Shown in pieces: positions 1 to 64,000 of a stretch of 64,000 nucleotides of DNA (positions are counted from its first letter, which is position 1; every line of letters starts with the position of its first letter). The translations under genes and the position numbers were made by a program. The notes beneath the pieces are model-generated. The model was not told the origin of the DNA. It saw only the letters and a program-made list of their open reading frames with translations, and searched no databases. The DNA comes from Cladocopium goreaui (Eukaryota; Sar; Dinophyceae; Suessiales; Symbiodiniaceae): assembly GCA_947184155.2 (NCBI GenBank), contig CAMXCT020000525.1, forward strand, positions 176,927 through 240,926, given 5' to 3'.

Positions 1-832
1 CAATCTGAGTGGGGACATGTCGGAACCAAGGGTTGTGGGTCACTGTGGGAAAAATGGAAACATGGCACATACCGACTTACCACCTTTTTCCAGAACTGCC
101 AGTGTTTTGAATTGTTCCCGTTGCATGGTTGCCAACAGATGTGGTTGGGATGTCTGAACTTTTGGCCAAGCGATACTAGCTCAGCTGCTTCTTGCAGCAC
201 AAAGAATAGCTGACCCTTGCAGCCCAAGTTCCTTGCCCCAAATTGGGCGGAGTGGCCACCCCAGTTGGCTCATTCCATTGCAAGGATCGAATTGGAACGC
301 GGCTGTTTCAAGCAGCACAGATAGCCCCCAAGTTAAACCTAGCAGTCTGGTGCGGGTTCTAGCTGCTACACAGCTCCTGAGGGTGAACTGCGTGCGACAA
401 GCGCTTTGCCGCAGTCAGCACCCAAAAACTGGCACGGTTTGCAGTTCAATGCAAAATAATTAAGAATGCTCGGCCCCTTTGTGAGACGAACATGGAAAAC
501 AGGCGCTCTGTCCAACACATTTGAAAGTCGTACTTGGTTTGCTTAAGAGTGAGTTAAAACCTCACGGAATCGAGGATGTGAAGTGCCAACCATCTCCCTG
601 TCTTCGAGCAGTAATCAATCGCGGACGACCAGCAATGTGCTGTGGTGCCCATACACCTGAAGATTCCGAACCGACTTTCTCCATCAACATCACTGTGGGG
701 TTTAAGCACTACCTTCCCAGAAAAAAAACATATCTTGACACATCTGATTCTTGTTGAAGTCATTGTTAATTTTGAAAAATATTCAAAAGATTCACTTAGC
801 AATTATGATCAATTGTTAATTACTATAACTAA
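1..832. other. no gene recognised
   Basis: I see no exon, motif or repeat here that I can name. Short open frames exist on both strands but lack recognisable protein character or convincing splice signals. It lies beyond the 3' end of the minus-strand metallophosphoesterase gene and is probably its downstream flank. Confidence 0.4.
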
Positions 833-1027
833 CTAACATGGAAGATCTGTAGTTTTTTCACCTCGCGCACCTGTCCAGCTATGATCCACCACCGGCTGAT
901 TGGCCATGGCATTGTTGGACTCGACCTCTACGGGGTAGTCGCTTGGTGGCGGCCCATTCTGTCGAAAGACCTGGTTGGCGCCAGGCTTCGGCTGATATTC
1001 CACGCCACCTTCGAAACGGTCGCCGGC
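833..1027 (-). CDS. metallophosphoesterase gene, exon 7 (last)
   Basis: The exon starts after an AG acceptor at 1029-1028 and joins exon 6 in phase 0. The joined reading gives RGHWNK followed by AGDRFEGGVEYQPKPG. A Gly-Gly-x-Glu-Tyr block just after the GHIH motif is what I expect in MPPED-type metallophosphoesterases. The frame runs to a TAG at 835-833, giving a C-terminus ending in TTDLPC. An alternative GT donor in the SWTG codons (about 878) could instead send it to another exon, so the 3' end is uncertain. Confidence 0.6.
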   Translation of the reverse strand, partial: AGDRFEGGVEYQPKPGANQVFRQNGPPPSDYPVEVESNNAMANQPVVDHSWTGARGEKTTDLPC

Positions 1028-1483
1028 CTGGAGGTTTGGGAGGTTTGGGAGGTTTGTTGAGTTTTCAAAATGGAAAATAGGGAGATTTCTCTGACATCAA
1101 AATGGTGAAACAACAGGCAATGTCAAATTGGGGATGTGACACTATTTGTATCTATTTGCATCTATTTGTCATGAGAAATGTGTATTGGTAGTATATAGGT
1201 GGTTGGAACATGTTGGAACCTTCGCAAGCAGAACTTCCTCATTGCTAAGGTTCTTGTGTTTAAGCAAAACTAGGCAAATAAAATTATAATTATCATCATA
1301 TCATTGACCAGACCCCGACTTTATGCTTACTATATTAGCACTCATCACCCTCCAAACCTTGCAACCCTCCAATTGCAACATATCACCAAAAAAAAACTCG
1401 CCTATTTCCATCATTTTCCATCCATTTCCATCCCCATAAGTTTCCACCACTGCCAACCTCCAAGTTTCCCGTCCCCATGGCAC

Positions 1484-1593
1484 CTTGTTCCAATGGCCCC
1501 GTTGTTCATGGATATGTCCAAACAAATGCACCTTGGGTTTCACTCGATAGATGGCCTTTAGCAGCTCTTGGCTGGAACCCCAATGTCCACCAC
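1484..1593 (-). CDS. metallophosphoesterase gene, exon 6 (GHIH motif)
   Basis: This exon encodes GHWGSSQELLKAIYRVKPKV followed by HLFGHIHEQRG. The GHxH motif provides metal ligands at the end of the calcineurin-like metallophosphoesterase core. It starts after AG at 1595-1594 and ends at AAG before a GT donor (1483-1482). Two bases complete a glycine codon with exon 5, so phase 1 matches on both sides. Confidence 0.8.
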
Positions 1594-2614
1594 CTCGCCG
1601 TTGCATTGGCCACGGGAGATGGGTTTGTCCAGAACAACTTTTGAAGATTCTTGAAGGGTTTACAGCGGAAATTCACTAGCAACAATTTCGTTTTGGAGTT
1701 TTGACCATTCTTGGAGGGTTCACACATATAATTGTGTAAGCAAACTTTATCCACAAACATTCAGTAGAAACAATTGGCACGGTTTATTGTCTGAGGTGAA
1801 TCATTGCTTCACCAGTTTGCGATCGACCCTTGCGTTTTTAGATTATATTGCTCTACTCAACTACAAATTTCCTGGATCATACATGGGGGGATTGTAGATG
1901 TTTGAGCCACGGCCAGTCTCTCATCACTCCCCGGGCGCGCCAACTTTGCAAACATATTTTTTGAGGCAGCTCCAAAAAACATTTCATGTGATATCGCCTG
2001 ATATTGCGTGATGTTAGACATAACCCCCCGTACAAGGATGTAGATCCATATGCTAGATGCGATATACTATATACTACTGTATATACTATTGCTGCTGTAT
2101 ACTATATATAATATATACTATAAATTTATATCTATCTATATATATATATGTGTGTATATATATATATGCAATAAAACATAAATCCCCAACAATCTAACAC
2201 AACAATTTGGAGAACAATGGGAAATACACACTTTGAATCCTGGACATCATCTAAAAATGGTGCACCGTGATGTTGTCGAGAATGACTAGTATTGCAAAGG
2301 GGAAAGGGGCAATGAACATTGGGCATATCACTGCCAAATGAGATGACATAGTCTCATCGGTTATATGGCCATATCAATCTATCCTATCCCTGTCCTACAT
2401 CTTCTCGTCAGCCTGAAGACTCCCACTTGGAGGATCCCACTTTGGAGGATCCCACTTTGGAGGATGGTTATTATCCATGGCCCATAGCTACAAATAGCTA
2501 TCATTAATCCAAGCATCTATGGGATACCCCACTTAGGGACTTCCTAACTGGCCTTATGGGACCCACATTTACCCACGATCCATGGTTGATCCTTTCGCCG
2601 GACCGGACGTCCAC

Positions 2615-2771
2615 CTGTCAAGTCAAAGATGCCGAAGGCGGCTTCGTGGGTCACCAGGACGTCCACCTCCTCTGGGACGTCGCTGTAGTTGTTCCCCGAC
2701 ATGCTGTCACCACGCCTGGGGTGCCAGCCAGCACCCCAAATCTTGAGACCCATCACCTGGACGTTGGAGAT
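2615..2771 (-). CDS. metallophosphoesterase gene, exon 5 (DVLVTH block)
   Basis: The exon encodes a block beginning ISNVQVMGLKIWGAGW and later EEVDVLVTHEAAFGIFDLTG. A G-[LF]-K-I-[WY]-G-x-x-W segment followed by DVLxTH is the characteristic middle of MPPED-like metallophosphoesterases; the histidine in the TH pair is a metal ligand. Acceptor AG is at 2773-2772 and the donor is GT at 2614-2613. It joins exon 4 in phase 0 and exon 6 in phase 1. A further small exon between exons 4 and 5 cannot be excluded. Confidence 0.8.
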
Positions 2772-2879
2772 CTGAAGACATATGTACATGATATAAATCA
2801 ATCAACGGTGGAATACACCAGGAGCAGCTGTGCCCCAGTTTTGTAGGTATAAAAAATGAGGTCCCAGCACTCCCACATA

Positions 2880-4030
2880 CAAAGTGACATTCACTGCCCA
2901 AAAACCATCCCTATAAAATGACACTGCAGGTACCCCACACCTACCCAGCTCGAGCCTACAAAATGCCACTTGAGCTTTTTATTTTTGCTTGAAAATCATA
3001 TGTACCAATGGTCAAGAAAAGTGGAAAGCATTTTGTAGTCTCGGGCAATTCGGTCTCTGATCAATCACTGTGCAAAGACGTTTTTTTCCCAGAACCATTT
3101 TGTAGGCAAGAGAAACATCAGTGCTCACAAGAAGGGTCTATCCTAGCCTACTTGCTTTCGAGCAGATCCTGTCTTGAGCAATGCTGGCAAAATTTCATGG
3201 TGTTCACATTTTTTCTTTGCGAAAACAATCTGGGCAAAGGTGGAAACAAGGTTCCGCTTACAAAACAATCTAGCAACCAAGTTCTGCTTACAAAACAATC
3301 TGGCAGCCAAGTTCTTCTTACAAAACCGTGGAGGGGTTATGCCCCTCTTGTTGATATTACAAAATGGGGTGCGCACCCCCCAGTCTACAAAATGGGTGCG
3401 GGATAGATAGTATGGTTTCCACTACAGCAAAAGTCATCACTTTAGTCATCACTTTAGTCCCTCATTCTCCCTGCAAAATTTTTAAATCCGGCGGAGACGC
3501 GTCCCCGGACCCGGAATCAAAATTAATATATTTTTGGAAAGAACATGAAGAACTAAAGTGCGGACTAAAGTTGGAACACAGCAGGTACAAACATTAAATG
3601 GTCCGATTCAACGGGGCGCAGCGGCGGGACTCGTATTCTCTGTGTCAAGTAGGTCTGTTAGCTGTCCAGGTTGATTTTAAAAATAATGATGTAAACTGAC
3701 ACCACACCGCAATTTGTTGATCAATTTTTTCGTCACGTTTCAGGTTTTCCTGAAAGTACTCCATTCATTGAAAAATGCAGGAAAGCAAGTGAAGGGCACA
3801 ACAGGCAAGGAAGTAGCATCTGCACGCACAGGATTTACAGTATCCAGAAGCATTGTCACCTACAATGAGGCTACAAAATGCAGTCAGCAATTTTGGAGTC
3901 ATTGTGTAATCACACCATCTTCCAGCTTTGAGAAGACGTTTTGAGGGCCTACAAAAAGGTTTCTGTAAGTGCCAAACATCCCTCCTACAAAATGCCTAGG
4001 GTATCCTTACTACAAAATGGGGGTCCCAAG
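2880..4030. repeat. dispersed TACAAAATG motif region
   Basis: The 9-mer TACAAAATG, or a one-base variant, recurs in this kilobase near 2958, 3357, 3388, 3870, 3951, 3986 and 4010, usually preceded by C or T. It lies in the intron of the metallophosphoesterase gene. No coding meaning is apparent. Confidence 0.5.
3241..3330 (+). repeat. 30-bp tandem repeat, three copies
   Basis: The phrase CTTACAAAAC recurs at an exact 30-bp spacing (units anchored at 3256, 3286 and 3316), with the surrounding AAGTTCTG-like bases repeated. It shares the TACAAAA core with the dispersed motif around it. Confidence 0.8.
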
Positions 4031-4411
4031 ACCAATTTTGGTATAACAAATGCTGAAAAACTAACTTCATAACGTACGCGTGTCCTCCCTTTTTGTAGTG
4101 GAAATACCAACCGGATATAAATAATATATAAAATATGGTGTGGATATATATATATATATGTGTGTGTGTAAATGTTGTTTCGACGCGTGACCAGTGGATC
4201 ATAGCTGCATGCCGTCCGTCGCAGGGAACCTCTCGGCACAGGTGGGGAAAAGGAGGCGGCGCCCCACTGTTTTCCTCCGGGTGGGAAACGATCTCCGCTA
4301 TTGACTCGATTGGTAGCGGAGCTTGCCAATAGGGCAGGCTCCAGCCATGGAACCTTGAGACCTTCAGGCGAAGGTTGGTGACACGTGACCCCGTGGAGAT
4401 CTCTGCCTGCC

Positions 4412-5330
4412 ATGGCATCTAAAACTCCTGGTGGCTCAGTTCGCTACTTTAGCGGCGACAATGAAGATGCCAGGGAGAACAGGCGGTGGAAGCAATGGGC
4501 TGTAAACAAGATGATAATAACTATGGACAAGCTGGGTGAAGCTGCTCGTGGGCCCTACATCTATACCTTGCTCAGCGGCAAGGCACTGGAGGCTGTTGAG
4601 CACGTAAAGCCATGTCAAGCCTGAGGAATATCAAGTCAAAGGTGGTGACGCTATCCTTTGGCGACTTCTTGATGCCAGACTCCCTCAACAAGCTGCATCC
4701 GATGAGCTGAGTGAGATCATGGGTGAAGTCTTTGGCCTCAAGGCCAAGGACGGCAAACCGATGAAGAAATGGACTGCCAGCGACCGAGATGTTTGATCGC
4801 TGCTCCAGAAAAACTGGAATGCAATTTCCAGAGGAAGCAAGGGATCATGTTGAACAGAGCCGGACCATCAGATGAATAGCGTGCAGTGGTCATCTCTAGA
4901 GCTCGTGGTGACTTGAAGAGGGAGTCAATAGCCATACCCGCTCCTGCTATCCTGATCTCACTGTTTCCCGTCGAAAAGGTGTTGCCCTGGTGGAAGATGA
5001 GACCTTAGCTGTGGAAGATCGCGACTTGGATGAGATCGAAGATTTCCAAGACATTGATCAGCTGCTGTAGGATCATCAGTTGTCACTGTGGAGGCAGAAT
5101 CTCAAGAGACATTCCAGGTATCCGACATCGCAGAGCTGCTGGCACCTGCGTGGCGTGAAGAACATCAGGAACTCAATCGTCTGCAGAAGAACCGACAAAT
5201 TGGCAAAGCGATGTCCGTTGTGCATACCGAATTGAAGTCGAAGAACTTAAACGGCAGGCGGCCGGTCACAAATGTGGTAAGAAGGGCCACTGGGCTCGTG
5301 AGCGCCGCTCTTCTCCAACCAAAGGCCATG
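4412..5330 (+). pseudogene. gag: copia gag remnant
   Basis: The start reads MASKTPGGSVRYFSGDNEDA and continues with NRRWKQWAVNKM and YTLLSGKALEAVEHV. This is the UBN2/copia Gag pattern of a tryptophan-rich start followed by a leucine-rich helical region. A frameshift near 4610 moves the rest to another frame (LLDARLPQQAASDELSEIMG near 4660-4720), and a stop follows near 4793. A zinc-knuckle relic, HKCGKKGHWARERR, lies near 5265-5305; its last cysteine has become arginine. Confidence 0.7.
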
Positions 5331-5519
5331 GCAAGGGAAATGAGAGTCAAGCGGCTTCTTCTGACAATGCATCGACAGGTGCTGCCCTGGCCGAAGTTGT
5401 GCCATCGTGCGTTGCTGCCGTGGGGCCACTACCCTCTTTACTGGATCAAGTGCGTTTGCGGTGTTCTCTGAAGACTTCTGACTCTGTGATGCGGAAGAGA
5501 TCAATCTGGTATCAAGCCC

Positions 5520-5840
5520 TGGCTTTGGCATACTGGACTCTGGATGTGGCAAGACAATCGTTGGATCTTCTACATTGGCTGAGTTTGAGAAACTGTGCCG
5601 CCAGCGTGGCATGAAGAGCCCCGATCGGTTCAACGAGACGCACCAGTTCCGTTTCGGCAATGGAGAAGTTGAGACCAGTCACATTGGGGTAGCCATGCCA
5701 GTCACTCTAGGACCTCACCGCGGTGCCATTAGAGCTTCGATTCTACAGGGATCTGCGCTGTTGCTGATTTCCAGGTCTGCTCCCAAAAAGTTGGACTTCC
5801 AGAAGGGCACCTTGTCTATCCTGGGAAGTCCGCCAATTCA
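5520..5840 (+). pseudogene. copia aspartic protease remnant
   Basis: The plus-strand frame reads GILDSGCGKTIVGSSTL and then AEFEKLCRQRGM. The DSGCGKT block is the retropepsin active site in dinoflagellate and other copia elements (hydrophobic-hydrophobic-D-[ST]-G). The frame stays open to about 5910 with loss of similarity after 5840. Confidence 0.7.
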
Positions 5841-7098
5841 ACTCCGTACCAACAGTGCTGGCTGGGTTCTGTGTCGGTGGCTGGGGACGCTGTTGCTGAT
5901 GAAATCATGATGGCAAGCACTGACGTCAGTCCTGCCTTGGATAGCTGTGTATACAGGCCTCGAATGCTGCGGTAGGTGTAGATCGTGCAGTAGAGCCGTG
6001 CCAGCTGTCTGCAGAGCCCAGTAATTCTGCATCTTCTGGCCCAGAAGCATCCGATGCATCCGTCCGCCTGTCTTCCTGGACACAAGAGGACTGTCCAGAC
6101 GCCACATGGTTGTCTAGGTATGGTCCCATCAGGTGGTCTGAGGTGAGAGAGCGCATAGTAATGGATCCGGCAAAAAAAGCGTATTGTGACAAAGAATAAT
6201 CCCCGGCACTTTGCAACATAAAACCATGGTCCGTTTGCCGTCTTATTCAGGTCATGTCGTAACTGAGTTTCGGTTTGAACCCCGTGATGCGTCAGATGAT
6301 CATGATGTCCCAGACTCCCCATGGTTTCTCACTCCACATCAAGTGCGACAGCTGAATGCACAGGTCAAAGCATGGTGATGTAGATGAAAACATGTCAGTT
6401 TTGCATGAACGACTTTTTGTCATGGAAGTTTACGTAAGTGTTCTCACCACCTCGTCTAGTCCCAGTTGCTGAATCAGTAGGTCTGACAGGCCAGTCCTAT
6501 GATCTGAAGAATGGTTTTGAGACTTCATGAACAGCACCGACCGTAGGAAAGCCGAGGACGATCTGATCACCCTCAAGCCCGACCTGCTGATGCTCTGTCC
6601 GCCTTGCGCTGATCAGGGAAGCTGGTTCCACTTAAACTCACTTAAACAGCACTTGCGTAGAGTTGCCGAAAGCCGGATGTTGATCAGGTGGTGTTGCAAG
6701 TTGTTCAGAATCCAGACATCTGCCGGTCGTGAAGCTGTGTTCGAACACCCAACTGGGGCCAAGACTTGGAGTTACCCGGAGATGTTGACTCTCTGCTGTA
6801 AGTTTCACACTGTGAAGCTTCACATGTGCAGGTACAACCTGCATTTGCCGTCAAGTGAGCGCCTGCTTCGTAAGAGCACCAGACTCTTAGCCAGTAGTGA
6901 AGATATGTTGGCACTTGGTCTTACATGCCCAGGTCCTGAGGATCCCGACCATAGATGTCATGACAGGGTTAGCGGTAGTGCTCCTGCAGGTGCTCCCAAG
7001 GTGAGTGAATTCACTGAAGCATACACTCATGAGTTTGTGTTGGCCTTGTTGCAAACTCTCCCAAGGTTTCGAGATCATGGGTCATTAGTCGTCGAAGA

Positions 7099-7770
7099 AT
7101 GTTTGCCCGACACCTTCTCCAATGGCACCAAGTGGATGCCGTTTCCAATAGTTCCGACAAGCTTGATGCTAAAGTGTTGAAGGTGTTGGGTAAACTTCAC
7201 AGAAACTTCGGTCACCCACCGAATGCTGACTTGATCCGGATCCTCAAGCATGGACAAGCAAGCGATCAAGCCCTTCGCTTGGCAAAGGAGTTCTCTTGCG
7301 AGTTTTGCCGCAGCCAGCAGAAACCTAGTGTTCCATTGCCTGCGCAGTCTTCGCGAGTGTCTGAGTTGAACCATCAGTTGGATGTGAAGAAACTTCCAGG
7401 CTGGAAACCCAACCAAAAGGCTTGTGCTCTGAACATAGTACACCAGGCTAGCAGCTTCCAGTGTATGGTGCTGGTTTTCGAATAAGAGACGTCGTCGCTG
7501 TTGATAAAACTGTTGCAAGAGCATTGGATCTCGTGGACTGGTGCCCCTAAAGAAGTCATCTTAGATTCTGCACAGACTAATCTTGGTGAGCCAATGGTAG
7601 TCCCAGCCGAGTCGGGGGGGATTCAAATCCGTACTGGCGTAGTCAAACGTGGGATAAAGGTACCTTGGTTTTGGGACGACATTGGCATGGTACAGCAGTG
7701 CATGGTTATGGGTCGTCATGCGACTCAAGAAGAGAAAACCCTGATTTCAAGTCCGAGGCTGAGATGTTAG
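7099..7770 (+). pseudogene. copia GAG-pre-integrase and integrase remnant
   Basis: The first part reads LGKLHRNFGHPPNADLIRIL and ends FSCEFCRSQQKP. This is the HHCC zinc finger of copia integrases (H-x4-H, then C-x2-C). The next segment, LDVKKLPGWKPN, carries the position of the first catalytic aspartate. After a stop the pattern resumes at 7501 with WISWTGAPKEVILDSAQTN, the region of the second aspartate. The catalytic glutamate region is not recognisable, so the enzyme is dead. Confidence 0.7.
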
Positions 7771-8869
7771 GTGTCAAAGACCTTCTTATACTGAGGGTAA
7801 CCTAGAAAGCAAGCACTTTGTGGATCTGATCTCTGAGGCGTATCCACCACTTGAAAACCCCAACATGCCAGTTCAGCCACCCATGGATTCTGCTGAAGAA
7901 TCTAGCGTCCTGACTGTTGTAGCGCCAACATCGGCTGCCGCCGGGTTGCCAGCGCCATGAGGAGCCGAAGCTTCTCAAAGGACATCTATAGCAACTTCTT
8001 AAAGCTTTTCATCAAGAAGTTGCTGGGTGTAGATAAAGTCGTCGTTTGTAGCATCCTACAAGTCCTTCGTTCCTTCCTTACCACAAATAGGGACATGTGG
8101 AGGCACCATATATCATGCGATGATATGCGATGCGTCAGCCTAGCAAACAAGGATGTTCTAGGAAGCGCCTTTTTTTTTTTAACCACAAGGCGCTTATCAC
8201 ATGTACACACCTTCGCAAGCAGCCATGTGCCACATACATGGCAGCAGGGGTGTGCTGGTAACTTTTAACCTAGCCCAGTGCTGGTCACCAGCAATACGCA
8301 TGAGTACTTTGAACCAACGTTGGCTTTGCTGTTGCAGCTTGTAGTGTTGGAAGGCAGCTATACCCATGCATACATCGCAACCGTGCATCCAATTATGGCC
8401 CTGCTGCAAAAGCAGATGAAATCATGTGATAGAGGGCCCCAAATACAAAAAACAGCTGGGGTCGTGGTTTGGCGGAAGATGTAGTGATGCCACCGCCTCC
8501 ATTTGAGGCGAAGGAACCAGTTCCAACAGTTCCCAGTGATGATCCAGCTGTCGATCGATGCACAGCCGGAATCCTCGCTAGCTTCTGCCAAAAGCACCAG
8601 CACTGGAGAAAGGAGAGACGTAGAGTTCATGGTAAAGATGGTCCTTTCAGCCTTTGGCGTCCAGCAGCCCTTCAACAGGATGATGTGGTGTCGATGTTGA
8701 AAGAAGTTATGCTTGGTTGAATTTTTTTCCAGGAGTCCACCTCCAGTTCAGCCGGATCTCAGAAGCGGTCTCACGAGACTGCTGTCAGGGTGGATCTGCA
8801 GCCGAGCCGGCAGCCAGTCGGCCCAGAACTTTGAGCACTGACGTTTTGAGTGTCCAAGATTGCACCGAC

Positions 8870-9085
8870 TTGATGCACACATGGTCGTATGCTCCTCTTG
8901 AAGTGTTGGTAGCTGAATATATGAAGAAGAAAATGTCCAAAGAGCAACAATCCTCGTGAGCCTCAGGTAGATGAAGGTAATTAAACAAAAAGAATGGGAA
9001 ATCTTGCTAAGGGAAATGCAATTCGAATCAACATTAAGGCAAAAGAGAACGATGTCAGGCGATCCTCAACGATTTTTGCAATATT
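8870..9085 (+). pseudogene. copia linker before reverse transcriptase, remnant
   Basis: Fragments read SYAPLEVLVAEYMKKKMSKE and, after frame changes, NLAKGNAIRINIKAKEND. Both resemble the stretch just upstream of the RVT_2 domain in dinoflagellate copia polyproteins. The similarity is from memory of the family and short, so this is a weak call; it marks the last recognisable piece of the element. Confidence 0.45.
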
Positions 9086-11040
9086 TTGCAATATTATTCG
9101 AATGAAAGCCAACTGCCAAAAATGGGATGCGACGCGCTGATAGAACATGATAAATCCCTTGGTAGCATAGCAGGCCGCAAGGCAAAAGCACGCAATGCAA
9201 GGCGCCATGCAGTCATCTAAGCATAGCGGATCATAGCATCGCTGGAAAGACAACAATGTGTTTCTCATTACCGCCATAGTCCTTAAATTATTACATATTG
9301 TATCATCTACATTATATAACTTACTATATATACATATATATATATATATTATCTAGTATAGACCTGTTGCTGGCCATATATTCATCCAGGTTGATGACAT
9401 ATGGCACAATATTCCACATGATTGGTCAAATTACTTATTACCATATGATACCTTATGACTGGGGGAAGCATTAACAATTCATTAACCAGCTACACACGTG
9501 CCATTCATAGCCAACCAACGTTCGTAGCGATACTCAGCTCCAGGAGCTCCAGGAAACCCAAGCGCTCCACCGCAGTATGGGATACCAATGCCATGAACCA
9601 TTCCCTGAATTGGAAGTTTCCTATTCGGTTTACCAGATTGAACATCATTGAACTATTCCGGCAACTTGCTTGGAAGCCTAGAAGGACCTGTGAATGGTCT
9701 GTGGGTTATCCTATGCCCATTATCCTGATTTTGCTTGGATTGAAGCAACGGTGCTTGGGCTTGGAAGACCAATTCGTTCATACCCCAAGTTGCCAGGCCG
9801 ACAGAAAATTGTGGAAAATCATGTGGTCATTGGGTCCTGCCATCGTTGCCTTCCATGACTGAACTCAAGTTTTCTTTGTGGAGTTTGTTGGCATTCCTAT
9901 TTTGTATTGAACCCAACTCTCGTTCACTATAGTTGGGGTAGACTAAACCAAATCCCCAGCTTCAACTGACAGAACTGGAAAGTTTCATCATGGAGTAGCT
10001 CACCGCATCTCACCGCGTTCTTTCTTCCTCTGGCCAAGAAGGCACCTCTCATTGCTGCAGAGTGCTTAGATGAGTACACGGCGCCGGTAGACTGTAGATG
10101 CCCTCATCCTTCATCCTTCCTGTTCCAGATTGCAGTACCGTGCAGTTTATTGGCTGCATGGATCTGTGGTCGTTTTGCCCCTCTGGTTCTGGTCGTTTCA
10201 TGACTGAAACATACTGAAACCCATGCACTTCTCCCAGTTGATTGGGGTAATAACATCAACTGTATCTGCATGAAGGATCAAAATTAGTCAAGATTCGCCA
10301 CCCCCTATGAACAATATGTTGATGGGGGGTAATAACATCAACTGTGTCTTCATAGCCACCTGAAGTCAGACGCGGCGCAACGCCAGGGTTGCAGCGAAAA
10401 TGTAATATTACATTTTCAGGTTTGTACTACTGATATACACTAAATTGAGTCAATCAAATCAACAAATACAGCCTCAAAATGTGAATTACATTGAATTACA
10501 ATTTCGAAGTTTTATAAAGAAATTCTGGAGAAAACATCATTGAAGAAAACATCCTGGTTTAGATGATTTGGCTTCCGCCATTCTAAAAAAATATCTCAAA
10601 CAACGCCGTGCCACCGTGACCAGCTCGTGGTTGAGAACCCGTGCATTGGTCACCTGAGCCATGAAAAAAACGAGTTTTCCCGTCCCATTCAACTGGTTGG
10701 TGAGAAAATATTCTTATATATGTTCCTGTTAACTGCAGGTTATACAATTTGAGTAATATTGATGAATCCCTAATAAGCATTAATAAGCCACGTAGTATAA
10801 CTACCCAATCGTTGATTCCCTTGAAATCCCTATGAATCATGGGATTCATCCCCTTATGAAGCCTTTCTAGCTATTGAAACCACAAAGCGATAAGAAAGTA
10901 TAGTATAGTTCATCACTACTCATCACTATTTTAGTTGGACTTTTCCTTTCCATCTTTTTTGGTGGTTACTATATATAGATATAATGTCCACATGCCGTTA
11001 ATAAACCCCCCGTAGTAAAGTAGGGGTACCCCCATATATA
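9086..11040. other. intron sequence, no gene recognised
   Basis: This part of intron 4 contains an AT dinucleotide run near 9310-9350 and 11037-11052. It also holds a duplicated phrase, GGGGTAATAACATCAACTGT, at about 10244 and 10325. A 135-codon plus-strand open frame at 9455-9862 has no similarity I recognise and may be a further transposon relic. Confidence 0.4.
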
Positions 11041-11111
11041 TATATATATTATATCTCCCTCCATCCCATCCCAAAAGATAATGGTATATTGTCCGACGGT
11101 ATTTTCCTCAC

Positions 11112-11203
11112 CTTCCTCTGCAAGTAGTTTGGGTGATGAGCTTCAGCCGCGGCCACTTCTCCGCGATTCAAACGCCAATTGGTGTCCCAATAATCGTGGT
11201 TTC
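11112..11203 (-). CDS. metallophosphoesterase gene, exon 4 (GNHD motif)
   Basis: With one G from exon 3 this exon reads GNHDYWDTNWRLNRGEV and on to HHPNYLQRK. GNHD is the invariant metal-binding and catalytic motif of the calcineurin-like superfamily. The acceptor is AG at 11205-11204 and the donor is a textbook AAG/GTGAGG. The exon is 92 nt, entering in phase 1 and leaving in phase 0. Confidence 0.85.
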
Positions 11204-11485
11204 CTTCCCACAGGAAAAGACAGGAAAGTAACAGAAAAAGTACAAGTTTGGTGAACAAAAGTAATAGTATACATCTGAAATGCAAGTTTTCACCACTTTG
11301 GGCTGATAAATGTCTACAATAAACCTGGAAGAGTTGGAATTACTTGGGTCAATTTGCTTAGAACTTTGGAGGCAATTCAAAAAAACTAATCGAAGAGATA
11401 CGGCACCTAGCACCTTGATCTTGAACATTTTTGAACTATCAAACCAATGGCTGTCGGGACTTGATGGATCTTGATCATGCCCATC

Positions 11486-11618
11486 CTGAGATCACCAGGA
11501 TGTGGCGGAACTTGTGCTGGATGCTCCACAGCCACTGGTTGAAGTCCCCCAACTCGCTCTCCGAGCCCACTTTGGCCACGTCCCCGGAGTGGATCAGGAT
11601 GTCGGCACTCGGCAGGTC
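11486..11618 (-). CDS. metallophosphoesterase gene, exon 3 (SGD motif)
   Basis: The exon encodes DLPSADILIHSGDVAKVGSE and then ELGDFNQWLWSIQHKF up to ILVIS plus one G. LPxADxLIHxGD is the second metal-binding motif of MPPED-like phosphoesterases, and DFNxWL follows it in the family. The acceptor is AG at 11620-11619. The only donor that restores GNHD with exon 4 is a GA dinucleotide at 11485-11484, one of the non-canonical donors known in dinoflagellates. Confidence 0.82.
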
Positions 11619-12146
11619 CTCAGCGACTCCAAACAGTCGCCCAGAAAAACATGCGAAAAAGAGTACTAAACGAGGCTTTCGGGTGGTGGGTGGTCATTTT
11701 TTACTAAGCCATATCAAGATCTATAAGAGTACATTGTATATACATATATATATATATATATATATGCATCTTTTGTGAAATCCTTGCTGGATCATCCTGA
11801 TAACATCTGCAGGGCCTCATCGGAATCCGCCTCAGCATGCCAGATGTACTTAAATGAGTTAGTTCAGAACGGGATGATATGGACTGGCCGGCCATGACTG
11901 GCCAAAGGACCTATCTGATCCTATCAGGTCCGCAGCCAAGTGGCTGTTTGACGACCATGAAGCATCGACTTGGCAGTTTTGTTTCATGAATCAACATTCA
12001 ACATCCCACCATGGCCTGATTTGTCCATCTTCCTCCAAACAACATCAAAAAAAACATATAAGCATCCATAGGCTATAAGCCACCAAATCAGGGCTTCCCC
12101 AGCTATCAACCTAAACCCATCCCACCATTCCATGGCAAGGGTCAGC

Positions 12147-12233
12147 CATGGAACGGTGGAGGCTATGCGTGTCACTCAGGTGGAGAATGGTCACCACTGC
12201 CTGGTTCCTTCGTACTTTCAGGCCCGAGGTCAC
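12147..12233 (-). CDS. metallophosphoesterase gene, exon 2 (SDTH motif)
   Basis: The exon encodes VTSGLKVRRNQAVVTILHLS followed by DTHSLHRSM. The hydrophobic strand ending in SDTH is the first metal-binding motif (D-x-H) of calcineurin-like phosphoesterases. The acceptor is AG at 12235-12234. Continuity with DLPSAD of exon 3 needs a GC donor at 12146-12145. The exon is 87 nt (29 codons), phase 0 at both ends. Confidence 0.82.
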
Positions 12234-12572
12234 CTGGCATGGGTCGGATGAGAAAACTGCCATGGACACGGGACACAAAAATATGGGCTTAATAAGGCTC
12301 AACCATAAGCATATATAAGCATGAATATCATGGGAATATCAGGTGGTATTTCCATAAGCCACAATTAGGCTTACCCTCCGGTGTCATCAAACGTTTCTAG
12401 CTGGGAAATCACCGAACCAAATAGAGGTGTTTGCCTTTAAGGAAAATCATCAAACTAATTGGTGGTTTGTCCAGCAAACCATGGTTGATTATACACCCAT
12501 CTTCATCCATTGTTAAACCTTGAGCTGAGTCTAGACAGTCTAGTGAATGGTCTATTCATTGTGTGCATGTAC

Positions 12573-12647
12573 TTGCTTCCAGGCCGCATTGGAATCGACC
12601 TCTGCCAGCGCCCCAACAAGTGCCAGCGTCGCCATCCACAGCGCCAT
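12573..12647 (-). CDS. metallophosphoesterase gene, exon 1 with signal peptide
   Basis: The start ATG at 12647-12645 opens the sequence MALWMATLALVGALAEVDSN. This is a short hydrophobic run ending in A-L-A, as expected for a cleavable signal peptide, so the enzyme probably enters the secretory pathway. The exon is 25 codons, ends in phase 0 at a GT donor (12572-12571) and joins exon 2 in frame. Together with exons 2-7 the predicted protein is about 280 residues, a usual length for a small MPPED-type phosphoesterase. The substrate cannot be told from sequence; the family hydrolyses phosphodiesters or phosphomonoesters using a two-metal centre. The start is chosen because it is the only ATG giving a signal peptide in phase with exon 2. 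Confidence 0.7.
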
Positions 12648-15290
12648 CCTGGAGGAATCCTATAAGTAGTGGGATAAAGCACCTATCAACTGGTGCATGA
12701 TTGGTCCCATCAGGCAAACAATTAGACCACAAGATCTATCAGTCGAAAAAATCATGTTCACCTGCTAAAGTTGCCATCGAAATTGTTGGTAAACATACAG
12801 TAATGTTTTTGGACAGACCCCGGTGGTGGATGGTGGCTTGTGCTTCATGATTCAGTGCTTCAGAACCTCATCATGTCATATATTGAGGTTTCTAATCCAT
12901 GGGGGTACCCCTTATCCATTCCAATAAGATCAATTATATATGATATATATATATATATACATATATATATGTGTGTGTGTGTATATGGATACCCCCATTG
13001 GATCCCATTTATGGAACCCCCGTATTTTTCTGTGAATTGAGGTTTGTTTTGGGGCGTTCCACGTGTCGTCCCAGCTTCCTCACGGCCAGTGTCCCGAGAG
13101 GAAAAATGGAAGCGCGCAGCACCACGGAAAAACCGCTGCGAAGATCGGCGAGGGGAATTTTCGAACAAACAGCCAAAAAGAAGATGTGCCACAAGAATTC
13201 AAAGTTACCATGCCTCATCCAAAAAAAATAAGCCTTTTGCCAACAAACATGAGGATGTAGGGATCAAGATGAGGATTTGAACCCTGAAAATATATAGTAA
13301 ATGAATGTAACTTAAAGATATAAACGACGAAAATTTGGCCAATTTTGGCCACTCAGAACAAAATCATGGATTGAACATATGAAGATATCACAGGGAGATG
13401 GGACTATTAGACCAACCATCCAAATGATGATTTTTAGCCTAATAGGGAGATCATTGGAATGTAGGGATCATTGCAGGTCTCCAGTCTGATGGTGTTTCAT
13501 CCCAGGAAGAAAGGAACTACACATGTTCCAATGCCACGGCCCTTTTTTGTCGCAGAACCGTAAGCACTTTAAGATGAAAATCGCTATGAATTGAATATAT
13601 GGTATCCTCATGTACCCTCAATGTCCCTCTCTTTTCGGACAAACCCATATGATTCTCCAATGATCTTCTTGCTGTATATCTTTTTGCGTGTTTTATAACT
13701 TGTTTTTGGGCTAAATCCCGTCTGGTTTGCAAGAATCCAGCAGAATATCCACATTGCAAACCGGACTGTGCCTCCCCTGAGCTGCCATTTTTCTCCACTT
13801 GGCGCTCTAGTTCTGGGAACTTGCCACCAGCTCATACAAAATGAATGAAATGATAAAACAATACACGTAATTGAACAAATCCATTCAAAGTATATGATCT
13901 AGAAACAATTAGACCATTGAGTAGGAGCCAGTCTGCCGTGAGTTTAGAGACCGGCAGTCAAAATTCAGCAGTCGGCACACCGTCGGTCCTTGCTCGTTAC
14001 CTCAGTCTGAAACCCCTGATCCAGGTTTGCAACATTGACAGCATGATGCCACAGCGAGTGGTAGCAGAATCTGGTGCATGAACATGCATGAACAAATCGG
14101 CAAAACATGTTTCTTTACCCAGTAGAAACAACCAATAACTTGAATGATAACTTGGGAACTTCTATGCCTTGGGAAATTAGCATGTAACTCATATAACAGT
14201 ATTCCATGGACCATTGGTTAAACCCATAGAATTTGCATGTTAATTAACTTCCCATAACCGGGTTAGAAGCGGCTAGATGAAGACCATCAAACAAACCACT
14301 AAAACACACAACAACCACTATTCAAATTTTACCAAATGCATTCTGGTTGACAATGATTCGCTATCACACCCAAGGAACTAACATGTAGTTTGCCAAATAC
14401 ATTGGTGTCCTAACATGATCTAAGATTTGTTATGATCAATTTTGATTAAATTTCATCCACATGTGTCCACTACAGTCGGTCAACCCCCACTAAAACGGAG
14501 AAAAAAAAAATCGTGTTAGTTTATTATATCCTCATCAATATCCAAGTCCAAAATAGCTATGTTATCAGCTCAGTACCAAGATCGCCAATGTTTGATATTC
14601 AGAGACTTGGATCGGCTGCATAACCCAAAATAGCCTTGTAAGCGCCAAAGGTAGCTGGTTAATTTCCACTATGACTACTGTTAGTGATATCCTCATGAAA
14701 AACACACACACACATATATATATATATATAAATAGGTATAGATCCATGTAGTGGCCAATGTTGAGTGTCAACAATATTGTGGTAAACTCAATAATAAACC
14801 ATCCCCAATCGAGTTTTTGATGAAGTCAAATGACCCCCAAATGGCTTAATGGAATGGTCGATTGAGCTTGCCGCATTACCATTTACCTATCCAAAAAGGC
14901 GGGTTTCCATAGCGAACTGTCCGTTTACCAGCGGATAGGTGGGGAAGAAAAGGATAGAAGAATCGGCACTAACGGCACTGACATGTTAAACTATATATAT
15001 ATATATATAATTTTATAATATTGTAATCGTACCACATTACCAATCATCTACTATGGGAATAATCATCTAATACCCACTATCATCCCGTATTAATCCATAC
15101 TGTTCCATTCATATCCTACCATCTAGTGTCCAATGTTGGGTAATTACCGACAACAATATTGTAAACCCAATGGTACACCATCCCTGGTGGTCAAGTATGT
15201 CTATATACATATGTAATAAGAGTAATATTTAACCACTATTAAACAAACACAAACAGTAATATTCAGTAATAAGTAATAATTTAAAATTAA
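12648..15290. other. intergenic or intron sequence with AT-rich microsatellites
   Basis: No exon is convincing. There are TA/TG dinucleotide runs at about 12936-12982, 14703-14730 and 14992-15010. Open frames near 13050-13230 (plus) and 13517-13835 (minus) look partly protein-like but lack splice or family support. The start of the metallophosphoesterase gene faces this region, so its promoter should be here. Confidence 0.4.
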
Positions 15291-15314
15291 AGTACAAATA
15301 TAATATGTCTATAG

Positions 15315-15507
15315 TTAGAGCCTTGTGTAGCAATCTTCAATCCAGGGAACTTCTTCCCCTTTTGCTCCAACAAGGCCTTGGCCTTCTCCACCTCTAAGGT
15401 AGCCAGCGCCTTAAAAGCCGCATCCAGCCGCGCATCCTTCGCAGTTCCCGCGGCGCGCGAGGCCTTCCGCTGGAGGTAGTAGAAGAAGACCTGGCTGCAA
15501 AGGATGA
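15315..15507 (-). CDS. exon of unidentified minus-strand gene
   Basis: The frame reads QVFFYYLQRKASRAAGTAKD, then ARLDAAFKALATLEVEKAKA and LLEQKGKKFPGLKIATQG. It is alanine- and lysine-rich, probably helical, with GC-rich codons unlike the AT-rich flanks. It may end at a GC donor after ACACAAG (near 15321) or run on to a TAA. No family recognised. Confidence 0.5.
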
Positions 15508-15557
15508 TGAATGAGAATGGCTACCCCAGAAATATGGATGATGAATGATGATGGTGG

Positions 15558-15564
15558 ATAACTA

Positions 15565-15597
<33 letters not shown>

Positions 15598-15620
15598 CTG
15601 TTGATGATGACGATGATGAA
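15558..15620 (+). repeat. GAT trinucleotide microsatellite
   Basis: A run of GAT units at 15564-15597 with imperfect copies on both sides. It lies in an intron upstream of the minus-strand exon at 15.3-15.5 kb. Confidence 0.85.
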
Positions 15621-16109
15621 CGATGCAAACACTTGTTGAGCAAAACAATGGACAACTATAGGTTTCTCTGAATATAAGGCCCCCCCCCCAAAAAAAAACA
15701 ATGGACTATGATATGCGTTCTTTCGCAAAAAATAGATTGTGAGTTTTGAGTTTCGGCATGTTTCGGCAGTCTCCATGCTGGCCGTTGAATACATTTTCAT
15801 GTGGAACCTATAACATATTACTAATAAGAAATTATATATCTTCCTAGACATGGTTGAAGGGAAATAATCGAGGGAAAGTCATTAATTTGATGAGCAAAAT
15901 GGTTTCCTTTCGCTTTCTGTTCGCTTTCTGTAGATGTTTCGCATCAAGAAATCAATGAAATCTATTGGTTGGGATGAATGAACATGAATAAAACAAATAG
16001 ACATAAGGACAGCTCAGCAGCTCAACAAACTCAAACCATAGATGATACCTCCATCATGTGCTTGTTTCAGCAGTTGCAAGCACGGTATGTTACCATCCTC
16101 ATTTGATCA

Positions 16110-16245
16110 CTTCAAAAGTGCCGAGGCCAGTTCGAGAGGGGCTCCCGCACTGCATGAGCGCAGGTGCCCTTTTAAGCAAGTGGCCAGCTCGAGCTCTGCT
16201 ACACCATATGGCACTCCAGTGAATTTCTGAACAATTTCCTCAGGA
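16110..16245 (-). CDS. exon of unidentified minus-strand gene
   Basis: The frame reads EEIVQKFTGVPYGVAELELA and then TCLKGHLRSCSAGAPLELAS. The segment is flanked by a possible GT donor (GAA/GTGATC) and AT-rich sequence. The opposite strand is also open but less protein-like. No family is recognised; it could belong with the exon at 15.3-15.5 kb. Confidence 0.4.
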
Positions 16246-16299
16246 AAATCAAGGAGATGAACGAAATCTTACCAGGATTCAGGAAAGTTTGTGGGTTGG

Positions 16300-18380
16300 G
16301 GGCCCTAAAACTCTACGATTGTTACTTGAAGAGTGCCTGTAAACTTACATAGTGTGCTCCGCCAGTAGAAAGCAACTTTTTCAGAGTGGAGAAACAAATT
16401 GTAGGTTTCCTAAACTGGGTGTACCCCCAAATCATCAATTCTAATAGGATTTTGGATTATAAACCATCCAGCTATTGCGGTACCCCATGACTTAGGAACC
16501 TCCATTTACATCAACTTATACTCTGCCTGGCAGTGCCCAAGGGGGGAAAAACACATCTCAAGCTGCCAGGCATCAAGAAATTTAAATTTATATTCCACGG
16601 TCGGCTCGATCATGGTTCCTTCACCTGAAACGGGTGTTCGTCACCAGCTAGGGCAGCCCATGGTTTCGTTAAAAAAAAACGGTTTCCCGCCAGAGACTTG
16701 CAAAAAACAACCATTGCTACTTGCTACCTCCAAATTAGATCATCTTTGTGGTTTCAACATGTTTCTGGTGGTTCAACAACAGGTCCCCCCCAATCATCCC
16801 TTCATGAAAAAGATCAACATCTTTGACACCACCAAGCAGATTGGACCATTGCTTGCACGCATCATGTCATGGTTAAATCATATTAAATCCTCATTTATGA
16901 TCTCCAAGTCGCCGAAATCGTTCCAGGTGACTAACTGCAAATATTCCTGGGACATCTGGCTGGGACCCCCTAACGAACAAAAAGATACGGAATCCCATGG
17001 TTGGTTCGGAAAATAATCCGCTTTCAAGTTGGATGTTCCATACCTATGTACATCTTCCATGTGGTACTTTTTTTCCGCCGTTGCTCCAAAAGATCTTAAA
17101 TTTCAGTCGTTCTTGTAAAGAAAAATCATTTTTGCAAAAACGCACCGTTGTGAAACATGTCTCTCCATGTGGTCAGGTAACGTCGCCGTTTGGTCCGGCA
17201 ATGTCGTTGCAAAATTACATATTTTTTGAAATGTCCAAAAACGCAGTTCCGCAAAAAATGGTCGTTCTTTCGGAACATATATCATTTGATCAAAAGTCAA
17301 ACATTTAGTAGCCTTCTAAATTAATGGTGTAGATGTACTGGTAACGGTTATTGATTAATGTGAAGGAACCATCTAGATGAAACATGATGAAACTGTAGTA
17401 TGGATTCTTGATTGGCGCCCAAATAAAAGGATTGATGTACCGCAAATTGTCCCTTCAAATTGTCCCTTCAGCCAATTTTGAAAACTACAATAATGTTCAT
17501 TACGTATTTCATGTAAACTAGTAAAAAACTGGAACCAGCAACAAAAGTAGTCACTAGCAGCTGGCAAGCATCTGAATACGTAGCAGTAGCAATTCAGGAC
17601 CACAATTGATAAAAATGAAAATCTTGAACGTGTCTGAAAAATTTCGGTAGAACGATACATGGATTCGGGCCAGTAGCATTGTGATCGAGGTCCGTGAGCA
17701 AATTAAAAAGCGAAACACAAATAAAGTATACTAAAGTAGTCTATAATTAGGGAATAGCTCGCTTTCTTGGGCTGTGCCTCCCTATTGAATATATACAAGC
17801 CACTCAAATTCCTAATGTGGTAAAGCCAATATTAAACTATTCCTGATATCACCAGAAATTGGGAGAAAATTGAGTATAGCAGTTAAACATGTTTTATAAA
17901 GCTGCGAAACTGGAAGCTTATCATTGGGTTTACCAAATTATCCTCTACCATCCCCATATTTTGTTGGATAAATGCCAATTTCATATCCCTATTGATTGCG
18001 GATTTATTTCCTACAATGTGCGAATCATTCCCAATAATTCTACATAATTGTACATATCACATCTCCAAGCAGTACCATTGCGCATACCAAGTTTCCAACT
18101 GACTTTCTTTTGCCAATTCCAGGCTCTTCTGAAGCGTTTCGCCATTCTGGTGCTTCAAATGTGGAAACCCCTGCTGTGCACCACCCTCCTCCTAGCTGTT
18201 GGTCATTTTTTAACGGACAACCATGGGCAACCGATAAGGTTGGACAATTATTCCCAAACAATCGGGGCTTTCCCAAAAATGGCCTCACAACAAGACTAAA
18301 TTAGAAAGAAATTATTGCGCCACCATTGGTTTTCCCATCTGAAACTAACATAACTTCAAACATCTTGGATGATACTGGGG
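16300..18380. other. no gene recognised
   Basis: AT-rich sequence with a few short open frames (for instance 16612-17016 plus and 17997-18300) that have no recognisable protein pattern. It lies downstream of the glycoside hydrolase exons and may hold their 3' exons or an intergenic region. Confidence 0.35.
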
Positions 18381-18393
18381 CACAAAAAGTCTG

Positions 18394-18566
18394 TGGAAAC
18401 CATGTCGACAACCTTTCTCACTCAATAGAAAATCAGCAGAAGATCGTAGAAGTCGTAGAAGCCGGGACAGGCGGAACCAATCATCAGTGGATCTGAGGAT
18501 TTCCGGTAGAAGTCTGCCAGCTTGGGGCACTTGGCATCAAAGTCCACCCAGGAGAACCTGGTATCA
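18394..18566 (-). CDS. GH71/99-like glycoside hydrolase, C-terminal exon
   Basis: The frame reads FSWVDFDAKCPKLADFYRKS and then DPLMIGSACPGFYDFYD. The xxGSxxPGFxDxY block is a recurring feature of the GH71/GH99-like glycoside hydrolase barrel. The reading ends at a TGA after LLIFY or splices out earlier. It lies in order with the other GH exons upstream. Confidence 0.55.
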
Positions 18567-18604
18567 TCTCAGGGAGGCCAGGGAGGCCAGCAAAATCAAG
18601 AGGT

Positions 18605-18645
18605 CATGGGGTGAAACATGGTGAAACATGGTGAAACATGGTGAA
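18605..18645 (+). repeat. GGTGAAACAT tandem repeat
   Basis: Four near-perfect copies of the 10-mer GGTGAAACAT between two glycoside hydrolase exons. Confidence 0.85.
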
Positions 18646-18749
18646 ACCATAGAAAACCCAGGGGATGACAGCTATTGACAGCTCGATTTTGAACAGATGT
18701 GGAGCAGATTTGGTGGACCCCAAGTTCTCAACTTCCATGTTCATGATGG

Positions 18750-18780
18750 AATTGACATGAATTGACATGAATTGACACCG
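18750..18780 (+). repeat. GAATTGACAT tandem repeat
   Basis: Three copies of a 10-mer, GAATTGACAT, at the 3' edge of a glycoside hydrolase exon. Confidence 0.85.
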
Positions 18781-19059
18781 CAAAGCAACTCGCCATCGGC
18801 ATTCTTGTATCCGACAGCTTTGCGACTTCCCCAGAGGGGTGCGAAGGATATCTTCTTCTTTAGAACGCTGAAAATGTTGGTCCACTGCTTCTCATGTTGA
18901 AACAAACGTGGACCAAAGGTGAGCAGGAGCGGCTTCTCCTCCTTTACTTTGATGTACAACGGTGAAGAGAAATACTTGCCTGGTTGTCTTTTCTGCCAAG
19001 AAACAGGCAAATCTATTTGGTCGATATGGAGTCGCAGTGAGTGCAGCTTCCAGCTTCTG
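18775..19059 (-). CDS. GH71/99-like glycoside hydrolase, exon
   Basis: The frame reads LPVSWQKRQPGKYFSSPLYI, then KEEKPLLLTFGPRLF and QWTNIFSVLKKKISFAPLWG. A hydrophobic strand ending in FGP followed by W is expected in the middle of GH99-like barrels. An AG acceptor is near 19060 and AAGAATGCCGAT leads toward the 3' end, whose exact border is unclear. Confidence 0.6.
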
Positions 19060-19164
19060 TGAGCGAGAAGTTCATGCATATAAGGTCAACTAACATAGAT
19101 GAAACCGCACAAATACACATAATATATACATCCAAATGCCAATGCAATTATTAGAAAACACCTA

Positions 19165-19291
19165 GGGCTGAAAGATGCTGAGCTGCTCTCCATGTAGGAC
19201 ATGTCTTGCTGAGCTGCTTCAATCTGGCTCATCTTCTCTTTGGCAACAGTTTCACAGACATACTCTTCGTACACAATGCCGAACTTCATGC
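19165..19291 (-). CDS. GH71/99-like glycoside hydrolase, exon
   Basis: The exon starts after AG at 19293-19292 and reads (G)MKFGIVYEEYVCETVAKE, then KMSQIEAAQQDMSYMESS. The two bases before ATG complete a glycine codon with the last G of the upstream exon, so the phases agree. F-x-x-x-Y-E-[ED] following the barrel strand is family-like. The 3' border lies near 19165-19185. Confidence 0.6.
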
Positions 19292-19432
19292 CTCAGGTCA
19301 TTCGTCAACTGGACCCATTATCCCGAGGCATGATAACATACACCAACCATATTCCAACGATAAGAATTCTCAACTTCGTGGGATATTTGCTGATGCAAAA
19401 ACGAAATTGGCTGAAATTACTCTCCAAACCAC

Positions 19433-19780
19433 CCATGGCCCCCATCTTGCTAATCAGCGCTTCTGAATTCTCCAGGTTTGGACCATAATCATGGACCTTG
19501 TGGCTACCATACCAGTCAATCAGCACACCATCGATTCCGGCGTAGAGCATCAACAACAGGTGGTACTCCAAGACGTCGGGATCTCCAGAATCATAAGCTC
19601 CAATGAGTGGATAGAAGTGCGAGGCCACCTGCCTCCGTTGGGAGCCCTCGGAGCCTCGCACAAAATGCTCAGGGTCTTGTGTCTTCATCTTCCAATGGTA
19701 GCCCCAAAAGCCACTGAAATCTTTGCTTTGGAACCAGGGCATGTAGTGCATGTAGATCCTTGGTTCACGATATCGCCAGG
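19433..19780 (-). CDS. GH71/99-like glycoside hydrolase, main exon
   Basis: The core reads [20 protein letters not shown] and [12 protein letters not shown]. It continues as [20 protein letters not shown] and [17 protein letters not shown]. The combination YxPWF, HW, YPxxGxYDSxDPxVLxxH and AGIDGVxIDWYG is the signature of GH71/GH99-like hydrolases (endo-alpha-mannosidase or alpha-glucanase-type barrels). Those enzymes usually act in the secretory pathway or outside the cell. The exon ends at CCATGG before a GT donor (19432-19431). The 5' border is uncertain; an AG just before the codons for IYMHYM (near 19761) is one option. The exact glycan substrate cannot be told. Confidence 0.7.
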
Positions 19781-20047
19781 TGATTTTCCAATCAAGGGCC
19801 AGCCGGCCAATTGCCCCTGGAACGAGGTAGCGGTGGTTGATACACCCTTCATTCAGCGGGTGATGGTCGGAGAAATCCAATGGAAAATGCATGAAAATGC
19901 ACCATTTCTATTCATGTATTATAATAGATGATTTTCCCATTAACACGTCCATTTATCATCAACCTGTAGTCTATATAGATGATAATTTTTCCCATTTACG
20001 CAGCTCCATAAAAATCAGCATTTTTTGATGGTGTTCATGGATTTTCG

Positions 20048-20205
20048 CAGGCAACTCCAAGGATCTTCATGGGATTCGTCTTGGACACCGGGCTGCTCAC
20101 ATTGACCTTGGCGTGCGCCTTGTGCTGCAGCAGGCCAGCATCCTCCGCGTCGCCTTCCGGTGCCATCATGTCCAGCAGGTCATGCGGCAGGTCCTTACCA
20201 CAGGG
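20048..20205 (-). CDS. exon of unidentified minus-strand gene
   Basis: Behind an AG at 20207-20206 the frame reads PCGKDLPHDLLDMMAPEGDA, then EDAGLLQHKAHAKVNVSS. GC-rich third positions contrast with the flanks. The segment is acidic then neutral and resembles no family I know. It may be an upstream exon of the glycoside hydrolase gene or part of another gene. Confidence 0.45.
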
Positions 20206-21137
20206 CTGGAGATTGATAGATTTATAGCGTTGTAGTAATCGATTAACAATACATTACACTATGTTGGTAATGGACGTGTGTATATATATAACTATAGTTG
20301 GTGGTTTCAACCCCTCTGAAAAATATGAAAGTCAGTTGGGGTTCCTATTCCCAATATATGGAAAAATGGTTCCAAACCATCAACCATATAACAATCATTC
20401 TGAATAGTAATTCAGTAGGACAAAGTAATGATATATCATACAATGGAGTACCGTCTGATTACCATTATCATCACAGAGCCCATATCTCTCTCTCTATATA
20501 TATATAATATAGAACAGTAGCTCAACAACAAATTATATAGTTGGATTCTGCTGGGATTTATGGATTCCTGGCTGAATTATATGGGGAATATAGGGGGATA
20601 TAATGGGATGTAACCAATACATGAGAATATGATTGGAATGTGTGTGTGTTAAAACTGGCCGAATCATAACTATAATAATCAATTTGCAAACCTGAAACTG
20701 GCGTGAGTAGCCGAAATAATGCCATGTGGGTAAAATTTTCATTACTATAGTCATCATTCCAGTGACGTCACAATGAGGTCATCATAATCCATCCAAATAT
20801 ATTATATAGAAACCAAAACATAGAACAGTAATTTACCACCCTTTTAGTAGGATTTGTTTTTTCTATCGTTTCAGGAGTTTTATAATCTCATATAATCTAA
20901 TATATGTGTATTAAAAAATAATAATAGGATGGACAAGGCGCGACCACGGATTGGAATCTCCCCCGCTCCCTTTGAGATCATCCTTCAATGCAGTCAACCA
21001 TGATTTTTCCCGATACGTATGAACTGTTTTATCATGTCTTCCATCATTTTTCCTGATCAGTCTGATATAAACTTTCAAACAAAAAACATGTTTTACATTG
21101 GGGTAGATCCCGTTTTCAAACACAGCAACCTTAGGAC

Positions 21138-21217
21138 CTAGCCACTGCAGCTGCACGCAGGAGAACAGCGAAGCCCAGAATCCTGCGATCTGGGGAGTTC
21201 AAAATATCCCGAGTCAT
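21138..21217 (-). CDS. possible first exon with signal-like peptide
   Basis: An ATG at 21217-21215 opens MTRDILNSPDRRILGFAVLL, then RAAAVAR up to a GT donor at 21137. The hydrophobic run could be a signal peptide for the glycoside hydrolase downstream. Another frame here is also hydrophobic, so support is weak. Confidence 0.25.
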
Positions 21218-21979
21218 GTCGCAGACATTTAGGATACAGGAAAATAATGTAAAACATGCATTACCCATGGTTTTTGTGCAAGTAACACAATAGTTTCATA
21301 ATGTTTCATTGATCAATTTGGATGATACATGTTTTGCTATTGGGTTACTAACACAAAAGCCATCGCCAGTGGATGGCACCGTCCCAAGGAACAGCAAAAA
21401 CTATACAGACTATACGTTTCAAAACACAAGTCGGAAAAACAAAAAAAATACACAAAACTATAAGAGTTTGAGCCACCAAGCGTCCCTTTACTCATCAAAC
21501 CACCGCGGAACAGTGCGGTCCCAGTGCGGTCCCAGTGCAGTCCCAGCGGTCACAAGAATGGAACGTGGTTGAGCCGAGAGGGTTGGTCGGCTGCAACGGG
21601 AGAAACAAAACCTATTCTTGGCTTGTTCAAAAAACTAGGGATACACCTTGATACACCCCGTGGGAAAGGTATGCGACATCATGCGTATCCGTGGCCCACC
21701 CAACGTGTCCTCAAAAACACCTCTATGCCTCTATAGCCATCTAGCCTGGCAAATGAAACATCCTCCAGCATATTGGTTAGCAAAAATCATTTAATTATGA
21801 ATAACATCCACTAAATCAACATAGACCCTGGAAATGCCCAGTTCTTAGTGGAAACTCATCTTCCAAGCATTTCTAAGCCAATGTTAGGCAGGGCCTATAA
21901 TGAGTTAACATAGATGCCGCCGTGTTTGGCATAGCGGCTACCATCTTGTAGTCATCAAAACAACAGCATCATCAGCATC

Positions 21980-22180
21980 ACGTGCAAACAGCTAAGGCCC
22001 CTCTTTTGACAAACACGCCACAACCTACACCAGGACTAGATGTCCAGAAGACGCGTCTTCCAAACATCATCGTAGTCAATGTGAATTTGGATGTGTGGAA
22101 AGCGCCGGACGAAGTTGCCTTGGAATGGCTCGTCGAGTCGCCCCGAACATTTCTATTCAACTCAAGATACTGTAGCATAT
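21980..22180. other. open region of uncertain strand
   Basis: Both strands are open. Plus reads LPNIIVVNVNLDVWKAPDEV; minus reads SKATSSGAFHTSKFTLTT. The plus reading looks more like a folded protein, which would break the all-minus pattern, but there is no splice or family support for either. Confidence 0.25.
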
Positions 22181-23524
22181 ATCAGCAAATGCAGCATATA
22201 CAACTACAGTCATTCTATACCTCAACACGGAATCCGGTAATTCTCTTCCCATTGGCAAAAAAAGGGCCAACCAAACATTAACAGCTGTCAGACAGAGCAC
22301 AAATGGCAGCCATACACGAGATGCAACAGAAGTGGCACACAAAGAGTCGCATCCTGGGGCGACTGGTGACTGGAACTTGCATCCCCACTCGAGCCTCTAT
22401 ACGTATATACTCTTTGGTACCTCAACATAGCTACGCAAAATATGGAAAATCACCATGTTTGATAGGGACATCATCGACCTAAATGGGCAATTGTTCATTG
22501 CTATATTAACTTTCCGGAGGCTATTTCCAGTTTTCATCGTTCGCAAGCCCATGATCAATGTTTCTAGTGGTCATTGTTCCAGGGAAACTCACTTCAGCAC
22601 AGTTTTCCAGCTGCTTGGGAGGCGCCACTGACTAACTGGGTGAGCTCATGATATTCCCATCACAGCTCCATCGGTCCACCCCGTTGTGTCCGCATCTTCG
22701 AACCCCAATTTCGTATGGCTAGAGGATCTAACTGATTATGTTTAATGGTCGTTGTTAATTGTAGCCGTATTTCTTCATTATCTCCCATAATATCATCAGA
22801 ACATGGTTCATGTGTAACTGATACACCTAGCCAAACTAGGGTATCGAAGAGCTCAGGAAATTTCGATATCTCCCACGAACAAAAATCCTATCTCCGTTGT
22901 ATCCCCATATCAAAAAAACAACTCCAACGTTGGTCAACTTGGATACCCTCCGGTAATCGAACACGGTGTGCTGGAAAATCCCCCATATTTAGTTCGATGA
23001 TTTTCATAGTGGATTTTCCAGCTAGCCACGTTTGATTCCCAGAGGGTAACTTCATTCCCTTTGGAGAAAGTCACCGTCATATGCCATTAGTCATTACATT
23101 TTTCCAACAAACCATCAAGATATTTGAATTGAAATGGATCTTGTCTGCTATTTGTTAAAAATCATTTATTCATTCATATCAATATTCCATCACATATCCC
23201 AGTATTATACCTAAACAAAATAACACCATATAACCTATACCAGTAAACCTACCAACCATCTTCCGTCATATCCCATTATACATCCCATCATATCCGATTA
23301 AATGACCATGTTTCAGGATTCAAATGGATTCAACAAAACTGAAATGAACATCGATGAACTTATTTGCTAACGTCCATTAAGTATAGCTAAGATTAGCTGT
23401 AGTATAGTTAAGATAGTTTAATGATCATCCCAATACCTATCATCAATTAACATTTGTTAACATCAGTTGACAATAGTTGAGATAGTTTAATGATCATTGC
23501 CTATCATTATATATCAAACATATA

Positions 23525-23610
23525 TATCAAACATATATATCAAACATATATATATATATGTATTTATATACATAGTTATATATACATATATATATATATA
23601 TATTATATCC
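23525..23610 (+). repeat. ATATAT-rich microsatellite with ATCAAACAT units
   Basis: Tandem ATATATATCAAACATAT units grade into plain TA repeats and then TATACATA. Simple-sequence DNA in an intron. Confidence 0.8.
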
Positions 23611-23635
23611 ATATCCCACATCATCATCCCACATC

Positions 23636-23782
23636 TGCGGCCAGGCTCTGGCCGCTGACCCGTGCCCCTAAGGAGCCATCGAACAAGCCCAGCTCAATGG
23701 ACGACTCGCGCTGCCGTTCCAGACGCTCCAAGCGCTGGCTCTGCCGTTGACGACGGATGGAGGAAATGATCTCCAGGATCAC
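23636..23782 (-). CDS. exon of unidentified minus-strand gene
   Basis: Behind a clear acceptor (TTCCCAG, AG at 23784-23783) the frame reads VILEIISSIRRQRQSQRLER, then LERQRESSIELGLFDGSLGA and RVSGQSLAAD. It is strongly GC-rich and charged, probably an amphipathic helix. The family is unknown. Together with exons at 25.0, 26.1 and 28.4 kb it may be part of one gene. Confidence 0.5.
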
Positions 23783-23799
23783 CTGGGAACAGTGGGAGA

Positions 23800-23980
23800 T
23801 TGAATGGTGATTTAATGGTGATCTAATGGTGGTTTAATGGTGATTTAATGGTGGTTTAATGGTAAATAATGTTGATTTAATGGTGATTTAATGGTGTTAA
23901 GATGATTTAATGGTGATTTAATGGAACATATGATGGGGATTGATGGGATTTAATATGATTTAATGGGTGATTTAATGGTG
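23800..23980 (+). repeat. TTTAATGGTGAT minisatellite
   Basis: About a dozen degenerate copies of GATTTAATGGT with changing spacers immediately upstream (minus-sense) of an exon. It lies in an intron. Confidence 0.8.
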
Positions 23981-25005
23981 CTAAGACCTATAATTAATGA
24001 TGTTAATGTTGTTGAGCGCAAAATCATAATGATTTAACGGTACATATGATGGGATATGATGTGATATCATTTGATATAATGGAATAAACTGGGTTAGACA
24101 GTCAGTGCCGAGCTGGTATATGCAACAACTGTTATTCGACCGAATTATATTATTATATATATATATATTTTTTATAATTATACATATATATCTTTATATG
24201 TAGATATAAAGATGCAACTATGGCATCATGTGGTAATTCAATGCCATAATCAAACATCGCCGGCAAACCCCACAGCTCCAATTGAGGGTTTAATAGGAAC
24301 ATCATCTATACCTTGGTGATTTTCCATTGCCATGCTTGATTATCAAATGGGAATGAGGTATTGACCTGGTGTAAGCAATCAGTTTAATGGGATAGAATGG
24401 GATGTCATTCAGCGGCGTTTAAATATGAGATATACTGGGATCTATCCCCCGTTGGTAAGTAAAACGTGTCAAGGTGGTAAACCCAATTGCCAATGCCATA
24501 AACCACCAATTTCGTGATGGTTTCAATCTGACCTGAGCTATTTCAGGTCATATTGGCGATGGGTTTCTAACATTATGGGTAATACCGCCAACAAACCAGG
24601 TATAGTATACAAACACTGGCCCGCTACAAGGATGAACATTTGTTAGGACCGGTATGGGATTCCTCTATCTCTCCAGCGCCACCAGCCGAGTCCCTCGCAC
24701 ATCTGGGTCATGGCATTTAATGATATAAGTATATTGATACCAACACAAATCATAAATTGATATCCCGGCAAAAAAAGAAACAATGGCTAGATGGCTAACA
24801 TAGTCCCGAATAAATTGGGTAGCATAACCCCCTGAGCCTATCACACTCTGCAATGGTTTCTTCAAATACTTTGAAGTGCTCACTTTGAGCTTGGAGCACA
24901 GCAAAAAGTGCAAAAAGTGGTGATTTCACAAACAACAGGAAAACAAAGGGGTGAAGATGTAGCTAAACAGCTCAACTCACTCATAATCAACAAGAATTGA
25001 CATAC

Positions 25006-25110
25006 CATGGTTCCAAGCCCTGTCTCATCCCGTGATGCAGGTGATGGCATGGACTTGTTGGGAATACATTGTTTTTTGGCTCCCAAAGGTTTACTCAATG
25101 AAAAGCGAAC
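25006..25110 (-). CDS. exon of unidentified minus-strand gene
   Basis: A 105-nt exon with canonical AG acceptor (25112-25111) and GT donor (25005-25004). It encodes exactly 35 codons, VRFSLSKPLGAKKQCIPNKS then MPSPASRDETGLGTM. It is basic, possibly a linker. No family is recognised. Confidence 0.5.
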
Positions 25111-25199
25111 CTGGCAACAACACAAAAAGTTCACCATGTTTTTTTTCCTTCAGTGGTGAAGTTCCCATTTGAATCCATTTGAATTTCAGGGTGTATCAC

Positions 25200-25470
25200 T
25201 ATTCACTTAATACGTCTGCGGCTGTGCAGCCGCTAGCCCTGGGTGCCTCCAATAAGGCTTGCCTCTCAGTATGCCCTGCGCGGTCATGTTGGGCAAAAAG
25301 ACCTTGAAGCCACTCCTGTCCTGCACCGGATGGCCAAATCGATGCCACAATCACTAAGCAGCCAGTGCCACTAGATGCTACACCACAACGCGAGTTTTGC
25401 GTCTCCTTTGCGCACATCTTGTAGTGTGAAGAGCACTTCACCTCAGCACCGAAGCCCCATATACACACAA
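25200..25470 (-). CDS. possible exon, unidentified
   Basis: A minus-strand open frame reads GFGAEVKCSSHYKMCAKETQ, then GCLVIVASIWPSGAGQEWLQ and AGHTERQALLEAPRASGC, ending at a TGA at 25199. Composition is protein-like and GC-rich. No family can be assigned and the borders are unknown. Confidence 0.35.
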
Positions 25471-26144
25471 AACCCATGGATTCATGGATGGATGGTCGGA
25501 TAAACCCGTGGAATCTGAAAATGAGACCCCAAAAGCACGACCTTCGTCCCCATTTACAGTTTCATACGTCCTGAAAACATGAAAGTGCAGGGATCCTCCT
25601 CCCATGTCTTCGGATGAGTCTGAAAATCAGAAATAATTATCCCTTCCTCCCATATTGAATGCAACCTTTGAAAATGATGTATTTTTCTCCCCTCTGTCTC
25701 TCTCTATTCATTTGGGGGTCCCATGCGTAGGGATCCCTCTTGGGGAAACGGTCTGTTATCAGCCCAGCTTCAAAGGAAAACACAGTCAGTGTTTCAACAG
25801 GGCTGATACGATGAAGAAATCCCATACTGTAATGAAACCATAGCAATTTACCAAATTCTGCCAATGTCTGAAAAGTGGCTATATCAGTCAGATTTATGCC
25901 TCATATATCCGTCTATTTTTTCTGCTGAAATCATCCCTGAAATCCTCATTGTTCGGGAGAATTATATCCCCATATCCTGTAGGTTAAATCGGTTAAATCA
26001 AAAAATTCCGCAACATATTCCTATACTGTATTTCTTGGTTGAATAAGTCAAGCTCCACCCAAAGAACACGAAATTTTGTTGGTCAAATCGGTTGAATCAC
26101 CAAAATCTTCCAAATCGTTGTGGGTTGCTCCGGAGCCTACCCAC

Positions 26145-26241
26145 CTCCGGTCCGGACATTTCAAGGCGCCTTTCCACTGCGACTCCAGCCGTGTGTAGGT
26201 CTCGAGACCGCGCTTGTCCATGGCGCGATGCTCATCCAAAC
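26145..26241 (-). CDS. exon of unidentified minus-strand gene
   Basis: The exon lies between AG (26243-26242) and GT (26144-26143). With one base from the previous exon it reads (G)LDEHRAMDKRGLETYTRLES, then QWKGALKCPDR. It may belong with the exon at 28.4 kb. The apparent VVHKPPG just upstream is intron sequence. Confidence 0.5.
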
Positions 26242-26819
26242 CTGGTGGTTTATGAACAACTATAGTCACTTAAATGGAATTTACTATGGTTGACTATGGT
26301 TATAATGGGTTTAACTGGTTAACTATATGATAAACTATGGTTACACGAGATATCATGGGCTACAACATGTATCTAACCAACCTAGTAATTAAGATGATAG
26401 TCTACAAAATTGGGTATACCACCATATAGTCATAATGGGAAACATGATGAACATGATGATCGTCCATTGATCCATTGGAATTGGGGAGTGGTTGATCATT
26501 GGGTGACCACAGTACTGGTAACTAGTTTTCACGGCACAAACATAATGTACATATTGTCAAGGGTTTTGTTTATGGGGTTTACAAACCAACTTGTAACTGG
26601 CAGTAGGGTTTGATGGTGATGAATAAACATGTTTAACACATAGTGCCTTAATATCTTAATGTAGAATACCGATGAGTGGGATGGTACCCTATTGTGGAAA
26701 GCTTTTTCTTAGACCCAATTGATGAAAAAGGAAAAAAGGAGGTCCAAGAACAAAAATCCTTAGATTAATTTCCTTACGAATTCCTTAAATTCAACAATGT
26801 ATTTAAGCGCTTACGCGCG

Positions 26820-27680
26820 ACAGCCGGCCAGGGGCCCAACTATGTTGGCCCATCTTGTGGCTATGGTGGCCTCATGTTGGCCCATGTTGAGCCAAAAGAT
26901 CCGAAAAATTGGAACAGGAAAAAAATCACTGTAAAACGCAGGATATTTTGATGGTCGGCGGCCTATCTTGGGGCCATGTTGGCCCATCTTGGGGCTATGT
27001 TTATCTTGAGGGCAATGTGGGCCCATCTTGGGGCTATGTTGGCCCATCTTGGGGCTATGTTGGCCCATCTTGGGGCTATGGTGCCCCATCTTGGGGCTAT
27101 GTTGGCCCATCTTGGGGCTATGTTGCCCCATCTTGGGGGCTATGTTGGCCCATCCGGAGGCCTATGTTAGTCCATCTTGCGGCCTGCCGCATCTGGAGCC
27201 ACGAAGGCCGAAAAAGGGGAAACATGGAAAGAGCACGAAACACCGTAAAACGCGGGTTTTTGGCCAGACGGAGTGGGTTTGGGGTTTGGAGGTGGTGGGT
27301 TGGGATTGGTCGGTCGTGGTTTGCGCGTGCGGGTTTGGGGTTTGTGCTTTCGGGTCGGGGCCACGTTGCCCCAGCTTGATGGCAATGTGGGCCCATCTTG
27401 GGGCTATGTTGGTCCAGTTCGCACATCTTCGGGCTAGGTTGGCCCAGCTTGACGGCCGGGTTTGCCCTGTCTTGAAGGCAAGGTGGGCCCATCTCGGGGC
27501 TATGTTGGTCCATCTCGAGGCGATGTTGGCCCATCTTGGGCCTATGTTGGCCCATCTTGGGGCTATGTTGGCCCATCTTGGGGACTATGTTGGCCCATCT
27601 TGAAGCTATGTTGGCCCATCTTGAGACTATGTTGGGCCGGGTTGAATGATCTGGAGCCACAAGATCCGAGAAATGGAAAA
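26820..27680 (+). repeat. 21-bp minisatellite nested in a higher-order repeat
   Basis: The 21-mer TTGGCCCATCTTGGGGCTATG (one base per copy varies) is tandemly repeated at about 26960-27175 and 27385-27640. Between the arrays a longer unit occurs three times (anchored near 26892, 27195 and 27653). It runs from GAGCCA, through a purine-rich stretch, to ACCGTAAAACGCGG and TTTTTGG. The long open frames here (GPSWGYV or SPKMGQH repeats) are products of the 21-bp period and not a gene. Confidence 0.85.
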
Positions 27681-28362
27681 AAAAAGGGAAGAGCACAAAA
27701 CACCGTAAAACGCGGTGGTTTTTGGTCTGACGGGGTGGGTCGGCGGCAGGGGGCGCGGCCCCTCTCTCCTATGGAGAGGAGAGAAACGCCTTCGGCAAGG
27801 ACACGGCCAGGGGGCCCCTGGCCGGATTTCCTTATCCAATTGCAGATGTGCCAAATGATCAATCCAATTGAAAAGGAGCACCCAATCAATTTTGCAAGGG
27901 GGTTGCCCATGACTGACTCAGACCCTCAAAAATAGTTGGTTGGATGGTACTCTATTGTGGCAAAAACATCTGGGGTAAAAAACACATAACCTTTTAGCTA
28001 GCTTTCCTAATTAATCCCCAGTTGTTTTTAAATAGGAAAACAAATTGAACGTAGATTGGCATCAACTGAAATCTTTGCTTAAGTTGATCATCCTGAGTTC
28101 TCCAAACATGATCCCTCCAAAATTAACTTCTAAAAGAGTATACCGTATACCACAATTGTTTGGGGGAGGCCCTCCACTAATCAACGTCCAACATTATATA
28201 GTCACAAATGGGTACAAGCAGTTGGGAATCCTCTGATATCTCTGATGAGTGGTGATGAAATTTGAAGGGATTGAAACATATATAGACATACAGCTCCCAT
28301 TTGATCTGGGCTAGATAATTTTTCCTTAACCCCACGGACCCCACGGCAACTATTTTACAGGC

Positions 28363-28497
28363 CATGGATGCTTTCTGAAAGGCCAAGCCGCTGAAGGAGC
28401 AAATGCGGCCCTCTTCGGTCAAAATCTCCTCGCAGGGCGCTTGATTGGAGGTTTCCGAAGTGATCTCCACTTTGAGTTGGAAGGCAATCCTTGGAAT
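28363..28497 (-). CDS. exon of minus-strand gene, beta-rich
   Basis: After a good acceptor (CCCGCAG, AG at 28499-28498) the frame reads IPRIAFQLKVEITSETSNQA, then PCEEILTEEGRICSFSGLAF. The alternating hydrophobic pattern suggests beta strands. It is either the C-terminal part of the repeat-protein gene upstream or the next gene. The donor near 28363 is a guess. Confidence 0.5.
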
Positions 28498-29374
28498 CTG
28501 CGGGAAGATGATGCAATATGATAGATAGTAAAAGATAATGATACAGTAGATCGTTATCATATACTATAGATATCTAGATGAAAAGGAAAGGATATGAAAT
28601 GCTAGGGTTGGGAACGGTTGGGAGGTGACTGGGATCAGGACATGTCAGGACAGTGCGCACACATCTGAGCTGATGGCACTGTGTCAAGAATATGTAACAT
28701 GTCCATAGGCCCTATGGGCTATGACTCGCTCATAGGGAACTGGATTTTGTCAAGGGCCCAGCTTCCAGGAAATGACTCTTCGCTCATGAGGCCCAAAGCG
28801 ATCAAACCACATGTAGCTAAGTTCTTCACGGATTCCTTAGCGATAGTCAGGGAGTGCAGGGCACACGGGCAAAAGTTGCCTGTAGAACTTGTTTACGATG
28901 GTGGCCTCATGATCCAGCGTAATTTAATATTCACAAAAAAGGATAAAAAAAGGAGATACACCCAAAAAATCATCAAATATCCAAAGCGGTTTCTGTGGGA
29001 TACATCCCATAATCGTCCGAAATCCAGTGGTTTGATGTGGTTTGCATTATCATTTCTAATCCCGGTAGAAATCCAGCTTGTCCCACTATCATTGGAAGGT
29101 GATGCCATCCATTTACAGCTTTAGTTTCACACATCCAACCCAAACCCATCCTACTCCTCCCAGTAAACTACACCAACTTTGCGGGCACCAAAGTAAGGAC
29201 ACACCAAAATCATCCAGAATCTGGTGGTTTAAGCCTCTTCCCGTCAGGTTAAACGGTTAAACCATTAAACCCAATTTTTTCATAATCAAACCATCTTAAA
29301 CCATTTTAAACCCAGTTGAAGCGTTCAACCATTCAACACCAACCATCCATTTTTTCCGGAGATCCCCCCATCCA

Positions 29375-29557
29375 TTCCCAGCGTCTGGCCAGCGCCTCGG
29401 CCACCCTCTGACGCGCCACCCGTCCCCACTCGGGGCTCTCTTCGTCCTCGCCGTTGCGGCTTCGGCCAAAGGCGCTGGCGCCGCGCTGGTCCCGGGGATC
29501 CAGGAAGCGCAGGTCGCGCATGGCCACGCGGGTGAAGATGGGACCCAGGAAATCCAC
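29375..29557 (-). CDS. repeat-protein gene, downstream exon
   Basis: The acceptor is at 29559-29558 (TTTCAG). The frame reads VDFLGPIFTRVAMRDLRFLD, then PRDQRGASAFGRSRNGEDEE and VARQRVAEALARRWE. It is GC-rich against AT-rich flanks. It lies in order downstream of the FASTK-like repeats and is probably part of the same gene; no domain is recognised. Confidence 0.5.
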
Positions 29558-29820
29558 CTGAAAGTGGTCATTTTGTGGCATTTTTTATCTTATTTTTGTT
29601 CGACTGTTTAAAAAAGGCAAACATCTAGGAGGAAACCATGGCTCTTACATGCTCTTACTACAAAAAGAAGTTTCCTGCTGATTTTCCATGGCTTTCTTGC
29701 GCTTTCCTCTGGCAGCAGCCAAGCCGGGTATGGCATAGATTAGTGTATGGTCTACTGCCATGATGTTTAATGAACGTATGCCACCACACAACTCGCAAAC
29801 AAAACAACTTTGACATCCAC

Positions 29821-30155
29821 CTGAAGCTGATCAATCAATCGCTGCGCATTCCGTCGAGCACTTTCCAAGGGAGACAAGCGCAGAGGCAGCGGACTGGTCA
29901 AGCTGCCATGGGTGGCAGGGCCGGCATTCAACAGTTTCTGTGGTGCTGGCGCTGCCTCCACTGGAGCTTCCAAGGGTTCCGACATGCCCAAGAGACCTTG
30001 ATCGCGGCCAATAATAGCATCCAAAGCATCAACCACACGGGTAAAAACGCGATCCTGGAAGGTCTTCTCCAAGGTAACCCAATGACGGAGGTCATGGCGA
30101 TAGGGCCAGCATGCGTTCACCACCTCGGCAGCCGGTCTTGCGAGGAAATTGGTAA
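29821..30155 (-). CDS. repeat-protein gene, long exon
   Basis: The frame reads QLFTNFLARPAAEVVNACWP, then VTLEKTFQDRVFTRVVDALD, then a proline- and alanine-rich linker and LSPLESARRNAQRLIDQLQ, ending at a GT donor (29820-29819). AEVVNACW matches the repeat core of neighbouring exons, so this is a degenerate repeat followed by linker. The 5' border is uncertain. Confidence 0.55.
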
Positions 30156-30260
30156 ACAATTGCCCCAACAATGACCCACACCTCTCCAAGTTCGCACCAT
30201 GCATGGGGAATATGGGTTTCATATATCATATACCCATGGGTTGACCAATCAACACCAGGC

Positions 30261-30333
30261 CTGCACCAGCTCCCACCCTTCGTAGTGCCGTTTCTGCACC
30301 AGTTCAAGAAAATGCACCAGAGCATTGTCCAAC
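30261..30333 (-). CDS. repeat-protein gene, small exon
   Basis: The acceptor CTCCAG ends at 30334. The exon reads (R)LDNALVHFLELVQKRHYEGW then ELVQ and ends at CAG before a GC donor (30260-30259). The helical LxxALVHFLELVQKR pattern is consistent with half of a helical-hairpin repeat. Confidence 0.5.
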
Positions 30334-30705
30334 CTGGAGCGATGATCAACGCAAGTTAGAGTACGAGTCCAATCATAAGTTTGGAAAAAGAACATTTTTT
30401 TCACCTGTTTGCCAATTGTCATTTGTGGGGAAACTAGTGGGGTTTTAGGACGATTGATGACCTTTGCCAATTTTCAAAAACAACAAATAGAATTCTGGCT
30501 GGTTGGTCATGCCTAGTCAATGGCGAAATCTTTGTACAGGAACGAAATCTGCCTGAAAAATACTGTGCTGGATGTCCCTGCCCAATGCTCTCGCAGCAGC
30601 AACAAGGAAACTCACCAAGAATATATACTTACGTCATGAGACTTCATGTTACTTCCCTCTAATCTTAAGTTTCCCCATCCCAAAATGATTGATCGACTTC
30701 GCCGA

Positions 30706-30868
30706 GGGACCACTGGGGGCTGACGATGTTCTTCCGCAAAATGGTGAAGGACCAGAGGGCATTGGACACCTCCCGCGCCTCGAATTGGTGCATCTTGCGG
30801 CCCGCGTAGTGCGCCAGCGCCGCCAGGAAGTGTTCGTGGTAGATGTTGGGCTTGGCAAAGGCCATGGC
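30706..30868 (-). CDS. FASTK/OPR-like repeat exon
   Basis: After AG at 30870-30869 the frame reads AMAFAKPNIYHEHFLAALAH, then MHQFEAREVSNALWSFTILR. The core F-x-x-R-E-V-S-N-A-L-W-S-F-x-x-L is the helical repeat seen in five other exons here. The donor is not fixed; a GC near 30705 is one option. Confidence 0.6.
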
Positions 30869-31639
30869 CTGGGAGGGAATGGCCTCCGTTATATAGCTAA
30901 CATGCGATAGATGGCCCATTTGGTGAATATAGTAAGTCAGTTAATTGATTACCTAATTAGGATGATCTAGCTTTCGAAAAAGGTTGGTTTCCAGAGCGAA
31001 CTGTTTGTTGACCAGAAGATAGGCGGGGAGGTTTTTGCGGTTTCAGTACCCTTCATTATCCTTCCAAAGATTCTAAAGAAGCCTTCGGGCCGTGGTCAGG
31101 AAGATCTGTTGGGAATCCTATCAGGCTCGTCTTCCAGGTGTGAACAGGCAAGCAGCCACAAGCTGTCAACGAGCACGACAAGGGTCGACCATTGTAATTA
31201 ATTGTAGGCAACATTGCAAAAAACTGGGGAGCTAGCTCAAGCGTTGGTGTGGAATGGTGTGAATGTTAACATTCCCAAAACAGTCCAGAGCCCCTGGGAA
31301 ATCGATTGCATTTGAAAAGACTCTCTGGTCATTGGCAGTCGGCTTTCCGAGTCTTATTATGTATTTGTTGCCAACCCGCTTTGATCACGTATAGCTATTG
31401 ATCATGCCCAGCTCCCAGAACTAGTTGATGGAAAAAAAAATAGTGGAAGTGGAACCCACATTAATTACCTGCTGGTGTAAAGATTACATAGTTTCGGTTC
31501 AGATATGCCCTATTAAATCAATCCATTAACACGCAGCACTGTTATAGATCACCCAAGTATTCACCATCTGGATGTGTTTCTTTGATATTATGATGGATGG
31601 TATTTCATGGTATTTAACTACAGTCCCAGCACTGTATAA

Positions 31640-32410
31640 GAATTCCTTGTATAAGAAAATCAAGGGCTGGATTTGTTTCCCGCGTAGATGTTTTGTGGAA
31701 TGTATATATGGAAATGGAAATTAAGAAATTGAGGGACCCTGGAATCTTCAAGCCTAAGAAGTTTGGATGTTTGCGAAGAAATTGATTGGCACAAGAGCAG
31801 AGTCAGGCTCAGAAGAGCAGTTGGCGCTCTGGAAAGACAAACAAACAACCCCTTGCATTGCTAAGCAATTGAGGGACTGGATTTCTTAGCCATGTATTGA
31901 ATTCAACCCCTTACCCGGTAACCTCTCATCTACACTAGGCTCTTATAAACCCTTACATGTTAAGAAATTCAGGGGCTGGATTTCTTAGCCAAGTATTGGG
32001 TTTAATACTGAATTCAACCCTTACCCGGTAACGCGTCTCCTCTACACAAGGATCTTCAAACTCTTACATAGCTAAGAAATCCAGGGGCTGGATTTCTTAG
32101 CCATGTGTTGATTTTAGAAACTAGCCTTTACACGTACCCCGTGAAAGAACTGGCTCCTACTCCTACCCGGTGAAACTGCTGGTTCCTACGCCTAAGGTTG
32201 CGGAGACTTTATGAAAATCTATCTGCTCTTGTGTTGTGTCCTCTGATTGACTTTAATCTAGATTTGGAATTTGGGGCATGTTGGGAATCTTGGGTGTGCC
32301 ATTGTATACTACATCAAGAAATTGCTAAGAAATTGAGGGACCCTCGGCCGATTAATTGCACATACATACTGAAATACATGGGCCCTTTCCGTTAAGAAAT
32401 TGAGGGACCC
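31640..32410 (+). repeat. hairpin repeat family TAAGAAAT...ATTTCTTA
   Basis: Three full copies of a palindrome lie at 31860-31890, 31959-31989 and 32071-32101, with about 70-80 bp of similar spacer between them (ACCCGGTAAC, CTACAC, CTCTTACAT). Half copies, TAAGAAATTGAGGGACCCT, occur near 31721, 32326 and 32392. The copy at 32071 is a perfect 14-bp stem around GGG. The family sits in an intron of the minus-strand repeat-protein gene. Confidence 0.85.
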
Positions 32411-32717
32411 TGGCCATCGGCAATCAACATTCTTATATAACGCTCGCGTTGTATTAATCAACACTGTCAATCGAGCACCGACAGTACAGCTTTTCACGCC
32501 AAGCTGCACTGTTGGCTAAATCTTGACAGGTATAGCCGGAGACTTTCTTCAGACCTTCACTGGCCACGGCCGCCATGAAACCGTCGTGTCGAACCCCAAG
32601 GCGGCAGCAAGCCTGGGATCGGCCGCATCGGAAACGGTGCTGTAAAAAATGTAGACCAACAGCTTAAATTACTTTACTTCGTGTGATCCCCACCATGACA
32701 TTTATACATTTTCATAC

Positions 32718-33330
32718 TGGCAAATCTTCTGGCATTCTATCTGACGTATCTTCTGGCATTCTATCTGGCATTCTATCTGGCATATCTTCTGGCATTCTAT
32801 CTGGCAAATCTTCTGGCATTCTATCTGGCATATCTTCTGGCATTCTATCTGACATTCTATCTGGCATATGTTCTGGCAAATATTCTGACATATCTTCTGG
32901 CATTCTATCTGGCATTCTATCTGGCATATCTTCTGGCATTCTATCTGGCATATCTTCTGGCATATCTTCTGGCACATCTTCTGGCATTCTATCTGGCATA
33001 TGTTCTGGCATATCTTCTGGCATTCTATCTGGCATATCTGGCATTCTATCTGACATATCTTCTGGCATTCTATCTGGCATATCTTCTGGTATATTCTGAC
33101 ATATCTTCTGACATTCTATCTGGCATTCTATCTGGCATATCTTCTGGCATTCTATCTGACATATCTTCTGGCATTCTATCTGGCAAATCTTCTGGCATTC
33201 TATCTGGCATATCTTCTGGCATGCTACTCGGCATATCTCTGCATTCTTCTCAAATTCCTGGCAACTTCTGGCATCCTTCTGCATATTCTCTGGCATTCTA
33301 TCTTACATTCTATCTGGCATATCCTATCGG
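32718..33330 (+). repeat. CTGGCATTCTAT / CTGGCATATCTT minisatellite
   Basis: About fifty copies of a 12-mer that alternates between two main variants, with occasional GAC for GGC. Both strands are open throughout (SGILSGIS and MPEDMPDR repeats) because the period is a multiple of three. I treat this as intronic satellite and not as coding sequence. Confidence 0.9.
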
Positions 33331-33420
33331 GCATATCTCCTTGCAATTTTTAAATCGGGCAATTCTTCTGGCATTTTTCTGCTATCTCTGCATTCTCTTG
33401 TCCCTATCTTTCCTACTGAG

Positions 33421-33600
33421 GGTCCGGCAGGGAACACTTGGCATGGATACTCGCAGATGAGGTCCGGCAGGGAACACTGGGCGTGGCTGGTCGTGGTTGA
33501 GGTCCGGCAGGGAACACTGGGCGTGGCTGGTCGTGGTTGAGGTCCGGCAGGGAACACTGGGCGTGGATGGTCGTGGTTGAGGTCCGGCAGGGAACCGGTG
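33421..33600 (+). repeat. 40-bp tandem repeat, four and a half copies
   Basis: Units beginning GGTCCGGCAGGGAACAC start at 33421, 33461, 33501, 33541 and 33581, an exact 40-bp period. The second and third units are identical. The repeats are directly joined, with no unique spacers, so this is not a CRISPR array. Confidence 0.9.
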
Positions 33601-33884
33601 GATCGCGGGATCGCCTTGGACGAGTACGACGAGCGACGAGACCGACAGGACGAAAAGGATGACAAGTATAACGGAGTAGGCCTGGAGGAGAGGAGGAGAG
33701 GAGGAGGAGGAGGAGGACGAGGCAGGAGGAGGCAACTGACATAAAATCTAACAACCCTCACCTGGCAGGTGGGGAAAAATGTAGGCCATTAAAAAAAAAG
33801 ATGCCCTGGAAGTCCAAGGACTCATAAAGTACGTCCTGAAAGTGGACCAAAAAAGTACGTCCACCTTTGATACATCATTATGTA

Positions 33885-33978
33885 CCTTTTGAGGTCCCGG
33901 TCCCGGACCTCAAAAGGAACGTTGCTATAAACACCTTGCAAATGTACCTTTTGAGGTCCTGGACCTCAAAGGTACATT
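33885..33978 (+). repeat. two adjacent palindromes
   Basis: Palindrome 1 (33885-33917) has CCTTTTGAGGTCC and its exact complement GGACCTCAAAAGG around seven bases. Palindrome 2 (33941-33978) has an 18-bp stem beginning AATGTACCTTT and closing with one unpaired T in the left arm. Both share the arm CCTTTTGAGGTCC. Confidence 0.9.
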
Positions 33979-34466
33979 GGTATGTAGCATCCTTAATCGT
34001 GAGTAATCGTGAGCAGGAGCCTAAAAGTATGGCCCTGGGCTAAAGGGTACGTAAAGGCCCTAAAGGGTATGCATAGCCGCTAAACAATCGTGAGAAATCG
34101 TAAGCACATCATGAGTGAACATTGCTATAAGCCCTCGGCCGCAGAACCCTTGATATTGCTATAATCCATCGGCCGTAGAACCCAATGACATTGCCATATA
34201 CACTTGGCATTGCTATGGCTCTGGGCGAGGACCTCTTCTTGTCACTTTTCCTAAGGACTCATTTAGTACGGCCTTGGGACTTACAGGGTATATATCCGGG
34301 ACTCGCACCCCTTGTTATCTCCGAACGAAACTTGAACATCCTGAATTTCTTGACCATTTACAGTAACTAGTTAGCTCTCTCCCCTGTGTTTAGCTGATAT
34401 TTCACCATATTTCAAGGCCTCGAAAATTCCAGTCATTCCAATCATCCCCGGCTCCAAAACCCGAGG

Positions 34467-34578
34467 TTCCCAGGAGGAGTTGCTCAACTCCTGCGTGGTG
34501 CACTCCGGCAGCCGCCGGATGATCTCCTCGAGCAGAGCGTTGATCAGTTGCCAGCTGGACTTCCCCAAGCACTCCTGG
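34467..34578 (-). CDS. FASTK/OPR-like repeat exon
   Basis: Behind AG at 34580-34579 the frame reads ECLGKSSWQLINALLEEIIR, then RLPECTTQELSNSSW. The core QELSNSSW matches the repeat core of the other exons. The donor near 34467 is approximate. Confidence 0.55.
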
Positions 34579-35039
34579 CGACGGATACCAAAAGCATGGC
34601 GGGATGCCAAAAAAACATCGTTTAGAAATGGAGGTTTCGATGGAGACCTTAACAATCTATAAATGGACGTGTTTAATCTGTAAAAACAATCCATAAATGG
34701 AGGTTTCCATGGGACAAAAACCATCCAGAAATGGGGGGTTTCGTGGGACAAAAGCAATCCATAAATGGAGGTTTTCATGGGAAAATCATTGAACTAGTGC
34801 TGGGGTATTTGCCAGCATACCATGTGTGATTGTCAGATGGTGATTCCAAAATTGGACCAGGTCAAAAGCGATAAAGAATAGAACTGATTCGATGGCTGCA
34901 GGGCCAAGATGGCCAAGTGTTTGTATAGGTTATACATCATATTTCATCATATTTCCTGATCCTGCAATTTTAGCAGTGGATGAGGGACAAACGATGGATT
35001 CTTTGGATTTTTTTCAGTTCCCATTCTTTCGCTCCTCGC

Positions 35040-35187
35040 CCTTGATCACCAAGGTGGCGAAGCCCCAAAGGGTGTTCACCAAGCCTTGGGGCGAGAACTG
35101 CCGCAACTTGCGCAACGTCTCATCTGCGATGGCTTTGATCAAGGGATCGTGCCGGAGACCGATCTTGGCCTTGGAGCGGGAGAGCGA
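35040..35187 (-). CDS. FASTK/OPR-like repeat exon
   Basis: After AG at 35189-35188 the frame reads SLSRSKAKIGLRHDPLIKAI, then LRKLRQFSPQGLVNTLWGFA and TLVIKG. The FSPQGLVNTLWGFATL core is a clear copy of the repeat. The exon ends at AAGG before a GC donor, or one base earlier. Confidence 0.65.
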
Positions 35188-35776
35188 CTCGCATCACCTT
35201 AAGCTAACCCCAAGATCCCAGAGCTGTATTCCACGATGTTATATGATGTATATATTATAATGCTGTATGATGTTATATGATGTTCTATGACTAAATCTGC
35301 TGCTCTTGCAATCATGTTCCACCCCAATCAGACCTTCCTGGGACCAAATTGTCACAGCGAACTAATTAAACTTTAGCTGCCTGGCTGCCATTTTATGATT
35401 GGATGAACAAATTGTTAAGTTATGTTCAATTTAAACTCATATCTGCAGATGGTGAAATGGTCGACTGCCCTCAGGTTCTTACTGGGACATGGTCGTTTCA
35501 ACCTCGGAGCAATATTCATTTGTAAATGCACAACGATGTGTCAAAATTTGAAACCACACCCAGCAAACAAGATTATATACACAATCAGCAATTACCAAAT
35601 TTCACTTTCGTTGTCAAATGTTACAAACTTACAAAGCCACGTCAATAATTCAGAGACAAATCCAACCATCAATCCATATCATTCGATATCAATCTAACTC
35701 CAAGCTCATCAATCATCAATCATCATCAATCCCGCGGATTTCTCACCAATCCAATCTCTGAGACATCTCCCATGTC

Positions 35777-35908
35777 CCATGGCTTCGCCTTGGCTTCGCC
35801 TTGGCCCTTTTTTTGGCAGGGCACAAAGGCCCAGCAGGTGTTGGACAAATTTTGCTCTGTGAAGTCCTGGATCTGCACCACGGCTTCCCGGGCGATGGCC
35901 ATCAACAC
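35777..35908 (-). CDS. FASTK/OPR-like repeat exon
   Basis: After AG at 35910-35909 the frame reads VLMAIAREAVVQIQDFTEQN, then LSNTCWAFVPCQKKG. Core: FTEQNLSNTCWAF. Two GC donors in GCCAAGGCGAAG near 35777 could end it. GC-rich codons contrast with the AT-rich intron. Confidence 0.65.
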
Positions 35909-37043
35909 CTACGGCCACCGTTTTGACCAAGGTTATCTGGTTGGTGGTTGACCTACCCCTCTGAATATGAGTTTGTCAGTTGGGATGATGACATTCCCAA
36001 GATATGGAAAAAACAAATGTTCCCAACCACCAACCAGACTGCTATTAAATCCAACAACTTAATATCTGTTCTTTGATCAACGTTATTGTGATTTAATGAC
36101 GGTTTAAGTTCAGTACAGTCTAATAGCATCTAAATGTTGGGATATTTCACCATGAAGAGGTTTTATGCAAATGCCCTTGGATATGATGTTTGGGAATTTG
36201 GACCCATAGGAAAACATGAATGGAGAACATAAGAATGGAGTTGTTGGGTCAAAGGTGATGTTCCGACTGGAGAGGGTCAATTTTCAAGTTTGTGGGCCCT
36301 CCATTAAGGTCAAAAGGCAAGTGTTCAGGGTTTCAACCATGGTACTCTTTTGTGCACCGACCCAAGATTCCAACAGTGAACAGAATGAATAACACAGCGG
36401 GGCGGTGCAAAAGTAAATCTAAGCTTCAACAGCAACACTGAAGCCACTGCTCCACTCTCTCAGATGTCATGTCCATTTTAGGCACTGAATCCCGTTTTGT
36501 TCGTAAGTGATAGTTATAGTCGTTCAAGGGGGAATTTCAACAGGGGCAAGGATTTGGGATTGAACTTGCCAAATGTTGTGATTTCACGAGATGTTTCACC
36601 AGCACGTGGGAGAACGTCCCCAATAAACATTTTTTTGGAACCCAATAGAAGTGACAGCATCTTCCATGGAATTTCATCTTGATGATTTAATGTGAACCCC
36701 AAGGTTTCTGGCATTTGATTGTGAACCCCAAGTTTTTGTTTTCCCCTCCGGTTTCTTTTCGTGGCCAATCTTAGATACTCTGCAAGAATAAATGCTGAGC
36801 GGCTTGGTACACAAAGCTACCCCATCCAATTGATTTAGGCCTGTAATCCCAGCATATCCCAGTATCATGTCCCATATTTCAGCCAAATTTTAGTCCAATT
36901 CCGATGTTTCCTGCTGGTAAAATCCATTAAAATCCACCATGTTTGGCGGCTAACTCCTCATGTCATTTGGGGTCAAAATCCTCAATGTGTCATGAGTTTT
37001 CATGAATTTTCCCCCAGGTTTTCCTTGGGTCCCTTTGCCCCAC

Positions 37044-37175
37044 CGAGTCGAACTTCCGCAGGTCCAAAGTGGCGAAGGCCCAGGCCAGGTTCGATAGGTC
37101 CCGCGCACGCGCGCCCGAGAGCAAGGGCGGGGCAATGGAGGCGACGATGCGCAGCAAACGGCCGGGAGTGGAGTC
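37044..37175 (-). CDS. FASTK/OPR-like repeat exon
   Basis: This 132-nt exon lies between AG (37177-37176) and GT (37043-37042). It encodes exactly 44 codons: DSTPGRLLRIVASIAPPLLS, then GARARDLSNLAWAFATLDLR. DLSNLAWAFATL is the best copy of the repeat in the window. Repeats of this kind (a paired-helix unit of about 38 residues with an N-x-x-W-A-[FL]-A-x-L core) occur in FASTK-family and octotricopeptide-like proteins, which bind organellar RNA. The function of this member is inferred from the family only. Confidence 0.7.
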
Positions 37176-37825
37176 CTCGGGCACCACGCTGTGCCACGGT
37201 GCCACGGTGGATGTGGCAGCCTCCAATGTCCACCACATCCACATTGACCCGGGGTTCCAGATTTCCTCTTCAATTCTAGGATCAAATGTATTATTACTAT
37301 TATGATGATTATCATCACCATTATTATTATATGTTTATATGTGTGTATATATGTGTGTGTAATATTAAAACATATTTATAACAGAATGGTCTTCATGATG
37401 CTTGATGATGCTTGAAACATATTAAATAATGTGCATGAAATATAGTATCTGAAATGTATCTGACGATGTGAATTTAGTACTCTGATTTAGTAATCTACAT
37501 TACCTGATGGACATCATCTAAACATAATAATGGTACTTTGACTTTGATAGGGGTAATAATTCAATATACTGTATGACAACTAATATGACATAATACTAAC
37601 ATGATGATAATTTAATAATGTCATTATCAGGGTATAACTGGTAATACAAATGGATAATGGCAATCCAAACAAAAAATAAAAAAGCAATACAGTAAATCCT
37701 ACTGAAGTAGGAACTAAAATATAGTGAAAATAATATCACCACCCAAACCTCATTAGCATTGGTGCTGATCCATTCTCCGACGCACACATAGACTTACTCC
37801 CTTTCAAAGCCCATGCATTGGCCAT

Positions 37826-37903
37826 GTGTCTTTCCATTGCAAACGTGCCAAAGCAGTAGTGATGCTTGCCAAATGCCTCACAGTTGATGCACAGGGCAAC
37901 GTG
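37826..37903 (-). CDS. FASTK/OPR-like repeat exon
   Basis: With two bases carried over from exon 38106-38253, the frame after AG at 37905-37904 reads (S)TLPCASTVRHLASITTALAR then LQWKD. HLASITTALARLQ is a repeat-like helix, and the incoming phase fits. The donor is uncertain. A second frame reading CINCEAFGKHHYCFG is also open but does not join in phase. Confidence 0.45.
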
Positions 37904-38105
37904 CTGGCAACTCCAACAATAGACCACTCCTAAACTGTGGCTTAATGCTTGGGCAAAGTCCTAATGGGGATGGTTTAATTGAGTTCACCACATTACAAAT
38001 CCATCTATTATGGAGTTATAATATGTTTCTATCCACTATTATCCCACATGAATCATTATGAATCCATAATGTCCCATTAGCATCCTACATCCAGAGATCT
38101 CCCAC

Positions 38106-38253
38106 CTTGCATGGACAATCTCAGGGCCCACCATCTCAGCGGCACCGGGAGTACCAGCATAGGATAGCCAGCTTTCGATGCGGTACAAGATTTCCAGCAC
38201 CCGGGGGTCATGATGCAACTTCCTCAGCGTGGAATTTGAGATGTTGAAACCTT
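38106..38253 (-). CDS. repeat-protein gene exon
   Basis: Between AG (38255-38254) and GT (38105-38104) the frame reads EGFNISNSTLRKLHHDPRVL, then EILYRIESWLSYAGTPGAAE and GPEIVHA. Its first codon is completed by the last G of the upstream exon. The helical D-P-R-V-L-E-I-L-Y-R-I-E pattern is repeat-like. Confidence 0.6.
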
Positions 38254-38450
38254 CTGGGGTTTCAAATTGTTGCGCTTGAAAGAACGGGAATCCATTTCAC
38301 CAAGGTTTTTCTATGAACAAAAAGGTCAACTTACATCTGAACAAAAGGATGAAGACTCCACTTATTTGGTCATCGGGGATCATGTTATCATATCTTCTTC
38401 CATTCTGGTTGACACATACGAAACCACCAATCAGTTAAGGCTCGAAGCGC

Positions 38451-38525
38451 CTTTGAGGCGAGAGAGCCGGTTGAGCACAGTGATGGTGTTCAGCATGTCC
38501 ATCCCTGCGCTGCAGGAGATGAAGT
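38451..38525 (-). CDS. repeat-protein gene exon
   Basis: After AG at 38527-38526 the frame reads DFISCSAGMDMLNTITVLNR, then LSRLKG, ending in phase 1 before a GC donor. Its phases match the exons on both sides (39468-39576 and 38106-38253), which supports one continuous message. Confidence 0.6.
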
Positions 38526-39467
38526 CTGGAAGGGAACGATGGAACAATTGCTGGTTTAGTGGGAAATTTAATTGGGTATCTTAGGTGATTAATAAAGGGA
38601 TATGATATATATACTGTATATATATATATACACATTATATAAATAATCATCAATATTGATCATATGGGTGTCTCTGGAAAAAAAAACGTTGGTATATCCC
38701 AATGTATGGCAATTTTGATGTGACCAACATTGATGAACCATGAAATGTTTGGGTACCTGATGTTCAATCAAAGGGACTTGAACATGTTGAAAAGTCTTCT
38801 TTAATTATTCTTTATCAAAACGGGATGAATATCCCAAACGCCAGGGATTCCTCGGGAAGTGCGTTGAAGCACTCTTGTTCATTTTCCAACATTCCTCAGG
38901 CTTGAGCTGTGCTAGCTTCTGACGAATACACATGCCAACACTGCACACGCACAAGCGCAAACCCTGCCAATCACGAGATATGAATGTCTACCCCTTACAC
39001 ACCATACCCCAATATCATATGACACCATTGCATTCTTGGTGGTTACGCCATCTGGAGCCCTGCAGTCACAAGTGGTTGCTTGAGTAATTATATGGTTGGC
39101 TTATGGTGCCATTAGGATTCCCTTTTTCATATCATCAAATCAAGTCTGACCAAATGATTGTATATATATATTTTAATTATATACATACAAATAGTATTAA
39201 TTCACCAACCTAAGGGAAAACAACTATTTGGGGTTGATTCCTCCAATCCTGATCATCATTTAAATCATTCTGCTGACGGCCTGCGATGTTATCAAACAAA
39301 TCGTACAAGAAACAATCCAGTGCGTGGCAACCTCAACTAAATAGTAAGTAACATAACATGTAATAAATACAAACATATATAAATCTAAATACCTCAACTT
39401 TATGGTAAAACTATGTAAAACCCATCCACATTTCTGCCACCGAAATCCATCCATTTTTTGGGACGTC

Positions 39468-39576
39468 CTGTGAGCATCTCATCGGCCGTGCTCAGCAGTT
39501 CCTCGACATCCTCCATCTGCACCAAGCGTTTGTTCAAGGCGGCGTGCCAGGAACTCTTGTGCCGCCTCTCCTGACG
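39468..39576 (-). CDS. repeat-protein gene, most upstream exon seen
   Basis: After AG at 39578-39577 the frame reads RQERRHKSSWHAALNKRLVQ, then MEDVEELLSTADEMLT plus one G, before a GA donor. It joins the next exon as ML-T-D-FISC. Upstream exons must lie beyond the retrotransposon or are missing: the large copia element begins 100 bp upstream, so it sits in this gene's intron or 5' flank. Confidence 0.55.
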
Positions 39577-39634
39577 CTTCGCGAGTGATGGAGAGAAAAA
39601 AGTGGTGTTTGTCACATAATGAGGATAGAACTGT

Positions 39635-39675
<41 letters not shown>
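39635..39675 (+). repeat. GATA microsatellite, left flank of insertion
   Basis: About ten TAGA units run directly into the LTR. The last five bases, TAGAT (39671-39675), match the first five after the other LTR and could be the target-site duplication. The simple repeat makes the exact duplication ambiguous. Confidence 0.9.
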
Positions 39676-39903
39676 TGTGAATCGGAGGTTATCTCCCCGA
39701 TTATGTACTGATGTTTGGTCTTGAAGTAGTTGTCTTCAGTGATGACGGCACACGAGTCGCGGCTTCAGCATAGCGATACTTTCTTCCGGTGTTGCAGTGG
39801 TCTTGAGCCAAAGGGGCAAGTTGACGCACCCCTTGGCGTTGGATCCTTGAGGGCTGCATTATGTGTGAGTGTACAGTGTTCCGTAGCCTACACTCTATTC
39901 GCA
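39676..39903 (-). repeat. 3' LTR of the giant copia element
   Basis: 228 bp, TG...CA, in the same orientation as the copy at 58827-59055. By eye about three-quarters of positions agree. Conserved blocks are the outer 31 bp (containing the inverted pair AATCGG...CCGATT), CTTGAGCCAAAGG, GCACCCCTTGGCG and TCCGTAGCCTACACTC. Confidence 0.9.
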
Positions 39904-39911
39904 CCCCCCAC
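39904..39911 (-). promoter_or_regulatory. polypurine tract
   Basis: On the sense strand GTGGGGGG directly precedes the TG that opens the 3' LTR. A purine run in this position primes plus-strand DNA synthesis in LTR retrotransposons. A short hairpin (GGCC...GGCC, 39917-39933) lies just upstream. Confidence 0.75.
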
Positions 39912-40421
39912 GCATGGCCAACTTTGTCGGCCACGCGCAAAGGAGTGTCCCTTGAATTGATCCACTAAATCTGCAGCTGTTCATTTGTTGAATTATGGAG
40001 AGCTAAAGTCCGTTCAGAACTTCAATTCTACATGGCGGCTTGCTACGATCTCTACCAAAAGAAAAAGGTTCTGTTCACGTGCATGTCGACACGACGTAGT
40101 CGGTGTCAAGCAATGAGGTTCATCCGATGTGGCGTAGCCAGCATGGAGTCCCACTCAAGCATGTGAATTAAAATCAAAACGCAAAGATGACTATGGAACT
40201 AGAAGTTTACCTTCCCGTTCCTTCGTCGGTTGAGATGTAGACCGCTGTAGAAACTCAGCGTATCGTGCAATGATGTTCAAAAAAAAATGTGGTTCTAAAT
40301 TAGCCGGCTCAGAGTCCTCTCAGAAATCATTCAAAATGAAGTAGAGATGAATCTCGAGCATTGATTGCTGCCTCGCTTCGCCAGGTTCAATCAGGACCTA
40401 TGCAGAGGTCATATCGATTTA
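39912..40421 (-). other. 3' untranslated region of the element
   Basis: About 510 bp between the last stop codon and the polypurine tract, with no protein-like frame on the sense strand. Nothing further recognised. Confidence 0.55.
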
Positions 40422-40590
40422 TCATCTATATCCCCATCCATAGTATCCATGTTGGTTCCAGTCGCCACCACGGTGCGAATAAGATCTTCCACCTTTCCCT
40501 TTGTCTTTTCCACCTTTCTGTGGCGGGGTTACTGGAGCTTGTTTTGGCGGAGGAGCGGCTTCGACGGTTCTCCATGGTGCTGATGATGAT
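40422..40590 (-). CDS. Gly/Lys-rich C-terminal tail of the element's last module
   Basis: In the -1 frame relative to the long frame upstream, the sense strand reads APPPKQAPVTPPQKGGKDKG, then KGGRSYSHRGGDWNQHGYYG and a TGA at 40424-40422. The Gly, Lys, Arg and aromatic composition looks like an RNA-binding tail. The long frame instead ends early at 40529, so I take this as its displaced natural C-terminus. Confidence 0.6.
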
Positions 40591-43500
40591 GCTTTCGCTT
40601 TTGCACTCTGCCCAGTGCTGGTGCTGCCTTCGGGGCTGCTTTCGATTTGCCAGCGGCTGGGTTAGCATGTTCACGATCGGCAGGAACCGGGGTATCAGCA
40701 ATCGCAAGTAAGTGGGCTTCTGTCATGTGGATGCCCCATCTTGGTCGTTGATCATCCCGCTGCTTGATGTGGTTGTAGTCATTGATTGCATCATACAGCT
40801 TCTGGAGTAGAGGTCGCGGCAATTGTCGGCCATTTTGAAGGATCAGATGCAAAACTGAAATTCTTCGAAGTGCAGGTCGAAGAGCACACACAATGTCAAC
40901 TGGGTTCAGTGTGATCGTGTCTTGAAAGTCGACGTTCCTGAAGAAATAAACAGCATTCACTCTGTATGCACCTGCAATGATTCTTCTGACCAGGACATCT
41001 TGTCGGTCAAGGGCTTCGCGGGCGGCTGTGGTCTTTCTCATCTCATCCCTTGTTGAGTCATGTTTCGACAGTTTCTCCATCTCTTCATCGAAGAAGATAT
41101 TTTGCAAGTCTTCATATGTGTAACCGCATTCAAGGGTATACACGAGAAGTCGTTTGAGTACCACCGCCCCATAGTATGCATTGACGAATCCCTCTTCCCC
41201 GATGTCGTCCTTTTGTTGTGGTCGGCCGATTTCCTGGTAGAGCTCTTTCATCTGTTGTGCAGTTGGTTCGATGAGTTCACCATTTTCATCCTCACCTAGG
41301 TATGGCACTCTTGAATCCAAGTCCATCCTAAATTTTCGGTTCTGTTGAAAGTGTTTCCATGCCGTCTCGATGTCTCCACAGAAGTTCCGTTGGAATAGTC
41401 TGTAGATCCTGACGATATGCAACCCAATCTGTAACAGGAGGATTTTGATGAGCTCCGGCTGAGCATCTCCAATTGTACAAGGCTCGATTGGTAGGACCTT
41501 TGATCCAAACTCAATCCTCTTCATCCACTTGGGGTGCTCGATCACTGCATCATGAGCTTCTCCAGCCTCGTACTCCTCGATGTTGATTTCATCGACCTCT
41601 ATTTCTTCATCGTCGTTCTCATCAGTTTGTTTTCCTTCCTCATTGAGAAATTTATCGACCTCATCTTGCTCTCTGAAGTCTCTTCTCTCATCATTGATGT
41701 CGCCCTTCTTCGAGGCTTGATCATCATTTTCTTCTTCTGGTTGAGGTTCTTGTTCTGGACTCTTCATGGTGACGTCATCATCATCTTGCATCAGCTCGTC
41801 GTCATCATCTTCACCTGTCAAATCGATCTTCACTTCTTCCCATGCTTTCTTGACATGGTCTTTGAGATCTTCTTCTCGAGGACGTGATTCGGCACTTGGT
41901 ACAGTAGCCACGGTGATCTTGATTCGCTTCCTCCATCCATGACTTACCAAAAATCCTTTGCACATCACACAAATCGATAATGGTGCAGGGGTCTCCATCA
42001 GACATGCGGGGCATAGTCGATGGTCCTCCTTGCTAGGATGATGAGTGACTGCTAACAATGATATTGCATCATTCCAATCCGGATGTCCAGGGAACAATCT
42101 GTGAGCATGACTGAAGTGACCGGTCTTGATATCGACAAGCTTTCGAAGTTCGTTCAGATCGGGTGATGATTCATCAGGCACAATGTTCCCAATGAGTTTG
42201 TCAAATCGTTCAATGGTGGCCACCCTCCTTGCTCCTTGCACAGAAAGTACAAGTTGATCTTTTCCCTTTGTGATCATAAGACGGTAGTAGTCCTTTTCCT
42301 TCCAATCATAGTACCAAACTGCATCGAATGATTCGAATGGAATTGTTTCTTGGACCAAAATGTGTCCGTCTGCTGACAATCGAGGGGAGAACTTGGCGAT
42401 GGAATCGTACGTGATGTAGATGTAGACAAGATCAGTTTGTTCAATCTTTCTGAACCTCAGCACCGTCTGACTTCGCACGTCCCACGGTGCGAATGGCACG
42501 AAGAACGTATTGATGCGGTCGCCTCCTCCTCCGGGACGTAGTCCTTCTCTGAAGATTTGAGCGATGTTGTCAAAAGTGGTGCAGTGAAATCCTCCTCCAA
42601 GAGTGTATCCGACTCCAGGGTTCATCTGATAGGAAGTCTTCTTGTCTTCGATGTGCACACCGCCTTGAACTCTTGAATGTGCCATAGGGGCACGGATTGC
42701 CACCGGCCATAGCCAAATCTCTCGTTCTGCTGTGCCGATCTCCAACCTCAGTGTGTGTCGTTCAAGTCTCGAGGTCAATCCATCATTGAAGTTGTTCATG
42801 ACGTATTCCAGCTCACCTTTTGTGACCTTGAGTCCTAGCACTTGGGCTCGGATCCTTTTCGTTTGCTTGTACTCAGTGAAGATCACTCTCTGGAAATTGT
42901 TCCACCTCTCAACAAGTATTGGGTAGTTGACGCGGGTCGTTCCAGCCAATGTATGTTGATCTCTCCAAATGTTGTCGTACTTCAAGATCGACTCGACATT
43001 GACCCAACCTGCTTCATCGCATGGTAGTCCACGGTGATTTCGATTGTCCTTGACGCAACCCACGGAGTGGCGTAGCGCTGCATTGAATCTTTTCGACAAT
43101 TCGACTATCCATTGCGGATTTTCCCACTTGTTGCCCATCCACTCATTCTCGCCATATCGATGCACATTACTCCATCCATATCCAAGATATTCTTCTCCAT
43201 TGATGCGAGCAAGTTGCAGTGTGCCGATATTATGGCCATGTGTAAATGGTTGGATGTACCTGAAATTCCAGTTGTCTCCATACTGTTTTCTTTCTTCAGT
43301 AAGCCATTTCACATATGCATCATGGTCTTTGGGGTTCCAAGCGTTCAGCTCCTCAATGGTCGGCAAAACAGGCGGGGATTCCTCAGCCGCACGTTCAATC
43401 AGCACATCAAGCTCATGACGATTCTTCACACCTCGGCTAATTGGGTTGACTTCGACGCCATTCACTAAGTACTGTCCTCCTTCTTCACGATCACCAATGT

Positions 43501-43753
43501 CGTACATAAAGGCTGACTGACTGTAGAAGCATTTGGTCACTTCTTCTTTCTCAGTGAATCTGGTTCTTCCCCAACGTTTTCCTCTTGGCATGACGTTCTT
43601 CGGGAGCTTGTCTTTTCTGCCTCTTGTCGCAGCTTTGGATCTTTCCGAAGACGATGGGGATTTGGACTTCTGGTCCATGATCAATCTCATGCGCCATAGG
43701 GTGTTCTTCATGTTCTCGTCATCTGGTGTGGTACATTCATCAATGTCATGCAT
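40529..43753 (-). CDS. element ORF with Tpt1/KptA-like 2'-phosphotransferase domain
   Basis: 1,074 codons from an ATG at 43753, though the same frame is open upstream to about 43816 and there supplies a zinc knuckle. Residues about 215-480 follow the Tpt1/KptA layout. The N-terminal part has LSKRFNAALRH and GWVNVESIL; the C-terminal part has IRAPMAHS, GFHCTTFDNIAQIFREGLRP and ADGHILVQETIPFESFD. In Tpt1 these match the LRH arginine, the RAxxGHS block, the HGT block and the following strand; here HGT has become HCT. Tpt1 removes an internal RNA 2'-phosphate by transfer to NAD. Residues about 590-620 hold a CPAC...CVMC zinc ribbon, followed by a long acidic stretch and a helical C-terminal part. 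The domain call rests on motif order, not on a search. Confidence 0.65.
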   Translation of the reverse strand: MHDIDECTTPDDENMKNTLWRMRLIMDQKSKSPSSSERSKAATRGRKDKLPKNVMPRGKRWGRTRFTEKEEVTKCFYSQSAFMYDIGDREEGGQYLVNGVEVNPISRGVKNRHELDVLIERAAEESPPVLPTIEELNAWNPKDHDAYVKWLTEERKQYGDNWNFRYIQPFTHGHNIGTLQLARINGEEYLGYGWSNVHRYGENEWMGNKWENPQWIVELSKRFNAALRHSVGCVKDNRNHRGLPCDEAGWVNVESILKYDNIWRDQHTLAGTTRVNYPILVERWNNFQRVIFTEYKQTKRIRAQVLGLKVTKGELEYVMNNFNDGLTSRLERHTLRLEIGTAEREIWLWPVAIRAPMAHSRVQGGVHIEDKKTSYQMNPGVGYTLGGGFHCTTFDNIAQIFREGLRPGGGGDRINTFFVPFAPWDVRSQTVLRFRKIEQTDLVYIYITYDSIAKFSPRLSADGHILVQETIPFESFDAVWYYDWKEKDYYRLMITKGKDQLVLSVQGARRVATIERFDKLIGNIVPDESSPDLNELRKLVDIKTGHFSHAHRLFPGHPDWNDAISLLAVTHHPSKEDHRLCPACLMETPAPLSICVMCKGFLVSHGWRKRIKITVATVPSAESRPREEDLKDHVKKAWEEVKIDLTGEDDDDELMQDDDDVTMKSPEQEPQPEEENDDQASKKGDINDERRDFREQDEVDKFLNEEGKQTDENDDEEIEVDEINIEEYEAGEAHDAVIEHPKWMKRIEFGSKVLPIEPCTIGDAQPELIKILLLQIGLHIVRIYRLFQRNFCGDIETAWKHFQQNRKFRMDLDSRVPYLGEDENGELIEPTAQQMKELYQEIGRPQQKDDIGEEGFVNAYYGAVVLKRLLVYTLECGYTYEDLQNIFFDEEMEKLSKHDSTRDEMRKTTAAREALDRQDVLVRRIIAGAYRVNAVYFFRNVDFQDTITLNPVDIVCALRPALRRISVLHLILQNGRQLPRPLLQKLYDAINDYNHIKQRDDQRPRWGIHMTEAHLLAIADTPVPADREHANPAAGKSKAAPKAAPALGRVQKRKHHHQHHGEPSKPLLRQNKLQ

Positions 43754-43770
43754 TCCACCACAAATGAAAC
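43735..43770 (-). other. zinc-knuckle-like motif across an ORF junction
   Basis: The frame continuous with the downstream ORF reads SSVQYCFICGGMHDIDEC, a C-x2-C-x3-H-x4-C pattern one residue shorter than the retroviral C-x2-C-x4-H-x4-C knuckle. It lies upstream of and across the ATG at 43753, showing that translation normally comes from further upstream. Confidence 0.6.
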
Positions 43771-43797
43771 AATATTGAACACTTGATGCGTCAGCAA

Positions 43798-45624
43798 TCA
43801 GCTTCTCAAGTTGTCACGGATGTTCCGCACCTCAGTTCGGCGCTTCTTCGCTTCCGAAGGTTGGCCCCCCATGTCCTCTTCTTCCTCCTCAATTTCGATG
43901 TCACCAGCTCCGGCATCAGTTTCTCCTGAAGTCTGTTCTGCTCGAGGGCCCCGCGCCGTAGGCGTCGTGGTCTCCTCTTCAGGCTCACCAACTTCATCCT
44001 CCTCCTCATCGCTTGATGAGACTTCAATCATTTCAGGATGGTCATCGTAGTTGGCTTCCGGGAGCATCGGCATTCTGGTGATCTTCTTCTGCAGGAGTAG
44101 GTCAAAGATTCCCGCTTCTTTCAAGACTGTTGTCACCATATTGTTCTCGACCGGTGGGATGTATGCTTTCCTGGATCGGTTTCGCTTCGTGTTGATGGTG
44201 TCGGTAGGTCGACATGAACTGCTGAAGAGCCAGAATGATTCTTCCAATCCTGCGAGGCAACTGTCAAGGTTTGCCCCCCATCCACCAAACATAGTAGGGA
44301 ATTGAATACCCAGGTCAAGCATCCCAAGCCAGAATTCGAAAATGTCGCCGACATACTCAGCTGTCGCGGTTGGATTGAGCATGGATTCGATCTCCTCCTT
44401 GGTCAATACGGTCTTCATGTAGTCATGATAAGCGACGTTTCCACCATCCCAAAGCAGTCTGTAAAACCATCGAATTCGGTGTGATCCACCTCCGCAGTCC
44501 TCTGTACGAGTTTCACGTTGCACAGTGAATTGGGGCAACAGGTCTCGTCTGCATTTTCCCTTCACCATGTATGCGGGCATGCGGATGGCACCTCGATGTG
44601 ATACCTGTTTGAGAACATCGCTTGTCGTCCTGTATCCTGAGAGCATTGCAAGTGTTGCAGTAACCAAAAATCCACGGAGCTCCTTTTCGGCTTCCATTTC
44701 TCTCCAGTCAACGCACTCGTTGTAGATGTTGAGCAATCTTGCAGCTACTCTTGCATCCTGTGAAAATTCATCCATCCCAATGTCTTCAGTTCCGTAGATT
44801 GCCGCTCTTGTCCAATTGCTTGCGCAGTTCAGACATCTTGTGCGGTTCTCAGTGCAGGTATTCAATCTCGAATCATTTTGATGAAATCCTTTGCGCACAT
44901 CGCACATCAATTCGGAATCTTCGGTCACCTCAACCCAATGCTCATCCACATCTGTCAGGGGCTCCGGGGTGAATACTCCTCGTCGGATGTCTGACCATGC
45001 TTTTCTCTGGACCGAATCTTTCATGTGCTTCATCCCTCCGATGATGTTTGCCGATCCAGCTTGAGCATCTGTGATTTCTCCAGCACGAATGCTGGGAACA
45101 ACTCGTGGATGTTCTGTGCATCGTTTGATGGTTTCAATGTCAAATCCGGTGTTCTTCACATGGACGCAATCTTCATTCAGGTCATGGACTGTATCATGAT
45201 CCATAGCACAATGTAAGAAGACCTTCTGTCGCATCAGTGACTTTTCAAGCATAGCCCAAATGACTTCCTTGCCTTCACCTTCTTTCCAATAGAAAGGCTC
45301 ACGTCCACAAGCATATATCTGTTTCCAGAATCTTTCATTGGTGGAGTGAATGATGCCCTTTTCCCTCAAGATTCTTGCAAGCTCCTCGGCCATGGATACA
45401 ATCGAAGATTGGGACCCAAGAAACCGGGCGTCTTTCAGAATGTTGACGAAAATTGGAAGAGGTGCTGCTTGGCTGATATCTGTGATGATCTCCGCCAATT
45501 TGATGATGAAGTCTGCATTTGGCATCAGTATGCGATTTTGTCCTCTGAATAATGCTGCGAAAGAGATCCAAATGTGAACAGTGGCACTTGAGAACGTGTT
45601 GGCGTTGGTTCGTAGGAAAGTCAA
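43798..45624 (-). CDS. element ORF, unidentified 608-codon segment
   Basis: The frame opens at TTG, not ATG, and its upstream codons (ETGNEA) continue the previous segment, so it is the middle of a polyprotein. It has a mixed alpha/beta N-terminal part (FIIKLAEIITDISQAAPLPI, FVNILKDARFLGSQ) and a cysteine cluster (NTCTENRTRCLNCASNW). A helical region with WFYRLLWDGGNVAYHDYMK follows. The C-terminus is strongly acidic (SSSDEEEDEVGEPEEE) and ends with a basic patch KKRRTE. The N-terminal part might be an SGNH-like hydrolase fold, but I cannot show that. It ends by frameshift at about 43805. Confidence 0.6.
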   Translation of the reverse strand: MTFLRTNANTFSSATVHIWISFAALFRGQNRILMPNADFIIKLAEIITDISQAAPLPIFVNILKDARFLGSQSSIVSMAEELARILREKGIIHSTNERFWKQIYACGREPFYWKEGEGKEVIWAMLEKSLMRQKVFLHCAMDHDTVHDLNEDCVHVKNTGFDIETIKRCTEHPRVVPSIRAGEITDAQAGSANIIGGMKHMKDSVQRKAWSDIRRGVFTPEPLTDVDEHWVEVTEDSELMCDVRKGFHQNDSRLNTCTENRTRCLNCASNWTRAAIYGTEDIGMDEFSQDARVAARLLNIYNECVDWREMEAEKELRGFLVTATLAMLSGYRTTSDVLKQVSHRGAIRMPAYMVKGKCRRDLLPQFTVQRETRTEDCGGGSHRIRWFYRLLWDGGNVAYHDYMKTVLTKEEIESMLNPTATAEYVGDIFEFWLGMLDLGIQFPTMFGGWGANLDSCLAGLEESFWLFSSSCRPTDTINTKRNRSRKAYIPPVENNMVTTVLKEAGIFDLLLQKKITRMPMLPEANYDDHPEMIEVSSSDEEEDEVGEPEEETTTPTARGPRAEQTSGETDAGAGDIEIEEEEEDMGGQPSEAKKRRTEVRNIRDNLRS

Positions 45625-46019
45625 TGCTTCGTTGCCAGTTTCAAGAAATCCTCGGGCTTCTCCAGGGATTCATAGGGAAGTTGGTACACCTTGATGGATG
45701 AAAGACCCATGTTGTTGAGCCCAGCCTCAATGTCATTGATGATTCTCGAGCTAGATCTCGTTTGGTAGGTCAAATCCGTCAAGATGAGAGCTTTGTTGTT
45801 TCTCACTTGTCCTCCCAATTCATCCCATTTGTCTAACCAAGGCTTCCCAATGATGAACTGTCCAATCTTGTTTCCCAACTTCTTGAGCTTGACTCGAATC
45901 TCGCCCTCCACCGTATCTTCAATGCCCAATGTCAACATAGCTAGGACCTCCGTCACTGGATATCCTTTGCATCTGACAAACTCGTGGTCGTGATGATGTA
46001 GTGGTAGAGCTTCAGCCAT
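45621..46019 (-). CDS. element ORF, short bridging segment
   Basis: This frame bridges the end of the 2,288-codon frame and the next one. Its informative part reads HDHEFVRCKGYPVTEVLAML, then LGIEDTVEGEIRVKLKKLGN and ALILTDLTYQTRSSSRIIND. The first residues overlap the end of the upstream frame; WLKLYHY joined to HDHEF gives a smooth protein, so a base seems missing near 46000. No family recognised. Confidence 0.5.
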   Translation of the reverse strand: MAEALPLHHHDHEFVRCKGYPVTEVLAMLTLGIEDTVEGEIRVKLKKLGNKIGQFIIGKPWLDKWDELGGQVRNNKALILTDLTYQTRSSSRIINDIEAGLNNMGLSSIKVYQLPYESLEKPEDFLKLATKH

Positions 46020-49000
46020 TCGTAGTCATTCTCATTGATCATGTGGGAATCAAGTTGACCTTCTGTCAGCATGTTGAAAGACAGAGCAGCATGAAATGTC
46101 AATCTTCTCAAATACTGTTTCCAGATCAAATTGGTTCCATACTTGTGAGTAGTGTGAGGACCCTCTACAATGGAAAGCACAAAGTCTTTGCCGGATCTTA
46201 AGAATGCAATTCTCTGTTCTTCACGTGCATAATCTTCGGCAGTATGGAGACGCACTTCCACGGTTGAAGGTTTCCTCCTCTTCATCCAGTCTTCAGTTGG
46301 AATCCAATTCTCATCTCTTTCTGGTTCGGTACGACCTTGAGATGTCGCTCCAGGTCCAGATCGGAAAGCTGCATGGGTCGACGAAGATGAACCTCCGCCA
46401 GTCGATGATCTCGGCATCTTCTTCGGTTGAATGTTCGAACTTTGTGATTGTTGCGATGCCTTTGGTTGTGATCCCTCCGTAGGAGCGGATGTACTCTGGG
46501 CACTCGGTCCAGTTGATGTGTCATCATTCATCCATGAAGGTTCCTCATTGTTCCAGAAGTCGACTTCATCGGGTCTTCGTCCATCTTTGAAGTTCAGGGG
46601 AACATCCCAGTTATCGAAATTGTGCATGCCTCCAGCCGTTCCAGCTTGAGTCTCGGTCATCACGGTGGTGAAATCTTTGAGAGAGCTGTGGCAGGCATGA
46701 CGTCTTTCTTTTTCAGTGTACCTGGCTCCTTCATCGGCAATTGAGACATTGTAACCATGCCCGATCAGGATTCCTTGAGGGATGTCAAAGACTTTGAGGA
46801 TCGAGAACTGGATCTCGGATAATTCTGCTACCTTCGACAAATTCCCATCTCCTCGAGCGCTGGTCTTGTGTCTTTCAAGTGTCGTGCCGAGGGCTAACAG
46901 GCACAAGAAATGATTCTGGGCTGCACTCCTTCCTTTTGGTTGGTTGGTTTCAAATGCAATCACATCCTTCATCACATCCTGCAAGATGATCTGATTCGAT
47001 GGGTTCTGCTCGTTGTGATACCTCAATGCATGTCCTAGGTGCCTCATCTGGATCTCAACCATGTTCTTCATTGCCGTCAAATAGCTATCATTGTCAGATG
47101 GAGACTTCGGATTCACCTTGGTCAATTCGTCCATGACTTTGAAGTATTCGGCGGTCCTTGTCACGGCTAGCCATGATGTTGCACTTGGATCTGTGTTGAA
47201 TGATGGTGTTCCTCGATAAATTTGCTTCATGCTTCGGATCTTCGCCTCTGTCTCTGCAGCGGTGGCTTGATCATCAAAAGGTTCGGGGAAGTGTCCTTTG
47301 GACAATACGATCCAGAGCTCATCAAGTCTGTCGTAGATCTCTTTGTCCATGAAGCGTCCCATAGTTGCATCTTCATATGGGCATCTGCTGGCAAAGACCT
47401 TCACGAATCTCGACCCTTTTGACAAAAACTCCCATCCGGAACACTTCTTCTCGATGTCCTGCGCTCCCTGCAGCAACTTGTAGGCTACTTCAAGGGCTTG
47501 GGCAGTTGCTTCACTGGTGTGCCTGGAGTTCGCGAAGTAGGCTGAGTAGACAACTGCAGGCGGCATGCCAAACCTAATCCATTGGTTGGCTGTGTCCTCA
47601 TCTGAGATCAGGCGAAAGTTCGAGCCTCGGGTGTCTCGGAATGGTAATGGAGTCTTGGCTGCAATGGTTCCTTCAGACAATCCCTTCAGCACTCGTATTG
47701 CAACGGTGATTCGGCTTCCGGAGAATTGCCCTACTGAGTTCAGATCATGGGTTTCGGCCATCCCGCTTTGTACAGAAGAAAGTTGTACGGACCGTAGGTC
47801 TCGTAACAACAGCTCGAGCAGCGGAAATAGTTGTACGAACCGTAGGTCTCGTAACAACCAATCGGAGTCGAATTCAGAAAGCGGTCGACACGAAAATGAA
47901 AAGTGCCACGAAGAAAGAACCGAAGTTGATGTCAATCTCGAAAAGCACCAGTGCAGTAGCGATCGCTCGAACGAATGGTCAATGGCGTCGAGCTCTCGAG
48001 TAGCACAAACGGATGTTGCCACCGACTTGATTGGGTGACTGCGGACATTCTCGGAATCACGAGACATTTCAGCTTTCAGTTGTTCATCACATGCAAGCGG
48101 CTTCCAACGTTTCATCACTCTGACGTTCACAAATGGACTATTCCTGGTTACATGATCATTGATTCCATTCATGATGATTTTGGCTATCCACTTGGTGTAA
48201 ACTTGAGTAACGCGAGTTTCCCTACCGGCACACTCAGCATGGTCATGACGGCGATCACATCTTCTATGAAGCTTCGGAAAAGACACCCCCCATGTAACAA
48301 TCTTCCATGGTTTCTTGATTGGTTTGGGAGTCTCTTGGAATTGTGATTTCAAGCCATACATGCATCCATCAAATCTGTGCTCATGAGATACGGTTCCCTC
48401 CACAAGGTCAGTCATTCTACGGTCCTTCCAGTAGTCACAACCCCTAGGCAACTCAAGCATGGCTGGTGATCCCATGTTGATAAGTTCACTTAGCACTGAT
48501 GTAAACACTTCCCACATCGCCCAGAAGATCTGCTTCTTTGCTTCGATGAGTTGTGTCGTTGCTTCGCTTACCCATCGGTTGATTCGGTTCCATGGTGAAC
48601 CTCCTGTACATGGACCTGCAAAGAACACTGAATCAAGTTTGGTCCGAAGGCATCGCCTTGCTTTACTGATTCCGTACGGAGAGAGCATGTCGTCATCTTC
48701 AGTGATTGGCACGACATGAAACTTCATTTCGTCCTTCATTTTGTTCTGCAAGAACGTAAACCAATTTCTCTCTTCCGAACATAACAAGACGAAGCATGGG
48801 ACTGCTTGAGGAACTTCGATCAAATTGATTGCAAGGGAAAACTTCGCATACTTTGATGTCATCAAGTCACAAGGTGATTTGGAAAATTGAAATTCCAAAG
48901 TTCTGTTTTTCTTTTCTCTCCAAAGGATTACCGACACCTTGGGATGGTCAACCTCATGTTTGCCTACTTCAATGTGATATTGATAGGGGACAAAAACATC

Positions 49001-52000
49001 AGTGATGGGAATAGTATTCACGTCATTGCAATTGGTGCAGAGTGTGATCACTCCCTGACTCACTTTACAGTTCTTACCTCCATTGATCACTTCAGCATTG
49101 GCGAGCACCTTGAATGTCGATCTTCCTGTCCAAAACTCATTCAACTTGTTTGTTGATTCATGATTGTCGCCCTTGAATCTCCATATGTCTTTGATCACTC
49201 GAGTGTTGGTTTTGAACTTTTGTTCAGTTTCCCTTTCATCACATATGATCCTAGGGTCACAGGGACAGTCTTCGCAATCCTGTGGCACAAAGTTTTGCCT
49301 TCTTGGCGTTTTGTGAATTCGGATCAATGTCTCTTTCCCATCCCACTGCCAATGGTCTTCATTTTTCTTACCTAACACTTGGGATTTTCGGGTGGATTTT
49401 ACAAACGGAATATTATCATTGATGTCCAATTCCGGATGCTTATGACATAGGCCAGGTGTTGAAGTGGACTGTGGGTGCCCCTTTTCACTGTGCGAATGCC
49501 ATCCTTCACCCTCACTCCCCCCATGAACAAGGCGCATAAGCGTATTGATCACACGTGTGGCTGGCTGAAGGCACTGGTGAATGGATTTCGGGTGTTGAGA
49601 CGGTGATGTCTGTGCATCTAAAAACAAGGCATCAACCGAGAACATCAGCATTGGTGAATCGGTCGGATGCTGTACACGGTCATGTGGTGTTGACGCACAC
49701 GAGTCACGTAGTGAGCTCGAGTGGGCAGGCGGGGCATGCACGTGCTTTGACGACATCACCCGGTGGGTTGAGGTCGTTGAAACGGATTGTGAAACAGTGT
49801 CCGGGATCAACGGCTGCTTGTTGGGCGAATGATACTGAAAACACGCTCGTTCAACCCACTTATCAAATCTGATAGCCTGCTCTGGTGGAGATGCACGGTG
49901 TTCGACCTTTGTCCACGCACCATTGAGAAGAACCCATGTGGATCTCAATACATCTGGCGGCACGATCAAGCCGGGTGGCTTAGGACGATAAAACACCGGT
50001 TGCTTGACGACAAAAATGGGATCCATACCTGGCAAGTATTGTAGCTTCTCTTTACTAGTCAAGCCCTTCCTATACACTTCTTTCGGCAAAATAGGGGTTT
50101 CCGTGTATGGGAAGTTTGGGATGTCCTCAGTTTTGGATTGGAAAACTTGGCGAGTAGTCATATCGACATCGGTGCTTGGCTGCAACATGTCCAATACTTC
50201 TTTGCTCTGCAAGTCCTGAGGTTCCAACAAGTTGATTAGCATACAAGCTTTCTTCCATGCCATGGGATTCTTGAACCCTTTAGTATGGATATCTGCTGCC
50301 ATTTTGGCTGTAATTTCATAGATCAATACAAAATGATCCTTTTGGAAATGTTCATGCATGGAGGCAATGGAAATACCATGTGTGCGCTCCAAATGACGCA
50401 TGGTTGGATTCCGTCCTGATCTGACAACACCAATCATACCTTGATTATCGTCATGAAACAGGAGTTGAGGAAAAACTTTGGCTAAGACTTTCCACAGACT
50501 TAATGCGGGGATTCCTAGAGTCCTAAGTGCAGTATCTGCAGCCACAATTTCAGCTTCGGGGGTAGAATGACTAACACACCCTTGTCGCTTACTTCCACCA
50601 GCAAGTGGGAATCTTGTGAACTTACCTTGGACTTGTAAGTGCGATCCTGAAGTTGATCTCAAGGATTGGGCACATCCAGCGAAATCCGCATCTGCAAATA
50701 GTCCTAATGATAAATCTTCAATTTTGTCTCCGACCCATCCTATCATTTTGAGGGACAATGTGGAATTAACATAACACATTAGGTGATGAAGACGGGCGTC
50801 ATCATCCTTTGTCCATTTGGTCACATTACGTGCCAATGCATTGATGGATCTCAAAAGGTCAAACCGCGCAATGCGGGCTGCATACAGCAGCTTCATAAGC
50901 ACACTAGCTGCATGCGGAGCTAGATTCCCTCGGCTCAGCTTCTCACTGTCTTGGCCAGGACATGAGTTGCCAGTCTCGGAGAGAGCAGGCATATCTGGAT
51001 CGAAGGAATGTGCACACCAAGGACACTCAACTTTGCGTTTTCCATCGGAAGGAGCTCGATACGGGCTGCTTTTCGTTTCCTCTGGAAGGCTTGGAGTTGA
51101 TACCTTTTTCAATTTTGTGTCCTTACCAATGATGTCAAGATACTTTTCCACCGATAACTTTAACAATCCTTCCATGTTATAAGTTATGGTCTTGACTTTC
51201 TTACCATTATGCAATTGGGTCTCACCTTGGGATAAAACGCACCCTAAGTAAAGTCCCAAATCGGTTTCGGGTTCAATGCGCAGAACAGTGCGCAACATTT
51301 CCCAACCTTTGGCCAGATTTTCGGAGGGCCCAGCAAGCTTAAGGTCATCCACATAGATTACCAACAGCAATTTGAGCTCATCATGAAAATACATAGAAGG
51401 CCATTCCTCTCCAATGGGCTTAAAACCAATTTCTTGAACTTTCTTGTCACAATGTTGTTCCCACATCGTGCCTGAATCGGGATGTCCATATAGGGCTTTG
51501 TCGAGTCTTACGACAGGGCGACGGAACTTCCAGTACTGTATCTCCGGAGGCCATGCATCAGTGGGTAACTCCACCCAACACAAAGGTCCCTTCAACTTAG
51601 CCTGGATGTAAGCCTGAATCGCATCTGCCAACTTGACGGAGTGCCCAGGAAGACATCCGTAAAAATCTGCCCATCGTGAGGCTTCGAAGGAAGCAGGGGA
51701 ATTTCCCAAGTCTTGGAAAAATGCTGCCTCCCAATGCTGATTCTTCACCTGATTCCCTAGCAGAACGCCTCTTCCCTTGAATTTTCGACCAGGATTGTCT
51801 TCGGACAACTGGTAATTCTTTTCCACGCATATGCCATGGACCCTGGCCATATGTACTTCCTTTTTGTTCTTCTTGGCCTCTGCAACAACATCGTCATATT
51901 CACGAACCATTGTAAAGTCGAATACCTCTTGATCACGAAGGCCTTTCCACTCCTTGAGCATTGCCTCTTTGGCCTTTGGGTTAGACTCAATCTCAGCTCT

Positions 52001-52819
52001 GCCCACAGGTCGTGAAACCATTGCGTTGAAAAGTTTGCTTCCAAGGCCTCCTGATGGTATCTTGGTTCGGTGACTTTGATTTGATGCAGAAGTACACGGC
52101 ATAGTTGGGAAAGGGATGTATTCATCATCATCAGTGGCTATGTTCTTCACGTTCTTGACGTTAACACATTTGCCATTTTTGATCATTGTCGACTCTCCTG
52201 GCGTAGCCATGGAGAACCTCGAAATCTCACCTGACAATGTGCTCCAAACTTCACCACTCCACGATGCTTTTGGGCCACGTCCTCTCTCGACCTCCGACCA
52301 TTCATCCCATTCAGTGAGGTATTCCTCGTCGTCCGGGACGTCAGTAGAGGCATCGGAACATGGACTAGCATCAGCATTCCTCTTCACTTTTCGACAATCA
52401 ATGTATCGTCTTCCATGTACATCGTCATCATCGACTATGTCGTACAGATCAAGATACGTACTTGTACATGTGATAGGTAAGGTAACTTTGCTAATCACAA
52501 CTTCACCAACACCTGCATCGGATTTCTTTGACTTTGAATGAGAGTCATCCTTCTTACTTTCATCACCACCTTCATCGTCCTTGGACTTTGGCTCGTCCTG
52601 TCTTTCTTTGAATCTTTCTTCTCCTTCTTCGTTGCTTCTTCTTCTTTTCCTCGACCAATCTTTTGGCTTTGTCATCGGCCTCTTTCTTCTCCAGCTTCTT
52701 CTTCTCGGCTTTGAGGATGGTGTTCCGATCAGACTGAGAGAGTTTGCGCCATTCTTCAGGAGAATAGGTCCCTTTGGGACGCAATGACGTTTTGAACATT
52801 CGTCTACCGTCATCTCCAA
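45953..52819 (-). CDS. pol: element pol: RT, RNase H, methyltransferase-like domain and downstream module
   Basis: 2,288 codons open without a stop; it begins at TTG and overlaps the previous frame by 248 bp, so it is entered by a +1 shift. Reverse transcriptase (RVT_2) is at about residues 275-530, with the first aspartate in KLADAIQAYIQ (D399) and the catalytic pair in VIYVDDLKLAG (D491, D492). RNase H is at about 700-860, with FADADFAG, STPEAEIVAAD, HDDNQGM and ADIHTKGF. A methyltransferase-like region (about 1340-1560) has AGPCTGGSPW and LELPRGCDYW, then HRFDGCMYGL and a Cys/His cluster (C1521, H1525, H1527, C1530). Two hairpins follow, then an ATG at residue 1687 (47761). The remaining 600 residues are helical and Ser/Gln-rich, family unknown. 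Confidence 0.85.
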   Translation of the reverse strand: MEMTVDECSKRHCVPKGPILLKNGANSLSLIGTPSSKPRRRSWRRKRPMTKPKDWSRKRRRSNEEGEERFKERQDEPKSKDDEGGDESKKDDSHSKSKKSDAGVGEVVISKVTLPITCTSTYLDLYDIVDDDDVHGRRYIDCRKVKRNADASPCSDASTDVPDDEEYLTEWDEWSEVERGRGPKASWSGEVWSTLSGEISRFSMATPGESTMIKNGKCVNVKNVKNIATDDDEYIPFPTMPCTSASNQSHRTKIPSGGLGSKLFNAMVSRPVGRAEIESNPKAKEAMLKEWKGLRDQEVFDFTMVREYDDVVAEAKKNKKEVHMARVHGICVEKNYQLSEDNPGRKFKGRGVLLGNQVKNQHWEAAFFQDLGNSPASFEASRWADFYGCLPGHSVKLADAIQAYIQAKLKGPLCWVELPTDAWPPEIQYWKFRRPVVRLDKALYGHPDSGTMWEQHCDKKVQEIGFKPIGEEWPSMYFHDELKLLLVIYVDDLKLAGPSENLAKGWEMLRTVLRIEPETDLGLYLGCVLSQGETQLHNGKKVKTITYNMEGLLKLSVEKYLDIIGKDTKLKKVSTPSLPEETKSSPYRAPSDGKRKVECPWCAHSFDPDMPALSETGNSCPGQDSEKLSRGNLAPHAASVLMKLLYAARIARFDLLRSINALARNVTKWTKDDDARLHHLMCYVNSTLSLKMIGWVGDKIEDLSLGLFADADFAGCAQSLRSTSGSHLQVQGKFTRFPLAGGSKRQGCVSHSTPEAEIVAADTALRTLGIPALSLWKVLAKVFPQLLFHDDNQGMIGVVRSGRNPTMRHLERTHGISIASMHEHFQKDHFVLIYEITAKMAADIHTKGFKNPMAWKKACMLINLLEPQDLQSKEVLDMLQPSTDVDMTTRQVFQSKTEDIPNFPYTETPILPKEVYRKGLTSKEKLQYLPGMDPIFVVKQPVFYRPKPPGLIVPPDVLRSTWVLLNGAWTKVEHRASPPEQAIRFDKWVERACFQYHSPNKQPLIPDTVSQSVSTTSTHRVMSSKHVHAPPAHSSSLRDSCASTPHDRVQHPTDSPMLMFSVDALFLDAQTSPSQHPKSIHQCLQPATRVINTLMRLVHGGSEGEGWHSHSEKGHPQSTSTPGLCHKHPELDINDNIPFVKSTRKSQVLGKKNEDHWQWDGKETLIRIHKTPRRQNFVPQDCEDCPCDPRIICDERETEQKFKTNTRVIKDIWRFKGDNHESTNKLNEFWTGRSTFKVLANAEVINGGKNCKVSQGVITLCTNCNDVNTIPITDVFVPYQYHIEVGKHEVDHPKVSVILWREKKNRTLEFQFSKSPCDLMTSKYAKFSLAINLIEVPQAVPCFVLLCSEERNWFTFLQNKMKDEMKFHVVPITEDDDMLSPYGISKARRCLRTKLDSVFFAGPCTGGSPWNRINRWVSEATTQLIEAKKQIFWAMWEVFTSVLSELINMGSPAMLELPRGCDYWKDRRMTDLVEGTVSHEHRFDGCMYGLKSQFQETPKPIKKPWKIVTWGVSFPKLHRRCDRRHDHAECAGRETRVTQVYTKWIAKIIMNGINDHVTRNSPFVNVRVMKRWKPLACDEQLKAEMSRDSENVRSHPIKSVATSVCATRELDAIDHSFERSLLHWCFSRLTSTSVLSSWHFSFSCRPLSEFDSDWLLRDLRFVQLFPLLELLLRDLRSVQLSSVQSGMAETHDLNSVGQFSGSRITVAIRVLKGLSEGTIAAKTPLPFRDTRGSNFRLISDEDTANQWIRFGMPPAVVYSAYFANSRHTSEATAQALEVAYKLLQGAQDIEKKCSGWEFLSKGSRFVKVFASRCPYEDATMGRFMDKEIYDRLDELWIVLSKGHFPEPFDDQATAAETEAKIRSMKQIYRGTPSFNTDPSATSWLAVTRTAEYFKVMDELTKVNPKSPSDNDSYLTAMKNMVEIQMRHLGHALRYHNEQNPSNQIILQDVMKDVIAFETNQPKGRSAAQNHFLCLLALGTTLERHKTSARGDGNLSKVAELSEIQFSILKVFDIPQGILIGHGYNVSIADEGARYTEKERRHACHSSLKDFTTVMTETQAGTAGGMHNFDNWDVPLNFKDGRRPDEVDFWNNEEPSWMNDDTSTGPSAQSTSAPTEGSQPKASQQSQSSNIQPKKMPRSSTGGGSSSSTHAAFRSGPGATSQGRTEPERDENWIPTEDWMKRRKPSTVEVRLHTAEDYAREEQRIAFLRSGKDFVLSIVEGPHTTHKYGTNLIWKQYLRRLTFHAALSFNMLTEGQLDSHMINENDYEWLKLYHYIITTTSLSDAKDIQ
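47782..47858 (-). repeat. two tandem 29-nt hairpins inside the element
   Basis: Units at 47782-47810 and 47830-47858 differ at one base and are 48 bp apart. Each folds as GTTGTACG pairing with CGTAACAAC (one bulged base) around ACCGTAGGTCT-type loops. They lie 20-100 bp upstream, in the sense direction, of the ATG at 47761-47759. They are translated in the long frame as a repeated LLRDLR-VQL, which looks less like natural protein than its surroundings. Confidence 0.8.
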
Positions 52820-55800
52820 TCTTGTATGGGTAACCCTTGACGTTCAACTTGACCTTCTCACCATCGTCATTGAGGTATATCTTCCCATCTCCAGCTTTGC
52901 CCGACTTCCAATGGTCTGGCTGTGCGTCGATAAGCTCCTGGAGAGTCATCTCTTCTGGATCTTTGTCTTTGTCGAAGATACCCTCGGAGTCATCAAGAGG
53001 CTTCTTTGAAACTTTTCCACCACTCGGTCCAGGTCCACCGTCATCTCCGTCATCAAGCTCGTCATCGTCTTCGTCATGGTCATGTTCTTCATCATCTCCA
53101 TGAGGCACTTTGGAAGGATCGCCATCGAGGATTTCTCTTTCTTTCATTCCTTCCAATGTGGTGTTCACCCTCTCATATTCTTGCTTGCATGGAAATGTCA
53201 ATGGAGTGACCATCTCGACCTTCTCGGTCAAATGAGGTTTGAGAAGACGGTGTTCAGGTTTGCTAGCATCGTCACCAAGATTCTGATGTACGAATTCACT
53301 CAGAGGCCATACTTTGTATTGTCTTGACCAATGCATCCCTGGACCAATGTGATACCCTGCAAACACTCCTGGAATAGAGTCAGGTCCGAACTTATGAAGT
53401 TGTCCTGCTTCTCTGGTCTTCGGAGGCTTGTAGTTCACACGAGCACCATAGGGAATGAGTTTGCCAGCAAATTCAGATCCGTGGAGTTTGCACCAAGCGC
53501 TCAATTCATCATCGTTGGGTTCTACGTTGAGTAGATGACATACGCAAAGGATTGCCGTTCTCCAGAAACAAGGTGGTAATCCAGCTTCCAACAGACATGT
53601 AGAAGTAGCTGTGAGGATAAATTGGTTAGTCCTCTCGGCAATTGAATTGGTTTGAGGTCTCCCAGGCAACGAATGATCAATTGGGATCTTCATCTCATTC
53701 ATAGCTTCAATGAATTGAGGAGCATGATCAGAGTAGGCCTGTCTGACCTTCTTTGCGCCGATGAACTGTTTCACTGCTCTGACTACATCGTCCTTGGTCA
53801 TTCGATCAGATGGATAAGCACCAATGATCCCTGTAAAACAGTCTCTGACAACCAACACTTCCTTCTCGAGGATCAATACGTCATCATGGACTTTGGATGT
53901 GTCCACTGCATCAAAGGTAATGAGGTCGCCAAACTTCTTGAGTTCCCTTTTGTATGCACCACGACGAGTCTTGAAGTGCTTCATCTTTGCTCGAATGCAT
54001 GAGTCGCAATATGGATTTTTGTACCTGTGGGTCAGCTTGTGATTCAAGCTATTGGCTTCTCTCTTGAGTGTTCCTCTTTTGGCTACCCTGGACTCACCCT
54101 CGACGACATCGATCTCAATGTCATCTTCATCACCTTCAGCGGCGTCTTCAGGAGCACCATGACCATCATCTTCAAAGTCAGTCTCGTCACCAGGAGGTCC
54201 GTCAAACGGAGTTCCAGGTTCGTATTCGCCGTCTTCAGGTGGTTCTTCCTCTTCTCCAGGGGATGCCGAATGTTTCTGCCGGTTCATTGCTCTCCTCTTC
54301 TTCTTGTTCTTGAGCTTCTTGACGTATCGGGAACAGTTGTGGTTCTCAGTCGATGTCTCAAGACCACTTTCTCCATCGAGGTGTACTCTTCGTGATGGAT
54401 GACCAACATCATCAATATCGTTGAGATCGTTGAATCCAACTTGAGAATGTGTCAATAGGTCATGGATCTTCGATGCATGATGGCATTCACGAGGGGTGCA
54501 TTCGTATGTTCCAAGATCGACATAGGGGATATTGTCGTGGATTGTCAGATCTACGCGTTCTCCATCCTTCGTAATCATGAATGGCATTTGATCAGATGGC
54601 CATACAAAGGAATATCCTTCTTCCATGCATCGTTTCCCAAGAGACATCACAGACGGAGTGTCGTCCAGTACATAAGCATGAGATGTCACATCAAAGGTTC
54701 CCAGGTCGATCTCCGCTTCTGTTTGGGTAGCAGTTGAACCGTTGGCGGTGTGGAACATGATGGGGTCACAAGTTCGTTGCTTCAAATTCATCCTCTCGGC
54801 TTTCCTTGCGGAAATCAGATCGTGTCCGCTGCCAGAATCCAGGATGAATCTTCGATCTTTGGCTTGTACTGGTAATGAAATGCACATCAAGTTCTTGGAT
54901 TTCATGAGGGATTTTCCAGCTTCGTGTTCCACAAGCTCTTCAATGAAAGTCAAGTCATCACGATCATCGTCCAGCTTGATCAACATGTCGAACTTGGGGC
55001 CAATGATGATTCTAACTTCATCAACAAAACGATGGAGTCCGCATCTGTCCATGATGATTGCTTTGGCCCGTGCTCGGACTGAGCCAAGTGTGTTGTCGTA
55101 CTTGGACTGATCGTCGGTCAAATCATCGACTTTCCAGAAGACATACTGCTTGTTGGGGTCACGATACATACGCTTGGGTAGTCCCTCTTGGTAGTTCTCA
55201 ATTGCAATCTCGTGCACTTCAGGTTCCAGATCAAATGAGATTCTGCGAACATCAGAAGACTTCTTTGCGCTGGCTATCCTCGGTGAGGTATAATCCAAAG
55301 AATCTTCATTGTCGCTATCAAAGAAGGAGTCAATGGTAATGGGAGTTGCTTTCTTCTTTGGTGTTTTCTGGCTGGTCCTCTCCGATGATGCTGAAGGCGA
55401 TTGGTCCGCATGTAGGAATTTACTCCCAAACGTGCAGGTACCCTTCTGCCAATTCCAACATACCTTCTTTTTGGGTCCAGCTGAAGATGAACTTCCTTTA
55501 CTCTTTCTTGATGAATCTCGACTTCCACTTCTGCCTTTCTTACCTTTCATCTTGGCATCATAGACCTTCTGAGAATGACTGTAAAGACATTTGTCACCTT
55601 TGTTGCATCCTCCTTTATTGAAGAAGTAGTTGCAGAAAATCTTCTTCTTATCAACGGGTGAAGACGATCTTCCCTTCCCACCTTTGCCTTTCTTGTTGTT
55701 CTTGTCGGCATGAGATTTCGGAGAAGGTGTCGGAAGTACTGATGCAGCTTCACTCTTCGCCTTCGCTTTAGGTCGTTTGGGAGGATCACCTGTAGACGAT

Positions 55801-57038
55801 GCAGCTGCTTCATTCTCCTTCTTGGTCTTAACGGGAGCAGCAGGTTTGTCAGCATCTTCCAGGGCAGGCGTCGTCTTATTAGAGGACAATGACAGTTTCA
55901 CTGCACGTTCTCTATCTTTCAACAGTCGTTCTTGCTTCCCTCGTGCTATGTATCCTTTGATCATACCAGTTAGGTAAGCATAGGTCTTCTCAGGATGCCC
56001 TTCATCAAAGGTTTTGTATCGGTTGATATCAAAGGCCATGAGCTTTGAGTGTTCAATCTTCCGGAACAATGTATCACGCAGGGAATTGTTGGAAGGCAGA
56101 TCATCATGTTTCATATTGTATACGATGTCAAGCCACTTGTTGTAGAAGGCCTCAAGCTGGTCATCTCCATAGTAGTTGAACATATACAAATGATGGGCGT
56201 TGTAGAGAACTTCAGTGTGGTCAGGTGACTTGAAGCTAATCAGTATCATTGCGAATAGTTCTCGTCCCTTGATGAAGTCCCCACTTCTCCCATACAATTG
56301 GTTCTTCATGGACATGTCATACTTCACTTGCATGGACTTGTCCCCAGCATTGTCAATGACTTTCCTCAAGGCATTGGAGAGCTTGGCATCAATGGATTGG
56401 AATCTCACATCAGGTGCTTTGGCCAGAGCCTCCAGGTCAGGTTGATCTGCAAGACACGGAGCTAGCCATGCTTTCCAATCTTCATAGTTTCGATCTCCAC
56501 TTGCAACACAAACTTCATGAACAACACTTCCCTTCCAGGATGAAAGTTCAGTGGTCTTAGGCCAGGGTTGGAGGCTGATCTTTTCGGCTTCTCTTAGAGA
56601 TACGGATGACTTGGATCTATCCCTCTCAAGGTTCTCCAACTCCTTGACATTGGTGTTGTACTCATTCCTGAGCTTCTCGAAGGCTTCAGCTTCTGCTCGG
56701 TATTCCTGCTCTTCATCGTTGGCGCGATCTTCAGCTTGAGAGAAATTGTTCTTGTAATAATCTTTCCGATCTTCCATCTTCTTCAACTCATCTTGTAGAT
56801 TTCGAACTTCAGTGTTCCTCTCTTGCTTCATCTCGTCCAACTCTGCTTTCAATTTGGCACACTTCTCTTCACATTCATTCCGAGGCATAGCACTACTGGG
56901 GTACCCATGTAATGTAGTCGGTCTATTCAATGATGAAGAAGAATGAGCCTGGTTTTCCAACTTCAGGGCAGCGATGGTGCTTGACATCTCTTCTACCTCA
57001 GCGAAACGCTCATTAGCCAATTGATGCATCTCGGTCAA
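52572..57038 (-). CDS. gag-pol: element gag-protease-integrase ORF
   Basis: 1,488 codons opening at TTG; codons upstream (KGATDYSIPESH) show it continues the coiled coil. Layout: coiled coil to about residue 150; Gag helical domain (LSSWKGSVVHEVC to about 380); Lys-rich linker; a CCCH finger C469-x8-C478-x5-C484-x3-H488; a second finger lacking its third cysteine (C527, C535, H543). Retropepsin carries FILDSGSGHDLIS (D734). The integrase zinc finger is H1000-x3-H1004 and C1011-x2-C1014; its catalytic residues are probably D1043, D1104 and E1135, with 30 residues between the last two. After this come the GYHIGPGMHWSRQYKV block typical of copia, acidic linkers, and a basic end where the frame shifts by +1. 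Confidence 0.85.
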   Translation of the reverse strand: MTEMHQLANERFAEVEEMSSTIAALKLENQAHSSSSLNRPTTLHGYPSSAMPRNECEEKCAKLKAELDEMKQERNTEVRNLQDELKKMEDRKDYYKNNFSQAEDRANDEEQEYRAEAEAFEKLRNEYNTNVKELENLERDRSKSSVSLREAEKISLQPWPKTTELSSWKGSVVHEVCVASGDRNYEDWKAWLAPCLADQPDLEALAKAPDVRFQSIDAKLSNALRKVIDNAGDKSMQVKYDMSMKNQLYGRSGDFIKGRELFAMILISFKSPDHTEVLYNAHHLYMFNYYGDDQLEAFYNKWLDIVYNMKHDDLPSNNSLRDTLFRKIEHSKLMAFDINRYKTFDEGHPEKTYAYLTGMIKGYIARGKQERLLKDRERAVKLSLSSNKTTPALEDADKPAAPVKTKKENEAAASSTGDPPKRPKAKAKSEAASVLPTPSPKSHADKNNKKGKGGKGRSSSPVDKKKIFCNYFFNKGGCNKGDKCLYSHSQKVYDAKMKGKKGRSGSRDSSRKSKGSSSSAGPKKKVCWNWQKGTCTFGSKFLHADQSPSASSERTSQKTPKKKATPITIDSFFDSDNEDSLDYTSPRIASAKKSSDVRRISFDLEPEVHEIAIENYQEGLPKRMYRDPNKQYVFWKVDDLTDDQSKYDNTLGSVRARAKAIIMDRCGLHRFVDEVRIIIGPKFDMLIKLDDDRDDLTFIEELVEHEAGKSLMKSKNLMCISLPVQAKDRRFILDSGSGHDLISARKAERMNLKQRTCDPIMFHTANGSTATQTEAEIDLGTFDVTSHAYVLDDTPSVMSLGKRCMEEGYSFVWPSDQMPFMITKDGERVDLTIHDNIPYVDLGTYECTPRECHHASKIHDLLTHSQVGFNDLNDIDDVGHPSRRVHLDGESGLETSTENHNCSRYVKKLKNKKKRRAMNRQKHSASPGEEEEPPEDGEYEPGTPFDGPPGDETDFEDDGHGAPEDAAEGDEDDIEIDVVEGESRVAKRGTLKREANSLNHKLTHRYKNPYCDSCIRAKMKHFKTRRGAYKRELKKFGDLITFDAVDTSKVHDDVLILEKEVLVVRDCFTGIIGAYPSDRMTKDDVVRAVKQFIGAKKVRQAYSDHAPQFIEAMNEMKIPIDHSLPGRPQTNSIAERTNQFILTATSTCLLEAGLPPCFWRTAILCVCHLLNVEPNDDELSAWCKLHGSEFAGKLIPYGARVNYKPPKTREAGQLHKFGPDSIPGVFAGYHIGPGMHWSRQYKVWPLSEFVHQNLGDDASKPEHRLLKPHLTEKVEMVTPLTFPCKQEYERVNTTLEGMKEREILDGDPSKVPHGDDEEHDHDEDDDELDDGDDGGPGPSGGKVSKKPLDDSEGIFDKDKDPEEMTLQELIDAQPDHWKSGKAGDGKIYLNDDGEKVKLNVKGYPYKIGDDGRRMFKTSLRPKGTYSPEEWRKLSQSDRNTILKAEKKKLEKKEADDKAKRLVEEKKKKQRRRRRKIQRKTGRAKVQGR

Positions 57039-57060
57039 GTGGCTTTCAGGGATGGAATAG

Positions 57061-57384
57061 TCAGTCGCACCTTTTGATCACGAGTCTTCTGTCGTTCAAC
57101 ATCTTGATGGACTTACCTGCATCCCTGTGAGCACGCTCAAGAGAGTCTTTTTGGGCTTCAAGTTCAGTATGAAGGCGAGCAATGGCTGTATCCCTGTCAT
57201 TGATTTCATTGTGCAAACTGTCGAACAAGTTACTCGTCACATTCGGATTGCTACTCATGTGATCGATCTTGTTCAGAGCATCTTGATACTTCTTACCAGT
57301 TTCATCGAAATTTTGCTGGAAAGGTTTTGAGCAGGTTCTCAGTGTCAATGAGTTCAGTTCTGTTCTGCAAGTACAACTTGTCAA
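57061..57384 (-). CDS. element Gag extension, coiled-coil segment between two frameshifts
   Basis: The frame reads FDETGKKYQDALNKIDHMSS, then LFDSLHNEINDRDTAIARLH and TELEAQKDSLERAHRDAGK, a coiled coil that continues the ORF upstream and leads into the one downstream. The two joins are +1 changes at TTTCCAG (near 57322) and in the AAAA of ATCAAAAGG (near 57073). Confidence 0.7.
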   Translation of the reverse strand: MTSCTCRTELNSLTLRTCSKPFQQNFDETGKKYQDALNKIDHMSSNPNVTSNLFDSLHNEINDRDTAIARLHTELEAQKDSLERAHRDAGKSIKMLNDRRLVIKRCD

Positions 57385-58768
57385 CTTCAGCCTTGGATTC
57401 CTTCAAGCTGTCACGCTCACGCACGGCTTGCATATACATCTCGTATAGTGGTCCTCCATGCGGTGATCTGCTTGGTGAAGATCTTCTGGCTTGTTGACAG
57501 GAAAGTTCATGATACTGATTCTTCGATTCAGTCAGTTGTTGTTGCATTCGATCTAAAAGACTTTGTTTCATGTGTAGTTCCGAACGTAGTCCCATTATCC
57601 TCATGTCCCGCATGCCGCCTGATTCAGCTAGAGATTCTTCAGAAACCTTGTTCTCAGAAATCGCTAGTCGAGATTGTAAGTTTTCATTGTGGATCACCTG
57701 CAATCGAAGTTGCGATTCTTCCAAAGCTAAGTGATGCTCACATTCTGCATAGCGGTCATGTTCAGATCTTATGTTACTACGGAACTCCTTCATGATCTCG
57801 TCCCTCTTCATGTCAGCAGCATCGAGCTCAGTTTCCAGTCGTCTAACGTTCATGGCCATGGTGTGCTTCATCGTTTGGTTCTGATTGGCAACCTCGAGCA
57901 TCTCGATTTGTAAAGCACATGTTTGGTCGTTAGCGTAGCCGACCGCTAGAGCTTCTTGCTTGGCATTCATCTCTGCGTTTTCCAGTTCCAGTCTGAGTTG
58001 ATTGATGTGAGCATTCGCATCAGCGCCCACATGCACCATAATTGCGTTCGCTTGTCCCATTTGTTCATCAAATTCCGAACGTAGTCGTGAATATTTGAAT
58101 TCCAAACGAGATGCAGCTTCATTCGACATAGCCTGATACCTCTCCAACTCTTCGATCCTGTAGGATGCACCTTCATCTTCTTGTTGTGCAGCCTGTAACT
58201 CGAAGTTCAGCATCTGGAGTTGTTCGGTCATCGACATCATCTCTTGATGAGTGGTGCTTTCCAGGAAATTAAATTGTTGATAGGCATATGCTGTCGTCTC
58301 GGTCAATCTTGCCTGAAGTACGGATTCTTCTTCAGTGGCCTTTTCCAGTGATGTCTTGTATTCAGCTAGTTCACTCTGATAAGCGGTGAAGATGTCGCTA
58401 CCACTCGATGGGGCGTTCACTTGCTGATAAGATCCCGTCCCTGATGGAGTAGCGTCCTGAATCGGTGAAGGCGGATTCGACGACGTAGTCTTTGCCTTAG
58501 TCCTTGGAGTCATCGGAGGCGACAATTGTCGTGCAGATGATCTTCTCTTTCCAGGTGTGCTGTCCCTATCTTCAATTGCTTGCATTGTCGAAATTTGTCT
58601 CCCTCTAGGAGCAACCAGAGGTCGCCTGGGTAGGCTCGTTCTCAGTTCTGAGGCATCGCTTCCACCAGTGTCGATACTCTGTGAAGAATTTGACTGCGTG
58701 CCGGCAGCTGGTGCAACGGCATGTCCAGAGAAAGAAAATGCGTTATCACTGCTATCCTGTTCAGTCAT
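57302..58768 (-). CDS. element N-terminal coiled-coil Gag extension
   Basis: 488 codons from a true ATG at 58768-58766, 58 bp inside the 5' LTR. Residues 1-125 are disordered, rich in Ser, Thr, Pro and Arg (ASELRTSLPRRPLVAPRGRQ). From about 130 onward the protein is almost entirely coiled coil (FTAYQSELAEYKTSLEKATE, EMMSMTEQLQMLNFELQAAQ and similar) with heptad hydrophobics. With the next two frames it makes an approximately 750-residue coiled-coil region ahead of the Gag core, much longer than in ordinary copia Gag. It may drive particle assembly. No catalytic motif is present. Confidence 0.75.
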   Translation of the reverse strand: MTEQDSSDNAFSFSGHAVAPAAGTQSNSSQSIDTGGSDASELRTSLPRRPLVAPRGRQISTMQAIEDRDSTPGKRRSSARQLSPPMTPRTKAKTTSSNPPSPIQDATPSGTGSYQQVNAPSSGSDIFTAYQSELAEYKTSLEKATEEESVLQARLTETTAYAYQQFNFLESTTHQEMMSMTEQLQMLNFELQAAQQEDEGASYRIEELERYQAMSNEAASRLEFKYSRLRSEFDEQMGQANAIMVHVGADANAHINQLRLELENAEMNAKQEALAVGYANDQTCALQIEMLEVANQNQTMKHTMAMNVRRLETELDAADMKRDEIMKEFRSNIRSEHDRYAECEHHLALEESQLRLQVIHNENLQSRLAISENKVSEESLAESGGMRDMRIMGLRSELHMKQSLLDRMQQQLTESKNQYHELSCQQARRSSPSRSPHGGPLYEMYMQAVRERDSLKESKAEVDKLYLQNRTELIDTENLLKTFPAKFR

Positions 58769-58800
58769 CTGTAAGGCCCGCGGCTACCCGCTCGTAGGCT

Positions 58801-58826
58801 CCGTAGGAGTCCTACGGCTGATAACC
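58801..58826 (-). promoter_or_regulatory. leader hairpin and primer-binding region
   Basis: Immediately inside the 5' LTR the sense strand reads GGTTATCAGCCGTAGGACTC. GGTTATCAG resembles the plant-type copia primer site TGGTATCAG with one extra base, so an initiator-tRNA primer is possible. The overlapping CCGTAGGA-G-TCCTACGG (58801-58817) is a perfect 8-bp stem. Confidence 0.5.
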
Positions 58827-59055
58827 TGTGAATCGGAGGTTATCTCCCCGATTATGTGCTGTTGTTTGATCTTGAGGTTGATGTTCTCAACAATGACGAC
58901 ACGGGAATTGCAGTTTCAGCATGGCGGCGTTTTCTCTTGGCACCTGCAGTGATCTTGAGCCAAAGGAGCAGATTGATGCACCCCTTGGCGGTGGACAATT
59001 AAGAGTTGAATTATATGGGAGTGTGCAGTGATCCGTAGCCTACACTCCATTCGCA
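58827..59055 (-). repeat. 5' LTR of the giant copia element
   Basis: 229 bp, TG...CA. On the sense strand it starts TGCGAATGGAGTGTAGGC and ends CCTCCGATTCACA. The block TTTGGCTCAAG at about 58931-58941 (sense strand) equals the last 11 nt of the dinoflagellate spliced leader, and the antisense strand carries TCCGTAGCC (59031-59039), equal to its 5' part. Both are kept in the other LTR. Confidence 0.9.
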
Positions 59056-59360
59056 TAGATAGATAGATAGATAGATAGATAGATTAGATAATTAGATAGA
59101 TAGATAGATAGATAGAGAGATAGAGAGATAGGTAGATGTAGATGTAGATGTAGATGCAGATGCAGATGCAGATGTAGATGTAGATGTAGATATAGATAGA
59201 TTTAAAAATATATAGACATAGATATAGACGTAGATATAGACATAGATATAGACTATAATATAAACATGATGTAGACATAGATAGACATCGATAGATATAG
59301 ATACGTATAGATAGAATTAGATAGATATAGATATAGATAGAGATATAGATGGAGATAGAG
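59056..59360 (+). repeat. GATA/GATGTA microsatellite, right flank of insertion
   Basis: TAGA units continue directly from the LTR end and drift into GATGTA, GATGCA and ATAGAC units. The same TAGA unit flanks the left LTR, showing the element landed within a microsatellite. Confidence 0.9.
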
Positions 59361-59445
59361 ATAGATGGATGTGTATCTAATGCACAACATGCACCCGGTG
59401 AACATGCTTCACTGATAGATTGATCGATAGATGATAGATGAGTCA

Positions 59446-59521
59446 TAGGAGCCAGGAGCCATAGAAGCCACAGAAGCCACCAGGAGCCACCAGAGCCACC
59501 AGGAGCCACCAGCAGCCAGGA
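59446..59521 (+). repeat. AGGAGCCACC repeat
   Basis: Irregular tandem copies of CCAGGAGCCA and GAAGCCACA next to the GATA array, followed by A-rich CCCCAAAAAAAAATG units to about 59575. Confidence 0.75.
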
Positions 59522-59989
59522 CCCAAAAAAAAAATGCCCCAAAAAAAATGCAAAAAAAAAAATGCCCCAAAAAAATAGCCCTCCAGTTGGAACTGTTCCT
59601 TTTACATGGTCACGACAGTCCGCACAGCGTCCTGGCGTCAGCTGTGGAGCAGGGTGGAGGTTCCAGCCGTTGTCAAGCTCACTGACTTCTTCCTCACTTC
59701 AAACAACTCAAAGCCAACAACGGCGCTGAGAACAGCATCAGGTTCCATCATATTGCAGTTAGTTTAACAGCAAGGAGTGTTAAACAGCATCTGTTGGGGT
59801 CTTGTATCTTCATGGACATGCTGATGTCATGCTAATGTCATGCATATGCGGCGAATTATTGGACACAGGGAAGAGGGGGAAAAAAAAAATAGAAATCGGC
59901 AGCATGAAGAATTGCGAGTGGTTGATCTATGGTTTTTGATCATTTGTCAGTGTTGATACCAAGCGCGGAAAAAAAACACGACTGAACAA

Positions 59990-60081
59990 GTTAGGCTTCC
60001 AGAAATTGCTCGGCAAAGTCGGGCGGGAAGGCATGCTCCACCACCAAAACTCCTGCTGGTGTTGATCTGAAAAAACTGCTC
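59990..60081 (-). CDS. last exon of unidentified minus-strand gene
   Basis: After a pyrimidine tract and AG (GATCTGAAAAAACTG on plus, AG at about 60071-60070) one frame reads STPAGVLVVEHAFPPDFAEQ then FLEA and TAA. This has the look of a real C-terminus. Another frame (INTSRSFGGGACLPARL) is also open and fits the phase of the nearest upstream exon better, so the frame is uncertain. Confidence 0.4.
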
Positions 60082-60224
60082 GTGAGAGTCGTAGCTGTTT
60101 GACTGTTTGACTGCATCCGACTGTTCTACCAAAGCGGAGTTGCCGAGGCGCCGAGCCATGGTCAGATGGTGGAGGGAGTACTGATTTCAAGCAACTCACT
60201 TCAAACAGTCATACAATGTCACAC

Positions 60225-60275
60225 AGCATCATACAGGAATCATACAGGAATCATACAGGAATCATACAGTCCTTC
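60225..60275 (+). repeat. AATCATACAGG tandem repeat
   Basis: Three and a half copies of the 11-mer AATCATACAGG in intron sequence. Confidence 0.85.
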
Positions 60276-60654
60276 TGAGAGAAGTTGTTGTATCAAAGGC
60301 CCATCATCGTCTCCAGGAGCTATTTTTAACCATCCCAAGGCTCTAGCCCACTCCTCAACTGCACCCAGGCAAGGCTGTCGGAGGGGAATGCAATGATTGT
60401 CCTTTCTATTGCACTCTTACCATGAAAATGGTCACAGCATGCTAGAGCAAGCAGTCATCTCCATTGAACTCAACCCTCGGAAAATTCAAGGGGAAAGCAG
60501 GTCAGAGTATGTCAGGGTCATGTTTTATCATTTTGTTAAAAAACGCAAATGCAAAACCTGACTCTCATATTGCCACGTATTGCCACTGCCTGCTCTAATG
60601 ACTTTCTGATAGCTGCCCCAACTGGCTCTCCTCGCCATTGATGCCGCAATTTAC

Positions 60655-60720
60655 CTGGGCACCTAGCTGCGCATCGGCAAGTGACAAGCGCGGTACCTCC
60701 ACCAAGGGGCAGCCGTTGGT
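60655..60720 (-). CDS. exon of unidentified minus-strand gene
   Basis: A 66-nt exon between AG (60722-60721) and a canonical CAG/GTAAAT donor. It encodes 22 codons, TNGCPLVEVPRLSLADAQLG then AQ. GC-rich with a clean border; family unknown. Confidence 0.5.
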
Positions 60721-60860
60721 CTATTTGTTGATATTTGGAGAGAAAAAAAAAGTGGGAATAAGTGGGATGTTTGTGGGAGAACGCGGAGAACGCTACAATA
60801 ATGTACAATAGATCAAGATCCCTTGAACACCGTGACATGGCGTAGGTGCTGTAAATTCAC

Positions 60861-61083
60861 TCAAACACCACGGTCTTCAGCGGAAATTGTCTGAGAAGTT
60901 TCCCTGTGAACCATCCTGAGATGACTCCACACTCGATGTTTGTTGTCCCTTGGCGTGATCAGCTTCCTCAAGTCATCCCACAGTGCTCCGATCCAAGGTC
61001 CCTTTGAAACACCCCCGAAATCCATTGAACAATCCGAGCCTCGTGCCATGGCTGCCATGGAGTCGTCAAGCCCTTGCCTGAGG
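60861..61083 (-). CDS. possible exon, unidentified
   Basis: Behind the AG of CTCCCCAG (near 61098) two frames are protein-like: TLPDTSGKGLTTPWQPWHEA with RIVQWISGVFQRDLG, or GLDDSMAAMARGSDC with WDDLRKLITPRDNKHRVWSH. The strand is probably minus by context; the frame is undecided. Confidence 0.3.
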
Positions 61084-61322
61084 TGTCTGGCAGCGTCTGG
61101 GGAGTCCATCTAAATCCATGGTTTGCTGGCTGACCACCTTCACCTTTCATCAAGCCCAATCAGGCATCGCAAAGCGCACCTTCCTTGCCCCTTGCATGGT
61201 CCAAAGCAGTCCTCACACTTCTCACCTCAAAGCCCAGTAAATGTTGTGTTTGTGCAGTAGGTGAAGCAGTGGAGAAGAAAGGCGTTTAACGACGTGGATG
61301 AAACGTGGATGAACAGGAGTCT

Positions 61323-61535
61323 TCACAGCTGCATGTCCCCCATGCATGAGACCTCGGGATCCATGGAAGGCAAAAAAAGACTCTCAGAATCTCTCAGAAT
61401 GGCCTCCCGCAAAGCTCTGCGATGCGTTTGTTGCAGCATAGCGCTAGGTCTTTTCGATGGCAAGGCCTGGCAAATCAAGGGGTTCCTGACCCACCCGTTG
61501 CATGCAGCATTGATGCCTTCGTGTCGCAGGGACAT
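61323..61535. other. GC-rich open region of uncertain strand
   Basis: Minus reads ALPSKRPSAMLQQTHRRALR and EAILRDSESLFLPSMDPEVS; plus reads CVCCSIALGLFDGKAWQIKG. Both look like protein and no splice signal decides between them. Confidence 0.3.
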
Positions 61536-62049
61536 ACCAAAACTGGGGCTGTTGCCTCCAAGATAGTTCCAAGACCCAAGGATGTGCCGTCCTGGACATC
61601 AACACCCCAAGATTTGTAGTCACCAAATAGTTTATATAAATAATGTTGAATAGTCGTCACCAAATCGAAGGAAAATTCAAACCTCCCCTAAAATGATTAA
61701 TGACATTTCTATCATGTTCATTCATTTTCTATCTGCCTGTTTTCTATTACTTTGTATTGCTTTGTGGCACCCATGCATGCTATGTCGTATATCGGTCTGT
61801 TCGTCCGTCTATGGGTCCATCATCGCATGCATCATGTATCTCGGCCCCTACCCTAGACTTGGTGGAAACATATTCTAGTGGGGATTCATCCAAAAATCAT
61901 GGACAGTGAACGGCTTTCTTCAAGGTCTTCCTCTTGTTGCTGGTTGATTTCTCATATGTTTGCATTCTCTCATGCAATTTTACATAGATCTTACTTGCAC
62001 TATTTCCGTCAAAAGCTTTGACACATATTGACATATAGGTTTTATTTCT

Positions 62050-62177
62050 CGCAAGTTTTCCCAAAGGCCGGTGGATGCCGGTGGCAACAGCTCCTTCCGC
62101 AGCCATTGCTCGCCGAAGTCCCCTTCATCGCGAAGGCGGAGCCAAAAGCACTGCTGCTCCGCGTCCCAGAAGCGTTC
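62050..62177 (-). CDS. exon of unidentified minus-strand gene
   Basis: After AG at 62179-62178 the frame reads ERFWDAEQQCFWLRLRDEGD, then FGEQWLRKELLPPASTGLWE and NLR. Strongly GC-rich, aromatic and charged. The donor near 62050 would be non-canonical. Family unknown. Confidence 0.5.
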
Positions 62178-62199
62178 CTCACGAAAAAGGCCATGTGCA

Positions 62200-64000
62200 A
62201 AATGGGCAAGAAAAGTCAAGAAACAAACATGAAGAAACAAGGGCAGAAACAAGATACATCCAGGATCATCCAGGTGATAGATCCCAGATCCCAAAACACG
62301 ACTCTTGGCCTTGCCTCATGCCCCAAATCCAACCGCCACACAGACACGCAACAGAAACCATGCTAGGAACAGATTCAAGTAGCAACACTTTGTGCAAGGA
62401 CCCCTCCATGAGTCGCAAAACCTTGAGCTTCTAACGATTCTAACACTGCCATGACAACCCTGAATACATCCAACCCACAAACATTGGCCCATCGTAATGC
62501 AGCTGCGTCACCCTAATTGCCAGCACCTCTATATTTCACAGTGGCTTGATTTAAATGATGCCAAGGTCGCTGGCTAAGCTTGGGCTATTGACAGTTATTG
62601 AGCATATTTGTCCTAGCCTGAAAGACCCATTCTGGCCAAGCCTACCGCTGTGAATTGACCTAGAGTCTGATTCCTTCAAATCCTTCAGCCTCAAAGCATC
62701 ACCAGTTCAAGATGTCTCAAACCCTTTTGACCATGGCCTCGCCAACTACGTGGATTTGACCTCAAAGAGAGCAGCTTTCAACTTCATGCTGAGAATCTAT
62801 CAGAAAATAAAGGGCAAAGAGGTAGTTGAGAGAGTTGAAAAATACCCCACCATCATGACATCATGGCACATCACCAAACGATTAACACCGATTAAGTCTC
62901 CCCAAACCCAAGACTCAAACCCTTCCCCCAAACTGAACCCCTGATTTGCCTAGCAAACTAGGCATCCACACAAAGGCTATGAACATCTCTGCCTGATTCT
63001 TGGCACAGCCGCTCCAAGTTCCTGGTTTGGGGCATGTTCATGAGCTGTTCAACCCCTGGCCACCGGCGAAAGTCAGCTAATGTATCTATCCGCTCTAAAG
63101 AAACATGGCGCCAACTGGTTTAAAACATCAACATCTTTCTTGCGAAAACATTTTTTCTCATTTTTTCTTCTGTCAACCATTGCAACAGCCCCTGAAGCTA
63201 CATGCGTCAAGTCAAACATCATCAAAATCAGGACACATCATAAAACACCGTGAAACATCAGAAACATCATGAAACATCATGAACCATCATCCCACAAATG
63301 TTTGTTTGTGTTGGCGGTAGCAATTTCCTGTTGGTTTTGGGTGACAGCTGAACTCCCCGGCACCTTATGTTATACCCGCTGTTGTGAGGCAGCAATGGCT
63401 CGATGGGTCTCACCATGGCATAGACCATGGGATGATGAACCACCTACCGCAGTCGCAGTGGTGAAGGCCTCTTCCTTTATTCTTTTCATACTCCTGGATG
63501 TACTATATATATAATATATGATCAATGATCATATATGATCATATATGAGTGGCGGACAAAATTATATACTGCCTACTCGCAATGGACATGGCCAAAGTGG
63601 GTGGTCCCCTATCGGTTGTGAAGGTTTCAGCACAAATTTGAACAGCCCAAGTCCAGTCCCTACTACTATTTAGTCTTCCATTAATTTTGTCGGTTACTCA
63701 TATACCATATACATATATATATATATATACATAAGTATATGCATACATGCATGCTAGATAATATAGTGATGCCATGTCTTTAGTATCTTTGCCTGCCCCC
63801 CCTCACAAGTACTTGAATCCGATCCTCTTTCTCGTGTCCTGATGTGTTCCCATCTATCTCTTCGTGGTGCTGAAAAGATGCAACATCCACCAAGCCCGAC
63901 ACACATGCCATGGCAAATGATCGTTGCATTCACCTGCCTTCCCAGTGCAACGGAAATGTCTAGCTAACAAAAAAAGTTATCACAAACTCATCAAACAAAC
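62200..64000. other. no gene recognised
   Basis: AT-rich sequence with GAAACATCAT repeats near 63250-63290 and a TA microsatellite at 63500-63550 and 63700-63735. A plus-strand open stretch near 62740-62850 (VDLTSKRAAFNFMLRIYQKI) looks protein-like but has no other support. Confidence 0.35.

Follow-up and report, generated by a model that had tools for sequence, protein, structure and literature searches.

A 19.4-kb Ty1/copia-type retrotransposon with extended coding sequence past RNase H that includes a divergent Tpt1/KptA domain

One element in many copies

The window, by which we mean the whole 64,000-nucleotide stretch of Cladocopium goreaui DNA that was analysed, contains at positions 39,676–59,055 of its minus strand a single 19.4-kb LTR retrotransposon of the Ty1/copia type and no nested composite. 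It is one element, with many copies, recent insertions and at least one copy with a continuous frame; dN/dS of the extra domains is low, the Tpt1 catalytic tetrad is conserved, and the same domain order is found in distant relatives. We consider it likely that the element is autonomous, most likely of a dinoflagellate, and that it encodes a single Gag-Pol of about 6.1 thousand residues with several additional domains past the usual copia enzymes, one of which is a divergent Tpt1/KptA domain whose NAD+-dependent activity has probably been kept.

An initial annotation had proposed one minus-strand copia element with direct TG...CA repeats and a purine tract ahead of the 3' LTR, and both features were found, the tract as GGGGGG (Table 1). 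The order protease-integrase-RT-RNase H that it gave was also recovered, by Pfam matches for the protease and reverse transcriptase and by motifs and profiles common to relatives for the integrase and RNase H. Traits of Ty1/copia include the TG...CA ends with 5-bp target duplications and the location of the integrase ahead of an RVT_2-type reverse transcriptase, and these are found here, with TG...CA ends in the window element and in the other copies. Contrary to what the annotation implied, the two LTRs of the window copy are only 79% identical. LTR divergence was dropped as an age clock for this copy because such LTRs mismatch a body that resembles the other copies.

LTR matches occur 19.07–19.20 kb apart on seven contigs. 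Nine of ten fetched copies have both LTRs, span 19,297–19,426 bp and contain the same domains as the window copy, and only the 3' LTR was located in the tenth. The LTR pairs are identical in four copies and mismatched in the window and in C2139. Among the ten copies with both ends, exact 5-bp target duplications flank five (two of them in simple repeats), a duplication with one mismatch flanks two, and none is present in three. The family prefers AT-rich simple repeats as insertion sites, as determined with one flank per insertion (n = 23; C656 and C1667 were dropped as duplicates of C641 and C1449). The last open reading frame, of 1,094 aa, has 42 scored matches (the window included) with 95–100% identity, 38 of which have no internal stop.

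Most fetched copies contain frame breaks, and the length of the polyprotein was read from genomic frames alone: one copy is open for about 6.12 thousand codons, beginning shortly past the 5' LTR and ending close to the 3' LTR, and open frames reach 6,124 aa. Between the end of RNase H near position 50,225 and the last stop codon at 40,422–40,424 there are about 9.8 kb of coding sequence. The length claimed by the annotation is supported; the near-continuous frame that it described is not seen in the window copy, which is interrupted at five or more points.

The frame breaks and mismatched LTRs of the window copy could suggest that the additional 9.8 kb originated as a host gene or second element, nested or transduced, that was acquired by chance and is functionless for the copia element; capture of open reading frames downstream of pol is known for LTR elements (review PMC6431247, in its available text). 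This scenario is very improbable in view of nine more copies with equal length and domains, the low dN/dS past RNase H, and the conserved order of domains in relatives. The repeat search (repeats ≥ 40 nt) detected no inner second pair of long terminal repeats within the element; on this result and the copies of equal length and the same domains, we reject a nested or composite element. Neither a nested element with its own repeats nor copies ending after RNase H were found, these being the observations named in the annotation as contrary to its claim. Its claim of unusual size and extra domains in one copia element is backed by the sequence itself, by the further copies and by the pattern of substitutions.

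A second scenario would attribute the 19-kb size and common content to collapsed repeats in the assembly. The mismatched LTR pairs in two copies and the three copies without target duplications do suggest some misjoins or recombination, but the single length across ten copies on different contigs, the exact or nearly exact duplications in seven copies, the identical LTRs in four, and the occurrence of homologs in other data sets render such an artefact extremely improbable.

Domains of the polyprotein

Table 1. Features of the element in the window, listed in the direction of its coding strand
Feature	Position	Strand	Remarks
5' LTR	58827..59055	-	229 nt, TG...CA; TTTGGCTCAAG at 58954-58964
PBS-like GGTTATCAGCCGTAG	58812..58826	-	adjoins 5' LTR
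Polyprotein start, N-terminal Gag part	57305..58768	-	P0001, from first ATG; coiled-coil look by eye
Gag core region	55881..56576	-	kept in distant relatives
Two CCCH zinc fingers	55404..55646	-	sub-threshold zf-CCCH matches (1.9e-4 to 8.8e-4)
Aspartic protease	54504..54878	-	Pfam Asp_protease_2, 1.2e-6
Integrase, zinc-binding part and DDE core	53274..54047	-	motif, shared profiles; rve/SH3_retrovirus matches in relatives
Reverse transcriptase, YVDD	51125..51985	-	Pfam RVT_2, 1.9e-8
RNase H region	50225..50914	-	motif, position, profiles common to relatives
Post-RNase H region, weak constraint	49301..50125	-	pooled dN/dS 0.27
X1, undescribed	48158..49198	-	core about 220 aa; motifs PC.GGS...N / E.P..C.YW / GC / KPW / C..H
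X2, undescribed region	46607..47707	-	dN/dS 0.075
X2b, short conserved region	45983..46336	-	dN/dS 0.083
X3, undescribed region	44134..45648	-	dN/dS 0.114
Zinc-knuckle region	43343..43780	-	C-x2-C-x3-H-x4-C by eye
Divergent Tpt1/KptA domain	42239..43252	-	RNA 2'-phosphotransferase, ADP-ribosyltransferase superfamily
Zn-ribbon-like region	41900..42229	-	C-terminal of Tpt1 domain; weak zinc-ribbon match in relative P0296, 0.034
Conserved C-terminal domain	40694..41533	-	dN/dS 0.097
Stop codon, last reading frame	40422..40424	-	
Purine tract GGGGGG	39904..39909	-	precedes 3' LTR
3' LTR	39676..39903	-	228 nt, TG...CA; TTTGGCTCAAG at 39802-39812
(TAGA)n simple repeat, 3' flank	39635..39675	.	insertion target; similar repeat beside 5' LTR

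The N-terminal Gag part had no Pfam match. A scan of 25 relatives found RVT_2 in 22, with 1.2e-15 as the best value. Pooled dN/dS is 0.012 in the reverse transcriptase and 0.04–0.12 in the domains past RNase H; for X1b, a segment located right after X1 that resembles a free linker, the value is 0.78. The annotation had left the extra domains unnamed. One is a divergent Tpt1/KptA domain and another a zinc knuckle, seen in the relative P0214 as a zf-CCHC_3 match at the corresponding place (3.7e-4, below the cut-off), and the remaining post-RNase H domains had no match among the library models searched. The polyprotein would be cut by the element's own protease, and the extra enzymes may accompany or act upon the nucleic acids of the element.

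The arrangement is conserved beyond the window family. In 13 of 14 relatives that carry RT and Tpt1 in one protein, the order is RT, X1, Tpt1, and the same order is found in a second family of the same genome, which is 12.6 kb long with one frame of 4,026 codons.

The Tpt1/KptA domain

The Pfam Tpt1 match in the window (6.3e-5) is below the cut-off. Three relatives match the same model with 7.2e-23, 1.9e-28 and 3.5e-18, and the relative P0306 matches a solved tRNA 2'-phosphotransferase 1 with 1.6e-19. A profile built from the Tpt1 domains of nine distant relatives found the window protein P0005 among 327 proteins (3.3e-7), and comparison of the nine relatives with six window-type domains, using disjoint sequence sets, gave a probability of 98.2% (E 6.2e-14) against 0.23% in the reversed control. 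With a profile from three relatives only (P0296, P0306 and P0322), P0005 was not listed and the profile-profile comparison gave 93%. The alignment of the P0005 type had a single match among PDB sequences, with E 1, which we take as chance. Judged from these comparisons, the window domain is a member of the Tpt1/KptA family, established by way of its relatives.

It is unlikely that the domain is inactive and retained in the particle for binding RNA or NAD or for a structural role. Identity to canonical Tpt1 is low, and the second residue of the catalytic tetrad (defined after the available text of PMC6333775) is altered in some relatives: Arg-Gly replaces Arg-His at the first two positions in P0310, P0317, P0319, P0327 and the second family, and P0285 has neither. 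Among aligned homologs of the window's type, however, the tetrad is nearly invariant (in P0005 numbering, R248 and H249 in 158 of 159 rows each, R322 in 162 of 162 and R433 in 164 of 166), as is the H-x-T motif, and the NAD+-dependent activity is probably retained.

With respect to its role, we infer the substrates of the domain. It could plausibly clean or modify RNA ends by removal of 2'-phosphates, a reading to which we give slightly less than even confidence; ADP-ribose capping of 5'-phosphate RNA or cDNA ends is the less likely alternative. One possible use would be to turn a tRNA that has been cut in its anticodon arm into a usable primer.

The X1 domain

A non-redundant set of 62 related RT-RNase H proteins includes 48 with X1. 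Searches of Pfam, NCBIfam and PHROGs returned nothing convincing for X1, and neither X1 nor the reverse transcriptase had a confirmed match in IMG/VR. None of the ten PDB matches of X1 (E 0.0067 to 1.8) was convincing; eight were to antibody heavy chains, confined to a short stretch, and are taken as chance.

Cytosine-C5 methyltransferases are characterized by a catalytic PC and an ENV motif. By eye, X1 has PC at the place of the catalytic PC and E.P in place of ENV, and among 16 X1 sequences a single one had a match to a phage family of DNA methyltransferases (E 0.068). If X1 were such an enzyme, the element would join the DNMT-carrying retrotransposons of dinoflagellates, which are known in Symbiodinium (PMC5890265, available text). 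We regard this as possible but doubtful, and X1 is not demonstrably a methyltransferase by its sequence: in addition to the unconvincing library searches, it is not recognised by PF00145, the comparison of its profile with those of four DNMTs from the same genome (5 of 55 representative X1 rows left out as short or doubtful) was not significant and scored below its reversed control, and the Copia elements of Symbiodinium carry no DNMT domain according to the available text of the same paper.

Candidate primer binding site and spliced-leader end

The 15-nt PBS-like GGTTATCAGCCGTAG follows the LTR in both the window family and the second family. A search for its tRNA primer did not find it and yielded two tRNA-like matches, one of them on a bacterial-looking contig. 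The candidate PBS of the window element does not begin with TGG, which is also true of Drosophila copia, where the primer is a tRNA half.

The 3' end of DinoSL, the spliced leader of dinoflagellates (DCCGUAGCCAUUUUGGCUCAAG; PMC6050394), lies in the sense strand of the window-family LTR, with TTTGGCTCAAG in 37 of 41 LTRs and GGCTCAAG in all 41. The DinoSL end is absent from the second-family LTR (one copy read) and is therefore no feature of the whole clade.

These results lead us to speculate, in a scenario that we consider unlikely in its entirety, about a clade of giant copia elements of dinoflagellates and other marine protists in which Pol would have, as ancient parts, its own RNA-end enzyme that depends on NAD+ and, in X1, a new family of enzymes. 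Tpt1 would heal or cap the ends of element RNA, cDNA or a cut-tRNA primer, and the window-family LTR would be built around the host spliced leader, with trans-splicing within the replication cycle and the leader end used for strand transfer. If true, LTR retrotransposons would be able to retain long-term an RNA-repair or ADP-ribosylating enzyme for which the reports that we found concern only cells and certain viruses. Dinoflagellate genomes contain uncharacterised coding sequence, part of which would then be explained. The spliced-leader end in the LTR represents a concrete, testable tie between trans-splicing and retrotransposition, and X1 is a widespread undescribed domain now open to study.

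Relation to known systems

The element resembles Ty1/copia (Pseudoviridae-type) elements in its TG...CA LTRs, 5-bp duplications, PR-INT-RT-RNase H order, RVT_2 reverse transcriptase and one Gag-Pol frame, and differs in about 3,300 residues added past RNase H (X1, X2, X3, zinc knuckle, Tpt1 and C-terminal domains) and in its total size of 19.4 kb. Ogre and Burro are likewise giant LTR elements, and Burro encodes extra domains in a very large polyprotein, but both are gypsy-like with other cargo (PMC6431247). According to that review, Ogre owes its size mostly to its LTRs, whereas the LTRs of the window element measure 0.23 kb and the element is filled by coding sequence; the review's available text nowhere uses the word copia.

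SymbioLINE-Dnmt and SymbioDIRS-Dnmt3 are also dinoflagellate retroelements with nucleic-acid-modifying enzymes under selection, but they belong to the LINE and DIRS classes and have DNMTs recognisable by PF00145, unlike X1 (PMC5890265, available text). A KptA/Tpt1 domain within a replicase polyprotein has been described in a few RNA viruses (PMC9503650); its hosts there are positive-strand RNA viruses, and the available main text of that survey mentions neither retrotransposons nor retroelements. The m6A RNA demethylase domain of orchid Ty3/gypsy elements (PMC9289625, available text) differs in superfamily, host and enzyme, yet it is likewise an RNA-modifying domain gained by an LTR retrotransposon.

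Structure and copies of the element

The copia element is bounded by two long terminal repeats (LTRs) with TG...CA ends, of 229 and 228 nt, and has the primer-binding-site (PBS)-like sequence GGTTATCAGCCGTAG directly after the 5' LTR and a GGGGGG tract before the 3' LTR. Its positions and those of other features of the window are listed in the table. The candidate 5-bp duplication, ATCTA, is uninformative here because both flanks consist of (TAGA)n repeats. The copia-type part encodes, from 5' to 3', an N-terminal Gag, a Gag core, two CCCH fingers, an aspartic protease, an integrase, an RVT_2 reverse transcriptase (RT) with YVDD, and RNase H. It is followed by about 9.8 kb containing, in order, a weakly constrained stretch, the undescribed domain X1, a free linker (X1b), the undescribed regions X2, X2b and X3, a zinc knuckle, a Tpt1/KptA (RNA 2'-phosphotransferase) domain, a Zn-ribbon-like part and a C-terminal domain.

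Features in the window (positions in nt)
Feature	Position	Strand	Remark
Host-like ORF	19305-19907	-	Glycosyl hydrolase family 99 match, 1.3e-9
Tandem repeat arrays	26960-27183, 27417-27635, 32717-33345		21-nt and 12/24/36-nt units; overlapping open frames
(TAGA)n-type repeat	39635-39675		Flank of element
Element	59055-39676	-	19.4 kb
3' LTR	39676-39903	-
Stop	40422-40424	-	End of coding sequence
X1b linker	47738-48157	-
First ATG	58768	-	Start of coding sequence
Inverted repeat	58801-58817		Short, perfect, CCGTAGG-ACT-CCTACGG; leader, overlapping PBS
5' LTR	58827-59055	-
(TAGA)n-type repeat	59055-59363		Flank of element

In the 1.17-Gb genome, 42 of 4,498 first-look candidates were scored as matches to the last ORF (1,094 aa), the window included, with 95–100% identity; 38 of them lack an internal stop, and 15 lie in open frames of at least 3,000 aa, the longest being 6,124 aa. 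When the 3' LTR was used as a DNA query, 40 scored matches were obtained, including pairs separated by 19.07–19.20 kb on 7 contigs and by 22–44 kb on 6 further contigs, the wider spacing being presumably due to later insertions. Ten further copies were retrieved, each as two halves; both LTRs were found in nine, which span 19,297–19,426 bp, and the 3' LTR alone in the tenth. The initial annotation had described a single giant copia element with about 9.8 kb of coding sequence beyond RNase H and had proposed a search for other full-length copies; the LTRs, the domain order and the recurrence at one length bear it out. Its description of near-continuous coding fits the long frames and the copy on contig C1535, which is open throughout both halves (3,164 and 2,959 codons), but the window copy itself, while nearly unbroken on the minus strand, contains at least five frame breaks.

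Four of the nine copies have identical LTRs; in three the identity is 99.4–99.6% (one value computed from a partial alignment), and the last two reach 93.4% and 76.8%. The LTRs of the window element are 79% identical although its body resembles those of the other copies; the mismatch may stem from gene conversion, from recombination between copies or from a misjoin. Among the ten two-ended copies, the window included, 5-bp duplications are exact in five (two inside simple repeats), contain one mismatch in two and are absent from three.

Apparent selection on the extra domains

Uncorrected dN/dS ratios were pooled over pairs from up to 11 copies, and as the pairs are not independent the values are descriptions rather than tests: 0.012 for RT and 0.017 for integrase, compared with 0.069 for X1, 0.075 for X2, 0.083 for X2b, 0.114 for X3, 0.040 for the zinc knuckle, 0.110 for Tpt1, 0.117 for the Zn-ribbon part and 0.097 for the C-terminal domain. 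The stretch after RNase H gives 0.27, and the X1b linker, which stays open, gives 0.78 with a low synonymous rate. The part beyond RNase H looks to be under selection.

Tpt1/KptA and X1 domains

The extra domains that the initial annotation placed after RNase H include, by profile methods, a divergent Tpt1/KptA. The Pfam model PTS_2-RNA scores 23.5 bits against the window, under the cut-off of 26, and 67–100 bits in three relatives, one of which matches a solved tRNA 2'-phosphotransferase 1 (E = 1.6e-19). A profile from only three relatives did not have the window protein P0005 among the matches listed, but profile–profile comparison gave 93% (E = 2.9e-7, 118 columns). A profile from the Tpt1 domains of nine distant relatives retrieved P0005 among 327 proteins (E = 3.3e-7), and its profile–profile comparison with six window-type domains, the two sequence sets being disjoint, gave 98.2% probability (E = 6.2e-14, 198 columns) against 0.23% for a reversed control. 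The essential tetrad of characterised enzymes, Arg18, His19, Arg68 and Arg121 in Clostridium Tpt1 (PMC6333775), corresponds to R248, H249, R322 and R433 in P0005, conserved in 158/159, 158/159, 162/162 and 164/166 aligned rows. The H-x-T motif is similarly maintained (H410 in 165/167, T412 in 165/166), and Arg-Gly occupies the first two tetrad positions in some distant relatives and in a second family.

In an alignment of 16 X1 sequences, 22 residues do not vary, including PC.GGS, N, E.P..C.YW, GC, KPW, C and H; a wider set of 55 is more variable. The motif layout resembles that of cytosine-C5 methyltransferases; library searches and profile comparisons gave no support for a methyltransferase reading.

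Relatives and other families

Three protein searches found 119, 119 and 179 proteins; in the third, among the best 120 of 179, RT relatives with an organism name are Symbiodinium proteins. Fourteen relatives carry both RT and Tpt1 within a single protein; 13 of them show the order RT, X1, Tpt1, and the remaining one is without X1. RT distances correlate with those of Tpt1 (Mantel r = 0.55, p = 0.0005, 2,000 permutations, 15 sequences) and X1 (r = 0.39, p = 0.0005, 49 sequences). Among 62 non-redundant proteins that combine RT with RNase H, 48 also contain X1; 13 of the other 14 stop within 340 residues past RNase H and one continues for 988. The place of X1 differs among 49 proteins: 37 have it after RT, 9 have it between integrase and RT, and 3 have it closer to the N-terminus. 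This variation indicates that it moves as a module. Scans of four relatives with precomputed Pfam dUTPase assignments (P0300, P0315, P0316 and P0325) confirmed dUTPase at differing places in the polyprotein, in P0316 with a NADAR domain near the N-terminus.

A search of the same genome with PF01885 gave 150 scored matches, every one over the cut-off, and 14 of them fall inside open frames of 4,020–4,039 aa; the three best, in short frames, could be Tpt1 genes of the ordinary kind or from a contaminant. Contig C1 (7.4 Mb) appears bacterial; it carries short frames that strongly match DNA methyltransferases (DNMTs) and Tpt1, as well as a tRNA-Ile-like match. DNMT matches in the genome number 125, in agreement with the many DNMTs described from Symbiodinium (PMC5890265); together with the Symbiodinium names among the RT relatives, this suggests a dinoflagellate genome of the Symbiodiniaceae type. 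The second family is represented by a 12.6-kb LTR element on contig C2546 (480863-493462, minus strand), read as four separate stretches, with a 4,026-aa frame in the order protease–integrase–RT–RNase H–X1–Tpt1. Its 173-nt LTRs are identical to each other and unlike that of the window family; it has the duplication GTTTT and the tract GAGGGGGG, and its 15-nt PBS is that of the window element. Another family, with 17 scored copies in frames of 2,371–3,923 aa, has X1 in a single frame with protease, integrase, RT and RNase H. The finding is real and broader than claimed, a clade rather than a single odd element.

Spliced leader and insertion sites

The spliced leader of dinoflagellates (sequence in PMC6050394) ends in the 11 nt TTTGGCTCAAG, which occur exactly in 37 of 41 window-family LTRs; GGCTCAAG occurs in all 41, which are not independent. 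TTTGGCTCAAG occupies LTR positions 92–102, and the 12-nt segment there ranks fourth of 217 by conservation in 14 non-redundant LTRs; none of 2,000 shuffled LTRs contained it. Within the window, exact matches to TTTGGCTCAAG occur nowhere but in the two LTRs, each in the sense orientation of the element. GGCTACGG, present near the LTR start in 12 of the 14, corresponds in reverse complement to part of the 5' end of the leader. The leader end is absent from the LTR of the second family (one copy read), which counts against generality. A leader ending in AG is itself a candidate splice acceptor, and retrogenes with relic leaders are described as being trans-spliced again (PMC12014239); the window element may be trans-spliced.

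AT-rich, alternating, low-complexity DNA adjoins 18 of 23 insertions by a joint criterion, against 2.2% of background stretches from this one window (binomial p = 4.5e-26, with thresholds chosen after the flanks had been seen). Two of the other five, the window element and a copy on C1608, lie in (TCTA)n. The single second-family copy has AT-rich surroundings and no simple repeat.

Possible role of the extra domains

No report of Tpt1/KptA in retrotransposons was found in the titles and abstract beginnings listed (subscription papers and preprints lay outside this scope), and the text of PMC11453091 names copia once and Tpt1 nowhere. Tpt1-family enzymes remove 2'-phosphates in an NAD+-dependent manner and can ADP-ribosylate 5'-phosphate ends of RNA and DNA (PMC6582358). 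What the data establish is the element with its copies and frame, the low dN/dS, the conserved tetrad and the shared order. The frame would yield a single polyprotein cut by the element's own protease, and the extra domains may have the nucleic acids of the element itself as substrates. The PBS of the window element does not start with TGG, and the complement of this site, CTACGGCTGATAACC, resembles an anticodon arm whose loop is CTGATAA. A cut tRNA may bear a phosphate needing removal ahead of priming, and Tpt1-type chemistry could help to remove it, a candidate link between two observations, the anticodon-arm-like PBS complement and the Tpt1 domain. Drosophila copia, for comparison, primes with a tRNA half.
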